Shown here: positions 1 to 56,034 of the stretch, piece by piece
Position numbering within the stretch: the first letter of the stretch is position 1
Layout of the letters: each line of letters starts with the position of its first letter
Assembly: GCA_016219645.1 (NCBI GenBank)
Contig: JACRLR010000053.1
Coordinates: 1 to 56,034 of the forward strand
Reading direction: 5' to 3'
From: Nitrospirota bacterium
GTDB taxonomy: Bacteria > Nitrospirota > Nitrospiria > Nitrospirales > Nitrospiraceae
DNA length: 56,034 bases
Program-made: the position numbers and the translations under genes
The notes under the pieces: generated by a model
Databases searched by the model: none
What the model saw: only the letters and a program-made list of their open reading frames with translations
What the model was told of the DNA's origin: nothing

Positions 1-74
1 AGACTATACCCGGCGGCCAACATACGACTGAGTTCTTCACGCTCCATCAGGGTTAACCGTTGATATTGTCCCAT
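1..74 (-). CDS. IS30-like transposase, N-terminal fragment (runs off the window)
   Basis: Only the first 24 codons are present (MGQYQRLTLMEREELSRMLA and a few more). They match the usual start of IS30-family transposases: a short lead followed by a helix rich in Leu, Glu and Arg that begins the helix-turn-helix domain. The ATG at 74 is preceded by AAGGAG at a good distance. The DDE catalytic domain would lie to the left of the window. The family assignment rests on this short stretch plus the IS30-like terminal sequence at 110-138. Confidence 0.6.
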   Translation of the reverse strand, partial: MGQYQRLTLMEREELSRMLAAGYS

Positions 75-138
75 GTGCAACTCCTTCGCTCCTGGAATTC
101 CCAGGATACAGGTGTTGCACTAGGATCTTGAACCCGCA
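1..138 (-). mobile_element. End of an IS30-family-like insertion sequence
   Basis: The first 138 bases look like the left end of an IS30-type element that continues beyond the window. Read on the minus strand, the outer end begins TGCGGGTTCAAG near 138 and runs into GTGCAACACCTG. This resembles the classic IS30 terminal repeat, with TTCAA and GCAACA blocks at the same spacing. About 60 bases further in, a transposase start follows a good ribosome site. The other end and the target duplication lie outside the window, so completeness cannot be judged. Confidence 0.65.
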
Positions 139-235
139 CAGGAACCTTTATTGTTTTACTGATACGTTCTGTTCAAAGCGAGGTTTCCGGTCAGGGTGCA
201 GCGAAATGGGGTTTTGGAAAGACGAGGGAAACAGT

Positions 236-688
236 TCAGCGGTTCTCGCTTCTCACGTTCTTTGCGGCAATCTCCTTAAATACTTCAAGTTCCTCCAATC
301 GATTTTTCATCCCCTCTAATATGTTCGTATCGATTGTCTGGTCGTACTGAATATGCGCAAGCGGACTGAGTATTTCGAGCCCAGGTTTACCTGCTTGCAT
401 GTCTCTAGAAGCTTCGTCCCCAAATTCTCTAAGTTTGTCATATTGTACAACTTGTTCATCTGGCAGGAAATTCTCAAGGATGAGATAGAGTCTTCCTAGC
501 TTGGCTTGGAGTGTCTCGTCATGACATTCCTGTAATTCCTCAGCAATTGCTTGTCGAATCATCGGCTTAGGAAACGGCAATTCACTTTCACGAAATTTTG
601 CACAGTACTGATGCCATGGTGTTGGAAACGGTCCAGTGGCAGATTCTAGAACCGGTAAAGAAGCCTGCAAGATGGCTAAGCGTAACAT
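236..688 (-). CDS. Hypothetical protein, about 150 aa
   Basis: I do not recognise this protein. It is soluble-looking and acidic, with helix-forming stretches such as MIRQAIAEELQECHDETLQA near residues 43-62 and a C-terminal charged helix (LEGMKNRLEELEVFKEI). There is no signal peptide, membrane segment or obvious catalytic motif. No ribosome site precedes the ATG at 688, so the start may be wrong or the gene may be truncated at the 5' end, as is common next to IS ends. It sits alone between an IS30-like end and a large palindromic element, in a patch with signs of rearrangement. Residue composition suggests real coding sequence, but function is unknown. Confidence 0.5.
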   Translation of the reverse strand: MLRLAILQASLPVLESATGPFPTPWHQYCAKFRESELPFPKPMIRQAIAEELQECHDETLQAKLGRLYLILENFLPDEQVVQYDKLREFGDEASRDMQAGKPGLEILSPLAHIQYDQTIDTNILEGMKNRLEELEVFKEIAAKNVRSENR

Positions 689-913
689 TCGTGAAATTAG
701 AATGGCATGGTACCAGTGACCTCATATTTTGAACTCCCTGCGAAATACTTTCAACAACGAAAGCGCAGAAACACGAGAAAGAGGTGGGGTCGTTGCTTGA
801 CCTTGTACCTGGACAACCCTTTAGCAGCCTGAACGAGCAAGGTCTGTACGGATAACTCACCGACCCTTTCCTAAAACAATCCCGGTGATCGTATCGTAAG
901 CAGTTCCTTTCCG

Positions 914-1111
914 GTGCGAGGGGGGAGCGGGTCGGCACCCGTTGTCGGAGGGGCGGGGACCCACCAAGGCGTGACCGAAGTGGAAAGCCGGAACTGACGG
1001 CACCGCGATCGTATGATCGCGGCCGCGGGAATTCCGGAAGGATTCCACGAGGTCACGCCCGGAAGGGTCGCCCCGGGAGACACGAGGGCCGACCCGCTTC
1101 CCCCACGCGCT
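914..1111. repeat. 198-bp GC-rich nested palindrome, MITE-like
   Basis: The segment is an imperfect palindrome centred between 1012 and 1013. The tip is CCGCGATCGTATGATCGCGG (1003-1022), with 8-bp arms around GTAT. Outward, GGCGTGACC (969-977) pairs with GGTCACGCC (1051-1059), and GCGGGTCGGC (927-936) with GCCGACCCGC (1088-1097). The two 99-base halves align almost throughout with small bulges. It is much more GC-rich than its flanks and has no convincing reading frame. It could be a miniature inverted-repeat element or a very long RNA hairpin. No genes lie between 689 and 1349 besides this. Confidence 0.75.
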
Positions 1112-1349
1112 GTGTTAGGTGTTGCGATCCAACATCTATAAGCCTTACATGCTTTGCTCCCGCTATACGCCATCAGCTATCAGCCATTCGCTCCCTTGTC
1201 CCTAAAGCATCGGCTTCTACCCTCCTGTACCCCGCAGATCCTGCGCTCTCACAGAGGTTGTGGGAAATTTCATGGAGACCTGCTATAAGGCTTGGCCAAG
1301 GTGTTGATTTATTAGAGCCAAGCAGGACTAGTGGGCACACGTGAACAGA

Positions 1350-1573
1350 ATGAGCGAAAGTTCTCCAGTTGGGACATTCTCCCTACCGGGGGACGGCGGT
1401 ATTGGTTCGATGTGTTGGGCAAGCAAGGCTAGAAGGCTCGGTACGTGAAAGAGGTTGACGCCAACGAGGTAACGGTGTGATTTTATCAGGAGATTTACAA
1501 CGACACCGGCAAGCTTGTTGAAATCCATCACAAATACCCGGTAGACCAGGGACACCAAAAGGTCACGTCATGA
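1350..1573 (+). pseudogene. Decayed small gene upstream of the 1570 gene
   Basis: A reading frame starting at ATG 1350 (MSESSPVGTFSLPG) shifts at the run of five Gs (1388-1392). It then continues as RRYWFDVLGKQG, a TAG at 1430, KARYVKEVDANEVTV, a TGA at 1478, and FYQEIYNDTGKLVEIHHKYP to a stop at 1571-1573. One frameshift and two in-frame stops make a working product unlikely, though the remaining residues read as well-formed protein. The terminal TGA overlaps the ATG of the next gene (ATGA), so the two were once translationally coupled. The family is not recognised by me. Sequencing error could explain the G-run shift but hardly both stops. Confidence 0.6.
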
Positions 1574-1836
1574 AAGAAGTCATCACTCACCAGATGGTTG
1601 CTGACAAACTGGCAGCGTATCTCCAGCATGATCTGTCACTGGCCGACCTCGTCGCCTGGGCTGAGTCCGCCATGATGGAGGGGGAATTTGACACCCAACA
1701 TTTCACCGCTATCCGCGATGTCGTGGCACGCCTCGGCGTGGCCGACGTCCGTGCCTTCGGTTTGACATGGGACGACTGTGAACAATTGCTCAAGCGATTG
1801 GGCTATGCGGCTCACGTCCAAATCATGGCCACATAA
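1570..1836 (+). CDS. Hypothetical protein, 88 aa
   Basis: This is a small, acidic, mostly helical protein (MKEVITHQMVADKLAAYLQH near the start) with no membrane segment, signal or catalytic motif that I can see. It is intact and begins inside the stop codon of the decayed gene before it, so the pair formed a two-gene unit. Its helical layout and the phrase ARLGVADVRAFGLTWDDCEQ are well-formed, and the frame is clearly coding. Pairing with a small, now broken partner is the arrangement expected of a toxin-antitoxin or regulatory pair, but nothing in the sequence proves that. Function unknown. Confidence 0.65.
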   Translation: MKEVITHQMVADKLAAYLQHDLSLADLVAWAESAMMEGEFDTQHFTAIRDVVARLGVADVRAFGLTWDDCEQLLKRLGYAAHVQIMAT

Positions 1837-1964
1837 CTCGCGATCCCGGACTGCTTCATCACCGCCACATATCCCAAAACAGCACAGAGTGGAGCTGCCT
1901 GCCGGTTTATCACCTGGCTCTCTACTACCGGATTAGGCAGGCATTCTCCCCCTTCTTCTAGGGA

Positions 1965-2352
1965 TGTGGCCAGGTTGGCTTTTACTGCGCGCATGGAGCG
2001 ACATAACTATTCCCTCCAGGTTTGCTCGTTTGCCCTTGTTTGGAACGGTACCCGTATCAGACCTGACTGCGGCCGTCGAACAAGGTCACAGATAATCCCT
2101 CCAAGCTCGCTAGTATTCTCTTCAGGGATGGGAGCTGATGGATCTTCTATTGCGCGCGTCGAACGAGCACATTCTGATCGTGCGCGTTCCGCGAGCACAA
2201 AGGGCAGTGGGCTACTCCTCACCCCTTCCTTCCAAGCTCGCTCGTTATTCTTAGGGATGGGGGCTGATTGATCTTCTACTGCGGGCGTCCAACGAGGGGA
2301 GTCCGCGACCGCGCGTTGCGCGAGCACAGAAGATCATCAGCCTCCATCCCCC
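1965..2352. repeat. Island of tandem hairpin repeats (family A, mixed and truncated copies)
   Basis: Four units of the dispersed hairpin family lie side by side. A truncated unit begins near 1965 (GGCCAGGTTGGCTTTTACTG). A second is cut after GCGGCCGTCGAAC near 2078. A third has a full core, GAACGAGCAC (2161-2170), loop ATTCTGATC, then GTGCGCGTTC (2180-2189), but arms that do not match each other. A fourth (about 2253-2352) has a variant core, GTCCAACGAGG through CGCGCGTTGCGCG. Its outer arms pair well, GGGATGGGGGCTGAT against ATCAGCCTCCATCCC. The phrase CTCCAAGCTCGCT recurs ahead of units three and four. No genes are visible from 1837 to 2413. Confidence 0.75.
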
Positions 2353-2413
2353 TCCCCTCTTCCCCCCATACGTAGGATTGCGGTTCTTTATTGGGGATCG
2401 TACTCTACGCAGT

Positions 2414-2866
2414 ATGACGGAGAGGAAACAGCCTATCCAGTGGCGAGCGGTCATGCAGGGGATAGCCATTGTGTATGGAGTCACCTTTGTGTCTGGACTG
2501 CTGCTGGCCTTCAACGGAATCACGCCACAGACCAATCACGTAGCCTTTCCAATCCTCGCGTTGCTCACTGGTGCAGTTGGAGTGGCGATCGCTCTCCGGG
2601 TTGCTGAAACCACACAGCTCTCGTATCTTGTGGCTCTTAGCTTGGGAGTCTGGCTCCTCAATTCGACTAGCGTCTTGCTCGGAGCACAGACTGTAGCCGC
2701 GTGGTTAGATAGTAGTCTATTCATTGGTACGACAGTGATCCTGGGCCGACTGCTGCTGGGAAGAGACTTAGAGACTCTGCCGACTTCCGATCTGTCTCAT
2801 TCCCAAATCATCTCCAAGAACAACTCACAGGTTGGGACACATCACGGGGTGAGATCGACTCTATAG
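2414..2866 (+). CDS. Small integral membrane protein, unknown function
   Basis: The predicted product is 150 aa from ATG 2414 (MTERKQPIQW). A TTG at 2378 would add 12 residues but has no better ribosome site. Four hydrophobic stretches look membrane-spanning: roughly residues 14-34 (IAIVYGVTFVSGLLLAF), 44-64, 68-88 and 92-116 (LLGAQTVAAWLDSSLFIGTT). The last 30 residues are polar and rich in Ser and Asn, probably a cytoplasmic tail. No family is recognised. It stands alone after the hairpin island and before a gap that ends in the small sigma54-controlled gene. Confidence 0.6.
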   Translation: MTERKQPIQWRAVMQGIAIVYGVTFVSGLLLAFNGITPQTNHVAFPILALLTGAVGVAIALRVAETTQLSYLVALSLGVWLLNSTSVLLGAQTVAAWLDSSLFIGTTVILGRLLLGRDLETLPTSDLSHSQIISKNNSQVGTHHGVRSTL

Positions 2867-3009
2867 ACCATGAACTCCTGATATCCCTCTCCAAATCCGA
2901 TCGGTTCACAACTGAGCCTCTTCCACCTTCCCACACTCCCGTCCCGGATGGGGTTAACCCAGCAGACATGAACGGCATCAACAGATTTGCCGTGAGGGAG
3001 AAAACACAA

Positions 3010-3033
3010 CAGCCAGCCCAAGAGGGCTGGCTG
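3010..3033 (-). terminator. Hairpin terminator downstream of the 34-aa gene
   Basis: CAGCCAGCCC (3010-3019) and GGGCTGGCTG (3024-3033) form a perfect 10-bp stem around AAGA. On the minus strand the stem is followed by TTGTGTTTTC, so it best serves minus-strand transcripts, namely the small gene ending at 3175. The stretch 2867-3009 holds no other feature I can support. Confidence 0.6.
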
Positions 3034-3174
3034 TCTAGTATGAGAACTATGTCTTGGAGGCTATAATCACGCGCTATTCATGAAGCGCAACGGGGTCGGG
3101 TCTTACAATCCAATCGTTTCCACCGCGTATCAGGGCAGCGCATGGTGAAGGAGCGGGGCGAACCTGATTCCAGG

Positions 3175-3279
3175 TTACTTCCCTGCTGCCATTCCCATGC
3201 CCATCGCCAAGACTCCGACCAAAACTGCGATCGAAATTCCCGCGGATACCATTCCATTGATCAGAGCAACAGTCGTCAT
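3175..3279 (-). CDS. 34-aa single-span membrane peptide under a sigma54 promoter
   Basis: A short frame from ATG 3279 to TAA 3175 encodes MTTVALINGMVSAGISIAVL followed by VGVLAMGMGMAAGK. It is preceded by a strong ribosome site, GGGAGGAGG, about six bases before the ATG. The peptide is almost entirely hydrophobic and glycine/methionine-rich, with a single membrane span from about residue 4 to 32 and a terminal Lys. About 85 bases upstream of the ATG lies a near-consensus sigma54 promoter, with twin dyads further up next to the activator gene, and a terminator follows. Promoter, ribosome site, frame and terminator together argue that it is a real gene. Its role is unknown; a small membrane stress or transport accessory peptide is conceivable. 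Confidence 0.65.
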   Translation of the reverse strand: MTTVALINGMVSAGISIAVLVGVLAMGMGMAAGK

Positions 3280-3360
3280 GATGTTCCTCCTCCCTGAGGG
3301 ACTTAGCATCCGGACCCAACCCTGGTAATGAGTGAGTCGTACATGCTGAACTCATGTACA

Positions 3361-3375
3361 GCAAACCGCGTGCCG
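3361..3375 (-). promoter_or_regulatory. Sigma54 (-24/-12) promoter
   Basis: On the minus strand the sequence reads CGGCACGCGGTTTGC followed by T. The consensus is TGGCACG-N4-TTGCW, so only the first base differs. The GG (3374-3373) and GC (3362-3361) elements are separated by exactly ten bases, as sigma54 requires. Transcription would start near 3350, leaving a leader of about 70 bases before the small gene at 3279. A perfect 7-bp inverted repeat, GTACATG/CATGTAC (3339-3359), covers the expected start and could be an operator or a leader hairpin. Confidence 0.75.
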
Positions 3376-3467
3376 ACTTATCTCGTCTCAATATAAAATC
3401 ATAAGCCATTGATATTTAGTTATTACTTTGCTTTATCTTTCAAAACAAACCATAGGACCATCCCGTC

Positions 3468-3509
3468 GCCCACGATCAGTCGCGTGGGTGCCCACGAATC
3501 ATCGTGGGC
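3468..3509 (-). promoter_or_regulatory. Twin dyads, likely enhancer (UAS) for the sigma54 activator
   Basis: Two adjacent inverted repeats share the half-site GCCCACGA. Site 1 (3468-3489) is GCCCACGA...CGCGTGGGT. Site 2 (3490-3509) is GCCCACGA-ATCA-TCGTGGGC, a perfect 8-bp dyad. They lie about 95-135 bases upstream of the sigma54 promoter, the usual distance for an enhancer bound by an AAA+ activator, and directly after that activator's gene. They could also work as a terminator for the activator gene, but no T-tract follows at once. Confidence 0.65.
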
Positions 3510-3567
3510 TAGAACAACTCATGAGTATAGTGTGGAGATCCTGCGGGAAGGGAGGAGCTATATCTTT

Positions 3568-5091
3568 TCAGCTGGAGGGAGGCCGCTTCATCCCAAACTG
3601 CTTCATTCGGCTGCGCAACGTGCTAGGAGGGATCCCCAAGCGTGCAGCCGCCCCAGAGGGACCTTCGATATGCCAATCCGTCAATGTGAGAGTTTGCAGT
3701 ATATGTCGGCGTTCAACTTCTTTGAGGTCGACCGGTGGCGAGGCAGCGATGGAGGAAGCCCGTGACCCTAAGACCTGTTCATCGACTCGTAATATAGACC
3801 CACGGGAGAGGATCAGCGCTCGTTCGATCACATTTTCCAGTTCACGGACATTGCCGGGCCAGGCATATCGCATCAACCTCTCTAGGGACTCCTGATCGAT
3901 GTCCTTGCACAAACGGTTGAATTTCAAACAGTACTGCTTCAGGAAATGCCGAGCCAATTCGGGGATATCCTCCGAGCGGTCCCTGAGTGGAGGCAAGAGG
4001 AGGGGAAAAACATTCAGCCGATAAAAAAGATCGGCGCGAAATGTCCCTTCCTTGACGGCAGCAGGTAAGTCACTATTGGTGGCAGCAATCACCCGAACAT
4101 CGACCCGAACGGGCTGTTTTCCCCCCAGGCGGTCTACCATGCCATCCTGCAAGACACGTAAGAGCTTCGCCTGTGTCTCTAACGGCATTTCACCGATTTC
4201 ATCCAAGAACAGCGTGCCACCATGTGCCAGTTCAAACCGGCCTTCCCGGGTTCGGTCCGCCCCGGTGAATGCGCCTCGCTCATGGCCGAAGAGTTCGCTT
4301 TCGACGAGCCCGGCCGGGAAAGCAGCACAGTTCACCCGCACCAACGGTTTTCGATGCCGCGGACTCCAATCATGGATCGCTTGCGCAATCAGTTCCTTAC
4401 CGGTGCCCGTTTCACCCATAATGAGCACGGTGGTTGGAGTCGGCGCTACCTCTCGAGCCAGAGCGATCACATTCTGAAAGACAAGGCTCTTCCCTATCAA
4501 AGAGTCGCTGTTCTTTTTGAGTTTCAGTTCTTCGATCAGGTAGACGTTTTCTTTGGCCAGCTGGTTTCGCAGTCGATCAATCTGTTCGTAGGCCTGGACA
4601 TGATCGATCGCATAAGCGATTTGCATGGCGACTTGCGTCAAGAACTCGAGGGCTCCCGGGTCAGGCACTCCGGACTCGATGCTGCCGATATTCAGAATTC
4701 CCAAACACTTGTCTCCCACGAGTAGAGGGAGATTGATGATTCTTCCAAGACCTTCTTGCACATACATCTGGTCTTCGGGGAAGACTTGCACCTGTTTCAG
4801 CTCCGGACGACAGTGGACAGCTTTGTGATCGTAGGCCCATCCCATCCCACTTCCGACGCGTGGAATCACCGCATCGCGTTGGAGCACCACCTGCGCCATC
4901 GTCGTGGCAACAACATAAAACCTGAACCCATCAACCTCCGAGTCATAAAGCGTAACCGTACACCGTGCCCAGGGGACGACCTTCGTAATCTCGGCCGTAA
5001 TCGCTTCCCACAGGCTATTCATCTCCCGCTGAGAATTGAGCACCACCGCCACAGCCAGAAGGGCTCGATAGTTTGTTTCAATCCGGTCCAT
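3568..5091 (-). CDS. GAF-domain sigma54-dependent transcription activator (FhlA/NorR type)
   Basis: This 507-aa protein is an enhancer-binding activator. An N-terminal GAF sensor domain (about residues 10-165) is followed by a coiled linker (165-195) and an AAA+ ATPase domain (about 197-425). Walker A is GETGTGKE (226-233), the sigma54 contact loop is GAFTGA (273-278), and Walker B is LFLDEIG (294-300). A C-terminal helix-turn-helix (about 460-500, ending in ARLGIPPSTLRSRMKQFGM) reads DNA. There is no receiver domain, so the signal is probably a small molecule, redox change or metal sensed by the GAF domain. The nearest sigma54 promoter and paired dyads lie just downstream on the same strand, ahead of a 34-aa membrane peptide gene, which is its most likely target. 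The specific ligand cannot be told. Confidence 0.9.
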   Translation of the reverse strand: MDRIETNYRALLAVAVVLNSQREMNSLWEAITAEITKVVPWARCTVTLYDSEVDGFRFYVVATTMAQVVLQRDAVIPRVGSGMGWAYDHKAVHCRPELKQVQVFPEDQMYVQEGLGRIINLPLLVGDKCLGILNIGSIESGVPDPGALEFLTQVAMQIAYAIDHVQAYEQIDRLRNQLAKENVYLIEELKLKKNSDSLIGKSLVFQNVIALAREVAPTPTTVLIMGETGTGKELIAQAIHDWSPRHRKPLVRVNCAAFPAGLVESELFGHERGAFTGADRTREGRFELAHGGTLFLDEIGEMPLETQAKLLRVLQDGMVDRLGGKQPVRVDVRVIAATNSDLPAAVKEGTFRADLFYRLNVFPLLLPPLRDRSEDIPELARHFLKQYCLKFNRLCKDIDQESLERLMRYAWPGNVRELENVIERALILSRGSILRVDEQVLGSRASSIAASPPVDLKEVERRHILQTLTLTDWHIEGPSGAAARLGIPPSTLRSRMKQFGMKRPPSS

Positions 5092-5239
5092 AGGCTCGTC
5101 GCATCCTCTCGCAATCCAAATTGAATCACAGACCGAATTTTATATTTAGCACGTCCTCGCAAAAAACTCGATCCTCCGATAGGCCATGCTCTTGCAACCA
5201 TTGGGCTCATCCCGGAAGCGGCCATACGGGAAGGAGTCT

Positions 5240-5335
5240 GGAATAGCACCCCTGCTGACCCCTTGCTCCCGGAACGCGCACGATCAGAATGTGCTCGTTC
5301 GACGGCCGCAGGAGGGTCAGCAGGGGTGCCATTCC
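5240..5335. repeat. Hairpin repeat, family A, with 27-bp pairing arms
   Basis: The conserved core is GAACGCGCAC (5272-5281), loop GATCAGAAT, then GTGCTCGTTC (5291-5300). The outer arms 5240-5266 (starting GGAATAGCACCCCTGCTGAC) and 5308-5335 pair over about 27 bp with only a few mismatches. This copy lies between two divergently transcribed genes, so it cannot simply be a terminator of either neighbour. The remaining bases of 5092-5438 hold the upstream region of the activator gene, with an AT-rich TATAAA near 5135-5150 on the minus strand. Confidence 0.8.
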
Positions 5336-5438
5336 TGTGGAAAGAACGAGTAAGCTTGGCCGCTTTCCCCCTGATCCCCTCTAATACCCCGCTAACGATA
5401 GGTTGACAGCCGGAAATCCAATCACTGAGAATGCCCCC

Positions 5439-6389
5439 ATGGCTGGAAAGATCATCATAGAGCGACTGGAGTTTCAAGGGCGCTGCGGTGTCACCTCAGA
5501 GGAGCGCAGGCGGCCGCAACCATTAGCGGTGGATCTTGAGCTGACCTGTCAGACCGAACCAGCTGCGGCTTCGGATGACATCCACAGTGCGGTCGACTAT
5601 GCGCAGGTCGCAGATCGAGTCCTCGCGGTCGGAGCGACGCAGAACTGCGCCCTGCTGGAAACATTCGCCGAGCGGCTCCTCGCGATGCTCTTTTCGGAGT
5701 TCCCCGTTGAATGGGCAAAGATCTGGCTGCGGAAACTTGAGCCACCCCTGAAGCATGTCACCGGCTCGGTAGGTGTGCAACTCGAACGATCGCGCCTGCT
5801 TCACCATATTCATGATGCGGGACCAACCCCGGCCCGGTTTCTTGTTCAGCAACTCCATCGCCTACCCAAAGGCAAGGCGCTTGATGTCGCGGCCGGAGCT
5901 GGACGCAACGCGCTCTATCTTGCTGCTCAAGGGTTTCACGTCGATGCGATAGACCGCGATGAAGCGGCCATGGTCCACCTTGCTGCCACGGCAAAGCAAC
6001 GGAACCTTCCAAATCTCACTGCCCGAACCGTTGACCTTGAACGAGCAACTGACGAACGGCCGGAATTCCCGAAGCAGGAGTATGACGTGATTGCCGTGTT
6101 CTTCTATCTCCATCGCGCACTGTTTCCGGCACTCCTCGAATCTCTGAAGCCGCACGGGGTTTTGATCTACGAAACCTTTATCATCGACAACTACTTGCGC
6201 CATCACCATCCTCGCCGATGGGAATTCTGCCTGGCACACAATGAATTGCTTCGGCTCACATCCACACTACGGGTCCTGTCCTACGATGAAGACGAACACA
6301 ACGGTAGCCATGGGCAAGGACCTGCCTATACTGCCCAACTCGTTGCCCAGCAAGCAGGCCCCAGCAGACTGTTACACGAGGCCACATGA
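5439..6389 (+). CDS. Dihydroneopterin aldolase domain fused to a SAM-dependent methyltransferase
   Basis: The N-terminal part (residues 1 to about 117 from ATG 5439) is FolB-like. IIIERLEFQGRCGVTSEERR is the first strand and loop. Then follow the substrate-site region DDIHSAVDYAQVADRV, LLETFAERL, and KLEPPLKHVTGSVGVQLER near residue 100. FolB splits dihydroneopterin to hydroxymethyl-dihydropterin in folate synthesis. The C-terminal part (about 130-315) is a class I methyltransferase of the TehB type, with motif I LDVAAGAGRNALYLAAQG and acidic DAIDRDE. The two domains are in one uninterrupted frame. A TTG at 5403 would add 12 residues. The stop overlaps the next ATG by 4 bases, so the PHP gene is co-translated. 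The methyltransferase substrate is unknown; a pterin is possible but unproven. Confidence 0.8.
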   Translation: MAGKIIIERLEFQGRCGVTSEERRRPQPLAVDLELTCQTEPAAASDDIHSAVDYAQVADRVLAVGATQNCALLETFAERLLAMLFSEFPVEWAKIWLRKLEPPLKHVTGSVGVQLERSRLLHHIHDAGPTPARFLVQQLHRLPKGKALDVAAGAGRNALYLAAQGFHVDAIDRDEAAMVHLAATAKQRNLPNLTARTVDLERATDERPEFPKQEYDVIAVFFYLHRALFPALLESLKPHGVLIYETFIIDNYLRHHHPRRWEFCLAHNELLRLTSTLRVLSYDEDEHNGSHGQGPAYTAQLVAQQAGPSRLLHEAT

Positions 6390-7234
6390 GTCGCATCGAT
6401 CTCCATCTACATACGACCCACTCCGATGGTAGCCTCTCGCCGGCAGAAGTGCTTCGGCTTGCCCACAAGGCGGGAGTTACAGCTCTGGCCATCACGGACC
6501 ATGATATTGTGTCCGGTATTCCCGAAGCCATGATGGCCGGAGCTGAGCTGGGAATTGAAATCATTCCCGGGGTGGAAATCAGTTCCCGTGTCGGCAATAG
6601 CGAACTTCATATCCTCGGTTATTGCTTGCGCTGGCAAGATCCTGAGCTGAATCAACGCATGGCCGCCTTGCGCGAGAGTCGGCATAACCGCAATCCGCAA
6701 ATCATTGAACGGCTGCGCGCACTTGGCTTGGACGTGACCTATGAAGAAGTGCGGGCCTTGGCGGGCACGGATTCGGTCGGACGACCTCATATCGCCAGGC
6801 TCTTGATGGACAAACAGTATGTCACGTCTGCCAAGGACGCCTTCGATCGATATCTGTCAGAGGGGCGCCCGGCCTATGTGGCGCGTGAACTGCCCACGCC
6901 GGCAGATGCCGTCTCCTGGATTAGAGCCGCAGGCGGAGTGGCCGTGTTGGCCCATCCAACCTGGGCGAAGGTATCCGGGGAGGGGCTGAATGCCCTCCTG
7001 ACGACATTGAAAGGCGACGGCCTCGGCGGCATTGAAGCCCACTACAGCACCCACACAAAGCGACAGACGACGGAGTACCTCGATCTGGCCAAGCGGTTGG
7101 ACTTATTGGTAACTGGCGGAAGTGATTTCCACGGCATCACCAAACCGGATATTGAAGTCGGTATTGGCCGTGGTGATCTAAAAGTTCCCCGGCGGCTGCT
7201 TGATCCGCTCAAAGAAGCCGCCCTCCTCGTTTGA
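6386..7234 (+). CDS. PHP-domain phosphoesterase (TrpH/YciV, RNase AM-like)
   Basis: This 282-aa protein begins with the PHP signature DLHLHTTHSDGS, with metal ligands His7 and His9, followed by ITDHD (about 37-41), PGVEISS (about 61-67), a central AHP motif (VLAHPTW, about 189-195) and GGSDFHG (about 246-252). These metal ligands are all present, so it should be an active metal-dependent phosphoesterase. The family members studied act on 3',5'-bisphosphonucleotides and trim 5' ends of RNA. It overlaps the FolB-methyltransferase gene by four bases. A long repeat-made hairpin follows its stop. Assignment to the family is firm; the physiological substrate is inferred. Confidence 0.85.
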   Translation: MSRIDLHLHTTHSDGSLSPAEVLRLAHKAGVTALAITDHDIVSGIPEAMMAGAELGIEIIPGVEISSRVGNSELHILGYCLRWQDPELNQRMAALRESRHNRNPQIIERLRALGLDVTYEEVRALAGTDSVGRPHIARLLMDKQYVTSAKDAFDRYLSEGRPAYVARELPTPADAVSWIRAAGGVAVLAHPTWAKVSGEGLNALLTTLKGDGLGGIEAHYSTHTKRQTTEYLDLAKRLDLLVTGGSDFHGITKPDIEVGIGRGDLKVPRRLLDPLKEAALLV

Positions 7235-7235
7235 G

Positions 7236-7336
7236 GGTTATTTGGTTTATTTGGTTCATCTGGTTTCTCTGGTTAACCTCATTCAACCAAATCAACCAAA
7301 CAAACCAAATAAACCAGATAAACCAGATGAACCAGC
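7236..7336. repeat. 9-bp AACCARATR repeat array arranged as a hairpin
   Basis: The left arm (7236-7277) is built of units GGTTTATTT, GGTTCATCT, GGTTTCTCT and GGTT. The right arm (7284-7334) holds complementary units AACCAAATC, AACCAAACA, AACCAAATA, AACCAGATA and AACCAGATG. Together they can fold into a long AU-rich hairpin just after the PHP gene. A second array of the same unit is at 40811-40911. It may act as a terminator, but its periodic build is unusual. Confidence 0.75.
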
Positions 7337-7452
7337 CGGTTTCCACGTTTCACGGGTATAGAGAACACCACGCTCATTATCTCCCAATTCGTTGACTCTC
7401 CTCCCCCATCCGCTACACTTTAAACCGATCACAAACATCTCCAAAGAGTCTT

Positions 7453-8853
7453 ATGCCGAAATCCTGGACTTGGATCGCCCCCTATACTCTTGCCATCCTG
7501 ACTGTGCTTTTGATTGGCCCCTTGCTGAGCAGTCTGGTTTTGGCCCAATCTCTATCGATCCCCTATCTTCAGCTCAGCGGGCCTCATGCTATTCGATTAA
7601 CTGCACAGCTCCTCGCGCTCACCATCCTCTGGTTCTTCGCGTTCGCCGCCTATCAACAAATCCCGGACAACGGCCGAGGATCGAGCTTTCTCAAAAACCT
7701 GGTCCTTCCGTTTACGACCCTTATCGTTATCCTGTTTGCCAACAAATCTTTCAGGACCGTGGGCCTGCCGCTGATTGAACTGGTAGGGCCTTCTCGGTTC
7801 GCCTCCACCTATGCAATCGGCCTCGTCGGTTCCGGTCTCTGGCTCACAGCAGCCTGGATTCTTCATCAGGGGTCACTCCGGGCAGCCTTTGCCCCGCCTA
7901 GCCATGCGCAGCGCCACAAGATTCAACCCTTTTCCGAGGGCGAGGAGGAAGAACATGAAAAAGAGGCAACCAGTCAATCTGATTCGAAGATTCCAACCGC
8001 CGCGTCGCCAAACATGGGCTCCGCTCCCGGCATGCTCGGGCGCTACAGGGTGCTGAAAGAACTGGGGCGCGGTGCCATGGGGCTTGTGTACCTGGGAAAA
8101 GATCCAACGATCCAGCGTTTCGTAGCGATCAAGACCATGCAACTTGATCGGATTGATCACGATGACAAGCTTCAAGATGTTAAAGCACGGTTTTTTCGGG
8201 AGGCAGAGTCCACCGGGCGTCTCTCCCACCCCAACATCGTGACCATTTATGATGCGGGAGAAGAGAACGATTTAGGATACATCGCGATGGAACTCATCGA
8301 GGGAACTCCCTTGAAACAGTGGACCAGAAAGCCCAACCTGATGCCGATCAACGAGGTCCTCCTGACTGTGGCTACTGTCGCAGACGCCTTGGACTATGCC
8401 CATCAACAAGGCGTTGTCCATCGCGACATCAAGCCGGCGAATATCATGCTGACGAAGGATCGCGTCGTAAAAGTCATGGATTTCGGTATTGCAAAGATGG
8501 CTTCGAGCAGCAAAACAGAAACGAATATCGTGCTGGGTACGCCGACGTACATGTCACCGGAACAAATTGCAGGGAAAAAAGTGGATGGCCGGTCGGATGT
8601 CTTTTCCCTAGGCATCGTGCTGTTCGAACTCCTTACAGGACAATTGCCCTTCACGGCCGACAATCTGTCTGCCATGCTGTTCAGCATAGCGCATCATCCC
8701 CACCCAGCCATTCAAACCTTGAGGCCGAACCTTCCCGCGAGGGTGCAGGAGATTGTGGATCGCGCGTTACAAAAAGAGTTGCCGCACCGCTATCGGCGCG
8801 CGGAAGACTTTGCGGACGAGCTCCGGGTCTGTATGCGGAGTCTCGCAGCCTGA
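7453..8853 (+). CDS. Membrane-anchored Ser/Thr protein kinase (Hanks type)
   Basis: The 466-aa protein has an unusual N-terminal membrane domain with four hydrophobic spans (about 10-30, 48-67, 83-98 and 118-138). A charged linker with SEGEEEEHEKE (161-171) follows, then a complete kinase domain from about 197. Visible motifs are the Gly loop GRGAMG (205-210), Lys227, Glu250, the catalytic HRDIKPAN (323-330), DFG (343-345), activation segment GTPTYMSPE (362-370) and DVFSLG (382-387). Catalysis should therefore be intact. It differs from PknB types in having the membrane part before the kinase and no PASTA domains. A PP2C phosphatase gene follows within a dozen bases and probably reverses its action. 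Confidence 0.9.
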   Translation: MPKSWTWIAPYTLAILTVLLIGPLLSSLVLAQSLSIPYLQLSGPHAIRLTAQLLALTILWFFAFAAYQQIPDNGRGSSFLKNLVLPFTTLIVILFANKSFRTVGLPLIELVGPSRFASTYAIGLVGSGLWLTAAWILHQGSLRAAFAPPSHAQRHKIQPFSEGEEEEHEKEATSQSDSKIPTAASPNMGSAPGMLGRYRVLKELGRGAMGLVYLGKDPTIQRFVAIKTMQLDRIDHDDKLQDVKARFFREAESTGRLSHPNIVTIYDAGEENDLGYIAMELIEGTPLKQWTRKPNLMPINEVLLTVATVADALDYAHQQGVVHRDIKPANIMLTKDRVVKVMDFGIAKMASSSKTETNIVLGTPTYMSPEQIAGKKVDGRSDVFSLGIVLFELLTGQLPFTADNLSAMLFSIAHHPHPAIQTLRPNLPARVQEIVDRALQKELPHRYRRAEDFADELRVCMRSLAA

Positions 8854-8864
8854 GGAGGTGCTGT

Positions 8865-9680
8865 CTGGCCTTCGACCAATCGCATAGCGCCAAATCCGAT
8901 ACGGGCCTCAAACGAACTCACAACGAGGACCGGTTTGTGGCCGATCCAGAGCTTGGACTCTATGTTATCTGTGACGGCATGGGCGGCAACAATGCCGGTG
9001 AAATTGCCGGCGCCCTCGCAGTTCACGCGATTCACGCGCATCTGGCTGGGTCAGCCAGGCATGTTGACCTCCCGTTGATTGGCCCCTGCAATTTCACGAT
9101 GTCTGCTCCTGCCAACCGTCTCGCCAGCGCGATTCGAGCAGCGAACGAGGTCGTCCACCGCGAGTCATGGAAGAAGCCTGACTGTGCCGGGATGGGCACC
9201 ACAGTAGTTGCGGCACTAGTGCATGAAGACACCCTTGCCATCGCTCATGTTGGAGACAGCCGACTCTACCTGATTCGGAACGGGGAAATTCAATCCCTCA
9301 CCATTGACCATTCTTGGGTTGCCGAACAGGTCCTTAAAGGATTTATCACGGAAGAAGAAGCCCAGCGCTCTCCCAACAAACACATCGTGACCAGAGCTCT
9401 CGGCGTCGAGAACAGTGTCGAAGTGGAACTGACGGAGGTTCCGGTCGAGACCGGAGACCTATTGTTGTTGTGCTCAGACGGACTCACCCGTGCGGTCCAG
9501 CCCAACGATATTCTCCATTTACTCAGTGGATCGGAAGACCTTGCCACCATGTCGGATCGACTCATCACCATGGCAAACTCTGCCGGGGGCGACGACAATA
9601 CGACCGTGATCATCGTGGCCCTGGGGAAGGAGGTCCAAGAAGGCCTATGGGGGCGGCTAAGAAAACGATTCGCTGCATAA
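8865..9680 (+). CDS. PP2C-family Ser/Thr protein phosphatase
   Basis: The product (about 271 aa) carries all PP2C landmarks: SDTGLKRTHNED near 11-22, VICDGMGG (34-41), GMGTTVV, AHVGDSRLYLI, LLCSDGLTRAV and GGDDNTTVIIV near the C-terminus. These Asp residues bind the two metal ions, so it should be active. No ATG, GTG or TTG lies in frame at the expected place. The best candidate is CTG at 8865, six bases after GAGGAGG (8852-8858), which also covers the kinase stop codon. The kinase and phosphatase form a tight pair. The frame stays open upstream inside the kinase gene, but that part is an antisense-like shadow. The exact start is uncertain. Confidence 0.85.
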   Translation: MAFDQSHSAKSDTGLKRTHNEDRFVADPELGLYVICDGMGGNNAGEIAGALAVHAIHAHLAGSARHVDLPLIGPCNFTMSAPANRLASAIRAANEVVHRESWKKPDCAGMGTTVVAALVHEDTLAIAHVGDSRLYLIRNGEIQSLTIDHSWVAEQVLKGFITEEEAQRSPNKHIVTRALGVENSVEVELTEVPVETGDLLLLCSDGLTRAVQPNDILHLLSGSEDLATMSDRLITMANSAGGDDNTTVIIVALGKEVQEGLWGRLRKRFAA

Positions 9681-9717
9681 CGATCACAGCAGCCTCAACC
9701 TGCCAGATCACGTCCGA

Positions 9718-10350
9718 CTATTTAAAGAAGACCGTGCCTTTTGGAAGAATCTGGTAGCATCGATCTGAAACCTCTTGACCGTGTGATTGAAGACACTGGA
9801 GAATTTCTCCGCTCCCAATTTTGACGGCTCTACAAAACCGACTGATATCCTCGTCGCAAGCCGCGATCAACCGACTTCGATCTTCCTTCCACTTTACAAA
9901 CCGTTCACGCAACTGGCCTTGACAGGGCGCCGTGAGTTGTTTCGCACGCTGGTCCAGACAGCCTGCGCGGGCAGAGCCGTCCAAAGCGTCCGGGCACAAT
10001 TGGTCGATCTCCGCTTCACACTTCAACCTGGTCGCCTGCAGCGTGGAAGAATCCAGCCCTGTTACGGCCGGAGCATCCACACGAGAGTCGTCCGGCCGTT
10101 CCTTGTCCAGCCTGGATTGGACTGCATCTATAGATATTGGCGGAGACGTGGGAATGGTTAAGTCCAGCTTGGGTGGCGCAGAGGGAGGAGACGAAGAATC
10201 TGGTACCCGGCGAGTCTCAGGGGGCATCTCCCCGGAAAACAATTCTTCTTGCGAAGGGAAATTGGCTGAGACCGTCACCCACACAAGCCCAAGTCCCAAG
10301 ATGGTGATTGTGCCGGCAATAAATCCGCTTGAAGACTGCCGCTGAGCCAT
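9718..10350 (-). CDS. Membrane-anchored protein with Cys-rich GLG1-like repeats
   Basis: The protein (210 aa) has one N-terminal membrane span (about 10-30, FIAGTITILGLGLVWVTVSA) and then a Pro/Ser-rich linker to about 105. A C-terminal domain follows with two spaced-cysteine repeats: CEAEIDQLCPDALDGSARAG with later Cys residues, and CDEDISRFCRAVKIGSGEIL with QCLQSHGQEVSDRC. The pattern C-x6-C then CL-x-H-x-C matches the cysteine-rich GLG1 repeat seen in secreted or periplasmic bacterial proteins. It should face the periplasm, with the cysteines in disulfides. Function is unknown. It converges on the PP2C gene with only 37 bases between. Confidence 0.7.
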   Translation of the reverse strand: MAQRQSSSGFIAGTITILGLGLVWVTVSANFPSQEELFSGEMPPETRRVPDSSSPPSAPPKLDLTIPTSPPISIDAVQSRLDKERPDDSRVDAPAVTGLDSSTLQATRLKCEAEIDQLCPDALDGSARAGCLDQRAKQLTAPCQGQLRERFVKWKEDRSRLIAACDEDISRFCRAVKIGSGEILQCLQSHGQEVSDRCYQILPKGTVFFK

Positions 10351-10476
10351 GCATGGTCCTTATCTGTCCAGACCCAGCATAGGGTAAGCTGGCGAAAAAA
10401 TCGACGAATTGTCCGGTTTCTACCAGCAGGATGCTGAAAAGCCCCCCAGCGTTATCGGGAAGTCGGGCAGCAGAGG

Positions 10477-10575
10477 AAGGTCAAGGTTGAGGCTAAGGTT
10501 GAGCGAAGAGGACTCAGGGCGGTATGAATTTTTTGTCCCGACCTCAGCCTGAACCTTAACCTTAACCTCAACCTT
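10477..10575. repeat. Hairpin made of AAGGTT/AACCTT units
   Basis: The left arm AAGGTTGAGGCTAAGGTTGAG (within 10477-10503) pairs with the right arm (10543-10575), built from repeated AACCTT and CTCAACCTT units. It lies just beyond the stop of the minus-strand gene ending at 10584. It uses the same idea as the AACCARATR arrays: short repeats in opposite orientation that fold together after a gene. Confidence 0.6.
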
Positions 10576-10583
10576 CTTTATGG

Positions 10584-11597
10584 TTAATTCTCTGGAGTTT
10601 CGACGATGTGGTTTTCAAACCTGGTACAGCCTTCGGCAAGCAACCGATTGGTGAGCATCTCCCCAGGCCATTCGATGGGCAAATCGGCCGTGAAGATCCA
10701 CACATCAGGGGATGTCCACACTGGTCCATGACCTTCAGGCAATTCCGGGTCAAACAGATCGGTCCATACCGGCATATACACACCATTCCCACATTGCGTA
10801 TGGAGGTGAACGATCGTGCGGGCTCGGACGAGCGGTTCTAGATCACGCCAGACAGCCGCAGTCTCATCTGCCAATCGATGGAGACGCACAGCATTTTGGG
10901 CATCGAACATGGCATAGGCTGCGTAGACCGGTGCGTCGATCGTATCGGGGGCCAGCGCCAACTCAGGGCATTGTGCGACAAGGCCTTCAAGAAGAGCTCG
11001 ACGATTCCTATCCTCCAGCGAATCGGGCAACCCGGAGTCCGGCACACCGATCAATTCGAAGAAGAGAAAGGCGGTGCTTTCAACAGGCGGGTACAGCCTG
11101 GCGGCAATCGACGTGGCCCGCTGGGAATCTGCCACCGTACTCAAGTGATCGTTCAACCCTTGGAGGCTGAGCGGCTCCAGCGTTGAGTCGGTCAAGAGCC
11201 GCGACTCCACACGAACCACCGTCCCAGCGGAAAGCCGGAGATGTCGATGTAACAGATCCGCTGTTGCGACCGGATCGATCTTCAACTTGAGCGGATGGGC
11301 CAGATTGGCTTGGAGAGGAAGTTCCAACGCTGCCATAATGGCATAGGATAATTTGTCATCAGCCGGCCCATCGATGAGTACCGAACAGGATGCCTCGGCG
11401 AGAAGATCAAAAAGCCATTCCGCCATGTCTTCATCCAACGCCGCCAGCACCGTCAGCAGATCATACTCTCTTCCCTGCTCCAAGAAGGCCTGCAGTGTAT
11501 CGATTGCCGCATCGGTATCGCCATGGTCATGGCGCCGGGCATTGATCAAATGAACGAGATCTCTCGTGAGGGGATCAGGGCGAGACCAACTTAACAT
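10584..11597 (-). CDS. Hypothetical protein, 337 aa
   Basis: I do not recognise this protein. It is soluble, acidic and leucine-rich. The first 110 residues read like an alpha-helical repeat region (DTLQAFLEQGREYDLLTVLA) and the rest is mixed. No signal peptide, membrane span or catalytic motif is visible. The C-terminal part has several Trp residues (VYMPVWTDLFDPELPEGHGP). It is a single-gene unit. A simple-repeat hairpin follows its stop. The length and codon pattern leave little doubt that it is a real gene. Confidence 0.7.
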   Translation of the reverse strand: MLSWSRPDPLTRDLVHLINARRHDHGDTDAAIDTLQAFLEQGREYDLLTVLAALDEDMAEWLFDLLAEASCSVLIDGPADDKLSYAIMAALELPLQANLAHPLKLKIDPVATADLLHRHLRLSAGTVVRVESRLLTDSTLEPLSLQGLNDHLSTVADSQRATSIAARLYPPVESTAFLFFELIGVPDSGLPDSLEDRNRRALLEGLVAQCPELALAPDTIDAPVYAAYAMFDAQNAVRLHRLADETAAVWRDLEPLVRARTIVHLHTQCGNGVYMPVWTDLFDPELPEGHGPVWTSPDVWIFTADLPIEWPGEMLTNRLLAEGCTRFENHIVETPEN

Positions 11598-11725
11598 ACA
11601 AACGGACTCCTACCGTCAAACCGTGCGCAAATGTCGCCCCATGTTGTCAAACTTTCATTACGGTAGCAAGCGGTCGAGCAATTTTTCTCCACCGGGTCAT
11701 GAGCACCGATCGGATGACATGATGA

Positions 11726-12139
11726 TCATGACCCGATCACCTTCACCAAGACACGTTTACGTCTCAATCCGTCAAACTCCCCATAGAAAATTTGCTCCCA
11801 TGGACCGAAATCCAACCGGCCTTCTGTAATCGCGACGACAACCTCTCGCCCCATTAGTTGTCGTTTGATATGCGCATCGCCGTTATCCTCTCCGGTCTCG
11901 TTATGTCGATATGTCGCGCCTTGAGGGGCCAGCGTCTCCAAGAATCGGTCATAGTCTTTGAGGAGGCCCGGTTCGTCGTCATTAACATAAACGCTGGCCG
12001 TGATATGCATGGCATTCACGAGCACGAGCCCTTCTCGGACTCCGCTCTTCTTGACCGCTGCCTCGACCTGCTGCGTGATGTTCAGATAGGCGCGCCGCGT
12101 CTTCGTCTCGAACCAGAGTTCTTCGCGATAGGATTTCAT
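11726..12139 (-). CDS. YjbQ/UPF0047 family protein
   Basis: This is a 137-aa single-domain protein of the widespread YjbQ family. Typical landmarks are [20 protein letters not shown] (about 37-56), the [14 protein letters not shown] segment with a conserved His, and [20 protein letters not shown] near the C-terminus. Its length is normal for the family. Members have been linked to weak thiamin phosphate synthase activity, but the true cellular role is unsettled. It stands alone between two unrelated genes. The family call is firm; the function is not. Confidence 0.85.
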
Positions 12140-12422
12140 AACCCGCCGTTAGTGGGCGCCCATTCTGCCGAACTGTACCCTTAAGATGCAAGACTCCCGA
12201 CTGTGTCCTTCGCTCGCCCGCAACTTGGAGCGAATGGTCTCCTCATTTTTCGAACATACTGCAGCGAGCACGAGGCGATTCCTGCAGCCATTCGAATCTC
12301 TACCGGCCTCGTCTGTCACTCGTAACAAATTCTCAACAAAATTGACACTACCAGATGATGGTGATAAGTATTTTCACAGATTAGGCTATACAGGATTGAA
12401 CCGTTCAGTAGGGAGGTCGTCG

Positions 12423-13154
12423 ATGGCTGCGCTTGTTGGGAACCTGACATCCGTCGGGAATCCTTTTAACTGGACTCTCCTCTTTGCCCGCCAACCGGAA
12501 CCAGATTTGGAATTTACGGAAGAGGAGCTCGATCAGACGACCTCTACGAGAACACCGACCCCGCTAAACCCACGCAAGAAACCCAGTGGGGGACGCCCGA
12601 TCCTCTGGATCATTCTCTTGATCCTCGTCGGCGGCATCGCCTATATTGCCACCATGGAACCGGAGATGATGACAGAATTGCTGGCCCCCTACATAGGCGA
12701 GAGTGCCCCGCCACCAGTCGCCACGAAGCCAAAACCGTTGGCACCATCGCCCGTAGCTCCTCCGGCACCGACACCACAAGTTGCTCCAAGCCCAAGTGAC
12801 AACGCCTCTGCCCCCTTGTCTCCACCAGCCTCTCCCCCTGCTGCCGTGGCCCCGGCAGTCGATCCGCCGTCCAAAACGGCAGCGGCGCCAGCTACATCCG
12901 TGACCGCTCCTCTCGACCCGATGTTCGGCGAAGGCCAGAAAGTAACCGTCACGGCAGACGATATGGCCCCCGGAGGAAGTATTCCGCTGTTTGCAGATTC
13001 GGCCAGCAGCAGGCCCGGACCAGTCATTCGCCCAGGCGTCTCACTGACCGTCATGGATGGAGATCTACAGCCGGGAGGATGGATGTATCTGGTTCGAACC
13101 GAAGATGGTGTAAAAGGTTGGGTAACGGAGAAACGTCTTCGCTTAAAGTTCTGA
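12423..13154 (+). CDS. Membrane-anchored protein with C-terminal SH3-like domain
   Basis: The start at ATG 12423 (MAALVGNLTSV) is chosen because GGGAGG precedes it; the frame is open further up but reads poorly. The 243-aa protein has a cytoplasmic N-terminus of about 55 residues with an acidic patch (EPDLEFTEEELDQ). One membrane span (about 62-78, PILWIILLILVGGIAYIATM) follows, then a long Pro/Ala-rich linker (about 95-165). The C-terminal domain has features of bacterial SH3 modules (GWMYLVRTEDGVKGWVTEKR). The SH3-like part should sit in the periplasm, perhaps binding peptidoglycan. Upstream, TTGACA at 12342-12347 is a possible -35 element. The function is inferred from domain layout only. 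Confidence 0.7.
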   Translation: MAALVGNLTSVGNPFNWTLLFARQPEPDLEFTEEELDQTTSTRTPTPLNPRKKPSGGRPILWIILLILVGGIAYIATMEPEMMTELLAPYIGESAPPPVATKPKPLAPSPVAPPAPTPQVAPSPSDNASAPLSPPASPPAAVAPAVDPPSKTAAAPATSVTAPLDPMFGEGQKVTVTADDMAPGGSIPLFADSASSRPGPVIRPGVSLTVMDGDLQPGGWMYLVRTEDGVKGWVTEKRLRLKF

Positions 13155-13283
13155 CCTTCCCGCTTCCCTCACAGGTCACCTCAGTGTCATAGAGGCGTTC
13201 ACACCTGTTCAGACGATCCTCCTGTGCTATAATCCGCCCGTTTTCAATCTCAGAGCAACACCCGTGCGTCTTGAGACAAGCCC

Positions 13284-13979
13284 ATGACCTCACTCAGAAC
13301 AATTATCTTTGACTTCGATGGGGTGATCGCGGACACCGAGCCACTCCATTTTGCCGGTTTCCGTCAGACCTTGGCAGAAGTCGGCATCAACCTGACTGAA
13401 GCCGACTACTACGCCAACTACTTGGGGTACGACGATCGGGGCTGTTTTATCACGGCGCTCACCGCGCATCAGCACCCCATAGACCCAGCGGCTCTCATGC
13501 AATTGATGCAACGAAAGGCCCATGCCTACATGGAATCCGTGAAGAATCATCTGGTCATTTTCCCCGGAGTGCGCGAGTTCGTGCGTGAGGCCGCCGCTGC
13601 GTATCCGTTGGCCATCGCGTCCGGTGCCCTCCGCCATGAAATCGAAGTAATCCTTGAACAGGCCGGGCTCCGGAAGGAATTTTTACACATCACCAGCGCA
13701 GAAGACGTCGCCAGGGGGAAGCCAGACCCCCAACCCTTTCTCCAAACCCTTACCGCGCTCAACCGACAATGCAGGGACCAGGCTATCAAAGCCGAATCCT
13801 GCTTGGTGATTGAGGACTCGATCCCTGGTATCCGCAGCGCGAAAACCGCCGGGATGAAAGTCCTTGCCGTCACAAACACCCATACGATCCACGATTTGCA
13901 TGAAGCCCATATGGTTACCCAAAGCCTGTCACAGATTCGCCTGAGCAAACTCCGCGAACAATTGTGGCCGGCCGGATAA
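13284..13979 (+). CDS. HAD-superfamily phosphatase, beta-phosphoglucomutase-like
   Basis: The protein (231 aa) opens with the HAD motif I IIFDFDGVIADTEP, with nucleophile Asp10 and acid/base Asp12. Motif II is IASGALRH (Ser113 area), motif III Lys lies in GKPDPQPF and motif IV is VIEDSIPGIRSAKTAG. A helical cap domain (about 20-85) sits between motifs I and II, as in beta-phosphoglucomutase and phosphoglycolate phosphatase. All catalytic residues are present. The substrate cannot be read from sequence; a sugar phosphate or phosphoglycolate is likely. It is followed after 11 bases by a BtuF-like gene, so the two are probably co-transcribed. Confidence 0.85.
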   Translation: MTSLRTIIFDFDGVIADTEPLHFAGFRQTLAEVGINLTEADYYANYLGYDDRGCFITALTAHQHPIDPAALMQLMQRKAHAYMESVKNHLVIFPGVREFVREAAAAYPLAIASGALRHEIEVILEQAGLRKEFLHITSAEDVARGKPDPQPFLQTLTALNRQCRDQAIKAESCLVIEDSIPGIRSAKTAGMKVLAVTNTHTIHDLHEAHMVTQSLSQIRLSKLREQLWPAG

Positions 13980-13990
13980 GACCTCACGGT

Positions 13991-14926
13991 ATGAGAATCT
14001 GCTCACTGCTTCCCAGTGCCACCGAAGTGATTGCCTTACTCGGCCTGAGCGATGAACTGGTCGGAATCAGTCACGAATGCGACTACCCGCCATCGGCCAA
14101 ACGCTTGCCCATGATGGTTGAACCGATGATTTCTTCCGATGAACTGACTAGCGGCGACATCGACCGGCAAGTGAAGCAGCTGGTGGCGTCAGGACAACGA
14201 CTGTATCGGTTGAATGACTCTCTGTTGAGACAGGCGCGACCAGATCTAATCCTATCCCAAGACCTCTGCCATGTTTGCGCCGTTACGCCGGACCAACTAC
14301 ACAACGCCATTTCCTCCATGCCTCGGCGACCGAGCGTCCTCACGTTGAACCCCCGTACTGTCCAGGATGTGATCGATGACGTCATTCGCATTGGCGACGC
14401 CGCCAATCGGTCGGCTGAGGGGCATCGCCTCGCCGCTCAGTTGCGTGACAGACTAGAGGCTGTTCATGCTCGCGTCCGAGGCATCTCGTATCGCCCTCGC
14501 GTGGTCTGCATCGAGTGGCTCTCCCCTCTCTATATCGCGGGGCATTGGGTTCCTGAAATGGTCCAACTCGCCGGTGGCCAGGATGTCCTCTCAAAACCTG
14601 GCAGCCCCTCACGAGTTGCAACATGGGACGAGATTCTGGCTGCCACTCCAGACATTCTCATCCTAATGCCCTGCGGGTTTTCCGTAGAACGGACGCACCA
14701 AGAGCTGGGCCAGTTGATGCAGCAGCCAGGTCAATGGCGCCTGCCCTCCAATCTGGCGGAACATACATTGCTGGTCGATGCATCTTCTTATTTCAGCCGT
14801 CCAGGCCCCCGTTTGATTGACGGCATCGAACTCTTGGTCGCGCTCCTACATCCGTTAGATCACAGGTCTATTTACGAACCCATGGCCCGCCGTCTTGGGC
14901 CACTCCCGACTTACCAACATCCATGA
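13991..14926 (+). CDS. BtuF-like cobalamin/metallophore-binding fold protein without signal peptide
   Basis: From ATG 13991 the 311-aa product begins MRICSLLPSATEVIALLGLS, the typical opening of type III periplasmic binding folds (BtuF/FhuD family). LVGISHECDYPP and LILSQDLCHVCAV follow, both typical of the stand-alone cobalamin-binding group. No signal peptide or lipobox is seen, so it is probably cytoplasmic despite the binding-protein fold. No ABC transporter gene is nearby, and no cobalamin riboswitch was recognised upstream. It overlaps hpnD by 4 bases, tying it to the hopanoid/squalene genes. Its ligand is a guess. Confidence 0.75.
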   Translation: MRICSLLPSATEVIALLGLSDELVGISHECDYPPSAKRLPMMVEPMISSDELTSGDIDRQVKQLVASGQRLYRLNDSLLRQARPDLILSQDLCHVCAVTPDQLHNAISSMPRRPSVLTLNPRTVQDVIDDVIRIGDAANRSAEGHRLAAQLRDRLEAVHARVRGISYRPRVVCIEWLSPLYIAGHWVPEMVQLAGGQDVLSKPGSPSRVATWDEILAATPDILILMPCGFSVERTHQELGQLMQQPGQWRLPSNLAEHTLLVDASSYFSRPGPRLIDGIELLVALLHPLDHRSIYEPMARRLGPLPTYQHP

Positions 14927-15792
14927 GTTCCCTCTCCGTCAGTGACGCACAAGCCTACTGCACAGCTCTCACAAAAAAGAGCGGAAGCAATTTCTATTAC
15001 TCCTTCCTGTTTCTCCCTAAACAACGACGCGCTGCGATGTACACTGTCTATGCCTTCTGTAAGGAGGTCGATAATGCAGTCGATGAACCGCCTGCAGGGA
15101 GCAACCCCCAGGAGGAACTGCGGCGGTGGCGGACCGAACTTGACGCAGCCTACCGTGGCACGGCGACCTTTCCTGTAACAGTCAGCCTGGCGAGCCATGT
15201 CAAGCAACTGTCTATCCCACGAGCCTATTTCGATGAGCTGATCAAGGGGGTCGAAATGGATCTCACGGCCTCCCGGTATGCATCATTTCAAGACCTCTCG
15301 CTCTACTGTTATAGGGTCGCGTCAGTCGTGGGACTGATTTGCCTCCATATTTTCGGGCCGACGTCGGCCAGAGCACAAGACTACGCCGTCGCGCTTGGAA
15401 TGGCATTTCAATTAACGAATATTCTGAGGGACATCGGAACCGATGCAGCCCAAGGCCGCATCTATCTACCGCAAGACGAGCTCCAAAAATTCGGCTGCAC
15501 CGAGCAGGCAATTCTTCAACGTGAGGAGAGCACAGAGCTCCATACGTTAGTTCGGTTCGAGACCGCAAGAGCCCATGAGTACTACGCAAAGGCACAAGCG
15601 GCGTTCGAAGCTCTGCCCGCATCCGACCAGAAGGCGCTGACTGTCGCCGAGATTATGCGCGCTGTCTATTTCCGCATCCTGCAAAAAATCGAAGAACCAA
15701 GGCATCAGATATTCGGCCCTCGAGCCCGGCTCACAACGAGCCGCCGTCTGGCTGTGGCTGCTGGAGTCTGGCTCCGATCCCGATCGTCGTGA
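14923..15792 (+). CDS. hpnD: Presqualene diphosphate synthase-type squalene/phytoene synthase (HpnD)
   Basis: The enzyme (289 aa) joins two farnesyl diphosphates head to head. The opening SGSNFYYSFLFLPKQRRAAM (20 residues) is the hallmark of HpnC/HpnD proteins. The first Asp-rich site is YAFCKEVDNAVDEP (about 45-58) and the second is LTNILRDIGTDAAQGRIYLP with NILRDIGTD. YCYRVASVVGL lies between. Substrate and Mg-binding residues are present. It overlaps the previous and next genes by four bases each. The adjacent hpnE-like oxidoreductase supports the three-enzyme hopanoid route to squalene (HpnC, D, E). HpnC is not in the window, so a carotenoid role is a lesser alternative. Confidence 0.85.
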   Translation: MSSLSVSDAQAYCTALTKKSGSNFYYSFLFLPKQRRAAMYTVYAFCKEVDNAVDEPPAGSNPQEELRRWRTELDAAYRGTATFPVTVSLASHVKQLSIPRAYFDELIKGVEMDLTASRYASFQDLSLYCYRVASVVGLICLHIFGPTSARAQDYAVALGMAFQLTNILRDIGTDAAQGRIYLPQDELQKFGCTEQAILQREESTELHTLVRFETARAHEYYAKAQAAFEALPASDQKALTVAEIMRAVYFRILQKIEEPRHQIFGPRARLTTSRRLAVAAGVWLRSRSS

Positions 15793-17114
15793 CATTCACC
15801 GCCACTCAATCCGCCCTGGTTTTAGGCGGCGACCCGGCCGGCCTTACCGCTGCCCTCCTCCTTACCAGTCATGGCTATCACGTGACGGTCATCGATCGTC
15901 GCCTCCCGATTGGAGGCATTGCCACAAGAGAAGATCCCTCCGGTACCCTTGAGCCATTCACCATCTTGGGCTGCCACCGAGCAACAAGATCTTTGCTGGC
16001 TTCTCTGCATCCAGGTAGCCAGCAACCGTTAGAGACCGAAATCCCGCTAGAATTCCATCTCCTGAACAATTCCCTTGTTCATTACCCACGCAGTTCCTTC
16101 CCTGCTCCTCTTCATACCTGGGTGAGTCTGCTGAAATTTGCTGGCATGCCCTGGAAGGAACGCTGGCGGCTGGCTTCATGGGTGGAGCAGTTGTGGGAAG
16201 GCGATGAGGAACTGCCTGCCGATCTGGAGCAGCGGACCGCCGACGAATGGCTTGCATCAGTCGAACAAAACGCACGGACACGCCGCGTCGTCTGGAACCC
16301 CATTGCACGATGGCTCACCGGCAATGATCTTTCCACGATATCTGCCGATGCCTTTATCACATCGCTGAGGCCATTCTTCCTAAGAACTCGTTCTGACAGC
16401 CGTGTTTCGGTTGTTCAGAACTCGCTCCAGACCTGCCTCGTGCAGCCAATGATCGAACGACTGACCCAACTCGGCGCGACCATTTTATGCAATCCGGAAG
16501 CCATACAGCTCCGCTATCAGCAAGATCGAATCTCGAGCGTCCTACTCCAGGACGGTTCAGAGCTGCAAGCTGATTGGTATGTAGCGGCTTTGCCCCCTCA
16601 CGAACTCACACCATTACTTCCAGAGCGGTGGCTGACCCGCTATGCGTATTTTCAGCAACTCACGGAATTGCGATCTGTCGACAGCATGATCTTTTGGGTG
16701 TATGCCGAACAGCCCTGTGTCACCTCTCGTCTCATCCTTTTGAATGACCCATCCTTTCACTCGGTACTCGCAGCGCCCACAGTACATGACCGTACAGTGT
16801 TTTCTCTCGTTACGACCGATAATCAGCTCTCGCAACCTCACCCAGACACAGATCTTGACCTTATTCCCCTTGACCTGCTCAGATCCTTAGGGCTCCTCAA
16901 GCCTGACAGCAGGATCTCTTCGATACGCCGCCGGATAAGACCCAGCAGTATCCTCTCGCTCAAACCCGGGACAAAATCACATCGCCCGATCCAGCGCAGT
17001 CCGGTTGCCAACTTGCTTGTGGCAGGAGGCTGGACCGATACAGGATGGCCGCCCAACCTCGAAAGCGCCATTGTCAGCGGCAACCGGTGCGCTGATGCCA
17101 TAACCCTCCGCTAG
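15789..17114 (+). CDS. hpnE: FAD-dependent squalene-associated oxidoreductase (HpnE-like)
   Basis: The product (441 aa, GTG start at 15789 inside the hpnD stop) is an amine-oxidase/phytoene-desaturase type flavoprotein. The N-terminal FAD site reads LVLGGDPAGLTAALLLTSHG with VTVIDRR closing the fold. The C-terminal FAD motif is NLLVAGGWTDTGWPPNLESA. HpnE reduces hydroxysqualene to squalene after HpnC/HpnD. The dinucleotide motif is unusual: GGDPAG has Asp where the second glycine of GxGxxG is expected. The distal motif is normal, so loss of FAD binding is not certain. Gene order with hpnD supports the call. Confidence 0.8.
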   Translation: MTFTATQSALVLGGDPAGLTAALLLTSHGYHVTVIDRRLPIGGIATREDPSGTLEPFTILGCHRATRSLLASLHPGSQQPLETEIPLEFHLLNNSLVHYPRSSFPAPLHTWVSLLKFAGMPWKERWRLASWVEQLWEGDEELPADLEQRTADEWLASVEQNARTRRVVWNPIARWLTGNDLSTISADAFITSLRPFFLRTRSDSRVSVVQNSLQTCLVQPMIERLTQLGATILCNPEAIQLRYQQDRISSVLLQDGSELQADWYVAALPPHELTPLLPERWLTRYAYFQQLTELRSVDSMIFWVYAEQPCVTSRLILLNDPSFHSVLAAPTVHDRTVFSLVTTDNQLSQPHPDTDLDLIPLDLLRSLGLLKPDSRISSIRRRIRPSSILSLKPGTKSHRPIQRSPVANLLVAGGWTDTGWPPNLESAIVSGNRCADAITLR

Positions 17115-17247
17115 CAAGATGCCGAAGAACTCCACCTGCCTCCAACGCGTGTGGCAATGTTTTCAACCGTCGTTCTGCTTCCATTGACAAGAAAAATTGG
17201 CCCGCCTAGAATCCGGTGAACTTTTCCACTTCCACAATGTCATCATT

Positions 17248-17895
17248 ATGACGCTCCTTGAACTCAGCAAATCACTGCACGACTGCCAACGTTGCAAGCT
17301 CGCGAAGATGGGCCGGACTCAAGTCGTATTCGGTGTGGGGAATCCTCACGCCAGCGTGATGTTCGTCGGGGAAGCGCCCGGTTTCAACGAAGATCAGCAG
17401 GGAGAGCCGTTTGTCGGGGCAGCGGGAAAACTCTTAAACGACTTGCTGCAATCGGCTGGATTGTCACGCAGCGATATCTACATCGCCAACGTGATTAAGT
17501 GCCGCCCCCCAAACAACCGCGACCCGGAACTGGATGAAGTCGAAACGTGCAAGCCGTTTTTGATGCAACAGATTGCGATGATCCGTCCGAAACTGGTCTG
17601 CACGCTCGGTAACTGGGCAACGCAAACGCTATTGGAGAGAAAGGTCGGAATTACAAAAGTGAAGGGGCAGGCGTTCTACATGAAAGATTTCGTGATCTTT
17701 CCCCTACTCCACCCGGCTGCAGCGCTCCATCAAGGCAACTTACTCGATACACTGAAGGCAGATTTTAAGAAACTCAAAGAATTTCTCGACAAGAACACAA
17801 AACCGGCCGAACCAGCCGCAGCAACCGCGGTTGCCACACCCACACTACACATCGAACCGCCACAGCCAGCACAGTTGGATCTGTTCGGGTCATAA
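17248..17895 (+). CDS. Family 4 uracil-DNA glycosylase (4Fe-4S)
   Basis: From ATG 17248 the 215-aa protein starts MTLLELSKSLHDCQRCKLAK. The four cluster-binding cysteines of family 4 are Cys13, Cys16, Cys85 (VIKCRPP) and Cys101. The active-site motif is GEAPGFNEDQQGEPFVG (41-57), and LLHPAAAL carries the second motif histidine. The enzyme removes uracil from DNA, starting base-excision repair. The last 40 residues are a Pro/Ala-rich tail ending in QLDLFGS, which resembles a short clamp-binding motif. An upstream in-frame start at 17197 is less likely. The family is certain. Confidence 0.9.
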   Translation: MTLLELSKSLHDCQRCKLAKMGRTQVVFGVGNPHASVMFVGEAPGFNEDQQGEPFVGAAGKLLNDLLQSAGLSRSDIYIANVIKCRPPNNRDPELDEVETCKPFLMQQIAMIRPKLVCTLGNWATQTLLERKVGITKVKGQAFYMKDFVIFPLLHPAAALHQGNLLDTLKADFKKLKEFLDKNTKPAEPAAATAVATPTLHIEPPQPAQLDLFGS

Positions 17896-17961
17896 CTCGT
17901 CACTCGTCTTCACCCTTCAACTCAACTCAGGATAGCTGGACTTGCTTCTCGTTTAGGATGT

Positions 17962-17976
17962 GATTACAATGTAATC
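17962..17976. promoter_or_regulatory. Operator-like palindrome ahead of the toxin-antitoxin pair
   Basis: GATTACA-A-TGTAATC is a perfect 7-bp dyad ending 15 bases before the antitoxin ATG and just before its ribosome site AGGAG. This is where antitoxins of the MazE/AbrB type bind to repress their own operon. Its role is inferred from position and symmetry. Confidence 0.6.
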
Positions 17977-17991
17977 TCATAGGAGATGCAG

Positions 17992-18243
17992 ATGAGAGCA
18001 CACATCGTTCGGATCGGCAACTCTCGTGGAATTCGCCTTCCGAAGACATTGCTTCAGGAAGCTCAGCTGGAGGATGAAGTCGAACTTCAGGCCGAGCCTG
18101 GCCGCATCCTTATCTCCAAAACGGCTAAACCCCGGGCCGGTTGGGGCGAAGCCGCCCGGCGCATGCGGGAACGTAACGAAGATCGCCTCCTCGACCCATC
18201 GACGTCGACTCGATTCGATAAGGAAGAGTGGAAGTGGCGGTAG
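17992..18243 (+). CDS. MazE-like antitoxin (AbrB/SpoVT fold)
   Basis: The 83-aa protein starts MRAHIVRIGNSRGIRLPKTL, the standard swapped-hairpin DNA-binding domain in which the IGNSRGIRLPK segment contacts DNA. The C-terminal half (about 45-83) is charged and probably disordered until it binds the toxin. The second ATG (17992) is preferred over 17986 because AGGAG sits six bases before it. The toxin gene starts 16 bases inside its 3' end, the usual overlap for a coupled pair. A palindromic operator lies just upstream. Confidence 0.85.
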   Translation: MRAHIVRIGNSRGIRLPKTLLQEAQLEDEVELQAEPGRILISKTAKPRAGWGEAARRMRERNEDRLLDPSTSTRFDKEEWKWR

Positions 18244-18572
18244 AGCACCCACATGCTACCCGCGGCGATGTATATCTTATTGAACTTGATCCTACCCGAG
18301 GCAGTGAAATCAGAAAAACAAGGCCCTGCCTGGTCATTTCACCCGATGAGCTGAATCAGCATCTGCGAACTGTCATCGTCGCGCCGATGACCACAGGAGG
18401 GCAGGCCTACCCCTGGCGTGTACGCTGTCGCTTCCGTGATCGCGCGGGGTTTGTCGCAATGGACCAACTGCGCACGGTTGATAGCGAGCGGCTTAGCAGG
18501 CGGCTCGGACGAATCGCTCCCGGCACCCTCGCGGCAGTTCTTGCGGTCTTGCAGGAAATGTTCACGCCGTAG
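18228..18572 (+). CDS. MazF/PemK-type mRNA interferase toxin
   Basis: This 114-aa protein (GTG start at 18228) has the MazF core: RGDVYLIELDPTRGSEIRKT (12-31) and RPCLVISPDELN. VIVAPMTTGG (the conserved Pro/Thr strand) and FVAMDQLRTVDSERL, with the Asp-Gln pair typical of the family, follow. Such toxins cut mRNA in a sequence-specific way when the antitoxin is degraded. The residues usually needed for cleavage (Arg in the S1-S2 loop, Thr in S3) are present. It overlaps the antitoxin gene. The pair stands at the edge of a cassette-bearing accessory patch. Confidence 0.88.
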   Translation: MEVAVEHPHATRGDVYLIELDPTRGSEIRKTRPCLVISPDELNQHLRTVIVAPMTTGGQAYPWRVRCRFRDRAGFVAMDQLRTVDSERLSRRLGRIAPGTLAAVLAVLQEMFTP

Positions 18573-19035
18573 ATACCCCATTTGCAGCACACCGGCCAAA
18601 GGCGGATGTCCGTTAGAGGACACTCTCTCATCATCTCTCTGGAAACAACCATTTCGGACTCAACAGCGCAGAGGAAGGCCTCGGCTGACGAAGGGCGGGC
18701 AGCTCCGGCTTCGCCATAATGCGATGGAGCGCGACTGCTATTGTGCGTTTCTCTCTTGGCCGTGCGCCTTAGGGGACCAGAAGAACGGCGCCACGGCACC
18801 TGGTTTGGCAATTGACCGGCATATGGCACCATGGCGAAAGCCTCCGTGCCCATCCCTTCCATCCGAGGCTCGCTCAAGAGTTGAACCCTACGCAGTTATG
18901 ACGTTATGATGCCGGCCTGTTTAGCATACCAATGCTGTGTTGCTGATAGAGTTGACAAGCCTATGGACCGCCAGAAGAATTGCGCGAGAGTTGGCGTGCG
19001 ACATCTGCGTACTATGCCGATCAGTGTGCTCAATA
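18573..19035. other. Gene-poor stretch between the toxin gene and the cassette array
   Basis: No convincing reading frame lies here. There is a small hairpin, TGTCC-GTTAGA-GGACA, near 18609-18624. At 18959 GCCTATG is followed by ACCGCCA/TGGCG complementarity, which could be the ruined left half of an attC site whose right half is GTTAGGC at 19036. The rest shows no feature that I can support. Confidence 0.4.
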
Positions 19036-19042
19036 GTTAGGC
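19036..19042 (+). repeat. Integron core-site heptamer GTTAGGC (left boundary of cassette 1)
   Basis: GTTAGGC fits the recombination consensus GTTRRRY exactly and lies 12 bases before the ATG of the HNH gene, where a cassette junction is expected. Its left partner is poorly preserved (GCCTATG near 18959). Alone it would be weak evidence; the better attC-like site after the HNH gene makes it meaningful. Confidence 0.45.
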
Positions 19043-19054
19043 CTTTCAACGATC

Positions 19055-19624
19055 ATGGCAACGCGCACATCAAAAGTTAAGCCTCGCGAAAGACAGAAAC
19101 TGCCTCTCAGCACAGTTACGTTGGTGCTCACCGAAGCGGGCTACCGCTGCGCAGTACCAACTTGCCGAGGAATTCTTGCACTCGACATGCATCATCTTTG
19201 GGAGGTGAGTGGTGGTGGAGGTGACGACCCAGCCAACCTTATTGCCTTGTGCCCTACCTGTCACGCCCTGTATCACCGAGGCACGATCTCGCAGGGGTCA
19301 ATCTACGCTTACAAAGCAATGCTCGTGGCAATCGGCCGCGCCTTCGATGTCGAGGCAATTGATCGCTTGCTATTTCTCAGCATGTGGCCAAAAGACTATC
19401 TGGTTCTGTCAGGCGATGGCGTACTGCATTTCTCAAGGCTTATTGCTGCTGGGTTAGTAGCGGTGGAGCAAAAAGCTAATAATGCGTGGCAGCTTGTTAC
19501 CTATGCCGTAAACATTAGCGATAAAGGCCGAATGCTCATTCATGCATGGCAGCAAGGCGATCGAACCGCTATCGCAAGTGCTCTAGAACGTCCAATACCA
19601 GAGCAAACTGATGCGCCGGCCTAA
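19055..19624 (+). CDS. HNH-motif protein in an apparent integron cassette
   Basis: The protein (189 aa) has a zinc-bound HNH nuclease motif. Cys32 and Cys37 (RCAVPTC) come first, then the catalytic region DMHHLWEVSGGG (44-55), Asn61 (NLIALCPTCH), Cys66 and Cys69, and His74. The order Cys pair, HH, N, Cys pair, H is complete, so nuclease activity is plausible. Residues 85-189 form a helical and mixed domain without a known motif, possibly a regulator or winged helix. Its stop codon TAA lies inside GCCTAAC, the left core of an attC-like site, as is typical of cassette genes. A defence or mobile-element role is possible but not shown. Confidence 0.75.
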   Translation: MATRTSKVKPRERQKLPLSTVTLVLTEAGYRCAVPTCRGILALDMHHLWEVSGGGGDDPANLIALCPTCHALYHRGTISQGSIYAYKAMLVAIGRAFDVEAIDRLLFLSMWPKDYLVLSGDGVLHFSRLIAAGLVAVEQKANNAWQLVTYAVNISDKGRMLIHAWQQGDRTAIASALERPIPEQTDAPA

Positions 19625-19687
19625 CATGGCGGTCAACACGGACCTTGCGCATAAAGCCGCGCAAGGCCGATTACCTATACGTTAAGC
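19619..19687 (+). repeat. attC-like recombination site
   Basis: The left core GCCTAAC (19619-19625, fits RYYYAAC) and right core GTTAAGC (19681-19687, fits GTTRRRY) bound 69 bases. Inside, CGG-A-CCTTGCGC pairs with GCGCAAGG-CCG, leaving one unpaired A, the kind of extrahelical base that steers integron integrases. The inner loop is ATAAAGCC. The stop codon of the HNH gene lies in the left core. Size, cores, imperfect hairpin and bulge all fit an attC site. Confidence 0.75.
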
Positions 19688-19759
19688 GTCATGCAAAGCG
19701 TCTCGGCTAGTCTAGTATGCTGGTAGTGTCTCAGTTTGAAAATGTGCGGAAGACTTCTT

Positions 19760-20269
19760 ATGAAAGAGAAAATTGACAAGACGCGCGCCCGAAAATATCC
19801 GCCAGACCTTTTGATTGCAATGTTTCGCAAAGCGGCAGCGCTTCGCAACGAGATGGTTGAAGCAGGATTTACAGACAATGGCGGAGCTATTCACAGTGCG
19901 GAACGCATTCTGAATTTACTTGGACTACGGCTCAACTATCCTGAACTCAGCCACCTCAATAATCTCAGAAGTTTTAAGAACGCCACATTTTCAGTTGAGG
20001 CTTGGGAACTACATCAAGCTGGAGATAAAGTGCTCATTGAACATGTGGCGCCCATTCGCCATCTCACTCAGATGGCCATAGACAAAATCGACCAAAAACT
20101 GAGCGACGCTCAATTCAAAGCATTTGTAAAACGTCGTTATAAGCTCGTACTTCTATCGCCGACTGAAACGCTGCGGTTGAATAGGCAAAACCGATCAAAG
20201 ATGAGTCGTGATCGCCTCAGTAAAGCCGGTATTCAGCTAGCAGCGAGGAAGGCTGCACATGACGCCTAA
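19760..20269 (+). CDS. Unknown protein in the second cassette
   Basis: I do not recognise this 169-aa protein. It starts MKEKIDKTRARKYPPDLLIA (ATG 19760; an alternative in-frame start at 19736 adds eight residues and neither has a clear ribosome site). It is basic and mostly helical, with no membrane span, signal peptide or catalytic motif that I can name. Base composition is more AT-rich than the neighbours (runs such as GAAAATTGACAAG), which suggests transfer. Its stop TAA lies inside GCCTAAC at 20264-20270, mirroring the HNH gene. Being an orphan in a cassette is normal for integron cargo. Confidence 0.65.
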   Translation: MKEKIDKTRARKYPPDLLIAMFRKAAALRNEMVEAGFTDNGGAIHSAERILNLLGLRLNYPELSHLNNLRSFKNATFSVEAWELHQAGDKVLIEHVAPIRHLTQMAIDKIDQKLSDAQFKAFVKRRYKLVLLSPTETLRLNRQNRSKMSRDRLSKAGIQLAARKAAHDA

Positions 20270-20335
20270 CAATGTGCTCCATCCGATATCCCTGCCGTTT
20301 CGCTGCAGGGACGCGGCTGATCTTGATCGTTATCC
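20264..20335 (+). repeat. Second attC-like site, partly degraded
   Basis: The left core GCCTAAC (20264-20270) is perfect and contains the stop codon of the cassette gene. CCCTGC and GCAGGG form an inner stem around CGTTTCGCT, with CCG/CGG outside. The right core GTTATCC (20329-20335) deviates from GTTRRRY at one position, so this site may be worn or inactive. Confidence 0.5.
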
Positions 20336-20728
20336 CTCCCGCGCCCAGTGGGGATGGTGAGCGATCTGAGACTTGTGAGGGGTCGCTTCAGGAGCAGTTC
20401 CACCTCGGCATCGCGTCTGTCTCAACAATTCCTTCTAAGCTTGCTGACCTTCTCCCCAACGACGCCCGCTGTTGCTGATGCGACATCAGCGCCATACTGA
20501 GTCTCGCCGTAGTGAAGTCATGCGGCCCGCTTCTAGCGGGTGGCACAAACTGTTCGACGCTCCATTCGACCATCGGTCGGAACGGAGCTAGTTTCTGGGC
20601 CAAGCGTGACTGAGCGTGAGGGCGAGCCAGCAGGGCGTTGACAAGAGCGGTAGCAGCAGCGGGCTGGGAGCGGGACAGGCACCGCCGAAGACGGCTGAGC
20701 CAGTCCCCTTGGGCTCAATTTATTTTTC

Positions 20729-20931
20729 AAAGTCGCTTGGGAGGATCGTTGCCGCCGATGACCGGATGAATCGGGACACAACTTGCCGCAGCGTGCGGCC
20801 GTTGCTTTCCAGTTGCAACGGCGAAGCCTGTACTGTTTGAGGCTCGGCGAGTTTACAGGCTGAGAGCGCGCCAGGCGTAGTTGGGTGATTCAGGAGGTCG
20901 TGTGGCGGCACGCATCCTCCCGAGCGACTTT
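20729..20931. repeat. 203-bp unit with 28-bp terminal inverted repeats, MITE-like
   Basis: The ends 20729-20756 (AAAGTCGCTTGGGAGGATCG on) and 20904-20931 are inverted copies with four mismatches in 28 bases. Inside is a smaller hairpin, CCGTTGC/GCAACGG, near 20799-20821. No reading frame in it looks real. The phrase CTCGGCATCGC occurs on both sides (20410 and 21004), hinting at a larger duplicated or rearranged patch. The whole gene-free gap 20336-21045 holds nothing else I can support. Confidence 0.55.
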
Positions 20932-21045
20932 TCCGAATTTCCGAAGGTTTCCGCTCGGCGGAGCCCGAACGGGTCGCTCTGGGAGGTGTGGGAGCGGTTG
21001 AGCCTCGGCATCGCACCACGACCGAGTCTAAAACGCCGGTGGGGA

Positions 21046-21501
21046 TTACGCCTTGGATGTGATCGTTGAGGAAGGGTCTGAATCCGCGGCCTCACCGTTT
21101 TCTTCCTCGGCAGGCTTTTCTTCTTCCGGCACGTCGAACCACTGCACCAGCATCTCGTCCCACCAGGTCTCGTCGATCTCCTTCCCGGGATCAATCCCGA
21201 GAAACGCGACATCGTCCTTCGTCACATCCGAACCAACCAGCTGAGGCTGGAACTTGGCCCGATCGATGACTTCCTTGGTCGCGTACCCACCAATGATCCA
21301 GGAGTCAGGATCGGCGCGGCGGGATTTATAGGCCTTGAGCCCGAGCTTGAGATACATAAAGATCTGCTGTTGCGTAGGCTCCGCGACGCCGGATTGCGGC
21401 AGCCCCAGGGTCTTCTCAATCTTCTTGCGCCAATGCCGATCATCGTACCGAGACGTGATCAACTGGAGCATGGTTTTTCCCTGTTCGGCATCAAGCGGCA
21501 T
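21046..21501 (-). CDS. Hypothetical protein, 151 aa
   Basis: I cannot place this protein. It is acidic and soluble, with a helical first half (MLQLITSRYDDRHWRKKIEK, 11-30) and an unusual aromatic stretch, EIDETWWDEMLVQWFDVPEE, near 108-127. The last 30 residues are low-complexity acidic (EEEKPAEEENGEAADSD), a disordered tail. No signal peptide or membrane span is present. It lies 17 bases downstream of a dienelactone hydrolase gene on the same strand and is probably co-transcribed with it. The coding call is solid; the function is unknown. Confidence 0.7.
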   Translation of the reverse strand: MPLDAEQGKTMLQLITSRYDDRHWRKKIEKTLGLPQSGVAEPTQQQIFMYLKLGLKAYKSRRADPDSWIIGGYATKEVIDRAKFQPQLVGSDVTKDDVAFLGIDPGKEIDETWWDEMLVQWFDVPEEEKPAEEENGEAADSDPSSTITSKA

Positions 21502-21518
21502 GGTGCTCCTGATTTCTC

Positions 21519-22226
21519 CTACGCACTGAGGTGTTGTTTAAAGAAAGCCTTCGTCCTTGCCCAAGCATCCTTGGCCGCCTCAGGCCGATAGACCGTCTTA
21601 TCCGTATCACGGAAAAACGCATGAGGCGCGCCGGGATAGGTCTTAATTTCCCCAGGCTTATTGTACTTCTTCAGCGCCGCCGCAAGCCGCTGCACGTCCA
21701 CCTTGGTTATCCAGCCATCGTCTTCACCATAGATATAGAGAACCGGACCGGCAAGCTTCTGTAATGGAGTGTCGGGATTTGGCACCTGGCCATAAAATGG
21801 CGCGGCGGCTTTGATGTCAGAATTGACGCAGGGCAGCATCAACGCATAGGACCCGCCCATGCAGAATCCCGTGACGCCGATTCGCTTCGCGTCTACTTCC
21901 GGAACGGTCTTGAGATATGCCACCGTCGCATTCAAGTCCGTCAGTCCATCTTCTTGTTTGAGGGTATTCATCAACTTGCCTGCTTCGGCTGGATCTGTTG
22001 TAAGAGCATTGCCCAGACGGGAGTAGAGGTCCGGCGCGATGGCGACGTAGCCCTCTGCGGCATAGCGACAGGCCACGTCCTTGATGTGGTCGGTCAGTCC
22101 CCACCACTCCTGAACCACGATAACCGCGGGACGCCGCTCTTTGGTGTGAGGAGCTGCGACAAAGGCCCGCATCGTCACCTTGTCGCTAGGATACTGGACC
22201 ATCGTTTCCCTGATTGACTCGGCCAT
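21519..22226 (-). CDS. Dienelactone hydrolase family protein
   Basis: The 235-aa alpha/beta hydrolase carries the dienelactone hydrolase triad: Cys122 in GFCMGG (nucleophile), Asp170 in YGEDDG and His202 in PHAFF. Glu40 in VVQEWWG positions the cysteine in the resting enzyme. Its length is normal. The classic enzyme opens dienelactone in chloroaromatic breakdown. Outside such clusters these proteins are general hydrolases of unclear substrate, and no aromatic pathway genes are nearby. No signal peptide is seen, so it is cytoplasmic. Confidence 0.85.
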   Translation of the reverse strand: MAESIRETMVQYPSDKVTMRAFVAAPHTKERRPAVIVVQEWWGLTDHIKDVACRYAAEGYVAIAPDLYSRLGNALTTDPAEAGKLMNTLKQEDGLTDLNATVAYLKTVPEVDAKRIGVTGFCMGGSYALMLPCVNSDIKAAAPFYGQVPNPDTPLQKLAGPVLYIYGEDDGWITKVDVQRLAAALKKYNKPGEIKTYPGAPHAFFRDTDKTVYRPEAAKDAWARTKAFFKQHLSA

Positions 22227-22324
22227 AAGTCACCTCCAGCCTGGCGCAATGATGAATGAGGAATTTTGAATTATGAATTGAGACGGGAAGTCATTCCACA
22301 CTCATCATTCAACATTCAGCATTG

Positions 22325-22350
22325 CAACTGATCGCCATGGCGATCAGTTG
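22325..22350 (-). terminator. Perfect 26-bp palindrome across the tldE stop codon
   Basis: The palindrome reads CAACTGATCGCC-AT-GGCGATCAGTTG without a mismatch. Its right arm contains the stop codon of the minus-strand gene (TGA at 22346-22344). As RNA it would form a tight hairpin right at the end of the message, acting as a terminator or exonuclease block. No T-tract follows. Confidence 0.55.
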
Positions 22351-23711
22351 CCCGCTACCATCATCTCTGCAATCTTCACGGTCGGACTGGCGATGCGACC
22401 ACGAAACACCAGATCGCTGCCGATCATTTCTATTCCGGCAAACATGTCATTCAAATTGCCTGCAATCGTGATCTCTTCAACTGGATAGGCCAACTCTCCC
22501 CCTTCGATCCAAAACCCAGAGGCGCCTCGTGAATAATCACCCGTCACCATATTAATGCCAAAACCAATGAGGTCCGTGACATACAGGCCCTGCTTCACCG
22601 TCTTAATGATTTCGTCCGCCGTTTTTATCCCTGGCACGAGATAGAAATTGGTAGGACCGACCGAGGGATTTTCCCCGACGCTGCGCGAGGCATTCCCGGT
22701 CGAAGCCAATCCGAGCTTCCGCCCTGAGTATGTATCAAGCAGATAGCTCTTCAATACCCCCCGTTCCACCACCGTGGTCTTCCTGGTCGGCAGACCTTCG
22801 CCATCGAACGGTCTAGACCCCAGCCCTCCGACCACTTGTCCATCGTCGTACACTGTCACATGCTCAGGGGCCATCGGTTTGTCTAGTCGGCCCGTCAAGA
22901 ACGACGCACCTTTATAGAGTGAATAGCCTGAAACCGCGCTGCAGAGATTCCCCATGAGACTCCCGGCCGTTTCAGAATCAAAGACGACGGGAACTCGTTG
23001 GGTGGCAACTTTCCTCGCCCCGAGCTTGCGGACCGTCCGACGCGCCGCTTCCAACCCCACCGCCTCCGGAGAGTCCAGCTTGGCGAATTTCCGTTGTATG
23101 GCGTACCAGGAATCGCGCTGCATGGCCCCGGTCTGTGAATCGGTGGCAACGGGCGACACAGACATCGAAAAGCTGGAACTCTGGTACTCTCCCAGAAACC
23201 CATGACTGTTGCCCAATACCACGCGCCCCGAGGAGGAATCGAAATCAGCTCCTTCCGAGTTTGTCACGCGCTCGTCCATAGACATGGCAGCAGCCTCTAC
23301 CCGCTTGGCCAATTCTATTTGCTGCTCAGTGTTCAGCTTGGTCGGATCATAGAGATCCAAATCCGGCCACTTGGCTGCCATCTGATCCGCTTCCGGCAAG
23401 CCGGATACCTGGTCTTCCACGACAGCTTTGGCCAAATTACAGGTCTCGGCGACAAGTTGATTCAACGAGTCCGCCGAAAAATCGGAGGTGGAGGTGCTGG
23501 CGGAGCGTTTCCCGACAAACACGCGTAAGCCGAGATGCTTCTCGCGGGCTTTCGTGAGGCGATCGACGGAACCCAATCTAACTTGTAGCGAAAAGGTTTC
23601 GCCGTCGGCGATAATAATGTCCGCTGCCGTCGCCCCACTGCGCTTCGCTTTAGCCAAGAGATCAACCGCGAGTTGGCTGTAGCCATCGGATTTTTGTATT
23701 TGCTGGCTCAT
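22344..23711 (-). CDS. pmbA: TldE/PmbA subunit of the TldD/TldE metalloprotease
   Basis: This 455-aa protein is the partner without metal ligands in the TldD/E complex, which trims modified peptides (for instance microcin leader peptides and CcdA in E. coli). Family features are an N-terminal YSQLAVDLLAKAKRSGATAA, the GLRVFVGKRSAS strand near residue 80-92 and a C-terminal half with FDGEGLPTRKTTVVERGVLK. GNASRSVGENPSVGPTNFYL and GASGFWIEGGELAYPVEEIT follow. The HExxxH motif of TldD is absent, as expected. Its start overlaps the tldD stop by four bases, so the two subunits are made together. Confidence 0.92.
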   Translation of the reverse strand: MSQQIQKSDGYSQLAVDLLAKAKRSGATAADIIIADGETFSLQVRLGSVDRLTKAREKHLGLRVFVGKRSASTSTSDFSADSLNQLVAETCNLAKAVVEDQVSGLPEADQMAAKWPDLDLYDPTKLNTEQQIELAKRVEAAAMSMDERVTNSEGADFDSSSGRVVLGNSHGFLGEYQSSSFSMSVSPVATDSQTGAMQRDSWYAIQRKFAKLDSPEAVGLEAARRTVRKLGARKVATQRVPVVFDSETAGSLMGNLCSAVSGYSLYKGASFLTGRLDKPMAPEHVTVYDDGQVVGGLGSRPFDGEGLPTRKTTVVERGVLKSYLLDTYSGRKLGLASTGNASRSVGENPSVGPTNFYLVPGIKTADEIIKTVKQGLYVTDLIGFGINMVTGDYSRGASGFWIEGGELAYPVEEITIAGNLNDMFAGIEMIGSDLVFRGRIASPTVKIAEMMVAGN

Positions 23712-25138
23712 TCTTGCGTTCCGCCTACAGTAATTTCGTCGATTCGAATGGTCGGCAGGCCAACCCCCACCGGCACAGACTGCCCGTCCTTGCCACAGGT
23801 ACCGATGCCCTCGTCAAGCTTGAGGTCGTGTCCGACCATCGAAACTTTGGTGAGAATGTCTGGCCCGCTGCCGATCAACGTCGCCCCCTTGACCGGCCTC
23901 GTTACCTTACCTCCTTCGATCATGTATGCTTCACTGGCAGAAAATACGAATTTCCCGTTCGTGATATCCACCTGGCCGCCTCCGAACGAGACGGCATACA
24001 GCCCACGATCGACCGAGCGAATGATCTCTTCAGGATCCGATGCACCAGCCAACATGAAGGTATTCGTCATTCGCGGCAGCACCACACTCTGGTAACTTTC
24101 TCGCCTCCCGTTGCCGGTCAAGGGAATCCCCATAAGACGCGCATTTAATTTGTCAGTGATGTAGCCGCGCAGGATCCCGCGCTCGATGAGCACGGTACGA
24201 CCGGTCGGAGTGCCTTCATCGTCCATATTGAGCGAGCCACGCCGGCCTGGCAAGGTTCCATCATCCACGATCGTACAGACGTCCGACGCGACCCGCTTTC
24301 CGAGGAGGTGGGAGAATGCCGAGGTTTTCTTGCGATTGAAGTCTGCTTCAAGGCCGTGACCGATCGCTTCATGCAACAAAATTCCGGGCCATCCTCCACC
24401 CAGCACGACCGGCATGACACCGGCCGGCGCTTCGACCGCAGAGAGGTTGAGAATCGCTTCACGTGCCGCTTCACGCGCAAACCGCAAATGCCGGTCACCG
24501 TCGTGATAGAACTCAAATCCGACACGGCCACCCCCGCCGAACGAGCCCGCTTGTCGTTGGCCATTCTCCTCTGCGATGCAGGTCACTTGCAGCCGCGACA
24601 GTGGCTGCAGATCCCCGATGATCAACCCGTCCGATGTGGCGATCACGACGACCTTATACTCTGTATTGAACGAGGCCATCACATTCTTGATACGCGAGTC
24701 ATACCGGCGCGCCTCCGCATCGATGGCATTCAACAAGGACACGCGATCCACCGTGGCGACTTCGGCTTGTGCCCGTTCGATTGGATAGAGATTTCTCGTT
24801 GGGCGTTGATTGACCGGAACCGATATCTGGGTGTCCCCGCTCGGCGAATTGGCAATGTATCGAGCCGTATCTGCTGCGAGTTCGAGCGCCGCCTTCGTCA
24901 GTTCGTCGGAATAGGCAAAGCCGGTTTTTTCTCCAGCCGTCGCTCGTACCCCCACACCCTGCGACACGCTCTTCGTCGCACGCTTGACGAGGGACTCCTC
25001 CATTGAAACGGACTCTGACACGCAGGACTCAAAGTAGAGGTCGGCATAGTCAACATCACGAACCTTGACTCGCCCAAGCGCCTCGAACACCTCTCCCTCA
25101 GTCAGACCGAAGGACGTCAACTGAACAAGTTCACCCAT
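23708..25138 (-). CDS. tldD: TldD metalloprotease subunit
   Basis: The 476-aa catalytic subunit contains the zinc motif HEAIGH (256-261) with downstream GLEADF, and the C-terminal Cys/Gly region (DEGIGTCGKDGQSVPVGVG) that supplies the third ligand. GVGVRATAGEKTGFAYSDEL near 61-80 is typical of the N-terminal domain. With TldE it forms a barrel that degrades unfolded or modified peptides. The gene leads the tldD-tldE operon. The upstream region to 25290 is shared with the divergent isoprenoid operon promoter. Confidence 0.93.
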   Translation of the reverse strand: MGELVQLTSFGLTEGEVFEALGRVKVRDVDYADLYFESCVSESVSMEESLVKRATKSVSQGVGVRATAGEKTGFAYSDELTKAALELAADTARYIANSPSGDTQISVPVNQRPTRNLYPIERAQAEVATVDRVSLLNAIDAEARRYDSRIKNVMASFNTEYKVVVIATSDGLIIGDLQPLSRLQVTCIAEENGQRQAGSFGGGGRVGFEFYHDGDRHLRFAREAAREAILNLSAVEAPAGVMPVVLGGGWPGILLHEAIGHGLEADFNRKKTSAFSHLLGKRVASDVCTIVDDGTLPGRRGSLNMDDEGTPTGRTVLIERGILRGYITDKLNARLMGIPLTGNGRRESYQSVVLPRMTNTFMLAGASDPEEIIRSVDRGLYAVSFGGGQVDITNGKFVFSASEAYMIEGGKVTRPVKGATLIGSGPDILTKVSMVGHDLKLDEGIGTCGKDGQSVPVGVGLPTIRIDEITVGGTQE

Positions 25139-25261
25139 GGTGTATCCATCCTCACGACAGTTAGCATGCGAAGAGGTGGGCAGTATAGCCGATCAACTTC
25201 CGGAGGCGCAACGATGGCTCCTGCAACTCTTCGCTTTTACAGGACTTTTACGAAAATCTAT

Positions 25262-25290
25262 TTGACATTACTTTCTCCCGCCATTAGACT
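25262..25290 (+). promoter_or_regulatory. Sigma70-type promoter of the uppS operon
   Basis: TTGACA (25262-25267) is a perfect -35 hexamer. After 17 bases comes TAGACT (25285-25290) as -10. Transcription would start near 25297, about 48 bases before the uppS ATG at 25345. This position also argues against the longer uppS reading frame that starts at 25291. Confidence 0.7.
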
Positions 25291-25344
25291 TTGCTCACCT
25301 ACCTCACGTTCTTCCTGAGAGGGGTCATTACCAACAGCACACTT

Positions 25345-26130
25345 ATGGACACGAAAGACTCGCCGGCTATGGACCAGCTATCCGTTGAAGAGCTTGTCGC
25401 AAGACTCGAACCGGACCTTTTACCTAAACACGTCGCCATCATCATGGACGGTAATGGTCGTTGGGCAGAGATGCGGAGCCTCCCCCGTATTGCCGGCCAT
25501 CGGGAAGGAATCAAGTCAGTCCGCGAAATGATTACGGTCTCCTTGGAATTGGGTATCCATGCCCTGACAATTTACGCGTTCTCTCAAGAGAATTGGAACC
25601 GCCCCCTTCAAGAAATCTCTTCGCTCATGGGCTTGCTCGAATACTATCTCTCAACGGAGCGTGCTAAACTCATCGAGCAGGGCGTACGATTGCGCACAAT
25701 CGGCCGACTCGACTCTCTCCCTGCCTCCGCCCTCCAATGGGTCAGAGCCGCCGAACAGGAAACTGCCCATCTCGATCGTCTGCATCTCACGGTCGCCCTC
25801 AGCTACGGCGGCCGCGCTGAGATCGTGGATGCGGTCCGTGAACTGCTTCACGACGTAGAAGATGGCAAGCTGCAACCCGACGATGTGGATGAGTCGCGGA
25901 TCCAGCAATACCTCTACACCCACGGGCTGCCGGACCCAGACCTGTTGATTCGTACCAGCGGAGAAACACGAATCAGCAACTTTCTCCTCTGGCAACTCGC
26001 CTATACCGAGCTGTATTTCACTCCGACCCTGTGGCCCGATTTCCGTCGCCGCGAACTCTTGCTGGCCTTGCTGGAGTACCAGCGCCGCGAGCGGCGATTT
26101 GGTCGTGTCCTCAGCACTATTTCTTCATAG
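25345..26130 (+). CDS. uppS: Undecaprenyl diphosphate synthase
   Basis: The 261-aa cis-prenyltransferase makes the C55 carrier lipid for peptidoglycan and lipopolysaccharide from farnesyl diphosphate and isopentenyl diphosphate. The active-site motif HVAIIMDGNGRWAEMR (about 29-44) includes the catalytic Asp35. SLPRIAGHREGIKSV, LTIYAFSQENWNRP, the RTSGETRISNFLLWQLAYTE block and FTPTLWPDF are all present. ATG 25345 is chosen because the promoter lies at 25262-25290. The first of five genes, its stop overlaps the GTG of cdsA. Confidence 0.93.
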   Translation: MDTKDSPAMDQLSVEELVARLEPDLLPKHVAIIMDGNGRWAEMRSLPRIAGHREGIKSVREMITVSLELGIHALTIYAFSQENWNRPLQEISSLMGLLEYYLSTERAKLIEQGVRLRTIGRLDSLPASALQWVRAAEQETAHLDRLHLTVALSYGGRAEIVDAVRELLHDVEDGKLQPDDVDESRIQQYLYTHGLPDPDLLIRTSGETRISNFLLWQLAYTELYFTPTLWPDFRRRELLLALLEYQRRERRFGRVLSTISS

Positions 26131-27020
26131 TGGCCGATCTCAACCTCCAGACGCAGGAATATAAGACTACCGGCCGGCCACAGGCTGAACCAGCCGCACC
26201 GTCTCGATTTGATCCCCGTCGGATCTATACCATTCTGGTCCTCGCCCCACTGGTCTATGGTGTCACTCGCTACCTTCCTCCTCTCGCATTTTCTGGCGTC
26301 GTCGTGCTGGCAGGGGCGCTCGCCCTCTACGAGTTTTACCGATTATGTTTCGGCGGCCGCAGCCATTCCTGGTTGATCGGTATCGGGCTGGTAGGATTTG
26401 CCGCCCTGATATTCGGCGCACACCGTCATGACATGATCCTCCCAACCCTCCTGGCTACCCTGGTCTGTATCATGTCAGTCCCCCTTTTCAGTCGCTCGCC
26501 ACTCGAACAGAGCCTGAGAGATGGAGCAATGACCCTATTTGGCGTGCTCTACCTCGGCTTCACTCTCGGCACACTTTCAATGACGAGGCTCCTGCCTGAG
26601 GGAGAATGGCTGATCTTTTTTCTCCTGCTGGTGACCTGGGCATCCGATACCGGCGCCTACTATGCCGGCACTCTCTGCGGTCGCCATCCTTTGGCTCCCA
26701 GGATCAGTCCCAAAAAAACGGTCGAGGGCTTGGTGGGAGGCTTGATAAGTGCCATAATCGTTGGGTATGTCGCTCGGTGGTGGTTTCTCCCAGGATTGTC
26801 AGGTCTCGACTGTCTGATCTTGGCTATCCTACTCACCTTTACCGGTCTTTGGGGCGATCTGACCGAATCGGTTATGAAACGCAGCGTTGGCGTGAAGGAT
26901 TCCGGCGGGATACTGCCGGGCCACGGCGGTATGCTGGATCGGCTGGATAGTCTCTTGTTCGCCGCCCCTGCATTCTACTACTATGTGACATTGGCCAGCC
27001 GCTTACGAGTTAGCGAGTGA
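26130..27020 (+). CDS. cdsA: Phosphatidate cytidylyltransferase
   Basis: The enzyme (296 aa, GTG start at 26130 sharing a base with the uppS stop) makes CDP-diacylglycerol from phosphatidate and CTP. It is a polytopic inner-membrane protein with about eight hydrophobic spans. The signature lies near the C-terminus: SPKKTVEGLVGG followed by GDLTESVMKRSVGVKDSG and LPGHGGMLDRLDS. This contains the metal-binding Asp pair. Its product feeds pgsA, found later in the window. A longer frame upstream overlaps uppS and is unlikely. Confidence 0.92.
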   Translation: MADLNLQTQEYKTTGRPQAEPAAPSRFDPRRIYTILVLAPLVYGVTRYLPPLAFSGVVVLAGALALYEFYRLCFGGRSHSWLIGIGLVGFAALIFGAHRHDMILPTLLATLVCIMSVPLFSRSPLEQSLRDGAMTLFGVLYLGFTLGTLSMTRLLPEGEWLIFFLLLVTWASDTGAYYAGTLCGRHPLAPRISPKKTVEGLVGGLISAIIVGYVARWWFLPGLSGLDCLILAILLTFTGLWGDLTESVMKRSVGVKDSGGILPGHGGMLDRLDSLLFAAPAFYYYVTLASRLRVSE

Positions 27021-27030
27021 AGGAGCGTCT

Positions 27031-28191
27031 ATGAAAACTATCGTTATTCTCGGATCCACCGGATCGATCGGCACCAATACCTTGGATATCGTGGAACGGT
27101 TTCCCGACAAGTTCCGCGTAGCAGGCCTCACCGCCCACAGCAATGATGAAAAACTCGAAGACCAGATCCGCCTATTCAAGCCTAGCGTGGTCGCCCTATC
27201 GGACACCACCGCCGCCGCCAGGCTCCGGCGACGTTGTGCGGGTCTGTCCGTCGAAATTCTGGCAGGTGAGGAGGGATTGATTCAGGTTGCCTCGACGCCC
27301 GAAGCGGAACTCGTCATTTCAGCGATCGTCGGTGGGGCCGGCCTCCTGCCTACCCTTGCAGCCATCCGGAGCCGAAAACACATCGCCTTGGCCAATAAAG
27401 AGCCGATGGTCATGGCCGGTAAACTCATGCAGGACGAGGCGCGGCGGTATGGAGTTCGTATCTTCCCGGTCGACAGCGAACACAGCGCGATCTTCCAGTC
27501 ATTGGAAGGCCACCGTCTCGAGGATGTCCGCCGCCTGATTTTGACTGCATCCGGAGGAGCGCTTTGGACCATAGGCCGCGAGGAACTGCCGGATGTCACG
27601 CCTGAACGAGCACTCCAACATCCCAACTGGAAAATGGGCGCAAAAATCACCATCGATTCTGCCACGTTGATGAACAAAGGGCTCGAAGTCGTCGAGGCCC
27701 GTTGGCTCTTCGACATTCCTGAATCTCAGATCGAAGTCATGATCCATAGGGAAAGCATCATCCACTCTCTGGTAGAATATCAGGATCGTTCGATGATCGC
27801 ACAGTTGGGATTGCCTGATATGCGGACACCGATATCGTACGCCATGCAGTATCCGGAACGCCTGTCGATGGATCTCCCTTCGTTGGACCTGACAGAAATC
27901 GGGAAATTGACGTTCTGCAAGCCGGATCACGACCGATTTCCCTGTTTGGGTCTTGGATATGAATCACTTCAGATCGGCGGAACGATGCCGGCCACATTGA
28001 ATGCTGCAAATGAAGTCGCAGTTGAGGCATTCTTGAACGGGGGTATCCGGTTCACCAACATTGCGGAAATCATTCGTAGCACGATGGACGACCACAACCC
28101 CAAAGACGTGGAAACGTTGGAAGATGCGCTGGAAGCAGATCGTTGGGCCAGGGAAAAGGCCGAGTCGTTGGTTGTGGCATTAGCACGCTAA
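27031..28191 (+). CDS. dxr: 1-deoxy-D-xylulose 5-phosphate reductoisomerase
   Basis: The enzyme (386 aa) carries out the first committed step of the MEP isoprenoid pathway, using NADPH. The NADPH motif is GSTGSIG (8-14). The substrate and metal region includes ALANKEPMVMAG, the PVDSEHSAIFQ loop (Asp, Glu), LTASGGALW, HPNWKMGAKITIDSATLMNK and the GTMPATLNAANEVAVEAFL C-terminal site. It sits between cdsA and rseP, and its product path supplies the precursors that UppS uses. All catalytic residues are visible, and a Shine-Dalgarno-like GAAGGAG precedes the ATG. Confidence 0.95.
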   Translation: MKTIVILGSTGSIGTNTLDIVERFPDKFRVAGLTAHSNDEKLEDQIRLFKPSVVALSDTTAAARLRRRCAGLSVEILAGEEGLIQVASTPEAELVISAIVGGAGLLPTLAAIRSRKHIALANKEPMVMAGKLMQDEARRYGVRIFPVDSEHSAIFQSLEGHRLEDVRRLILTASGGALWTIGREELPDVTPERALQHPNWKMGAKITIDSATLMNKGLEVVEARWLFDIPESQIEVMIHRESIIHSLVEYQDRSMIAQLGLPDMRTPISYAMQYPERLSMDLPSLDLTEIGKLTFCKPDHDRFPCLGLGYESLQIGGTMPATLNAANEVAVEAFLNGGIRFTNIAEIIRSTMDDHNPKDVETLEDALEADRWAREKAESLVVALAR

Positions 28192-28214
28192 GTCTACACG
28201 AAGGAGCATACACT

Positions 28215-29606
28215 GTGTTCATGGCATTTACCTGGTCCCCCGATACCATCTGGTTGTTGTTGCAGAAGGCCTGGTGGTTCCTGGTCGTTCTGGGCGTGCT
28301 GGTCGCGTTTCATGAACTCGGACATTTCTTGGCTGCTCGCTGGGTCGGTGTAAAGGTTCTCAAGTTTTCACTTGGGTTCGGGCCAAAGCTATTCGGCCGC
28401 CAAATGGGTGAAACTGAGTACCTCCTCTCGGCCATTCCCCTTGGTGGCTATGTAAAGTTGTTTGGCGAAGACGAGGCTGAGGCGACGACACAGGAGGATC
28501 GTGCCCGATCGTTCGCACACAAAGGCCTCTGGGGAAAAGTCCTGATCGTCGCCGCAGGACCTGGTTTTAACTTCATTCTGGCCTATTTCATTTTTGCCGG
28601 ATGGCTTGCCACCGGTACTCCGCTTTTTGTACCAACATTCCAGGATCTGACTCCGGATATTGAAGCGATGGTCCCAGGTTCTCCAGCCGATGTTGCCGGC
28701 ATCCAGGTGGGAGATCGTGTGAGTCGAGTCAACGGAGAGGTGATTTCGACCAGAACCGAACTTTTCGACGCTGTCGCGAAAAGCAACGGCCAGGCCCTAA
28801 CGCTGGAGATCAAACGAGGCGGACAAATCAAGACGGTGAAAGTCACACCCACCATCGCCCCTGGGCAACAGACATCTACACAAGAACCCGGATATTACCT
28901 GGGAGTTGAAGAAGCCCCCCCTCTTGTCACTTCAGTCATGCAAAGCTCTCCGGCAGCCAAAGCCGGGCTTCAAACCGGCGACCATGTGGTGAGCATCGAC
29001 GGTCTAACGATCCACACCTGGTCTCAAATGACTGGCATTGTGAAAGAAAGCCCCAACCGCCAGTTACAGGTAGAGGTCTTGCGGGAGGGGCATCGGATTT
29101 CGTTGGCTGTGACGCCTTCTGTTGAGAAGGCGATGGTCAACGGTCAGTCGGTCGACATCGGCAAAATTGGTATTTCAGGCCCCGGCCGGTCGATCATGCG
29201 CTCGAGCACTCCTCTTCTGTCATTGTATGACGGTTTGGGAGCGACATGGGGCTGGACCGAACTGACCGCAATCGGTCTCTACAAGATGGTCGTAGGGGAT
29301 ATCTCCAGCAAGAATATCGGCGGCCCACTCACCATCGCCAACATTTCCGGTGAAGCCGCTTCACAGGGGGCCTCAAGCGTGGTCTTCCTCATCGCGATTC
29401 TGAGTATCAATCTAGGTGTCCTCAACCTACTCCCCATTCCTATCCTAGACGGCGGCCATCTCTTATTTTTCCTGATCGAGGGCATTCTGCGAAAACCCCT
29501 CGGCGAACGACAGAGAGAAATCGCCCAGCAGGCAGGTCTCGTGCTGTTAGTAGGCGTGATGATCTTTGCATTTTGGAACGATCTTGAGCGGATCTTTATC
29601 CGTTAG
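28215..29606 (+). CDS. rseP: Site-2 intramembrane protease RseP
   Basis: The 463-aa zinc metalloprotease cleaves anti-sigma factors and leftover signal peptides in the inner membrane. HELGH (33-37) lies in the first span. Two PDZ domains follow (about 130-205 and 215-300), recognised by GSPADVAGIQVGDRVSRVNG and SSPAAKAGLQTGDHVVSIDG. The second zinc motif, NLLPIPILDGGHL, lies near residue 400 in a later span. The GTG at 28215 is chosen because AAGGAG (28201-28206) is eight bases before it; ATG 28221 is an alternative. It belongs to the uppS operon. Confidence 0.93.
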   Translation: MFMAFTWSPDTIWLLLQKAWWFLVVLGVLVAFHELGHFLAARWVGVKVLKFSLGFGPKLFGRQMGETEYLLSAIPLGGYVKLFGEDEAEATTQEDRARSFAHKGLWGKVLIVAAGPGFNFILAYFIFAGWLATGTPLFVPTFQDLTPDIEAMVPGSPADVAGIQVGDRVSRVNGEVISTRTELFDAVAKSNGQALTLEIKRGGQIKTVKVTPTIAPGQQTSTQEPGYYLGVEEAPPLVTSVMQSSPAAKAGLQTGDHVVSIDGLTIHTWSQMTGIVKESPNRQLQVEVLREGHRISLAVTPSVEKAMVNGQSVDIGKIGISGPGRSIMRSSTPLLSLYDGLGATWGWTELTAIGLYKMVVGDISSKNIGGPLTIANISGEAASQGASSVVFLIAILSINLGVLNLLPIPILDGGHLLFFLIEGILRKPLGERQREIAQQAGLVLLVGVMIFAFWNDLERIFIR

Positions 29607-29648
29607 CAGATGCCACAACACCACTCTCGATCACTGCATCCATAGCCC

Positions 29649-31355
29649 ATGCGGACATCTCAAGTCCTGATCCCCACATTGCGAGAAGACCCGGGCGAAG
29701 CGGAGACCGTCAGCCATAAGCTGATGCTTCGCTCAGGCCTGATTCGCAAAGTAGCCGCCGGCGTCTACACCTACCTTCCCCTGGGGCTTCGGGTCATCCG
29801 AAAAGTCGAACAGATCATTCGGGAAGAGATGAACCGGGCCGGCGCACAGGAACTCCTCATGCCCATCGCTTCCCCGGCGGAATTGTGGCACGAAACAGGC
29901 CGCTGGAACTTCTACGGCAAGGAGCTCTTGCGATTTAAGGATCGCCATGAGCGTGATTTCTGCTTAGGGCCGACCCATGAGGAAGTGATCACCGACTTAT
30001 TCAGGCGCGAGGTCCGTTCCTACCGGCAGATGCCGTTGAACTTCTACCAGATTCAAACGAAGTTCCGCGACGAAATACGCCCTCGCTTCGGACTCATGCG
30101 GGGCCGAGAGTTTATCATGAAAGATGCCTATAGCTTTGACCAAGACGAAGCCAGCGCCAGGCTCAGCTATCAGAAGATGTACGACGCCTACCAACGCATC
30201 TTCACACGCTGCGGTCTCACATTCCGCGCTGTGGAGGCCGACACAGGCCTGATTGGCGGGAGTTCATCGCATGAATTCATGGTACTCGCAGATACCGGGG
30301 AAAATACGATTGTCTACAGTGATGGCGGCGCCTATGCTGCCAATATCGAACAGGCGGAGGTGCTTCCTCCCACTGAAGCTGATGCAGACGCAGCCCCCCC
30401 ACGCCCCCTGCGTACAGTACACACGCCTGGATGCCGGACGGTCGAAGAAGTGACGAAGTTTCTCAACATCTCCTCCAAACACCTCATCAAAACGCTCCTC
30501 TATTCAGCGGCGGAGGAAACAGTCGCTGTACTCGTACGAGGAGACCATGATGCGAATGAAGTGAAGATTCAACGCCTCCTTCGACTCACCGGTCTTGAAC
30601 TCGCAACTCCCACTGTCGTAGAGCAGGTCACTGGCGCTCCGGTGGGGTTTGCTGGCCCCATTGGCCTCAAAAACGTTCGAATTATAGCCGACCATGCGAT
30701 CAAATCCTTGCGCAACGTGGTCATCGGAGGCAACCAGAGCGATACACACTATGTCGATGCCAATTGGGATCGTGACTTTCAAGTCCAGCAGTTTGCCGAT
30801 CTTCGCAGTGCTTGCGCAGGGGACCCGTCACCGAGAAGAGACGGGATCTTGAAAACGGCCAAAGGCATCGAAGTCGGACATGTCTTTATGCTCGGCACCA
30901 AATACAGTGAAGCGATGAAAGCCTCTTTTCTTGATCTTCATGGCAAAGAATGCCTCGCTGTCATGGGATGCTACGGCATCGGGGTTGGGCGCACTGCAGC
31001 TTCGGCGATCGAACAGAATCACGACTCCAAAGGGATCATCTGGCCCTTCCCGATCGCACCATTCCATGTGCATCTCCTCCCTCTCACTCAATCCGCACAG
31101 ACCGCCCAAGTCACGGCCCAACTCTATGACGGGCTACAAGCAGCCGGGCTGGAAGTACTCTGGGATGATCGAGACGAACGAGCAGGTGTAAAGTTCAATG
31201 ATGCAGACCTGATGGGAGCTCCCTTCCAAATCGCCATCGGAGACAAGGGCCTCGCCGAAGGAGTTGTGGAGATCAAGACTCGGAAAGACGGGGTGAAACT
31301 CAAACTGTCCCCCACCCACGTCGTCGGCCATCTTACAGGCACACGATCATGTTAA
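29649..31355 (+). CDS. proS: Prolyl-tRNA synthetase (bacterial type with editing domain)
   Basis: The 568-aa class II synthetase charges tRNA-Pro. It opens MRTSQVLIPTLREDPGEAET, typical of the bacterial type. Motif 2 is FRDEIRPRFGLMRGREFIMK (about 140-160), motif 3 is in GCYGIGVGRTAASAIEQNHD (about 440-460), and the anticodon-binding domain closes the protein. An insertion between motifs 2 and 3 (about 230-390) is the YbaK-like editing domain that clears Ala-tRNA-Pro. It is the last gene of the uppS operon. Confidence 0.95.
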   Translation: MRTSQVLIPTLREDPGEAETVSHKLMLRSGLIRKVAAGVYTYLPLGLRVIRKVEQIIREEMNRAGAQELLMPIASPAELWHETGRWNFYGKELLRFKDRHERDFCLGPTHEEVITDLFRREVRSYRQMPLNFYQIQTKFRDEIRPRFGLMRGREFIMKDAYSFDQDEASARLSYQKMYDAYQRIFTRCGLTFRAVEADTGLIGGSSSHEFMVLADTGENTIVYSDGGAYAANIEQAEVLPPTEADADAAPPRPLRTVHTPGCRTVEEVTKFLNISSKHLIKTLLYSAAEETVAVLVRGDHDANEVKIQRLLRLTGLELATPTVVEQVTGAPVGFAGPIGLKNVRIIADHAIKSLRNVVIGGNQSDTHYVDANWDRDFQVQQFADLRSACAGDPSPRRDGILKTAKGIEVGHVFMLGTKYSEAMKASFLDLHGKECLAVMGCYGIGVGRTAASAIEQNHDSKGIIWPFPIAPFHVHLLPLTQSAQTAQVTAQLYDGLQAAGLEVLWDDRDERAGVKFNDADLMGAPFQIAIGDKGLAEGVVEIKTRKDGVKLKLSPTHVVGHLTGTRSC

Positions 31356-31565
31356 ATACCCTACCATCAGCGACGATTCCATGGATTCTGTCCCTCCGGT
31401 ACCGCCCAGTCTGAAACTGCCTTTTTCTTGCCTTCCGTCGCTGATCAGCTAGACTGAAATTCGAGCGCTGCCTCAAGACACTTGTGTTCACGTGGGTCAC
31501 ACCTACGCTTCTTTGAGCGGACAAATCCGGCAACGCCTTCGGGTTGATGGTCAGGAGCCCAGTCG

Positions 31566-33887
31566 ATGCAGGCGAATCCCATACCCAAAAATCTTCAAGA
31601 ACTTCAGCAGAAAGTGGCCTTCACCGAGAACGTCAAGCGCATCACGGACCAGATCCTTGCCGCCAGCGATCTTGACCACATTCTTCTTGACATGCGCAAC
31701 GACATCCTCAGCATCTTTGATGCCGAAGCCGTCACCATCTACGCGTTTGACTCAGAAAAGAAAGAAATCTTTTCAAAGGTCCCTCACATCGACAGTGTCG
31801 AGGAATTCCGCATTCCCATCACTGAACAAAGTTTGGCTGGCTTCTGTGCGAAATATCTCCGCCCAGTGAGCATTGCGGATGCCTACAACGCCGCCGAACT
31901 GCAAAGCATCCACCCCTCGCTTCTCCATGACAGTTCCTACGACAAACGGACAGGATTCAAGACGAAACAGGTGCTGACCTACCCGATTGTTGCCGACAAC
32001 AAGTACTTGATGGGAGTTTTTCAACTCCTCAACAAAAAAGGCGGCACACGATTCACAAGAAAGGATGAAGAATCCGTCGCGGAAATCTCGAAAGCACTCG
32101 GCATTGCTCTTTTCAATCTCAAAAAGATTACAAAAAAGAATCCAACCAAATTCGACCTGCTGGTTACAAGCAACCGCATTACCCAGAACGAGCTGGATCA
32201 GGCGCTTGTCGAATCCAAGAAAGGCGTGTCGGACTTCGAGAGCATCCTGATTGAGAAATATAAGGTTCCAAAACTCGAGATCGGGAAGTCGCTCGCCCAG
32301 TTTCACAAATGCCCCTATATTGAATACAACGATCGAACAATCGTTGACGTAGAACTCCTCAAAAACCTGAACGTTGATTATCTCAAGAAGAACCACTGGA
32401 TGCCTCTCAAGCGCGACCGGACCGCCATTGAAATTTTGACTGACGATCCGAGCGATCTCGATCGCGTGGCGGATATTAAGCGGACCTTCCCAGGCCTTAA
32501 TATTCGCTTCGCGATCAGCCTCCGTCGTGATATCGCCCAGTTCCTTGGCTCCGCCACTGGGCAAGGGCTGGGCGAGACCGGCGGCACACGAAAGCTGGAC
32601 GAAAATGTCTCCGATATTCTCGGTGAACTCGTCAACGAAGCCCAAGAGGCGGCGGCAGATGATGCCGGAGTCGGGCTCGACGAAAATGACAATGCCATCG
32701 TGCGACTGGCCAATCAAATTATCGCCGACGCCTATCGACAAGGCGCATCCGATATTCACGTCGAACCCTATGGTGAAAAGCGGGAAACGCTTGTCCGGTT
32801 CCGGGTAGACGGCGACTGCTTTGAGTACATGAAGATTCCGCAAAGTTATCGACGCGCCATCGTGTCACGCCTGAAGATTATGGCCAGCCTCGACATTGCA
32901 GAACGGCGGAAGCCCCAGGACGGCAAGATCAAATTCAAACTGTCGGATAGCAAAGAAATCGAGTTGCGGGTCGCAACGATTCCAACTGCCGGATATAACG
33001 AAGACGTGGTCATGCGCCTGCTCGCAGCCAGCGAGCCCTTGCCTCTCGACAAGATGGGGTTCTCGGATCGGAATCTCGCAGCCATCAAGCAGATTGCCGC
33101 AAAACCCTACGGTATTATTCTCTGCGTCGGGCCAACCGGTTCAGGAAAAACCACGACCTTGCATTCCGTCCTCGGTTACATCAATACGCCGGACATCAAG
33201 ATCTGGACGGCGGAGGATCCCGTCGAAATCACGCAATATGGACTCCGGCAGGTCCAAGTTCTTCCCAAGATCAACTTTACATTTGCCGCGGCCATGCGCG
33301 CGTTTCTCCGGGCTGATCCCGACGTCATTATGGTCGGAGAAATGCGGGATAAAGAAACAGCCGATATCGGCATCGAAGCCTCATTGACCGGACACCTCGT
33401 CATGAGCACACTCCATACAAACAGTGCAGTGGAAACCGTCACCCGGCTTCTCGATATGGGCTGCGACTCGTTTAGTTTTGCCGATGCGATGTTGGGCGTC
33501 CTCGCCCAGCGCCTCACCCGTCGGATTTGCAAGGAGTGTAAGGAGCAATACGTCGGAACACCGGTAGAATACGAAGAAATACGCCAGGGTTATGGACCTG
33601 AACATTGGGACAAGCTCGGCATTCCCCAAGACAACACCTTTCGTCTGGCCCGCGGAAAGGGTTGTGAGATCTGCAATCGCACTGGTTTTAAGGGGCGCGT
33701 GGCCTTACACGAGTTGCTACTGGGATCGGACAATATTAAACGCATGATCCAGGCAAAGGCGAAAACTGAAGACATGCTACAGGCTGCCGTTCAGGAGGGG
33801 ATGACCACCCTCATGCAAGATGGAGTTCAGAAGGCCCTGCTTGGCCAAACGACGTTTAAGGAAGTGAAGGCAGTGGCCATCAAGTGA
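31566..33887 (+). CDS. Type IV pilus/type II secretion ATPase with N-terminal GAF domain
   Basis: The 773-aa protein is a PilB/GspE-like motor ATPase. An extra GAF domain occupies about residues 15-185, followed by a MshEN-type (GSPII_E N-terminal) domain (about 195-340). The ATPase core has the Walker A GPTGSGKTT (about 522-530), Asp box AEDPVEITQYGLRQVQV, Walker B VIMVGEMRDKETADIG and His box LVMSTLHTNSAVETV. A tetracysteine zinc site consists of CKECK (about 655) and CEIC (about 699). Canonical PilB lacks a GAF sensor, so pilus assembly or secretion here may answer a small ligand. No other pilus genes are in the window, but a PilZ protein follows on the other strand. Confidence 0.9.
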   Translation: MQANPIPKNLQELQQKVAFTENVKRITDQILAASDLDHILLDMRNDILSIFDAEAVTIYAFDSEKKEIFSKVPHIDSVEEFRIPITEQSLAGFCAKYLRPVSIADAYNAAELQSIHPSLLHDSSYDKRTGFKTKQVLTYPIVADNKYLMGVFQLLNKKGGTRFTRKDEESVAEISKALGIALFNLKKITKKNPTKFDLLVTSNRITQNELDQALVESKKGVSDFESILIEKYKVPKLEIGKSLAQFHKCPYIEYNDRTIVDVELLKNLNVDYLKKNHWMPLKRDRTAIEILTDDPSDLDRVADIKRTFPGLNIRFAISLRRDIAQFLGSATGQGLGETGGTRKLDENVSDILGELVNEAQEAAADDAGVGLDENDNAIVRLANQIIADAYRQGASDIHVEPYGEKRETLVRFRVDGDCFEYMKIPQSYRRAIVSRLKIMASLDIAERRKPQDGKIKFKLSDSKEIELRVATIPTAGYNEDVVMRLLAASEPLPLDKMGFSDRNLAAIKQIAAKPYGIILCVGPTGSGKTTTLHSVLGYINTPDIKIWTAEDPVEITQYGLRQVQVLPKINFTFAAAMRAFLRADPDVIMVGEMRDKETADIGIEASLTGHLVMSTLHTNSAVETVTRLLDMGCDSFSFADAMLGVLAQRLTRRICKECKEQYVGTPVEYEEIRQGYGPEHWDKLGIPQDNTFRLARGKGCEICNRTGFKGRVALHELLLGSDNIKRMIQAKAKTEDMLQAAVQEGMTTLMQDGVQKALLGQTTFKEVKAVAIK

Positions 33888-34110
33888 TCTGACTCAACCC
33901 TACACACTCCGATCCACCCAAGGATCAGGCCCTGAGCTTGCCGGCCCTCCACTACATCGACATACAGAGGCCTAATGACTTTGCCCAGCACCGTGGATCA
34001 TGAATGGCCCGCCACTCATTCCCCTCTTCAAGAGAAGAAGAGCTGCAACGAGCTTCATTCAAGAATCAGCGCCCCGCTATGGAGTATGGAGGGAAATTGT
34101 CGACACGAGA

Positions 34111-34491
34111 CTATACGGCAGTGCTGGACAGGATAGACACATACTTTCTTAGTTGATTCTGTGCAACCGGCGATAATTGCTTGAAGGCCAAACCGCAGAA
34201 TTGATCCTTCGTCCATCGCACGGTGGCAACTGCGATATCGGCGGGGTTGATTTGTTTGGGGAGACGTAACGTCAACGTGACTTCATCCCCTGGCACGATC
34301 TCTGCCTCAGTGCTGACTCGGGCTCCGCTGATTGAAAGATCATAGACCACACCCAAGTCACTTCCTGTCTTTCTCAACCAACGAAGGGAGTGACGTTGGG
34401 AAAGGACGCAGACAAACGGAGCAGGGATACGGACCCGTGGGTGTCGACGATACCTATTCAATACAGAGGATCGATGTGAAACTTGCTGCAT
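34111..34491 (-). CDS. PilZ-domain protein (c-di-GMP receptor type)
   Basis: This is a 126-aa protein with a single PilZ domain. The c-di-GMP motifs are RYRRHPRVRI (13-22, the RxxxR arm) and DLSISGARV (about 51-59, the D/NxSxxG motif), so ligand binding is likely. Length is ordinary for a stand-alone receptor. It converges on the GAF-PilB ATPase gene, and PilZ/PilB pairs are common in pilus control, so a link is plausible. No output domain is fused. It probably acts by binding a partner protein. Confidence 0.88.
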   Translation of the reverse strand: MQQVSHRSSVLNRYRRHPRVRIPAPFVCVLSQRHSLRWLRKTGSDLGVVYDLSISGARVSTEAEIVPGDEVTLTLRLPKQINPADIAVATVRWTKDQFCGLAFKQLSPVAQNQLRKYVSILSSTAV

Positions 34492-34911
34492 CAGAATTTC
34501 CTACCACATTGCTACCGTACATCAGAACACTGATTTCACAAATATAATTCTTCAAATGTACCGATTGGATCCCGCCCTGCAGTCGGGGCATACCCGCGAA
34601 TGATATGATCCGGCTCTGCTGTACGATTCAGTCACTCTCATTAGCTAGATACCCTATTTGACTCTCGCCAAAGCCCATGGTACCCTGCTTAACCATACGG
34701 CCTAACATTACCCCTCGCGCGCCTCTGGACCTACTCATAGTCTCAGCGCGATCGATATTGCAGTAGAAGTCGCTTAACCGTTCCATGGCTTCTTTCGCCT
34801 GTATCACGGCTTGAAGTTGGATGGAATGATGTCTGTCTTTCGATTCGATGTCTCATCTCCACTGAGCGGACTTGCACGGTTGGAGATGACAGATTCTACT
34901 AAGGAGCACAT
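34492..34911. other. 420-bp gap with only a weak candidate frame
   Basis: No strong feature is visible. On the minus strand a 52-codon frame opens at an ATG near 34790 (MERLSDFYCNIDRAETM) and ends near 34635. It has no ribosome site and mixed codon use, so I do not call it a gene. GGAGAT and AAGGAG near the right edge belong to the next gene's leader. Confidence 0.4.
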
Positions 34912-35199
34912 ATGAAGCTATCCACTGGGTGGCGAGCCGACAAAACACGAAAGAACCGAGCACGGTCGACAAGGAAGCCAAAAATCCGGTGGGATGTTCT
35001 CGGCATTCCCGGTCCTCTGGATGCCAGCCTGCCGGCTTCAATGGAAGACATCCGCAGGCAGGTGTCGAACATGGCAAGCCGTGGGTTTGGCCAAGACACT
35101 CGTTCTCGTACGGCTGAACGAGAAGAGAAAATCACTAAAGACGCTTCGGACTCAAGCGGCAAAAGACGCCGCGGAGCGACGGAGTCATCGCGATTCTAG
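34912..35199 (+). CDS. Small basic hypothetical protein, 95 aa
   Basis: The frame begins at ATG 34912, seven bases after AAGGAG, and encodes MKLSTGWRADKTRKNRARST and on to residue 95. It is very basic (Lys/Arg-rich ends) with a short hydrophobic patch, WDVLGIPGPLDASLPASMED, in the middle. It could bind nucleic acid. A second frame on the same strand (about 35100-35290) also has protein-like composition, so one of the two could be a frameshifted relic. It precedes another small basic gene and an RNA helicase. Function is unknown. Confidence 0.5.
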   Translation: MKLSTGWRADKTRKNRARSTRKPKIRWDVLGIPGPLDASLPASMEDIRRQVSNMASRGFGQDTRSRTAEREEKITKDASDSSGKRRRGATESSRF

Positions 35200-35250
35200 A
35201 GGGTACACAACCCTAGACGAGAGACAAATCGCAGCACAAAGGAGGGCATC

Positions 35251-35439
35251 ATCGGACGAGCAGGTAAAACAACCATCGCAAAACGAGATCGCGAGAAAGC
35301 CAAGCAAATTCAGCGCCGCGAGAAAGACGCCCGCCGAGAACAGCGCAAGTCTGAAAAGCCTGCGCGTCCCTCTAGTGCCGAGGGAGAAGATCCTGATTTG
35401 GCAGGGCTCCGGTGGGGTCCCCAGGAACCTCTATACTAG
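35251..35439 (+). CDS. Small basic protein apparently starting at ATC, 62 aa
   Basis: The frame I/M-GRAGKTTIAKRDREKAKQI and onward ends at TAG 35437-35439. It has a highly charged helix (about 10-38) and an ordered tail, EDPDLAGLRWGPQEPLY. AAAGGAGG lies five bases before ATC at 35251, exactly where a start codon should be, but no ATG, GTG or TTG is there. Either ATC is used as a rare start, as in infC-type initiation, or the ATG has mutated. The composition is that of a nucleic-acid-binding or disordered protein. I do not know the family. Confidence 0.55.
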   Translation: MGRAGKTTIAKRDREKAKQIQRREKDARREQRKSEKPARPSSAEGEDPDLAGLRWGPQEPLY

Positions 35440-35574
35440 CGGTCTCTAACTGCGTGCAACACCGGATTTGCAACCGGGCGGCATCATGCACTTCCTTCAG
35501 CCCCTTGGTAGCCACATTTATTACTCATACTCCTACGTGCGACCTCCGCTGGTTCTAGAGCCACCCGCGTAAAT

Positions 35575-36828
35575 CTAGATCCTCTCAGGGCCAATAGGGT
35601 TCGGCTGATGCTGGCGTCGGTCTTCGCCTGGACGCCCCCACCGATGACGATCACGACTGGGCAGTTGAACTCTCTCTTTCGGATGCCAACGATCACTGGG
35701 ATGTGGGCTTCCCTCTGCCAACGGCACAGGATACCCGAGCAATGTTTCGATCGCGCGCAGCTGATCACGTTCCTCGGGGGTCACAAAACTTGTGGCTCGC
35801 CCGGTCATTTTCATCCGGGCTGTCCTCCCGACACGATGTATATAATCCTCCGGACAATTCGGCAGATCATAATTCACCACGTGGCCGATACTTGCCACAT
35901 CTATCCCACGGGCCGCGATATCCGTTGCGATGAGGATTCTGACAAGCCCTCGTTTGAATCCATTGAGGGCACGGAGGCGCTGAGGCAGACTAAGGTCCCC
36001 ATGAATGACTGCAACACTGTGCCCGGCCTGTTCAAGCGCCTGACCGAGCCTATCAACCCGACTTTTCGTCCGGGCGAATACAAGGACAGTCCCGCGTTCC
36101 GCCATCAACAGCGCCCCTAACAGCTTTTCCTTTTCATGGGAAGTTGCATAACGCACCACTTGAGTGACACCTTCAGCCGTCGTCGAGGGAGACGCAATCA
36201 TCACGTGAACAGCACCGTGCAGGCTCGCCTGAACCAGGCGGGTGACGTCCTCTGGAATCGTGGCGGAAAAGAGCAGTGTCTGTCTTTCAAGCGGCAACGC
36301 GTCAAGAATCTGATTGATCTGTGGAGCAAATCCCATATCGAGCATACGGTCGGCTTCATCGAGCACGAGAAATTTCATCGGAGCTAAATTGACCGTCCCG
36401 TTCCACATGTGGTCCAGCAAGCGCCCCGGCGTGGCAACTAATATATCTGGCCGCTGGCGTAATCCTCTGATCTGGGCCTGCATATCGCTCCCTCCGACAA
36501 TCACTGTGGCCGAGATGCCATGGCTTCGACCGAGTTTTTCGATCGTGCCAAAAATCTGCAAGGCCAACTCCCGCGTTGGCGAGAGAACCAAGGCCTGCGG
36601 TTGACCTTTTGGCAAAAGTGCAAGGCGTTCAATCATAGGGATTACAAATGCCGCTGTCTTGCCCGTACCGGTTTGCGCGCAACCGATGACGTCTCGGCCT
36701 GCAAGGGCCGGGGGGATCGCCTGGGCCTGAATTGGAGTGGGAACGAGGAAGCCCGCTGCTGCCAAATCTCGTAAGAGCGGTTCGGACAAACCAATGGCAT
36801 GAAAACTCGTTTGAACAGTCGTATCCAA
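35575..36828 (-). CDS. rhlE: DEAD-box RNA helicase, RhlE-like
   Basis: The 417-aa helicase has the Q motif (FLVPTPIQAQAI), Walker A AQTGTGKT (51-58), PTRELA, TPGRLLDH, DEAD (157-160), SAT in LLFSATIPEDV, LVFARTKSRVDRL, ATDIAARGID and HRVGRTARM. All core motifs are intact. The C-terminal tail from about 360 is basic and proline-rich (SDRWHPKERVQLPSRDRHRW), typical of RhlE-type enzymes that unwind short RNA duplexes in ribosome assembly or RNA decay. Two RRM protein genes start on the other side of its upstream region, suggesting a shared RNA-handling theme. RhlE versus another DEAD subtype is uncertain. Confidence 0.85.
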   Translation of the reverse strand: MDTTVQTSFHAIGLSEPLLRDLAAAGFLVPTPIQAQAIPPALAGRDVIGCAQTGTGKTAAFVIPMIERLALLPKGQPQALVLSPTRELALQIFGTIEKLGRSHGISATVIVGGSDMQAQIRGLRQRPDILVATPGRLLDHMWNGTVNLAPMKFLVLDEADRMLDMGFAPQINQILDALPLERQTLLFSATIPEDVTRLVQASLHGAVHVMIASPSTTAEGVTQVVRYATSHEKEKLLGALLMAERGTVLVFARTKSRVDRLGQALEQAGHSVAVIHGDLSLPQRLRALNGFKRGLVRILIATDIAARGIDVASIGHVVNYDLPNCPEDYIHRVGRTARMKMTGRATSFVTPEERDQLRAIETLLGYPVPLAEGSPHPSDRWHPKERVQLPSRDRHRWGRPGEDRRQHQPNPIGPERI

Positions 36829-36918
36829 TGCACTATCCTTTCAGTGTGATCGCATTAAGACGGGATCAGTGAACCGAGGGGGAGAAACCAGAAAGGCGTC
36901 AACTCCAACAGGACCTGG

Positions 36919-37016
36919 TCGCGATGCGATCGCGAAGCCCGGTATGGTGTATACAGTCGTGCCACCGGACTACTAGTGCAACGCTGCAGGGTCACAGTAC
37001 AGCATACCCTGTACTG
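36919..37016. promoter_or_regulatory. Two perfect dyads in the rhlE-RRM divergent region
   Basis: TCGCGAT-GCG-ATCGCGA (36919-36935) and CAGTACAG-CATACC-CTGTACTG (36995-37016) are perfect inverted repeats between divergent genes. Either could be an operator or, for rhlE, an untranslated leader hairpin 90-190 bases before its ATG. The rest of 36829-37394 shows nothing else that I can support. Confidence 0.45.
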
Positions 37017-37394
37017 CGTCAACTGTTTTGAGGAAAAAGTAGTTCGATGATCAATGCTAAGGGTACAGTTTACCGCTGCGTCCAGAATATCAGGAATAAC
37101 TGTCATGATGACTGACGTAGTGCTATTCGAGTGAGACTCTGCTATGATGGCAAAGAAAGCTCAGTTATCACTATATCCTTCGCGCCCTCATTCCCTCCCG
37201 CTAAATCCCGCGCGACCGATGTTCTAGTTTCCGTCCTGCTCCTCGTACAGGTCTCTCCCAAGAGACCGCCAAAGCGCGTGAGTCCATCTCTGTGCCGCTT
37301 GACCTTGGGCAAATGGCACGATCGGGAGACAGTCATTGTCAGTAAAGACCTTGATCGACTCGAGTGGCCTGACACGAAACGAAGGGACTCTCTA

Positions 37395-37658
37395 ATGGGA
37401 AAACGTGTCCTGTATGTTGGAGGACTCCCGGAGACGGTCTCGGACTGTGCGCTACGTGACATCTTCACTTCCTATGGGCTGGTCGCCAGAGCTTACGTGG
37501 TCAGATTCAAACATACGGGAAGATCAGCAGGATACGGGTTCGTCGAAATGGGGTCCGGTGAACAGGCTGTAAATGCCGTAGCCGCCCTTGCAGGAACCGA
37601 ATGGGAGGGACATCCCCTCAGACTCTATGTGACCCCCTACGCAAACCAGGCCGTATAA
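37395..37658 (+). CDS. RNA-binding protein with one RRM domain
   Basis: The 87-aa protein is a single RNA-recognition motif. RNP2 is VLYVGGLPETV (residues 4-14) and RNP1 is the segment with RSAGYGFVEMG (about 46-56). It lacks the Gly-rich tail of the second RRM gene downstream. A start at ATG 37395 is preferred; upstream sequence in the same frame is not protein-like. Bacterial RRM proteins are often cold-induced RNA chaperones. Close neighbours are an RhlE-like helicase and another RRM gene. Confidence 0.85.
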   Translation: MGKRVLYVGGLPETVSDCALRDIFTSYGLVARAYVVRFKHTGRSAGYGFVEMGSGEQAVNAVAALAGTEWEGHPLRLYVTPYANQAV

Positions 37659-37688
37659 GCCCCCGCGCATTAGGAAAAGGAGTCCGAT

Positions 37689-37991
37689 ATGAGCCGTACC
37701 AACTTGGACCCAATCATGACCTTCCCAGATGGATCACACCTCTTGATCAGCACCGCCTGCCAAAAAGAAGGAAGCTTTTCCTGTGCTCTCTACATGGCGA
37801 CGATCGCAGCGGATGATCAAGGATCATTTCGAGTTTTATCGAACCACGTTACCGCAGCCACCTGTTTGATAGCACAAGAAGATGCCTATGGTTATGCCCG
37901 ACGTCTCTATCCTCATTCAGCTGAGACGATGAAAAAGCCACCCTATCTGATTTGGCCAGGTCCCGGCCCGACAGGCAATGCGGATGTATAG
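37689..37991 (+). CDS. Hypothetical protein, 100 aa
   Basis: The gene has a good ribosome site (AAAAGGAG, seven bases before ATG 37689) and follows the first RRM gene by 30 bases, so it is probably in the same operon. The protein is soluble with two cysteines in ISTACQKEGSFSCALYMATI (about 21-40) and a tail rich in Pro and Gly (YLIWPGPGPTG). I do not recognise a domain. The context suggests a function tied to RNA handling or stress, but this is inference only. Confidence 0.65.
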   Translation: MSRTNLDPIMTFPDGSHLLISTACQKEGSFSCALYMATIAADDQGSFRVLSNHVTAATCLIAQEDAYGYARRLYPHSAETMKKPPYLIWPGPGPTGNADV

Positions 37992-38313
37992 ACAGTCACC
38001 GGACGGTTTCACCCTAGACAACTGTCTCAATTCTCGCACCCTCTTCACAATCGCCCCCCCTGCCCGCCACAAAACTAGGACACGAGACCTATAGCTTTTC
38101 ACTTGCGCCTCTGTTACGATATACCCGTTTGATGCGGCGGGCCTCGCATGAAACGGCAAACAAAACGGCCTATCACCGATATTGTTAGTACCGAGAATCT
38201 GATCGGAAGCTCGACCCAAGCCGCTCCATTCCCCGCGTCTTCGGCCCGTTCTTTCCCCTCGTGTGTTCGTTCTCGAGTCTAAGACAATATCATTTTCAGA
38301 AGGAGGAACCCCC

Positions 38314-38646
38314 ATGGGTTCAAAACTATATGTCGGCGGGTTGCCCTATGCGGCAACTGAATCACAGCTCACCACTCTCTTCGCTGCGCATGGCACCGTC
38401 GAGTCTGCGCGAGTGATCACGGACAAGTTCACCGGGCAATCACGAGGCTTCGGCTTCGTCGAGATGTCCACACCGGAAGAAGCCAAGGCCGCGATTACCG
38501 CGTTGAACGGCTCACAGATGGACGGACGTCCTCTGACTGTCAACGAGGCCAAGCCACAAGAACCCCGCACTGGCGGTGGGGGCGGCGGTGGTCGTTTCGG
38601 TGGCGGCGGCGGCGGCGGAGATCGTGGCGGTCGTGGCCGCTTCTAA
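38314..38646 (+). CDS. RRM RNA-binding protein with glycine-rich tail
   Basis: This 110-aa protein has one RRM domain (residues 1-80, RNP2 KLYVGGLPY and RNP1 SRGFGFVEM) followed by a low-complexity tail of Gly with Arg/Phe (about 83-110, GGGGRFGG and DRGGRGRF blocks). Such proteins are cold-inducible RNA chaperones in cyanobacteria and other bacteria. A strong ribosome site (AGGAGG) lies six bases before ATG 38314. The upstream gap of about 320 bases (37992-38313) may contain a long leader, as in cold-shock genes, though I see no defined thermosensor. A clear hairpin follows the stop. Confidence 0.9.
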   Translation: MGSKLYVGGLPYAATESQLTTLFAAHGTVESARVITDKFTGQSRGFGFVEMSTPEEAKAAITALNGSQMDGRPLTVNEAKPQEPRTGGGGGGGRFGGGGGGGDRGGRGRF

Positions 38647-38673
38647 TACGAACACCAATAAGCCATAGCTGCA

Positions 38674-38703
38674 GAAGGGGCGCTTCGTTTGAAGCGCCCC
38701 TTC
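38674..38703. terminator. Hairpin between convergent genes
   Basis: GAAGGGGCGCTTC (38674-38686) and GAAGCGCCCCTTC (38691-38703) form a perfect 13-bp stem around GTTT. It lies 28 bases after the RRM gene and 17 bases before the end of the minus-strand methyltransferase gene, so it can end both transcripts. No long T-run follows on either side. Confidence 0.75.
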
Positions 38704-38719
38704 ACGTTTCACGATCCCG

Positions 38720-39520
38720 CTATGGTTTCCACCCCGACAATACGCACCGCTGTGCAATCAGCGGCGTGAAGCTACCCACATCTTCAGATACTCTTGTCAT
38801 CACCTTATCTGCCAACCCACGATCATCGAAACATTCGTACGCATCGTCGAGAAACCCACCCCTAAGCAGTGGATGGTGTAGAAACGCTTGGCCTGGGGCA
38901 GTCACCACATTCAACGGATATTCGGTCACGACAATACGTGTAAGCCGAAGCCTATCCAGCCATCCATGAACCTCTTCTGCTGACGGCCGTTCAGCGAGAT
39001 AGACTTCAAGCCGACGGTGTTCCACCAGGAGGCCATGCTCTGCCATTTCCTGATCAATTCGACGCCAGAGTGAATCAAATGTACCGAGCGAAGGAAAGGT
39101 CAACACCAGTTGACCACCGGGTTTAAGATGTTCCAGCAATCCCCGGACTGCCTCAAAACGGTGTGGCCGCAGGAACATAACGGAGAGATTGCCGGTGATA
39201 CGGTCGAAACAGGGTAGGTACGGAGGCAACGCCCTCATATCCAGACACTCGAACCTCAGCCACGGGAGTTGCGTACCTTGGATCGCTCGTGCACTCTCGA
39301 CTTGACGCCGGCTGAGATCGATGGCCAAGACCTTCCCGGTAGGCCCCACCTGCTCTGCCAGGTAGAAGGCCGGAATCCCATGGCCGGACGCAATGTCGAG
39401 AATGGAGGCTCCAGGATACAGATCCAAATGCTGCAACAGCGACGTAGCGAAGGGAGTGGACCAGTAATCGTCGGCCGGTAGAGGCCAATGGAGCCTCTTA
39501 TCAGTCTTGTGTTCAAGCAT
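38720..39520 (-). CDS. Class I SAM-dependent methyltransferase
   Basis: The 266-aa protein has motif I SILDIASGHGIPAFYLAEQV (about 39-58), the acidic tip of strand 2 in VLAIDLSRRQVESA, motif II-III with CFDRITGNLSVMFL and LLEHLKPGGQLVLTF. This is a standard class I fold with a small C-terminal extension (GQAFLHHPLLRGGFLDDAYE). The Asn-Leu in ITGNLSV replaces the common Asp. The substrate is unknown, and the ubiE/COQ5 type and other small-molecule methyltransferases remain possible. It converges on the RRM gene and is a single-gene unit. Confidence 0.8.
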   Translation of the reverse strand: MLEHKTDKRLHWPLPADDYWSTPFATSLLQHLDLYPGASILDIASGHGIPAFYLAEQVGPTGKVLAIDLSRRQVESARAIQGTQLPWLRFECLDMRALPPYLPCFDRITGNLSVMFLRPHRFEAVRGLLEHLKPGGQLVLTFPSLGTFDSLWRRIDQEMAEHGLLVEHRRLEVYLAERPSAEEVHGWLDRLRLTRIVVTEYPLNVVTAPGQAFLHHPLLRGGFLDDAYECFDDRGLADKVMTRVSEDVGSFTPLIAQRCVLSGWKP

Positions 39521-39620
39521 CCGACTCCCCTTCTCAGGCTATCGATATCGCATACCTCGCTGCAGTGGCAAGGGCCGACAGTCGTATCCCAACGATTCGA
39601 TGGTGACCATGGAGAGCACC

Positions 39621-39764
39621 ATGGCCAACCAGAAAGGACCTCGTCGCATCATGCTTCTGTGGGACAGAGAGGAAAGGAAATCACTAAGAATTCGGCAGGT
39701 CAAGAATGCACACACCTCACCCAGGGCTGCTTACCGCGAAGGCTTCGGCTGGCGTGTTGGATGA
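39621..39764 (+). CDS. Possible small basic protein, 47 aa
   Basis: From ATG 39621, five bases after GGAGAG, a frame encodes MANQKGPRRIMLLWDREERK and continues RKSLRIRQVKNAHTSPRAAY before ending in REGFGWRVG. The sequence is compact and basic, with an aromatic/basic ending that looks selected. It is short and without family or partner, so the call is tentative. The frame is also open upstream of the ATG without protein-like sequence. Confidence 0.35.
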   Translation: MANQKGPRRIMLLWDREERKSLRIRQVKNAHTSPRAAYREGFGWRVG

Positions 39765-39931
39765 AGGCCCTTGTCGCTCTTGCTCATCGGCCTGATGGAC
39801 TCACCCTCAGAGAGAATGTCCTCAATCTGGGATTCGCTACACGTAAGATCGTCATCGGCTGGTTTCCGTGATAGAGCGCCGGCCACCTTGGCTGCAACAT
39901 GAACCTTCTTATCTTCTACATCGTCCGGCAT
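39731..39931 (-). CDS. Possible small acidic protein, 66 aa
   Basis: From ATG 39931 the frame encodes MPDDVEDKKVHVAAKVAGAL and an Asp/Ser/Lys-rich rest (SEGESIRPMSKSD). A TTG start at 39946 would add five residues. No ribosome site is visible. It overlaps the preceding small frame tail-to-tail. The composition suggests a disordered protein or a chance frame; I keep it as a weak call because it stands upstream of two better-supported small genes on the same strand. Confidence 0.3.
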   Translation of the reverse strand: MPDDVEDKKVHVAAKVAGALSRKPADDDLTCSESQIEDILSEGESIRPMSKSDKGLHPTRQPKPSR

Positions 39932-39994
39932 GATAGAAGTACTCAACCTTGGCGAGGGTGACCCATCGACAACAGCATTTACCGCTCAAACATA

Positions 39995-40213
39995 TTATCG
40001 AGAGCGATTGATGGAATACGATCCGCCTGTCGCCTGCACGTTGATAGCGCGCTGCAAATCATCCACGTGCCCCTGCATCTCCGCCAGCGTACGATCAATC
40101 TTCTTACTGGTGCAGTGTCGCAACGAATGGATGCTCGCTCCGGTCCAGAGTCGAACCGTTTTTCTTGACGGTGCATTTAGCGTCAGCACATAGACTTGCG
40201 TGGCGTTCTTCAT
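39995..40213 (-). CDS. Small hypothetical protein, 72 aa
   Basis: The start at ATG 40213 follows GAGAGGGGGGATC, a purine-rich ribosome site. The product, beginning MKNATQVYVLTLNAPSRKTV, is basic, with a C-terminal helix (KKIDRTLAEMQGHVDDLQRA, about 40-59). No family is recognised. It is 47 bases downstream of a similarly small gene on the same strand, and the two are probably co-transcribed. Confidence 0.5.
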   Translation of the reverse strand: MKNATQVYVLTLNAPSRKTVRLWTGASIHSLRHCTSKKIDRTLAEMQGHVDDLQRAINVQATGGSYSINRSR

Positions 40214-40260
40214 ACGATCCCCCCTCTCATACTGGTCGCGATGCAATTTGGCTGCAGTCA

Positions 40261-40455
40261 CTACGCCCCAGCGGCCACGGTTGCCTGGCTCTGCGCAGGC
40301 TGAGGCACTGCGACCGGCTGCGGCTGCATGGACGCCTTCAGTTCATCAATCGTCTTCTCCACATCTTTTTCCGTTGATCCAAATCGATCGCCCATCACCT
40401 TGATGGCCTGCGTGATCGCTTTCTTCATCCTCGTGGTTTGTTCCTCTGGTGTCAT
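40261..40455 (-). CDS. Small hypothetical protein, 64 aa
   Basis: The gene has a strong ribosome site (AAGGAGAG, about six bases before ATG 40455). The protein has an amphipathic helix (MKKAITQAIKVMGDRFGSTE, residues 10-29) continuing into a coiled segment (KDVEKTIDELKASM) and a Pro/Ala/Gln-rich tail (QPQPVAVPQPAQSQA). It looks like a small cytoplasmic helical protein. No homologue is recognised. It precedes the 72-aa gene. Confidence 0.6.
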   Translation of the reverse strand: MTPEEQTTRMKKAITQAIKVMGDRFGSTEKDVEKTIDELKASMQPQPVAVPQPAQSQATVAAGA

Positions 40456-40810
40456 CGCATCTCTCCTTCATAGGTTTGGGAGCCTGTATCGAGAAGGACA
40501 CTGCATGTCCGTGGACTTGTAAGTCATCAAGGGATTGACCCGCCTCACCTTGATGGCCACACCCAATGGTCTCAATACTTCAGAAACACTCTGGCATAGG
40601 AGCGGCGGAGACCGGGGAATCACACGCGCAGGAAGAAAGAAGCGCAAGAGATAGGACAGTCAGCGAGCTTCACACCTCGCCCGCTCACTCTGGGCGCAAT
40701 GAGTACGGGAGTCAAGCAATCTAATGCATGCTGGAATAGTCTATGCGATAGGCATGGTAGGAGGCGGCTATCTCTAATAAACGAACACTCATCGACCGCG
40801 CGCCTGACCG

Positions 40811-40911
40811 CCTGGACAGGTTGATCTGGTTTGTTTTGTTCAACTATTCAAACTAGATAAACCAAAGAAACCAAATAAACCAGATGAACCAGAGCGACCA
40901 GGCAGACCAAA
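40811..40911. repeat. Second AACCARATR repeat hairpin
   Basis: The left arm near 40812-40846 (GGTTGATCTGGTTTGTTTTG) pairs with the right arm 40854-40911, which contains AACCAAAGA, AACCAAATA and AACCAGATG units. This is the same 9-bp unit as at 7236-7336, 33 kb away. It lies downstream of the 51-codon frame at 40928 on the minus strand. The remainder of 40456-40927 holds nothing I can support. Confidence 0.65.
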
Positions 40912-40927
40912 CAACGGCCTTTCCATA

Positions 40928-41083
40928 TCAGGGCTCTTCCTCTTCAACGTCCTCAATCGACCGTTTGAGCGCTCCGACAAAGGCCTCCGGCTGAGCCAGG
41001 CCATTTTCCGTCAGTTGGAACTCAGAAACTAATACACCGTCTTTGTCGACAATGATCAGCCGGTAGCCCTGTTTCACTGGCAA
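40928..41083 (-). CDS. Small protein or gene remnant, about 51 aa
   Basis: A frame missed by a length filter begins at TTG 41083 (LPVKQGYRLIIVDKDGVLVS) and ends at TGA 40928 with an acidic tail (SIEDVEEEEP). The frame stays open about 35 bases upstream (ending NSQNEYDRISYRDL) to a TGA, with no ATG or GTG. The text reads as real protein, resembling the final strand-helix of a larger domain. It may be the C-terminal relic of a longer gene or a short protein coupled to the lipoprotein gene stop 26 bases upstream. No ribosome site is clear. Confidence 0.45.
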   Translation of the reverse strand: MPVKQGYRLIIVDKDGVLVSEFQLTENGLAQPEAFVGALKRSIEDVEEEEP

Positions 41084-41108
41084 GTCTCTATATGAGATGC
41101 GGTCATAT

Positions 41109-41675
41109 TCATTTTGAGAGTTGTTTCTTCAAACTAATGTGCAGGGTCCTCATTTCCACCCCGCCAACGAAATTATGTGCCTTGCCCACCAAAGACAGTT
41201 TTCCTCCCCCAAACGTCCAGTTTTCTTTACATCCCATCTTGCCGAATTCAACGGCATAGACAAGTGACGCGGTAATAGGCACTTTGTTTTCCTGGTCTGG
41301 AGTCGGCTTCGTTTCTTGGGTTTCGAGCGGGAACTTCTTGTTCTCGACCTGACCACCCTGTTCGCACGTATACTGGACATTGCCGTTCAGGGTGACATCT
41401 TTGACGCCACTGTTAAGATCCTCAACCGCTAGCGTCACGATATACTGCTCGCCGGCCGGCACATCAAAGGACTGGCCGTCTTTCACAATCTGTCCATTCT
41501 CCTTCGTCAACATGTTGTATGTCTGCCAGACCATGGTCGGAGGAGAAGAATCCGAACTCGGAATCGAGACCCTGGGCACCAGCTGAGGACAGCCAAGCAA
41601 AGATAGACCCGATGCAGCAACGAATCCAAGAAGTCCGAGCCGAACCAGATACTAATAAGATGTCTTACCGTGCAT
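41109..41675 (-). pseudogene. Lipoprotein gene with a stop codon inside the signal peptide
   Basis: From ATG 41675 (after GAGGAGGG) the frame reads MHGKTSY, then TAG (41654-41652). It continues YLVRLGLLGFVAASGLSLLG and Cys, a good lipoprotein signal with lipobox SLLGC. The mature part (about 160 aa) has two later cysteines (YTCEQGGQ and GKMGCKEN) and a beta-rich composition, so it was an exported lipoprotein. Without suppression, translation can restart only at non-ATG codons near the signal (CTG 41648 or TTG 41601). The TTG would remove the signal. The gene is therefore probably disabled or needs readthrough. The function of the mature domain is unknown. Confidence 0.55.
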
Positions 41676-41793
41676 CGTTACACCCTCCTCAGCAAAACCT
41701 GCAGTGTTTCCACAAGCGCCAATCCTTTCGACGCAAGGTAGTCCGTCTATAGAAGGGTGTCAATGGCAGGGTAAAGATTGGAAGGATAAGAAA

Positions 41794-41885
41794 GGAGCGG
41801 CCAGGCGCCCTTCTTGCTCGCAGAACGCGCACGATCAGAATGTGCTCGTCCGATGCGCGCAGTAAAGGGCAGCCTTGGCCACTCC
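41794..41885. repeat. Hairpin repeat, family A
   Basis: Core GAACGCGCAC (41823-41832), loop GATCAGAAT, then GTGCTCGTCC. The arms GGAGCGGCCAGGCGCCCTTC (41794 on) and AAGGGCAGCCTTGGCCACTCC pair with a few bulges. The arm sequence is close to that of the copies at 54150 and 55731, but unlike those at 5240, 42959 and 44497. No gene is visible from 41676 to 42096. Confidence 0.8.
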
Positions 41886-42096
41886 TTCCAGAGGCACAAC
41901 AAATTGGAAAGTGCCAGTCTCACGCGCGTTTTTGAGGATTTACCAAACTGCCTGGTAAAAGAAGTCAAGATTGGAGGCGCGGCGCAAGGAGGGAAGTCTG
42001 ACGAGAACGTGACGTGCACAGTCAAGCAATCACCCAGCGTCTATGCTCAACCACCGTAAGCTACTTTCACAGATTGTGGATGGCCGAAGCGGACGG

Positions 42097-42699
42097 TCAG
42101 GGTTCATCGGTTTTTACCCACTCCTGCCATCTTTCCATACCACGGAACAAAGGCAATGAGTCTTTCACCATCTCACTCCTGACAAGCCTAAAGTGTTTCT
42201 CGAATAGCGCCTCAGCCTGTGCATCCGTAAGAGGATAGGGCGGCGGTTCTGGTTCTTGCCCATACAAGAACAGACCAATCAATCTCCCTCGGGGAGATAA
42301 CAAATCTGCCATCCTGTTCACATAATCGGGCCAGCGGGCCGGGGGTAATGAACAGAGGAATGTCCGTTCGTAAATGAGGTCGAAGCGGCGCTGCCCAAAG
42401 TCGTGCGTAAAGAAGTTTCCGAGAATGACCCGCTCAGCCAAACTGCCTAGCACCTTCTTGGCTTGTTCAACAGCAGCAGGCGAAAAATCGATGGCGGTGA
42501 CATCGTAGCCTGCGTCGTGGAATGCTCGGACTTCATAGCTGGAGCCACAACCAGGGATAAGAACCTTGCCGGAACCAGCCGCCCCGGATAGGAACGAATT
42601 CAAGGCGGCTGGGACGCCGCCGAAATCCCACGGCGTCTTCCCAGCCTCGTAGCGACAGCTCCAAAATTCCGGGTCTGTGCTATCAGCGGATTTTTTCAT
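42097..42699 (-). CDS. Thiopurine S-methyltransferase-like methyltransferase
   Basis: From ATG 42699 the 200-aa protein starts MKKSADSTDPEFWSCRYEAG; a longer start at 42744 is less likely. The region FWSCRYEAGKTPWDFGG is typical of the TPMT family, with motif I KVLIPGCGSSYEVRAFHDAG and DVTAIDFSPAAVEQA. Bacterial members methylate sulfur, selenium or tellurium compounds, or halides. EPPPYPLTDAQAEALFEKHF near the C-terminus fits the family. The substrate is not readable from the sequence. Confidence 0.8.
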   Translation of the reverse strand: MKKSADSTDPEFWSCRYEAGKTPWDFGGVPAALNSFLSGAAGSGKVLIPGCGSSYEVRAFHDAGYDVTAIDFSPAAVEQAKKVLGSLAERVILGNFFTHDFGQRRFDLIYERTFLCSLPPARWPDYVNRMADLLSPRGRLIGLFLYGQEPEPPPYPLTDAQAEALFEKHFRLVRSEMVKDSLPLFRGMERWQEWVKTDEP

Positions 42700-42958
42700 A
42701 CGCACGGCTTTGCCACTTAGCGCGCCAAATGAACCGCGCACCAAAGCGACATGATTGCACGAGACGATTGGCGCGTCGGGGTCGGGTAAGTGAACAGTTT
42801 GGCCTTTCTAAACAGCCTGCGAATGAATGAAACAGAGTGTGTGAGTATCCGGACATCTCGTTTCAGTCATGCTCACATAGTTTGTCAAGACCTGCTAAGG
42901 GGAGCAGCCAGACTGTCCTTCACTGCAGGTGTTTCTCCATCCCCACCCACCGCTCAAA

Positions 42959-43054
42959 GGACTGGCAGCTGTGTTGATTCTACTGCGGCCGTCGAACGAG
43001 CACATTCTTATCGTGCGGGTTCCGGGAGCAAAGAACCGACACAGCTGTCAGTCC
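42959..43054. repeat. Hairpin repeat, family A, overlapping the plsY stop
   Basis: Core GAACGAGCAC (42994-43003), loop ATTCTTATC, then GTGCGGGTTC (43013-43022). The arms 42959-42986 (GGACTGGCAGCTGTGTTGAT on) and 43028-43054 pair over 27 bases with several mismatches. The right arm contains the plsY stop codon (43048-43050), so the element abuts the 3' end of that gene. The gap 42700-42958 shows nothing else. Confidence 0.8.
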
Positions 43055-43653
43055 TTCCGCTGCCCTATTTTACTCTCCGTCCCCTTCCAGAGACGGACGA
43101 TATTATCCTTGTGCTTAAACCAGATGAGCCCGCTTACAATCAGGGAAAAGACCAAGAATTCCTGCCGCTGTTCGTTGACAATCGCCACGACCGGAAGACA
43201 TGAAAAGGCTGCCAATGCACCGGCAGATGAATAGCGCCAGATCGCTACAGTCCCTAACCAGATCAACAACACGAGGAGTCCGATAGAAGGAGAGAGACCG
43301 AGCACTGCTCCCACTGCCGTCGCTACCCCCTTCCCTCCCTTGAAACCTAGAAATGGTGAGAAAAGATGCCCAAGAATTGGAGAAATCGCGACGACCATGA
43401 TGAAGGATTCATCCGTAAGCCACTGCATCGCAGCCCAGCCCAACAGCCACCCCTTCCCCATATCTCCGAGAAGAGTAAGAACGCCTGCTTTCGTACCCGA
43501 TACTCGGAGCACATTGGTGAAGCCGACGTTCTTGCTTCCGACCGTTCGTGGATCGGGAAGGCCTAGGGCCTTTGATACGACAACGCCGAAGGGAATGGCC
43601 CCCAGCAGATAGCCGACAACTGCAAACGCTGCCACTAACCCTGGATGATCCAT
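43048..43653 (-). CDS. plsY: Glycerol-3-phosphate acyltransferase PlsY
   Basis: The 201-aa inner-membrane protein transfers the acyl group of acyl-phosphate to glycerol 3-phosphate, the first step of phospholipid synthesis. Signature segments are YLLGAIPFGVVVSKALGLPD (15-34), DPRTVGSKNVGFTNVLRVSG (about 34-53, with the Gly-Ser-x-Asn-x-Gly site) and SPFLGFKGGKGVATAVGAVL (about 99-118). There are about five membrane spans. pgsA lies 64 bases upstream on the same strand, so the two phospholipid genes are probably one unit. Confidence 0.93.
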   Translation of the reverse strand: MDHPGLVAAFAVVGYLLGAIPFGVVVSKALGLPDPRTVGSKNVGFTNVLRVSGTKAGVLTLLGDMGKGWLLGWAAMQWLTDESFIMVVAISPILGHLFSPFLGFKGGKGVATAVGAVLGLSPSIGLLVLLIWLGTVAIWRYSSAGALAAFSCLPVVAIVNEQRQEFLVFSLIVSGLIWFKHKDNIVRLWKGTESKIGQRKD

Positions 43654-43717
43654 GGAGATTTGTCTGAGAAACCAGACTCAATGTGCTACAGGATGTCCAC
43701 ACCGGCAGGATGATTAA

Positions 43718-44314
43718 TCAGAGCCCCTTTGCGACAACCTGTTTCCAAAAACTCCAGACGTATTGGCCGCCTGAGATGTAGCCGAGTAACAGCGACAGAT
43801 AGAGTGTCACGATACCGGCGAGATGCAGATTGCCAAAGTCTGACATAAACGTATCTTCGAGAATCAACAGTACGATCGCCACCACTTGGAGCGCCATCTT
43901 ATATTTCCCTGTCGTCTCAGCTGCGATCACCATCCCTTCACCAGCCGCGATGGCGCGAATGCCTGTGACCGCAACTTCGCGTGCGATGATCAGTATCGCG
44001 ACCAGCGCGCTCACGCGATCCAGATTGACCAGGAGAATCAACGCGGAGAGGACCAGCAATTTGTCAGCGATGGGGTCTAGTAACTTCCCGAGTGTGGTCA
44101 CTTGGCCATTCCGGCGAGCCAGATAGCCATCCAGCAAATCTGTCACCGCTGCGATCACAAAGACGGCAGCCGCGCTGAGGGATCGATCCTCAGTTGGGGT
44201 GACAAACAGCACCACGAAAACAGGAATCAAGAGGATACGAGTGAGCGTGATAAAATTCGGCAGGTTGAGAGATTCCTGCCCGACTGATTTCCACGCTGCC
44301 CGTACGAAATTCAT
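43718..44314 (-). CDS. pgsA: CDP-diacylglycerol-glycerol-3-phosphate phosphatidyltransferase
   Basis: The 198-aa integral membrane enzyme makes phosphatidylglycerol phosphate. The CDP-alcohol phosphotransferase signature lies in TDLLDGYLARRNGQVTTLGKLLDPIADKLL (about 58-87): D, DG, AR, G, D and D are all present. About five membrane spans are visible. It takes the CDP-diacylglycerol made by CdsA, whose gene is in the uppS operon at 26 kb. Confidence 0.93.
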   Translation of the reverse strand: MNFVRAAWKSVGQESLNLPNFITLTRILLIPVFVVLFVTPTEDRSLSAAAVFVIAAVTDLLDGYLARRNGQVTTLGKLLDPIADKLLVLSALILLVNLDRVSALVAILIIAREVAVTGIRAIAAGEGMVIAAETTGKYKMALQVVAIVLLILEDTFMSDFGNLHLAGIVTLYLSLLLGYISGGQYVWSFWKQVVAKGL

Positions 44315-44496
44315 CGGTTACTCATTCCATTAGCCAGTCAGCAAGAAGAGTTCCATATTAGCACGATGGAACAGCATTCCATGACAGAATGCTCAAAATG
44401 TTCGCCCAGCAAGGCCGCAGCGATCTATCACTGACCAATGGGTGGATGGGATGCTCTCAACCGTGCGCGACTTCCCAATCCCCCATTTCACTTTCA

Positions 44497-44588
44497 GGGG
44501 TAGCCTGGTCGATCCTCGATTGCGCGCGTCGAACGAGCACATTCTGATCGTGCGCGTTCCGCGAGCAGGAGGACAACCAGACTACCCC
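44497..44588. repeat. Hairpin repeat, family A
   Basis: Core GAACGAGCAC (44531-44540), loop ATTCTGATC, then GTGCGCGTTC (44550-44559). The outer arms GGGGTAGCCTGGTCGATCCTC (44497-44517) and GAGGACAACCAGACTACCCC (44569-44588) pair well. The arm sequence is unlike that of every other copy in the window. It lies 24 bases beyond the kdsD stop. No gene is present from 44315 to 44612. Confidence 0.8.
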
Positions 44589-44612
44589 GCTCATTTTTCA
44601 GCATTCTGTAAA

Positions 44613-45617
44613 TTAGACGATTCCATGTCTCAGCAGATCATGCAGGTGCACGACCCCGACAATTCCCTTGGCACTGTCCGCGACAACGAGCGTCGTGATG
44701 GCATAACGCTCCATCATTTCGACCGCCTTGGCTGCCAGCTCATCCGGCCCGATCATCTTGGGGTGGCAAGAGGCCAAGGCCCCGGCAGTGATCTTCGAGA
44801 AATCGCCACCTTCCTGGAGAAATCGTCGGAGGTCGCCGTCGGTAATGATCCCGAGAAGCGCCCCGGCCCGATCAACGACCGTCGTCATGCCGAGTTTCTT
44901 CGCCGACATTTCGAGAATGGCCTCCGAGGCGAGGACTGTCTCCCGTACTTGCGGCATTTCCTGCCCCTTATGCATGAGGTCCCGCACCTTCACCAGCAGT
45001 CGACGTCCAAGCGTTCCGCCCGGATGAAACTTTGCAAAATCCTGCTCCTTGAACCCACGCTTCTCGAGCAATGCAACGGCCAGGGCGTCCCCCATCGCAA
45101 GCGCCACAGTCGTACTCGCCGTCGGGGCAAGTCCCATGGGGCAGGCTTCTTCAGCGACGGATACATCCAACACAACGGCGCTATTCTTTGCTAATGTCGA
45201 TCCCTTACGGCCGACGATCGCCACAACTGGAATGCCCATGCGCTCCATGTACGGCAGGAGCTGCAGGATTTCCTGAGTCTCCCCGCTATTTGAAATCGCA
45301 ATGGTGACATCCCGGCGCGCCAACATGCCGAGGTCGCCGTGTAGTCCTTCGGCCGGATGGAGAAAAAACGACGGCGTCCCTGTACTCGCCATGGTGGCTG
45401 CGATCTTCTGCCCTATCAGTCCTGACTTGCCCATGCCCGAAACAACCACTTTACCCTTGCAGCGATAGAGTAGGTCTACGGCTTCCGAAAACCCGCCATC
45501 GAGACGTTGAAGCAGCGCCTGGACGGCACGAGCCTCGATGTCCAGCACACGACGGCCTACGTCGAGACTGCTTTTGCTCTTCGGTTTGGCTACTTTCAAG
45601 GTTGAGATGCGTCCCAT
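44613..45617 (-). CDS. kdsD: Arabinose-5-phosphate isomerase (KdsD)
   Basis: The 334-aa enzyme interconverts ribulose 5-phosphate and arabinose 5-phosphate, feeding Kdo synthesis. An N-terminal SIS sugar-isomerase domain (about 35-190) has [20 protein letters not shown] and [20 protein letters not shown]. Two CBS domains follow (about 210-330), with [18 protein letters not shown] and [14 protein letters not shown]. It overlaps kdsA by 22 bases and is the last gene of the Kdo block. Confidence 0.93.
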
Positions 45618-46417
45618 ATCCTAATAACCCGTTCTAATAAAGATCGTAATTGATGGAGCGGCACCATATTGGGTCCATCCGATAGGGCTTTGTCTGGATC
45701 CGGATGGACTTCCATGAAAAAGCCGTCGACGCCGGCGCCGGCTGCCGCACAGGCCAATGGTTCGACGAATTCACGCTGGCCGCTGGACTTGGTTCCCCCG
45801 CCACCGGGTAACTGCACACTATGCGTGGCATCAAAAACCACCGGGTAGCCAAAGCTCCGAAGGACTGGGAATGATCTCATATCCACGACGAGATTATTGT
45901 AGCCGAACGACGACCCTCGCTCGGTCAGGATGATGCCCTTGTTTCCAGCCTCCTCTACTTTTTTCACCGCGTTACCCATTTCTTGTGGAGAGAGAAACTG
46001 GCCCTTCTTCACATTCACCACTTTACCGGTCTTCGCCGCTGCGATAAGCAAATCGGTCTGCCGACAGAGGAACGCGGGAATCTGGAGCACGTCCACAATC
46101 CTCCCCGCCTCGGTTGCCTGTTCTTCCGTATGGACATCCGTCAAGACGGGAAGGCCCAACTGATCTTTGACCTTCTTCAGTACCGCCAGCCCATTTTCGA
46201 GTCCCGGCCCACGATACGACGTGATGGAGGTCCGGTTCGCTTTATCGAAGGACGATTTGAATATATAGGGCATGCCCAGCGACTTGGCAACCTCAGCGAT
46301 GCGAGCCGCCGTTTCCATCACGAGCTGCTCACTCTCGATGACACAGGGCCCGGCAATCAGAAATGGCCTGCTGCCTGCACCGATGCTGAAGGAACCGATG
46401 TGAACTTTGTGCATCAT
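45596..46417 (-). CDS. kdsA: 3-deoxy-D-manno-octulosonate 8-phosphate synthase
   Basis: The 273-aa enzyme condenses arabinose 5-phosphate with phosphoenolpyruvate. Diagnostic segments are [15 protein letters not shown] (19-33), the [20 protein letters not shown] block with substrate Lys and Arg, [10 protein letters not shown], the [18 protein letters not shown] region, [19 protein letters not shown] and [12 protein letters not shown]. The FCRQTD-type site here is FLCRQTD, so it may be of the metal-dependent kind; a deciding Cys is not certain. An element of hairpin family B separates it from pyrG upstream. Confidence 0.94.
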
Positions 46418-46468
46418 CTTCTCATGTATCCGTTCTACGGTACACTCAAACCGATTTTTTACTTTCCC

Positions 46469-46596
46469 TTGAGGCGCTCAAACAGGCTATCCAACGAGGC
46501 CGCAGGCGAAGACAAGACCGGAGGCGTAGCCTCTGGGCTACGTTGAGGATCTTGTCGAGCCGAGAACGAAGTTGGGAGCCTGTTTCAGCGCCTCAA
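46469..46596. repeat. Hairpin repeat, family B (second core)
   Basis: The outer arms TTGAGGCGCTCAAACAGGCT (46469-46488) and AGCCTGTTTCAGCGCCTCAA (46577-46596) pair with a single mismatch. Between them lies a core with GACAAGACC/ATCTTGTC pairing and GGCGTAGCCTCTGGGCTACG at the tip. It starts one base after the pyrG stop. The layout, a conserved-looking core within long pairing arms, matches family A but the sequence is unrelated. Confidence 0.7.
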
Positions 46597-46597
46597 C

Positions 46598-48199
46598 TTA
46601 GTGGCCGCACTTGCGACGTAACGCCGCCCCCACAAACCCACTAAAAAGCGGATGCGGGTGGTGTGGCCGCGAATTGTATTCCGGATGGAACTGCGTCGCC
46701 AGAAACCAGGGGTGATCTTTCAATTCGATGATCTCGACGAGTCGGCCGTCCGGCGACAGTCCACTTAATACGAACCCCTTGGCCAGTAACCGCTCTCGGT
46801 ACTGGTTGTTGAATTCGTACCGATGCCGATGGCGCTCACGTACTTCGCTGACCCCGTACATTTTTTGGGCCAGCGTTCCCTCTCCGAGCATGCAGACATA
46901 GGATCCCAGCCGCATCGTCCCCCCTTTGTCGCTGACGGACTGCTGATCCGACATCAAATGAATGACGGGATAGGGAGAGGCCTCGTCGAATTCGGCGCTG
47001 TTTGCACCGGCCATGCCTGCGACATTCCGCGCAAACTCGATCGTAGCGCACTGCATGCCCAGACACAGGCCAAGAAACGGAATCTGGTGTTCCCTTGCGT
47101 ATCGAATCGCCGCGATCTTCCCTTCGATTCCGCGTGTGCCGAACCCGCCTGGAACCAGTATGCCATCGACCTCGCGCAGAATCCGCTCGGTCCCTTGTCG
47201 TTCAATCTCCTCCGATTCGATCCACTGGATGTTCACCCGCGTTTCATGGTCGATACCGCCATGGACCAGCGATTCCGAGAGGCTCTTGTAACATTCCTTC
47301 AACCCCGCATACTTGCCGACCAGCGCGACTGAGATTTCGTGCTTGGGATACTTGATCTTCTGCACCATCGCATCCCATTCACGCAGATTCGGCGGACCGG
47401 TTTTCAGCTGGAGCAGCCGCACGATCAAATCGTCCAGCCCTTCCTTCCTGAATACAATCGGCACTTCATAGATCGTATCCACGTCCTTGGCCGTGATGAC
47501 CGCATCCTTTTCGACGTTACAGAACATCGCGATCTTGCCCTTGAGTTCCGGCGGCAGATATCGATCGGTGCGGCAGAGAAGAATATGCGGTTGAATACCG
47601 ATCTCCCGGAGCTTGTTGACAGAGTGCTGCGTCGGTTTCGTCTTCAGTTCGCCGGCAGTACCGATGTAGGGAACCAGCGTGAGGTGGACATAGAGCACGT
47701 TCTCGCGGCCGACATCGTATGGCATCTGCCGTATCGCCTCGAGGAAGGGCAAGCTTTCGATGTCGCCGACCGTGCCGCCGATCTCCACGATTGTGACGTC
47801 CATCCCCTGGGATATGCGCATGATGCACTGTTTAATTTCGTCGGTGACATGGGGCACCACCTGCACCGTCCCGCCAAGGTAGTCGCCACGCCGTTCTTTC
47901 GTGATGACCGAATTGTAGATCCTGCCGGTTGTATAGTTATTTTCTTTGCTGAGCGTGAGGGAGGTATACCGTTCATAATGGCCCAGATCCAGATCTGTTT
48001 CCGCACCGTCGTTAGTCACGTAGACTTCCCCGTGCTGGTAGGGGTTCATCGTGCCGGGATCGACGTTGATGTATGGATCGAGTTTCAGAAAGGTGATCTT
48101 GAGCCCGCGGCTCTCCAGTAAATTGCCGATCGACGCCGACGCCAGCCCCTTCCCCAAGGATGAAACGACGCCACCAGTAACGAATATGAACTTGCTCAT
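46598..48199 (-). CDS. pyrG: CTP synthase
   Basis: The 533-aa enzyme converts UTP to CTP using glutamine. The start [20 protein letters not shown] (ATG 48199) is typical. The synthase half has [20 protein letters not shown] and [20 protein letters not shown]. The glutaminase half has GGFGTRG, the catalytic Cys in [11 protein letters not shown] (about 380) and the terminal His-Glu in [18 protein letters not shown] is the partner of Kdo in the KdsB reaction, and the kdsB gene lies just upstream, so the block supplies its own nucleotide. A longer start at 48241 is less likely. Confidence 0.95.
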
Positions 48200-48245
48200 C
48201 GTGGTCTCCGTCCGTTGCGATCGGATAATTCTAACCCGCATCCCG

Positions 48246-49034
48246 TCATGATCGGATCGATGTGTGAACCTGCCTGCTCAGCTCAAGCTGTCGCAATGTC
48301 TCGCTCACCGATACGGCATCCGCTGGCGTATCGACCCGCAGCGATTCATGCTTGGTTTCCCAGACTCGAATGGGGATGCGGTACTCCAGCGCGCGCAACT
48401 GTTCCAATTTCTCGGCATCCTCCAGCACGCCCGTCGGCAGGGCCGCTAAATTCAACAGCATCTCACGGGTATAGATGTAGACCCCCAAGTGGATATAGTG
48501 CAATCCCTCCATGGCTCGCCTGCTAGGATCGTCCCGGACCAGTGGAATCGGTGCGCGCGAAAAGTACAGCGCCTGGCCTTGCTGATTGGTCACCACCTTG
48601 ACGACGGCCGGATTCAGCAGATCGTCGCTGGACGTAATGGCGCGTTTGAGTGTCCCCATCTGGGCATCGGACTCGACAAACGGTTCAATGAGATCGGCCA
48701 ACAGATCCGGATTGACCGGAATCTCGTCCCCTTGCAGATCGACAAAGAACCCGCCTGTGCGCGTGCGCGCAACGCCGGCCACACGATCGGTCCCGGTTCG
48801 AAACTCACCGGCCATCACAATCGCCTGTCCACCGAACTGCTCGACTGCCTGTTTGATCCGCTCGTCGTCGGTGGCGACCAAGACCTCTGTCACCACACGG
48901 CATGCCGCTGCTTGCTCATAGACATGCTGAATCATGGGCTTCCGGCCGAGCATGGCAAGAGGTTTTCCTGGAAAGCGCGACGACCCGTACCGGGCCGGAA
49001 TCACCACGATGACGGATGGCGTCGCATTAGTCAT
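48246..49034 (-). CDS. kdsB: 3-deoxy-manno-octulosonate cytidylyltransferase (KdsB)
   Basis: The 262-aa enzyme activates Kdo with CTP to give CMP-Kdo for lipopolysaccharide. It starts at ATG 49034 ([20 protein letters not shown]), which overlaps the stop of the upstream kinase gene by eight bases; a longer upstream frame is unlikely. Motifs are [20 protein letters not shown] (nucleotide-binding loop), [17 protein letters not shown] and [14 protein letters not shown] with GLHYIH. It ends 46 bases before pyrG. Confidence 0.94.
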
Positions 49035-50088
49035 TACCGAGCACCTCCGAGAGCTGCTGCGCCGAGACGGTTGCGGTACCGACCATACCGACGACAATAC
49101 CGGCCGCATGATTGGCCAACGTCGCCGCATCTCTCATTGAGGCGCCGGTCGACAATGCGAGGGCCAATGTTCCGATCACCGTATCGCCGGCGCCGGTGAC
49201 ATCGAAGACTTGGCGAGCCCGTGTGGGAATGTGCCAGGAGATACCCTCTCCCTCGTACAAACTCATTCCCTTTTCCCCACGGGTAATGAGCACGGCTTGA
49301 CAGCCTAATCGCTGCCGTATGATTGCCCCCGCTTCGTTACTGGTCTGATCGTCATCACCATGCACTCCGGCAGCCTGTGTCGCTTCAAGATGGTTCGGTG
49401 TGATGACCGTCGCCCCCTTGTAGTAGCTGAAGTGTTCGACTTTCGGATCGACAACTAGGGGTATTCCGCGAATGGCTGTGAGCCGCGTGAGTTCCGACAT
49501 CAGCGTAGCACTCACCACCCCCTTGGCATAATCCGACACCACGAGACAGGATAATTCTCGTAGTCGCGATTCAACATAGCGAAGAATCCGCCGCTGCATT
49601 GCCGGCTTGAGTTCTGCTCGGCGCTCGACGTCATACCGTACAATCTGCTGATTATGTGCGATGACGCGGGACTTTCTAATGGTCGGGCGGTCCTGATCGA
49701 TTACGACCCCTCCCCGCGCGGCACGTGTCGACCCCAACTCCTTAAGGAGCATCCGGCCGCTTTCATCCGAGCCGATGACCCCGCAGAGATCCGCCTTGCC
49801 GCCCAGGGCCAGGATGTTGTTGAAGACGTTCGCGGCGCCACCGAGTTTCAACGACTCGGAATCGACATGCACGACCGGCACAGGGGCTTCCGGCGAGATG
49901 CGGCTGACGCGGCCCCAGATATAATGGTCGAGAATCAGATCGCCGATGACGAGCACCGAGGCTTGCGGAAACCTCGCGATGTACTGCCGCAGCACCGTCG
50001 GGGACGCCGCAGTCCCGGCCTGAGCCGCGGAACCAGACGCCTGGCGCATCGTCTTCGTTATTGAATGGCCTTGCCGAATCGTTCCCAT
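49027..50088 (-). CDS. Heptose-7-phosphate kinase (HldE/RfaE domain I)
   Basis: The product (353 aa from ATG 50088) is a PfkB-type sugar kinase. It has VLVIGDLILDHYIWGRVSRI, the substrate loop SLKLGGAANVFNNILALGGK, VVVDPKVEHFSYYKGATVIT and the ATP site VFDVTGAGDTVIGTLALALS with the catalytic Asp. It is the N-terminal, kinase half of HldE only; the nucleotidyltransferase half is absent, as in split hldE arrangements. It phosphorylates heptose 7-phosphate for ADP-heptose. GGAG lies before the 50088 start, while ATG 50049 is an alternative that avoids overlap with lepB. Confidence 0.85.
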   Translation of the reverse strand: MGTIRQGHSITKTMRQASGSAAQAGTAASPTVLRQYIARFPQASVLVIGDLILDHYIWGRVSRISPEAPVPVVHVDSESLKLGGAANVFNNILALGGKADLCGVIGSDESGRMLLKELGSTRAARGGVVIDQDRPTIRKSRVIAHNQQIVRYDVERRAELKPAMQRRILRYVESRLRELSCLVVSDYAKGVVSATLMSELTRLTAIRGIPLVVDPKVEHFSYYKGATVITPNHLEATQAAGVHGDDDQTSNEAGAIIRQRLGCQAVLITRGEKGMSLYEGEGISWHIPTRARQVFDVTGAGDTVIGTLALALSTGASMRDAATLANHAAGIVVGMVGTATVSAQQLSEVLGND

Positions 50089-50837
50089 CTGACCCACTCC
50101 GTCATTTGCCCCTGACCATTCCACGACCAGTAAATACGGAATGCCTTCCCACGAATTTTCTCCTCGCGCACAAATCCCCAGAACCGGCTGTCCAAACTTT
50201 GGTCGCGATTGTCACCCATCACGAAATAGGCGCCGTCAGGCACGGTGACCGGCCCGAAATTGTCGCGCGGATTGATCGTGCCGTCGATGATTCCCGGATC
50301 GATCCGTTGGGTGAAGGATTTATCCTCGAGCACGACCCCGTTCACCAACACGGCTTTGTTGCGAAGTTGGACTGTATCACCCGGAGTCCCAACGATCCGT
50401 TTGATGAAGTCCTTTTCCTCGTCTTCTGGAAACCGGAACACGATGATATCTCCCCGCTGGGGCTTGCCGAATTCGATAAGGGCCTGCGAAGCATAGCAAT
50501 TGACGGGAGGAAAACTCGCTGAAAATTTGCACTGGCTGGGCCATTGAATACCATACGCGAGCTTGCTGACCAGGATATGATCCCCGATCAACAACGTGGG
50601 AATCATTGAGCCGGAAGGAATCTTAAAGGCTTGGACAACAAACACCCGGATCGCAAAAGCCAGAAGCATCGCAACGACAATGGCCTCCGCATACTCGCGA
50701 ACGAGCGACTTTCTGCCTGACGGTGCCACAACCGATGGTTCGGCGAACACCGCCGGCGCACCCGCGGCATCCGATTGGCTCTGCGGGGCCGATGGCCTGA
50801 TATCGTCCGACGGGGGCAGCTTCGGCTCTCCGCTCAC
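50058..50837 (-). CDS. lepB: Signal peptidase I
   Basis: The 259-aa protease removes signal peptides from exported proteins. A cytoplasmic, Pro/Ala-rich N-terminus (about 1-50) precedes a membrane span (about 50-70). The catalytic Ser is Ser77 in PSGSMIPT, and the general base Lys is Lys146 in FIKRIVG. A further box, [20 protein letters not shown], completes the family. The gene overlaps lepA by four bases and the kinase gene by 31. A long, acidic N-terminal tail is unusual but seen in other members. Confidence 0.93.
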
Positions 50838-52633
50838 TCTTCACCCACTTTCAAGATGGCAAGAAAGGCTTCCTGCGGCACTTCCACGCTCCCTACGGAT
50901 TTCATGCGCTTCTTTCCTTCTTTCTGTTTTTCAAGGAGCTTGCGCTTCCGCGTGATATCGCCGCCGTAACACTTTGCAAGGACGTTCTTCTTCATGGCCC
51001 CAATCGTCTCACGCGCAATGATCTTGCTCCCGATTGCCGCTTGAATGGCGATCTCATACATCTGCCGGGGAATGAGCTCTTTCATCTTCTCGGCGAGCTG
51101 ACGCCCCCGCTGAATAGAACGATCCTTGTGCGTGATAAACGACAGGGCATCGACCGCCTCGCCGTTCAAGAGAATATCAAGCCTCACGAGATCGGACTCA
51201 CGGTAGCCGAGCAGCTCGTAATCGAGCGACGCATAGCCCTGGGTGCGCGACTTGAGCTTATCGTAAAAATCGAGAATCACTTCGTTGAGCGGCAGTTCAT
51301 AACTGATCACCACCCGCGTCGGATCGAGAAAGTGCATGCCTTGCTGGATACCGCGGCGTTCCTGGCAGAGCTGTAAGATAGCTCCCATATACCGTTCAGG
51401 AGTAATGATCGACGCCAGAATGAACGGCTCCTCAAATGAGTCGATACTGCTGGGAGGCGGGAGCTGCGTCGGGTTATTGACCTCTAACACCTCTCCTTTG
51501 GTCGTCAGCACCCGATAGACAACGGTCGGCGCGGTTGTGAGAAGCGTCAGGTTATATTCACGCTCGAGCCGCTCCTGAATGATTTCCATGTGCAGCAGAC
51601 CCAAAAAGCCGCATCGGAAGCCGAACCCGAGCGCGAGGGACGTCTCCGGTTCGTAGACGAAGGAGGAGTCGTTCAGTCTCAACTTGATCAGCGCATCGCG
51701 CAGATCTTCGTACCGGCCTGTGTCGGTGGGATAGAGACCGCAAAACACCAGAGGCTTCACTTCCTTATAGCCGGGGAACGGCGCGCTCGTCGGCGAGACC
51801 GCATCCGTGAGCGTATCGCCGATCTTCACATCCGCGACTTCTCGCATATTCGCGCACAGATACCCGACCTCGCCGGTCAACAGCTCACTCTTTTTCACCC
51901 GTTTCGGGGTAAATTGGCCGACTTCCATCACTTCGAACGTTCGGTCGTTCGACATAACTTTGATCTTCATCCCCGGCCGTAATGATCCGTCTACGACTCT
52001 CGTCAACACGATCACTCCTTGATAATTGTCAAACCAGGAATCGAAAATGAGCGACTTGAGCGGCGCGTCTGGATTGCCTGACGGGGGAGGAATCCGCGCA
52101 ATGATCGCCTCCAACACCTCCGGCACGCCCTTTCCCTCTTTCGCGCTGATGGGCAGGGCATCGCTGGCATCAAGCTGCAAGATTTCCGAGATCGACTGCT
52201 TCGTACCTTCCAGGTCGGCGCTCGCAAGATCGATCTTATTGATCACGGGGATAATCGTCAGGTTATTGGCCATCGCCAGGTTCACGTTGGCGATGGTCTG
52301 AGCCTGGACCCCCTGCGTTGCATCGACAAGTAAGAGCGCCCCCTCACAAGCCGCCAAACTGCGCGACACTTCATAGGTAAAGTCGACGTGACCCGGCGTA
52401 TCGATCAAATGCAAGGCATAGGTCTTCCCATCCTTGGCCTTATACCGGACCGCCACCGCGTGGGCCTTGATCGTGATTCCGCGTTCACGCTCCAAGTCCA
52501 TGGCGTCGAGAATCTGGTCTTTCGATTCTCGGGCCGTGACTGCGCCAGTGGCTTCCAGAAACCGGTCAGCGAGGGTTGATTTGCCGTGATCGATATGGGC
52601 GATAATCGAGAAATTGCGTATCAGGCTTTGCAA
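50834..52633 (-). CDS. lepA: Elongation factor 4 (LepA) GTPase
   Basis: The 599-aa translational GTPase acts on stalled ribosomes. The G1 motif is [14 protein letters not shown] (about 12-25), G2 [11 protein letters not shown]3 [10 protein letters not shown] and G4 [10 protein letters not shown]. The LepA-specific C-terminal domain reads [20 protein letters not shown] with [20 protein letters not shown] at the end. Length is normal. It starts a minus-strand operon lepA-lepB-kinase-kdsB, a common bacterial order of lepA followed by lepB. Confidence 0.95.
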
Positions 52634-52753
52634 ATCCTAACTCATTTCCCAATAAAATCGATTCATTATAGTGACCGGCCCCAAGGTTGTCAAAGCAAAC
52701 GCCCCCTCGTATACTCCGCATCGCGCCTCGTCGACAGCCTCGGATAAGAGCCT

Positions 52754-54142
52754 ATGGCACCACAACCTTCCGCACAACAGCTGATCGATTGGGATCACCG
52801 ATACCTCTGGCATCCCTTCACCCAAATGCAGGAGTGGGAACAGGAGAAGCCGCTCATTATCGAAAAGGGAAAAGGGTCGTACCTGATTGACAAGGCAGGG
52901 AAGAAGTATCTCGACGGCACTTCCTCCATCTGGGTCAATCTCCATGGCCACCAGCATCCGACCCTCGACCGGGCGATCAAGAAGCAACTGGATAAGATCG
53001 CCCATTCATCGCTCTTCGGACTCTCCAATCCACCGGCGATTGAACTCGCGCGAGCCTTGATCAAGATCGTACCCAAAGGGCTTGCGAGGGTATTTTATTC
53101 CGACGATGGATCGACGGCGGTCGAAATCGCGCTCAAAATGGCGGTCCAGTACTGGCAACTCCGACGGCCTGAAGCCGGCCCCAAGAATACGTTTCTCCAC
53201 CTCACGCTCGCCTACCATGGCGATACGATCGGGGCCGTGAGCGTGGGCAATATCGACCTCTTCCATGGCCGATTCAAGTTGCTGCTCTTCCCCACAGCCG
53301 AAGCAGACCCACCCTATTGCTATCGTTGTCCTCTCAATCTAACCTACCCTTCCTGCCAGATGGCCTGCCTGGACCCGATTGAGCAGATCCTCAAAGACCG
53401 TCACCGTGAACTGGCCGGTTTCATCATCGAGCCGCTCGTGCAAGCAGCAGCAGGCATGCTGACTTCCCCTCCTGGCTATCTGAAGCGTGTTCGGGATCTC
53501 TGTACCAAATATGATGTCCTCCTCATTGCCGATGAAGTGGCTACAGGATTCGGCCGTACCGGCAAGATGTTCGCCTGCCAGCATGAAGGGGTCACACCAG
53601 ACTTGATGGCCATCAGCAAAGGGTTGACCGGCGGCTACATGCCGTTGGCCGCAACGCTCACCACAGACGAAATCTACCAGGCCTTTCTCGGCAAGTATGA
53701 AGATTTCAAAACGTTCTTCCACGGCCACAGTTACACAGGCAATCCACTCGGCTGCGCCGTGGCGCTGGCCAACATCGACATCTTCCAGAAAGAAAAGACG
53801 CTCGCTCGACTGCAACCCAAGATTAAGAAGATGAGGCAATTGTTATTGCCGCTCAAACAACAGCCCCATGTCGGTGAGATCCGGCAGCAGGGATTCATCG
53901 TGGCCATTGAGTTGGTGGAAGACAAACAGACGAAGAAGCCCTATCCGCTCGAAACGCGGGTCGGGCATCGAGTATCGATGGAGGCGTGCAGCCGAGGGCT
54001 CTTACTCCGCCCGATCGGCAACGTGATGATTCTCATGCCACCACTCAGCACTTCCATTCAAGAACTCAGACGCATGGTTGAAATTCTGAAGGAAGCCATT
54101 GAGGCCATTACCTTTGGCACCAAGGCCAACACCAGCTCATGA
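52754..54142 (+). CDS. bioA: Adenosylmethionine-8-amino-7-oxononanoate aminotransferase
   Basis: The 462-aa PLP enzyme is the third-last step of biotin synthesis, using S-adenosylmethionine as amino donor. It starts MAPQPSAQQLIDWDHRYLWH (IDWDHRYLWHPFTQM is typical of BioA). The PLP aspartate is in LLIADEVATGFGRTGKMFAC (about 255-274). The lysine that forms the Schiff base lies in DLMAISKGLTGGYMPLAATL (about 283-302). HGHSYTGNPLGCAVALANID follows. No other bio genes are nearby. Its 3' end is partly repeated at 55643-55694. Confidence 0.94.
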   Translation: MAPQPSAQQLIDWDHRYLWHPFTQMQEWEQEKPLIIEKGKGSYLIDKAGKKYLDGTSSIWVNLHGHQHPTLDRAIKKQLDKIAHSSLFGLSNPPAIELARALIKIVPKGLARVFYSDDGSTAVEIALKMAVQYWQLRRPEAGPKNTFLHLTLAYHGDTIGAVSVGNIDLFHGRFKLLLFPTAEADPPYCYRCPLNLTYPSCQMACLDPIEQILKDRHRELAGFIIEPLVQAAAGMLTSPPGYLKRVRDLCTKYDVLLIADEVATGFGRTGKMFACQHEGVTPDLMAISKGLTGGYMPLAATLTTDEIYQAFLGKYEDFKTFFHGHSYTGNPLGCAVALANIDIFQKEKTLARLQPKIKKMRQLLLPLKQQPHVGEIRQQGFIVAIELVEDKQTKKPYPLETRVGHRVSMEACSRGLLLRPIGNVMILMPPLSTSIQELRRMVEILKEAIEAITFGTKANTSS

Positions 54143-54149
54143 TTCAAGA

Positions 54150-54248
54150 GGAGGGAGCGGCCAGGTGCCCTCTTTGCCCGCAGAACGCGCACGATCAGAA
54201 TGTGCTCGTTCGATGCGCGCAGTCGAGGGCAACCTTGGCCACCCCCTC
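54150..54248. repeat. Hairpin repeat, family A, downstream of bioA
   Basis: The core GAACGCGCAC (54183-54192), loop GATCAGAAT and GTGCTCGTTC (54202-54211) lie within arms GGAGGGAGCGGCCAGGTGCC (54151 on) and GGCAACCTTGGCCACCCCCTCC. The arms pair with small mismatches. They are near-identical to those of the copy at 55731-55830 because the whole segment, including the bioA 3' end, was duplicated. Confidence 0.8.
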
Positions 54249-54277
54249 CAAGACAGGGAAAGAGGGATAGGGGGAAA

Positions 54278-54450
54278 AGAATGGGGCCTGGCGATTCCCT
54301 GTGCTCGCGCAACGCGCGGTCGCAGGCTCCCCCCTCGCTCGGGCTAATGGCACGTCTCGGCGTGCCAGCGGGTGGGCGGGTGAGAAGGTTACGCGCAGTG
54401 GAAGATCAATCAGCCCCCATCCCCGAAGAGAGAACGAGTAAGCTTGGACG
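54278..54450. repeat. Variant (type 2) hairpin repeat with mismatched arms
   Basis: The core GTGCTCGCGCAACGCGCGGT (54301-54320) matches, in reverse complement, the variant core at 2253-2352. The right flank CGCAGTGGAAGATCAATCAG and CCCCCATCCC also matches that copy, and AACGAGTAAGCTTGG recurs at 5340. The left arm (GGGCCTGGCGATTCCCTG) does not pair with the right arm, so this copy looks recombined. Confidence 0.6.
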
Positions 54451-54536
54451 CAACATCACATACCAGGAGGGATCGACCGGATCACGAGAAAAAAGTAGAA
54501 TGACTCTGTTTCTTGGGTTCACCATACGGAGGGGTT

Positions 54537-55517
54537 ATGAAAGTAGTGTCTAGTTCACTGTTACTTGCTGTGCTGAGTGTCACCGCGATCGACGTCCAGG
54601 CGGCCTGGTCTGCGCTGCGCATGGCCTGCGACGGAGACGACGTAGGAGCGGAAGTGTCCATCAATGGGGTGTTCAAGGGCGAATGCCCGCTCGACCTACA
54701 AGTGAGCGCTGGCACGGTGCAGCTCACGGTGCTGAAGACCCTCAACACCTCGCACGTACGGACCTTTGAGCAAGACATCCGCATGGGTGACGGGGTCGTC
54801 ACAAAAGTCGCGGTCATCGAGCAGGGGCAACTCACCGCCAAAGGCAAGGGCATCGAAGCTGAACGGCAGCGTCAGGCGCAGGAGCCTGGTCATGACGCCA
54901 CCCTGAGGGCGCTGGTGCCGGAGGGGGAGTTCCTGTATGGAAACGACAAGCAACGGCTGTCTCTGTCAGCCTTCTATATGGATAAGTTTGAAGTGAGTAC
55001 CGCGCAATATGCCAAGTTCATGGCGGCGACGGGCGCGAAGGAGCCGAAGTACTGGCCGACGTCGGGGTTGGTCAGCCATGACCAGAAGCCGGTGGTGGGC
55101 GTGTCCTGGTCCGAGGCAGATGCCTATTGCCGTCACTATCACAAACGGTTGCCGACGGAACAGGAGTGGGAGAAAGCGATGCGGGGAACGGATGGACGGA
55201 ACTATCCTTGGGGCAACGAGGAACCGACAGGCCGCCATGTCAATTCTAACAAGAACAGCAATGACTATAATGACTACGGGCCCCTGATCAGGGCTTGGTT
55301 TCTGGAGGGGGGCAAGAGCCCCTACGGGATCCTTGATCGAGCTGGGAATGTGTGGGAATGGACCAGTTCAGACTACGACAGGGGCCAGAAGGTGCTCCGC
55401 GGCGGGGCGTGGTTCTATCAGGCGTTCTACTGGGGGTCCACGGACCGGCTCGGGGGGACCCCTGACTCCAGGGACAGGGATTTTGGGTTCCGTTGTGCCC
55501 AGGATGTTCGGAAGTAA
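54537..55517 (+). CDS. Secreted PEGA-like/SUMF1-fold protein
   Basis: From ATG 54537 (after GGAGGGG) the 326-aa product has a signal peptide (MKVVSSSLLLAVLSVTAIDV, cut after Ala22). A PEGA-like domain follows (about 28-105, ALRMACDGDDVGAEVSINGV), then a formylglycine-generating-enzyme (SUMF1) fold (about 125-326). The latter has YGNDKQRLSLSAFYMDKFEV, YPWGNEEPTGRHV, GNVWEWTSSDYD, KVLRGGAWF and GFRCAQ. The region that carries the catalytic cysteine pair of true FGEs reads AFYWGSTDRLGG, without cysteines. It is therefore probably not an active FGE but a binding or structural protein of this fold in the periplasm. It is flanked by duplicated DNA. Confidence 0.8.
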   Translation: MKVVSSSLLLAVLSVTAIDVQAAWSALRMACDGDDVGAEVSINGVFKGECPLDLQVSAGTVQLTVLKTLNTSHVRTFEQDIRMGDGVVTKVAVIEQGQLTAKGKGIEAERQRQAQEPGHDATLRALVPEGEFLYGNDKQRLSLSAFYMDKFEVSTAQYAKFMAATGAKEPKYWPTSGLVSHDQKPVVGVSWSEADAYCRHYHKRLPTEQEWEKAMRGTDGRNYPWGNEEPTGRHVNSNKNSNDYNDYGPLIRAWFLEGGKSPYGILDRAGNVWEWTSSDYDRGQKVLRGGAWFYQAFYWGSTDRLGGTPDSRDRDFGFRCAQDVRK

Positions 55518-55550
55518 CCCTGTGCCGATCTGTGGACCCCCGGTAAATCG

Positions 55551-55642
55551 GTGGACACGAGAATGGGGACATTCTGAATTGTATGAGCCCTCGAGCCCTT
55601 ATCCAGACAAACAATTCAGAATGTTCCCCTTCCGTCGTCCAC
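55551..55642. repeat. Inverted repeat after the SUMF1-fold gene
   Basis: GGGGACATTCTGAATTGT (55565-55582) and ACAATTCAGAATGTTCCCC (55611-55629) pair around about 28 bases, with GTGGAC/GTCCAC further out (55551-55556 and 55637-55642). It could be a terminator or the remains of a small mobile element. It ends exactly where the copy of the bioA 3' end begins. Confidence 0.6.
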
Positions 55643-55694
55643 AGAACTCAGACCTATGGTCGAAATTCTAAGGGAAGCCATTGAGGCCATTACC
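55643..55694 (+). pseudogene. Duplicated 3' fragment of bioA
   Basis: The segment matches bioA 54061-54112 with only a few changes; AGGAAGCCATTGAGGCCATT, for example, recurs as AGGGAAGCCATTGAGGCCAT. No start or upstream bioA sequence is present. Together with the following hairpin copy it forms a direct duplicate of about 190 bp that flanks the SUMF1-fold gene unit. Confidence 0.75.
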
Positions 55695-55730
55695 CTACTC
55701 CCTGATTCCAGCCCGGGGTCATGAAACAGG

Positions 55731-55830
55731 AGGAGGGAGTGGCCAGGTGCCTTCCTTGCTCGCAGAACGCGCACGATCAGAATGTGCTCGTTCGATGCGC
55801 GCAGTAGAAGGCAACCTGGCTACTCCCTCC
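55731..55830. repeat. Hairpin repeat, family A (duplicate of the bioA copy)
   Basis: The core GAACGCGCAC (55764-55773), loop GATCAGAAT and GTGCTCGTTC (55783-55792) sit within arms GGAGGGAGTGGCCAGGTGCC and GGCAACCTGGCTACTCCCTCC. The arms carry paired changes relative to the copy at 54150 (for example TGGCCAGGTGCC with CCTGGCTACTCC), so pairing is kept although the sequence differs. Confidence 0.8.
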
Positions 55831-55845
55831 AAGACTGGGGAACAA

Positions 55846-55902
55846 CAAGGAACCATTGTTTTGATTTGACGGCAGTGAATACTGGTGAGTAATGGTTCCT
55901 TG
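55846..55902. repeat. Perfect 12-bp inverted repeat near the window end
   Basis: CAAGGAACCATT (55846-55857) and AATGGTTCCTTG (55891-55902) pair exactly around a 33-base loop. It may be the leader of a gene or element that starts beyond the edge; the last 100 bases contain a short open frame from ATG 55936 without a recognised product. I see nothing else to report from 55903 to 56034. Confidence 0.45.
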
Positions 55903-56034
55903 TATCTCTGGGCATACGGCATAATACTGTCGCGCATGAAGCATTGGGGCCTGATAGACCGTCGGTTCCATGGTCGCCCCGAGACCGGGTGTCAGCGTGG
56001 GTCGTCAGGCCCTCTCACCTGTAAAGCCCGAACA

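Follow-up and report, generated by a model that had tools for sequence, protein, structure and literature searches.

Nitrospiraceae hairpin repeats with a near-constant tip and variable, paired arms are probably mobile palindromes that nest in one another

How does a repeat come to keep its centre almost base for base when the arms around it differ from copy to copy, yet pair with each other within each copy? The question arises from a contig of a Nitrospirota bacterium (56,034 nucleotides, referred to here as the window), in which such hairpins sit among plsY, pgsA, kpsF, bioA and similar genes. From the letters of the window, a dispersed hairpin family had been proposed to result either from insertion of a core into the loops of existing hairpins or from paired evolution of the arms. 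This proposal (the original prediction) was followed up in the genome from which the window stems (G000) and in its relatives, among them G001, G005, G018, G023 and G030.

That the family is dispersed and has a conserved core was confirmed. In G000, 66 sites match the core (GAACGMGCAC, loop, GTGCKCGTTC) exactly, and 77 do so when up to one mismatch is allowed; a control with the reversed pattern gave no match. The size given for the core was too small: the conserved part is a strand-asymmetric, near-constant tip domain of ∼48 nt, in which either helix contains a G·A mismatch and a TC stays unpaired. Its inner stem starts with G-A or C-A, the loop region comprises 9 nt, and the tail, YGCGAGCA, is base-paired to the outer helix. 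Covariation is found even within the core, with double changes in 7 of 13 pairs (score 0.226 vs 0.087 when shuffled). A second core type (type 2), CAACGAGG...CCGCGCGTTG, has the same layout as the first (type 1). Core matches were obtained from 32/32 genomes of the genus (84 matches in G001, which is 99% complete), from 5/5 genomes of other genera of the family, and from 2/24 elsewhere in the order. Among 80 named plsY loci, 17 contain the core, all of them titled Nitrospira, Nitrospirae or Nitrospiraceae. Searching the window against Rfam 15 (E up to 1) yielded three matches far below the gathering scores, none of them at the hairpins, and no publication on this repeat in Nitrospira was found by title or beginning of abstract among the papers listed in a search mostly outside subscription journals.

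The outer arms do pair within each copy, as had been claimed, and by far better than chance partners: the mean for own arms in 79 extracted copies was −41.6 kcal/mol, compared with −25.2 kcal/mol for swapped arms. The stems come mostly from about a dozen arm families, of which D and E were found with both tip types. In 94 of the 117 cores within the fetched G000 stretches, both arms belong to one recurring family (A 27, B 21, D 12, F 11 and others), and the matches of window copies in four relatives extend over the entire hairpin with its arms, for the most part at 84–96%. Simple copying had been dismissed because it would carry the arms along unchanged; copying together with the arms nevertheless accounts for most copies, and the finding named beforehand as speaking against the prediction, genome-wide copies with identical arms, was thus obtained in part. 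Some copies (e.g., L047:5766, L038:3981 and L049:909) have arms outside the recurring families. Inversion of a flank upon insertion (snap-back), as the source of such unique arms, was unsupported, as no one-armed sites with a unique arm were seen. One-armed sites do exist, for example, behind bioA in G023, and are read as truncations because their arm belongs to a recurring family.

Table 1. Hairpins and hairpin fragments located in the window.
Feature	Coordinates	Strand	Core	Remarks
Left half-hairpin, arm family B, truncated	1962..1994 (limits approximate)	+		Arm-family token match
Left half-hairpin, arm family C, truncated	2042..2074 (limits approximate)	+		Arm-family token match
Type-1 core in a mosaic copy	2150..2197	+		Left arm F, right arm B-like, poor pairing
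Type-2 core inside family F hairpin	∼2245-2350	+	2279..2326	
Type-1-core hairpin	5240..5335	−	5264-5311	Arms 22 nt, 95% complementary
Family B hairpin	41794..41888	−	41815-41862	
Hairpin, arm overlapping plsY stop codon	42957..43056	+	42983-43030	
Left half of family E hairpin	44440..44469	+		28 nt before family A hairpin
Family A hairpin between pgsA and kpsF	44498..44587	+	44520-44567	
Family B hairpin 3′ of bioA	54150..54251	−	54175-54222	
F-like type-2 hairpin	54281..54456	−		Tip broken by small hairpin GGCACG..CGTGCC
Family B hairpin 3′ of FGE-sulfatase-domain gene	55732..55830	−	55757-55804	

Within the window (Table 1), the copies at ∼5240, 41794, 42957, 44497, 54150 and 55731 fold as predicted, with paired arms, and the truncated pieces noticed near 1965 and 2020 are left half-hairpins whose arms belong to families B and C. 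The description of three other copies needed correction. The one at 2110-2230 has the core, but its arms stem from two families and pair poorly (−18.1 kcal/mol); 69 right arms of other copies would pair better than its own. The copy at 2253 shares the layout but carries a type-2 core instead of GAACGMGCAC, and that at 54278 is an F-like type-2 hairpin with another small hairpin breaking its tip. At plsY, a similar hairpin occupies the same place in G018, G023 and G001. The pgsA/kpsF hairpin is found in G030 and is absent from G005, G018 and G023 (three of four relatives); the half E hairpin preceding it is probably the remnant of a host hairpin. The hairpin behind bioA is orthologous in G018, reduced to a single half-arm in G023, and a mosaic in G030. 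The FGE-domain gene was dropped as an orthology anchor because it has many paralogues.

If hairpin tips serve as insertion sites, a core flanked by half-hairpins should have outer halves that match. They did in 17 of 20 such cases in G000 (permutation mean 3.5, p ∼5e-5), with two or three layers, and the inserted units carry their own arms. In G018, the same test, with arm tokens derived from G000, gave 3/12 (permutation mean 1.75, p 0.25). Duplex energies of extended outer flanks (119 and 85 nt), which were tried first, failed in both genomes to tell own pairs from swapped ones, and local complementarity was chosen only thereafter. A test independent of arm families gave 21/115 in G000, compared with 3.2 expected and reached in 0 of 5,000 permutations (22/116 in a parallel count), and 5/98 in G018, compared with 1.6 (80 of 5,000 permutations); support for nesting in G018 is therefore weak. 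Two of the G000 loci, L009 and L010, are near-copies, and seven loci with A inside D, E or F have common spacers of 28–30 and 27–29 nt; the 17 matched loci are therefore not all independent and may go back to few insertions followed by exchange of the outer arms. Where B lies inside a host, a direct repeat of 4–6 nt was seen by eye at two of five junctions (L220 and L093) and not at the other three; where A lies inside a host, ∼10 nt of the host tip are missing. One orthologous site also differs by a layer: L084 reads J(F) and its counterpart L220 J(F(B)). In another pair, an intact E hairpin at L196 corresponds to A plus half E at L016. Loop insertion thus stands as the entry of whole hairpins into hairpin tips, not as that of bare cores into unrelated stems.

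Paired arm evolution, the other half of the prediction, is supported between sucC and sucD, where 19 of 22 genus loci have the hairpin. In 18 of these (one of the 19, the degenerate copy of G020, was removed before counting), 75 of 540 alignment cells are double-changed, compared with 28.8 in shuffles. Lateral exchange of alleles between species contributes at this locus, and either selection or template-switch repair may lie behind the paired change. What had been posed as an either/or is consequently both: the two processes occur, and neither suffices alone.

Could a bare core nevertheless enter the loops of unrelated, pre-existing hairpins and inherit the local arms? Copies whose arms fall into none of the recurring families would fit, and so would two orthologous sites that differ in tip type and retain their arms (L098/L247 and L023/L235), as well as a G018 site orthologous to L049:1757, where the same stem is almost tipless. 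The last case is better explained by tip loss, since outer parts of the core remain in the short remnant that closes the stem. The recurring-family arms of most copies and the arms brought along by nested inserts argue against the bare core, as do the empty sites: in the comparison that had been proposed, sites without a copy (e.g., those of L049:860 and L008 in G018) also lacked the arms, and no stem of a copy closed by an unrelated loop was seen among the orthologous sites read. Likewise, 11 sucC|sucD loci (8 outgroup, 3 genus) in which the core model found no core showed no arms alone when inspected by eye. Entry of a bare core is thus improbable. Still less weight, close to none, is given to an assembly or metagenome-binning artefact, that is, inverted chimaeras at repeats. 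The compared genomes are many-contig assemblies, and some G030 contigs end inside or at copies, but the same hairpins recur at orthologous positions across many assemblies with species-specific paired changes, and every genome of the genus is positive.

A more serious contender, though still unlikely, is a functional RNA: the hairpins would be selected as 3′-UTR or intercistronic structures that stabilize mRNA or tune operons, with the constant tip as the recognition site of a protein or RNase, covarying arms that hold the stem, and mobility being secondary. The retention of the sucC|sucD hairpin with double-changed pairs and the conserved mismatches in a strand-asymmetric tip speak for it. 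So does position: between co-directional genes, the GAACGAG strand opposes transcription in 71 of 89 copies (38/48 in G000, 33/41 in G018; p 1.3e-8, for copies that are partly non-independent), which leaves room for an RNA role, and the copies lie a median of 63 nt past the upstream stop and 207 nt ahead of the next gene. Copies within crude ORF calls numbered 19/110 in G000 and 16/95 in G018, and these ORFs may be spurious. Against an RNA role stands the high turnover elsewhere. Among 15 orthologous site pairs, hand-picked from a longer list and classed by eye, the copy was absent from 5, and a total of 10, these included, had an absent, different or mosaic hairpin. Moreover, gene arrangement near the copies resembles the background, Rfam is silent at the hairpins, and orientation may partly follow the replication strand, as the coding-strand GC3 skew differs weakly between the two orientations (p 0.04). 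The replication strand as sole cause was rejected, since copies on both strands alternate inside contigs; the weak difference in skew remains. The known way of moving repetitive extragenic palindromes (REPs), by a Y1 (TnpA-REP/RAYT) transposase, would suit a palindromic, multi-copy, intergenic, asymmetric hairpin 3′ of genes. CGTC marks the base of the inner stem in 47/79 copies, much as in CGTC-tagged REPs (PMC3733652, in the parts drawn on here), with CATC (30) or TGTC (2) in the others; of these four bases, the initial two are paired to the outer helix. GGAG or GTAG occurs in the left arm region of 39/79 (GTAG in 15/79), a GT[AG]G-type tetranucleotide at the inner foot in 0/79, and G000 has a Y1_Tnp gene. 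However, GGAG/GTAG lies within the paired arm rather than at an unpaired foot. The Y1_Tnp gene of G000 is single, with no core within its 3.3-kb locus, in place of the repeats that flank a RAYT gene, and at E 0.001 the domain was not found in 13 of 32 genus genomes, G001 among them. Y1_Tnp was therefore rejected as the mover, and this route is considered improbable; the transposase search, which covered Y1_Tnp, yielded no candidate enzyme.

The best explanation overall, to which we assign a probability of about 0.6, is that of Nitrospiraceae-specific mobile palindromes that undergo whole-hairpin copying, nesting, tip exchange and paired arm change; most likely, they are REP/MITE-like and settle 3′ of genes as well as in hairpin tips. 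The unit is a long hairpin of ∼90–130 bp, composed of the near-constant, asymmetric tip of ∼48 nt and a stem that mostly comes from one of the arm families. Whole hairpins would be copied to new places, often right behind stop codons; where the neighbouring genes are co-directional, the GAACGAG strand would be set against transcription. The apical loop of another hairpin would be one landing place, giving rise to the stacks two or three deep seen in G000. Tips may be swapped between elements while the arms stay, presumably by gene conversion or template switching, as suggested by the two sites that differ in tip type. At fixed sites, arms change in pairs, presumably through template-switch copying of one arm from the other, selection for the hairpin, or both. 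The mover could be a trans-acting activity on single-stranded or cruciform hairpins. More tentatively, and with the odds somewhat against it as a whole, the family may be pictured as a self-nesting “matryoshka” repeat whose insertion target is hairpin tips, above all those of its own relatives, with an exchangeable tip cartridge and stems renewed pairwise, building ever larger hairpins 3′ of genes throughout the family Nitrospiraceae.

The repeat offers a test bed for two questions: by what route short non-coding palindromes multiply when no transposase is obvious, and whether it is selection or template switching that produces the paired changes of long stems. Dozens of genomes already supply orthologous sites that show paired changes, differing tips or an added layer. 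A further lesson is that covariation, the usual sign of functional RNA, can arise in a mobile DNA repeat.

Integron attC sites are folded, strand-asymmetric hairpins of variable sequence with conserved ends and a variable centre. The Nitrospira hairpins, with conserved centre and variable ends, have the opposite layout, as the original prediction had pointed out. MITEs are characterized by terminal inverted repeats shared with an autonomous element and by a target-site duplication; in the Nitrospira hairpins, the arms are inverted repeats, the search for an autonomous partner covered Y1_Tnp, and direct repeats were seen at the two junctions mentioned above. REPs in the strict sense are extragenic, palindromic, multi-copy and of shared consensus, with 14–40 nt in E. 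coli (PMC12306157, as far as consulted); the Nitrospira hairpins share all of this except the short unit, as theirs spans ∼90–105 nt including the paired arms outside the 48-nt tip. According to the sections consulted of Di Nocera et al (2013; PMC3733652), GTAG/CGTC-tagged REPs are likewise high-copy intergenic palindromes, mostly 3′ of genes, with families that have alternative complementary stem residues. Some lie within longer palindromes (A. variabilis GTAG-15, H. neapolitanus CGTC-1 and T. roseum GTAG-23), and P. aeruginosa GTAG-24 has unpaired GA residues reminiscent of the Nitrospira tip. CGTC-tagged REPs have there an unpaired CGTC (often TGTC/CCTC) just before a stem of 8–9 bp with A-T complementary positions 1+2, a loop of 4–5 and a tail CCA; the Nitrospira hairpins follow none of these stem, loop and tail rules, and differ from the tagged REPs in their unit of ∼90–130 nt, conserved tip, variable stem and nesting up to three deep. 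Template switching as the origin of hairpins (PMC8794818, in the parts covered) is a mutational route that likewise keeps arms complementary, but it concerns RNA hairpins generally and not a mobile family. The GC clusters of yeast mitochondria (PMC4478555) are also short mobile palindromes, present or absent between strains, whose mechanism is open, which merge with another cluster at the same homologous site and are exchanged across species; they differ in being mitochondrial, and a constant tip with covarying arms does not appear in the passages covered. In the portions used of Tobes and Pareja (2006; PMC1525189), IS elements use the symmetry axis of REPs as their insertion site, so that there, too, the apex of a palindrome is the target; it is IS elements that enter REPs, whereas in Nitrospira, hairpins of the same family enter each other.

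The core described in the original prediction recurs throughout the 3.65-Mb genome to which the window (contig C53) belongs (G000; other G numbers denote the genomes compared, and L numbers the stretches fetched from them), with 66 exact copies and 77 at ≤1 mismatch, compared with 0 for a reversed-pattern control. By PlsY, G000 is closest, among named genomes, to assemblies titled 'Nitrospirae bacterium' and 'Nitrospira sp.' (best 96%). The part conserved across 79 extracted copies reads ~AYTGCGCGCRTC -> GAACGAGCAC-N9-GTGCGCGTTC -> YGCGAGCA and is strand-asymmetric, retaining a G·A mismatch per helix and an unpaired TC, with covarying adjoining pairs. The 79 distinct cores have 97.8% paired cells and double changes in 7 of 13 core pairs. 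Their covariation score of 0.226 exceeds those of shuffled alignments (0.087) and slid structures (no higher than 0.115); further pair types are unremarkable in number (equalled in 77 of 500 shuffles). A second tip type, CAACGAGG..CCGCGCGTTG, follows the same layout; 91 sites match the 16-mer of its right half at ≤1 mismatch, some of these lying within half-elements. Two rarer tip types are also present.

Pairing of the arms within copies, which had likewise been predicted, was borne out: the mean pairing energy is −41.6 kcal/mol for own arms vs −25.2 for swapped ones (79 copies), and the own partner is the best-pairing of all arms in 39 of 79. Values below −25 kcal/mol are reached by 109 of 116 copies in G000 (38% of swaps) and 89 of 99 in the related genome G018 (27% of swaps); a few copies have broken arms (examples are tabulated below). 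That the arms are copy-specific did not stand, as most are not private. When arm families (denoted by letters), defined by eye from G000, were applied to the fetched stretches of G000 and G018, both arms belonged to a single recurring family in 94 of 117 and 60 of 103 cores, respectively, and to two families in 6 and 13, the remainder being partly or wholly without family. Whole hairpins recur together with their arms, and copies of the window match whole hairpins, arms included, in four relatives.

Hairpins also nest in one another in G000. Among the balanced strings obtained by marking left (<) and right (>) half-hairpins were that of L001, D< G< B< B> G> D>, and that of L002, A< F< G< G> F> A>. 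A left and a right half lie on either side of 20 of the 117 G000 cores, and these belong to the same family in 17 (permutation mean 3.5, maximum 10 in 20,000 permutations); only the left half is present at another 26 cores and only the right half at 4. In G018, outer halves match in 3 of 12 cases (permutation mean 1.75, p 0.25), with 19 left-only and 16 right-only cores. A family-free test for complementary outer flanks gave 21 of 115 vs 3.2 expected in G000 (0 of 5000 permutations) and 5 of 98 vs 1.6 in G018 (80 of 5000). Nesting is, therefore, strong in G000, where the nested loci are partly non-independent, and on its own weak in G018. Spacers to the host halves are near-constant for three inner families: A, with 28-30 on the left and 27-29 on the right (7 loci); G, with 40-42 and 27-29 (3 loci); and F, with 51 and 12 (2 loci). 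Left spacers of inner B vary (43, 86, 130). The right junction of most A and B nests lies immediately 5′ of CCTTC, or a near variant, in the host apical loop.

Relatives are ∼80-88% identical across genes, and hairpins differ among them by presence and absence. Fifteen G000/G018 site pairs were hand-picked from a longer list and classified by eye. G018 has no copy at five (L005, L008, L038:4291, L049:860, and L090); tip types differ between matching arms at two (L023/L235 and L098/L247); the outer hairpin, or half of it, is the same and the tip content different at three; and hairpins are different or mosaic at five (L006, L007, L029, L038:3826, and L043). L084 reads J(F), that is, F nested in J, vs J(F(B)) in the orthologous L220; L016 holds an A hairpin plus half an E, and the orthologous L196 an intact E; the stem at L049:1757 is closed by a short core remnant in G018. 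Of the window hairpins, that of family A between pgsA and kpsF is present in G030 and absent from G005, G018, and G023, and that of family B 3′ of bioA is present in G018, halved in G023, and mosaic in G030. The hairpin after plsY is similar in G000, G018, G023, and G001, with paired differences among them, and belongs to another arm family in G030, G005, G003, and G004; in other species, this position holds different hairpins.

Paired arm change was traced between sucC and sucD, where 19 of 22 genus loci carry a hairpin shortly 3′ of the sucC stop (that of G020 being degenerate). No hairpin was seen in the other three (G005, G006, and G007) or in the eight outgroup loci read, nor did the tip model match any of these 11 at E 0.1. 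In an alignment of 18 of the 19 hairpins, pairing holds in 95.9% of the 540 cells, both sides have changed in 75 vs 28.8 after shuffling (counts that related sequences inflate), and the covariation score is 0.379 (0.164 shuffled, at most 0.080 slid); further pair types do not exceed shuffles, 494 of 500 reaching the same count. The SucC gene tree, in which 8 of 19 inner branches are weak, conflicts with the distribution of hairpin types: near-identical hairpins are shared by G000, G022, and G011, which do not group, and G011 falls with G021, G017, and G008 (support 100/99), which carry another type. Alleles, therefore, also seem to pass between species, this intergenic allele (L256, L263, and L273) being a case of apparent lateral exchange; in these three stretches, the flanks are near-identical as well. 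At its end, L258 (G012) contains one hairpin type followed by the start of the other, either because the two alleles lie in tandem or because the assembly is chimaeric.

Matches to a tip covariance model were found in 39 of 61 genomes. With 100 candidates scored in each genome, all 32 genus members had 10 to 100 matches; all 5 genomes from the family's other genera had between 2 and 32, and of 24 genomes from the rest of the order, 2 had a single match. A separate tip search found 123 matches in G018 alone, and among 80 named plsY loci, the 17 with a match at E 0.001 all bear the title Nitrospira, Nitrospirae, or Nitrospiraceae. Gene arrangement around copies, based on crude ORF picks, resembles the background, with a median of 63 nt from the upstream stop to the copy. 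For 71 of the 89 copies between co-directional genes, the GAACGAG strand of the core runs against transcription (p 1.3e-8 with orthologues included); the split is 18 of 32 for convergent and 8 of 23 for divergent pairs. Given a weak difference in GC3 skew between the two orientations (p 0.04), replication direction may partly confound this bias.

Taken as a whole, we infer that a trans-acting activity recognising the folded tip may move the hairpins, that tips could be exchanged via gene conversion or template switching, and that template switching and/or selection would maintain arm pairing. The search for a mover covered Y1_Tnp: G000 has a single such gene, with no core in its vicinity, and no match was found at E 0.001 in 13 of the 32 genus genomes.

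Other palindromes share these genomes. Family Z (GCAGGATGCTSAAAAAGTCCGCCAGC and its inverse partner, often ∼125 bp; L378-L407) has 115 matches at ≤3 mismatches in G000; Z-like ends frame 19 of 114 core hairpins in G000 and 5 of 95 in G018, and Z tips host other palindromes. A third, purine-rich family also occurs in L005, L378, L382, and within Z tips, and a fourth in L239, with one member occupying the G018 site orthologous to L090.

Coordinates of individual features in the window and in fetched stretches
Stretch	Position	Feature
Window	2161	Copy with broken arms
L029	1501	Copy with broken arms
L031	2895	Copy with broken arms
L063	2008	Copy with broken arms
Window	43048-43056	Hairpin arm overlapping the plsY stop codon; last codons form part of the stem
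Window	10483-10575	Third palindrome family, AAGGTTGAGGCTAAGGTTGAG and inverse
Window	7235-7334	Fourth palindrome family, TGGTTTATTTGGTT-type repeats
Window	40819-40890	Fourth palindrome family, TGGTTTATTTGGTT-type repeats
Window	46469-46596	Inverted repeat TTGAGGCGCTCAAACAGGCT, matched many times in four relatives
Window	54513-55517	FGE-sulfatase-domain gene; large paralogous group in G000 and the genus (19 G000 matches at E 1e-20)
L069	922-1893	324-residue open frame with Y1_Tnp domain
L069	~1936-2070	Z-like palindrome adjoining the open frame

Among the titles and starts of abstracts listed, no prior description of the Nitrospira hairpin family was found. In its working, the family resembles REPs and MITEs. 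Its hairpins differ from strict REPs in length, from CGTC REPs in stem, loop, and tail, and from RAYT REPs in that the latter flank a transposase gene. As to the tetranucleotide foot of RAYT REPs, none is seen at the inner foot (0 of 79 copies), and GGAG or GTAG lies within the paired left arm region of 39 of 79. As presented in the respective reports, a hairpin tip as target has precedents in REPs inside palindromes (PMC3733652) and in an IS at the REP axis (PMC1525189), and nesting has its nearest precedent in the merging GC clusters of yeast mitochondria (PMC4478555).

Follow-up and report, generated by a model that had tools for sequence, protein, structure and literature searches.

Clusters of attC sites without an integrase (CALINs) are a recognised class of element, proposed to be degraded integrons; a large survey counted 2,961 CALINs and 2,760 complete integrons, the attI site is poorly described outside class 1, and, for Nitrospira-like genomes, the two CALINs reported are both from Ca. 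Nitrospira inopinata (PMC9024848). Loss of intI is known from Xanthomonas, where cassettes are kept (PMC12444791), and from Treponema (T. phagedenis), where attC sites are kept (PMC3607928). Mobilisation of CALIN cassettes in trans has been stated as possible (PMC9668308).

The locus described here lies in a 56,034-nucleotide stretch of a Nitrospirota genome (the window, by which we mean the whole stretch that was analysed), in which positions 19036-20335 hold a two-gene integron cassette array (Table 1). The description of these bases in an earlier, sequence-only reading holds. Its interpretation as an attC cluster lacking an integrase is borne out by covariance model matches, by the complementarity of the cassette ends, by the absence of a detected intI, by the lack of both genes in relatives, and by a homologue of gene 2 that is a cassette elsewhere, but the locus is very probably not a stray cluster; rather, it appears to be a decayed integron, in which the platform (attI, Pc-like promoter, and cassettes) is kept and intI is lost to approximately 11 codons. 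As in the CALINs of IntegronFinder (PMC9024848), there are two attC sites, cassettes, and no integrase gene nearby or elsewhere; a CALIN has at least two attC sites close together, and those of the window are 645 bp apart, the second being weak (E 0.29). However, whereas the CALIN definition does not refer to an attI, a promoter, or a stump, the window array has retained its attI together with a promoter-like sequence and a stump of intI.

Table 1. Features of the cassette array and its upstream flank, in window coordinates.
Feature	Position	Strand	Description
Dispersed intergenic repeat, ~195 bp	18674..18868	+	Sharp right end CATCCGAGGC abutting the intI stump; flank, outside the integron proper
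intI 3'-end remnant	18866..18901	+	Putative last 11 codons, from alignments and translation; start overlaps the repeat end
attI region	18866..19042	+	Homology to solo attI copies and to DNA 3' of intI in relatives
Pc-like promoter	18952..18980	+	TTGACA 18952-18957, 17 nt, AAGAAT 18975-18980
attI core	19006..19042	+	Crossover between G19036 and T19037
Cassette 1	19037..19681	+	645 bp; G|TT ends; own-end R''/R' complementarity 7/7
Cassette 1 gene	19055..19624	+	189 aa, HNH-domain protein; Pfam HNH 1.4e-7
attC1	19619..19687	+	Covariance model 26.7 bits, E 8.7e-4; hairpin on the recombinogenic bottom strand
Cassette 2	19682..20329	+	648 bp; G|TT ends; own-end complementarity 6/7
Cassette 2 gene	19742..20269	+	175-aa protein; alternative starts 19736 or 19760
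attC2, last attC	20264..20335	+	Covariance model 15.2 bits, E 0.29; weak alone

Both genes stop inside a GCCTAAC core, as the sequence-only reading had noticed: the stop codon of gene 1 (19622-19624) lies within the core at 19619-19625, and that of gene 2 (20267-20269) within the core at 20264-20270. Like integron gene cassettes generally, the two units have G|TT ends and an R'' complementary to their own R'. The integron crossover falls in G|TT, so that in an array the R' that comes after an attC is part of the following cassette; R'' is therefore expected to match the R' at the start of its own cassette. The R'' of cassette 1 (GCCTAAC) is complementary at 7/7 positions to its own-start R' (GTTAGGC), and at 6/7 to the adjacent R' in the array (GTTAAGC). 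In a set of 19 first cassettes, of which relatives supplied 18, R''/R' complementarity is higher at a cassette's own ends than in shuffled pairings (P 2.5e-4), with eight perfect own-end matches vs. two perfect array matches; the test errs on the conservative side, since one row (L078) is shifted out of register by a base.

For attC sites, we used a covariance model built for the present analysis, which differs from IntegronFinder's own; its 23 training sites, none from the window, come from class 1 integrons on plasmids, a Gemmatirosa plasmid array, and the host's relatives (nine sites). The model matches exactly two sites in the window at E<=10, attC1 and attC2, and attC1 is its sole match in the 3.65-Mb genome at E<=5. 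The earlier claim of an attC at 19619-19687, with GCCTAAC and GTTAAGC ends, an imperfect hairpin, and an unpaired base, thus agrees with a significant model score and with the predicted fold: the bottom strand adopts an attC shape (7-bp R arm, spacers, L arm, and unpaired base; z -2.65), whereas the minimum fold of the top strand leaves the R arms unpaired. The bottom-strand hairpin is more stable in the reconstituted circle (-18.2 kcal/mol) than in the array (-14.7 kcal/mol). The second site, attC2, had not been delimited in the sequence-only reading; its R' (GTTATCC) continues into the chromosomal flank. A fixed-pattern attC scan proved too loose, yielding false pairs in the window, and was replaced by the covariance model. 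No Rfam family matched at gathering scores. On plasmid 1 of Gemmatirosa kalamazoonensis (L055), well over ten similar attC sites, most of 94-99 nt, occupy ~13.6-24.8 kb, and the array adjoins an intI 58% identical to that of the relative G135.

The GTTAGGC heptamer at 19036-19042 does lie 12 bases 5' of the gene 1 ATG (19055), as previously read, but its identity requires correction: what it closes is an attI that contains a promoter-like sequence, and no further attC ends here. As a candidate for a region ending in a further attC, 18930-19043 gives no stable hairpin and no model match, and its homology is to attI. By homology, a putative attI thus adjoins the first cassette, as in a complete integron. 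Approximately 175 nt ending in GTTAGG recur at many loci in relatives, with different genes after them. When as many as 3 mismatches are allowed, the 28-nt attI core has 72 occurrences, spread over 42 of the 147 family genomes (reversed control, 0); it has no exact match in viral contigs. At L011, L012, L163, and L168, a weight matrix made from solo copies locates a core on the strand of intI and 136-168 nt beyond its 3' end, with scores of 16-48 bits vs. at most 4 bits in 155 kb of shuffled sequence. On a 4.7-Mb contig of G250, an intact intI is followed by an attI with the exact core, and then by a cassette with a 45.7-bit attC; this attI (C1:2946945-2949434, L218) is split by a ~1.3 kb insert flanked by repeated CTGGGGATGG, probably a transposase insertion, as read without a family search. 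In these integrons, intI points toward attI and the arrays lie beyond it, which accounts for the near absence of cassette arrays when the relatives were searched 5' of intI. Of 45 other attI copies, 18 have a same-strand attC match in the 1.5 kb downstream (two of these 18 loci had supplied training sites) and two have one upstream; in the remaining 27, the present model finds none in the 1.5 kb downstream. Several solo attI copies at different loci occur in genomes with no detected intI (six in G275, five in G200, and four in G292).

The Pc-like hexamers of the window match the consensus at 10 of 12 positions, although a promoter scan does not score them above shuffled sequence. A pair of TTGACA-like and AAGAAT-like hexamers with 17-nt spacing is present 60-62 nt 5' of the core in 32 of 46 attI copies, and it is plausible, judging from this conservation, that the pair represents Pc.

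A functional intI, as a complete integron has, was not found in the window or in the rest of the genome, where a search for an integron integrase gave nothing over the curated TIGR02249 cut-off and the best two genes are XerC/XerD-like; the sequence-only reading had likewise described the array as lacking an integrase. What appears to be left is an 11-codon stump, RLAQELNPTQL*, which aligns in frame to the intact ALVQGLSPSQL* with six identical residues, a call that rests on alignment with longer stumps in relatives. Upstream of the attI copies in those relatives, intI is intact, present as large fragments, reduced to C-terminal stumps (residues 256-315, 269-315, 295-315, and 298-315, for example), or missing, and remnants that reach the C-terminus end ~140-170 nt before the attI core. 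At a threshold of E<1e-30, intI is matched in 10 of the 42 core-bearing genomes and in none of the other 32; in the window's genus (32 genomes), 17 have the attI core and two have intI, with most of the family genomes compared being drafts. Matches to the attC model at E<=0.1 occur in 25 of the 32 genomes of the genus, approximately three being expected by chance. The earlier remark that little has been described of integrons in Nitrospira-like genomes is fair for the literature, but among the relatives that we searched integrons are common.

From these comparisons we infer the following course. The locus would have started as a chromosomal integron with intI upstream of attI and pointing toward the cassettes; an IntI would have joined in two circular cassettes at G|TT, as the exact junctions suggest; and intI, as comparison with relatives shows, was deleted to its last ~11 codons, leaving attI, the Pc-like promoter, and the cassettes. 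Transcription from Pc would probably run through the HNH gene into the gene of cassette 2. With no intI in the genome, the array would now be fixed unless an integrase acts in trans.

The cargo of cassette 1 is, as the sequence-only reading proposed, a predicted HNH protein: it scores 32 bits against PF01844 (curated cut-off 21.4), and the nearest solved domains to its HNH domain are in McrA proteins. It has no full-length relative in plasmids, no relative in viral contigs, and no orthologue in 40 relatives of the host, in which there are weak HNH-domain matches only. The cassette 2 protein belongs to no family in Pfam, NCBIfam, PHROGs, or PADLOC; a search of the 146 other genomes of the family did not find it, and no phage relative was found. 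Proteins with 42-61% identity over most of its length occur in Proteobacteria and Acidobacteriota. In Rhodanobacter sp. ANJX3 the relative (L189) lies within a dense chromosomal array of >10 attC sites, with attC sites immediately 5' and 3' of the gene, and in an uncultured proteobacterium (L190) an attC-like site is also present 3' of it. Because these relatives adjoin attC sites, they provide independent evidence that gene 2 is cassette cargo, and they answer, for gene 2, the question raised by the earlier reading of whether the cassette proteins occur next to attC sites elsewhere. Other relatives are found in integrative conjugative elements of Klebsiella (L049 and L215). The predicted structure of the cassette 2 protein is a confident model (mean pLDDT 84.6) with weak fold matches only, the best being to the T5 SciA endonuclease (Z 4.9), and a Foldseek search of the PDB gave no significant match. 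Two motifs, EH..P and N..NR, are invariant in the protein family, and two of 19 members give a GmrSD_C signal that is marginal (E 0.09). That the protein may be a divergent HNH-type nuclease is our guess, and not a finding.

The array is located in a region that is syntenic across the genus, from a uracil-DNA-glycosylase-family gene (17197-17895) to a hypothetical gene (21046-21501). Immediately 5' of the array is a MazE/PemK-like toxin-antitoxin pair (17986-18572); it belongs to a hotspot, bounded by conserved genes, that differs in content from species to species. The repeat that abuts the intI stump (18674-18868) has copies at many other loci in relatives, with unrelated sequence after each; further dispersed intergenic repeats are present at 20935-21018 and 20664-20928, the first with at least five more copies in the genome. 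Both cassette genes are missing in relatives, so that the conservation in place that would have spoken against a cassette context, as the earlier reading had foreseen, was not encountered.

The window, G296, and G307 share an identical repeat-to-stump junction at the syntenic locus, and yet their first cassettes are unrelated, encoding the HNH protein in the window, and a T5orf172-domain protein and an unknown protein in G296 and G307. The presence of different cassettes on a shared stump-attI junction suggests, with moderate confidence, that cassettes were exchanged after the loss of intI by an integrase acting in trans. Alternatively, the different cassettes could have reached the shared stump-attI when the locus was transferred from one species to another or underwent homologous recombination, which we regard as somewhat improbable. 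In a tree of the downstream genes the window groups with G216, and not with G296 and G307, a grouping that keeps transfer of the locus or recombination in its flank in consideration, and the dispersed repeats flanking the array could serve such recombination; however, the junction of each first cassette falls exactly on the G|TT of attI, and G296 has an intact intI on another contig. Exchange by an integrase in trans could be extended to the view that attI-promoter modules that have shed their integrase persist as dispersed docking sites for cassettes, up to six per genome, and exchange cassettes via integrases elsewhere in the genome or from outside, thereby forming a non-autonomous integron system across species; we advance this tentatively and consider it rather unlikely.

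Other explanations concern the platform itself. The genome is a draft of 71 contigs with contamination of 4.31, and an intI located elsewhere could be missing from the assembly, so that a complete integron might appear to lack its integrase only through assembly or binning; this is very improbable, given that unbroken sequence, with no intI in it, connects attI to the toxin-antitoxin pair and the uracil-DNA-glycosylase-family gene upstream, and that the same loss is seen in many relatives. Insertion of cassettes at attG sites, which are neither attI nor attC, has been described in the literature (cited in PMC12901181), and the lack of intI in the genome would suit single insertions by an outside integrase at such a non-classical site in a locus that was never an integron; this is scarcely credible here, where the upstream sequence is attI-like and conserved, is linked to intI in relatives, and carries an intI stump. 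Dispersed repeats are common around the locus, but there is negligible probability that an integron is read here by chance, from hairpins that belong to terminators or to generic repeats, considering the specificity of the attC model, the enrichment of attC downstream of attI copies, the R-box complementarity, the linkage to intI, and a terminator scan that found none.

Delta-attI sites are known from class 1 integrons. In the delta-attI-type cassettes of mobile integrons, attachment-site fragments can lie beside cassettes (PMC12901181), as in G330 (L110, contig C126), where, around the attI-core copy at 870 on the - strand, a short attI-core fragment comes directly after an attC and precedes another cassette; the window instead has a full-length attI with a promoter-like sequence upstream of the array, and no fragment inside it. 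The Treponema chromosomal integron (PMC3607928) resembles the window in order and orientation (intI, attI, and cassettes, with intI transcribed toward attI), but here attI survives, the decay forms a series across the family, and several solo attI copies are possible per genome. The chromosomal integrons and CALINs of Xanthomonas (PMC12444791) are similar in the lineage-wide loss or truncation of intI with cassettes kept, but have a different attI and locus; moreover, the cassettes of X. citri pv. citri are uniform after the loss (PMC12444791), whereas here they differ between species on one junction.

CALINs and the loss of intI are thus already known, but the combination of a kept attI and promoter with stumps that shorten by degrees within one family is undescribed as far as we found; a literature search that lay mostly outside subscription sources gave no account of solo attI sites accompanied by such a graded series of intI stumps. 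The origin of CALINs as degraded integrons has been argued mostly from the absence of intI. In this family the decay can be traced through intact intI, large fragments, short stumps, 11 codons, and nothing, at a near-constant distance to attI and the promoter-like sequence. The analysis also provides a concrete attI sequence for a lineage in which we found none described, by which integrase-less arrays can be found there by sequence. If the different cassettes at the shared junction do reflect an integrase acting in trans, an integron would need no integrase of its own to stay a working capture site.
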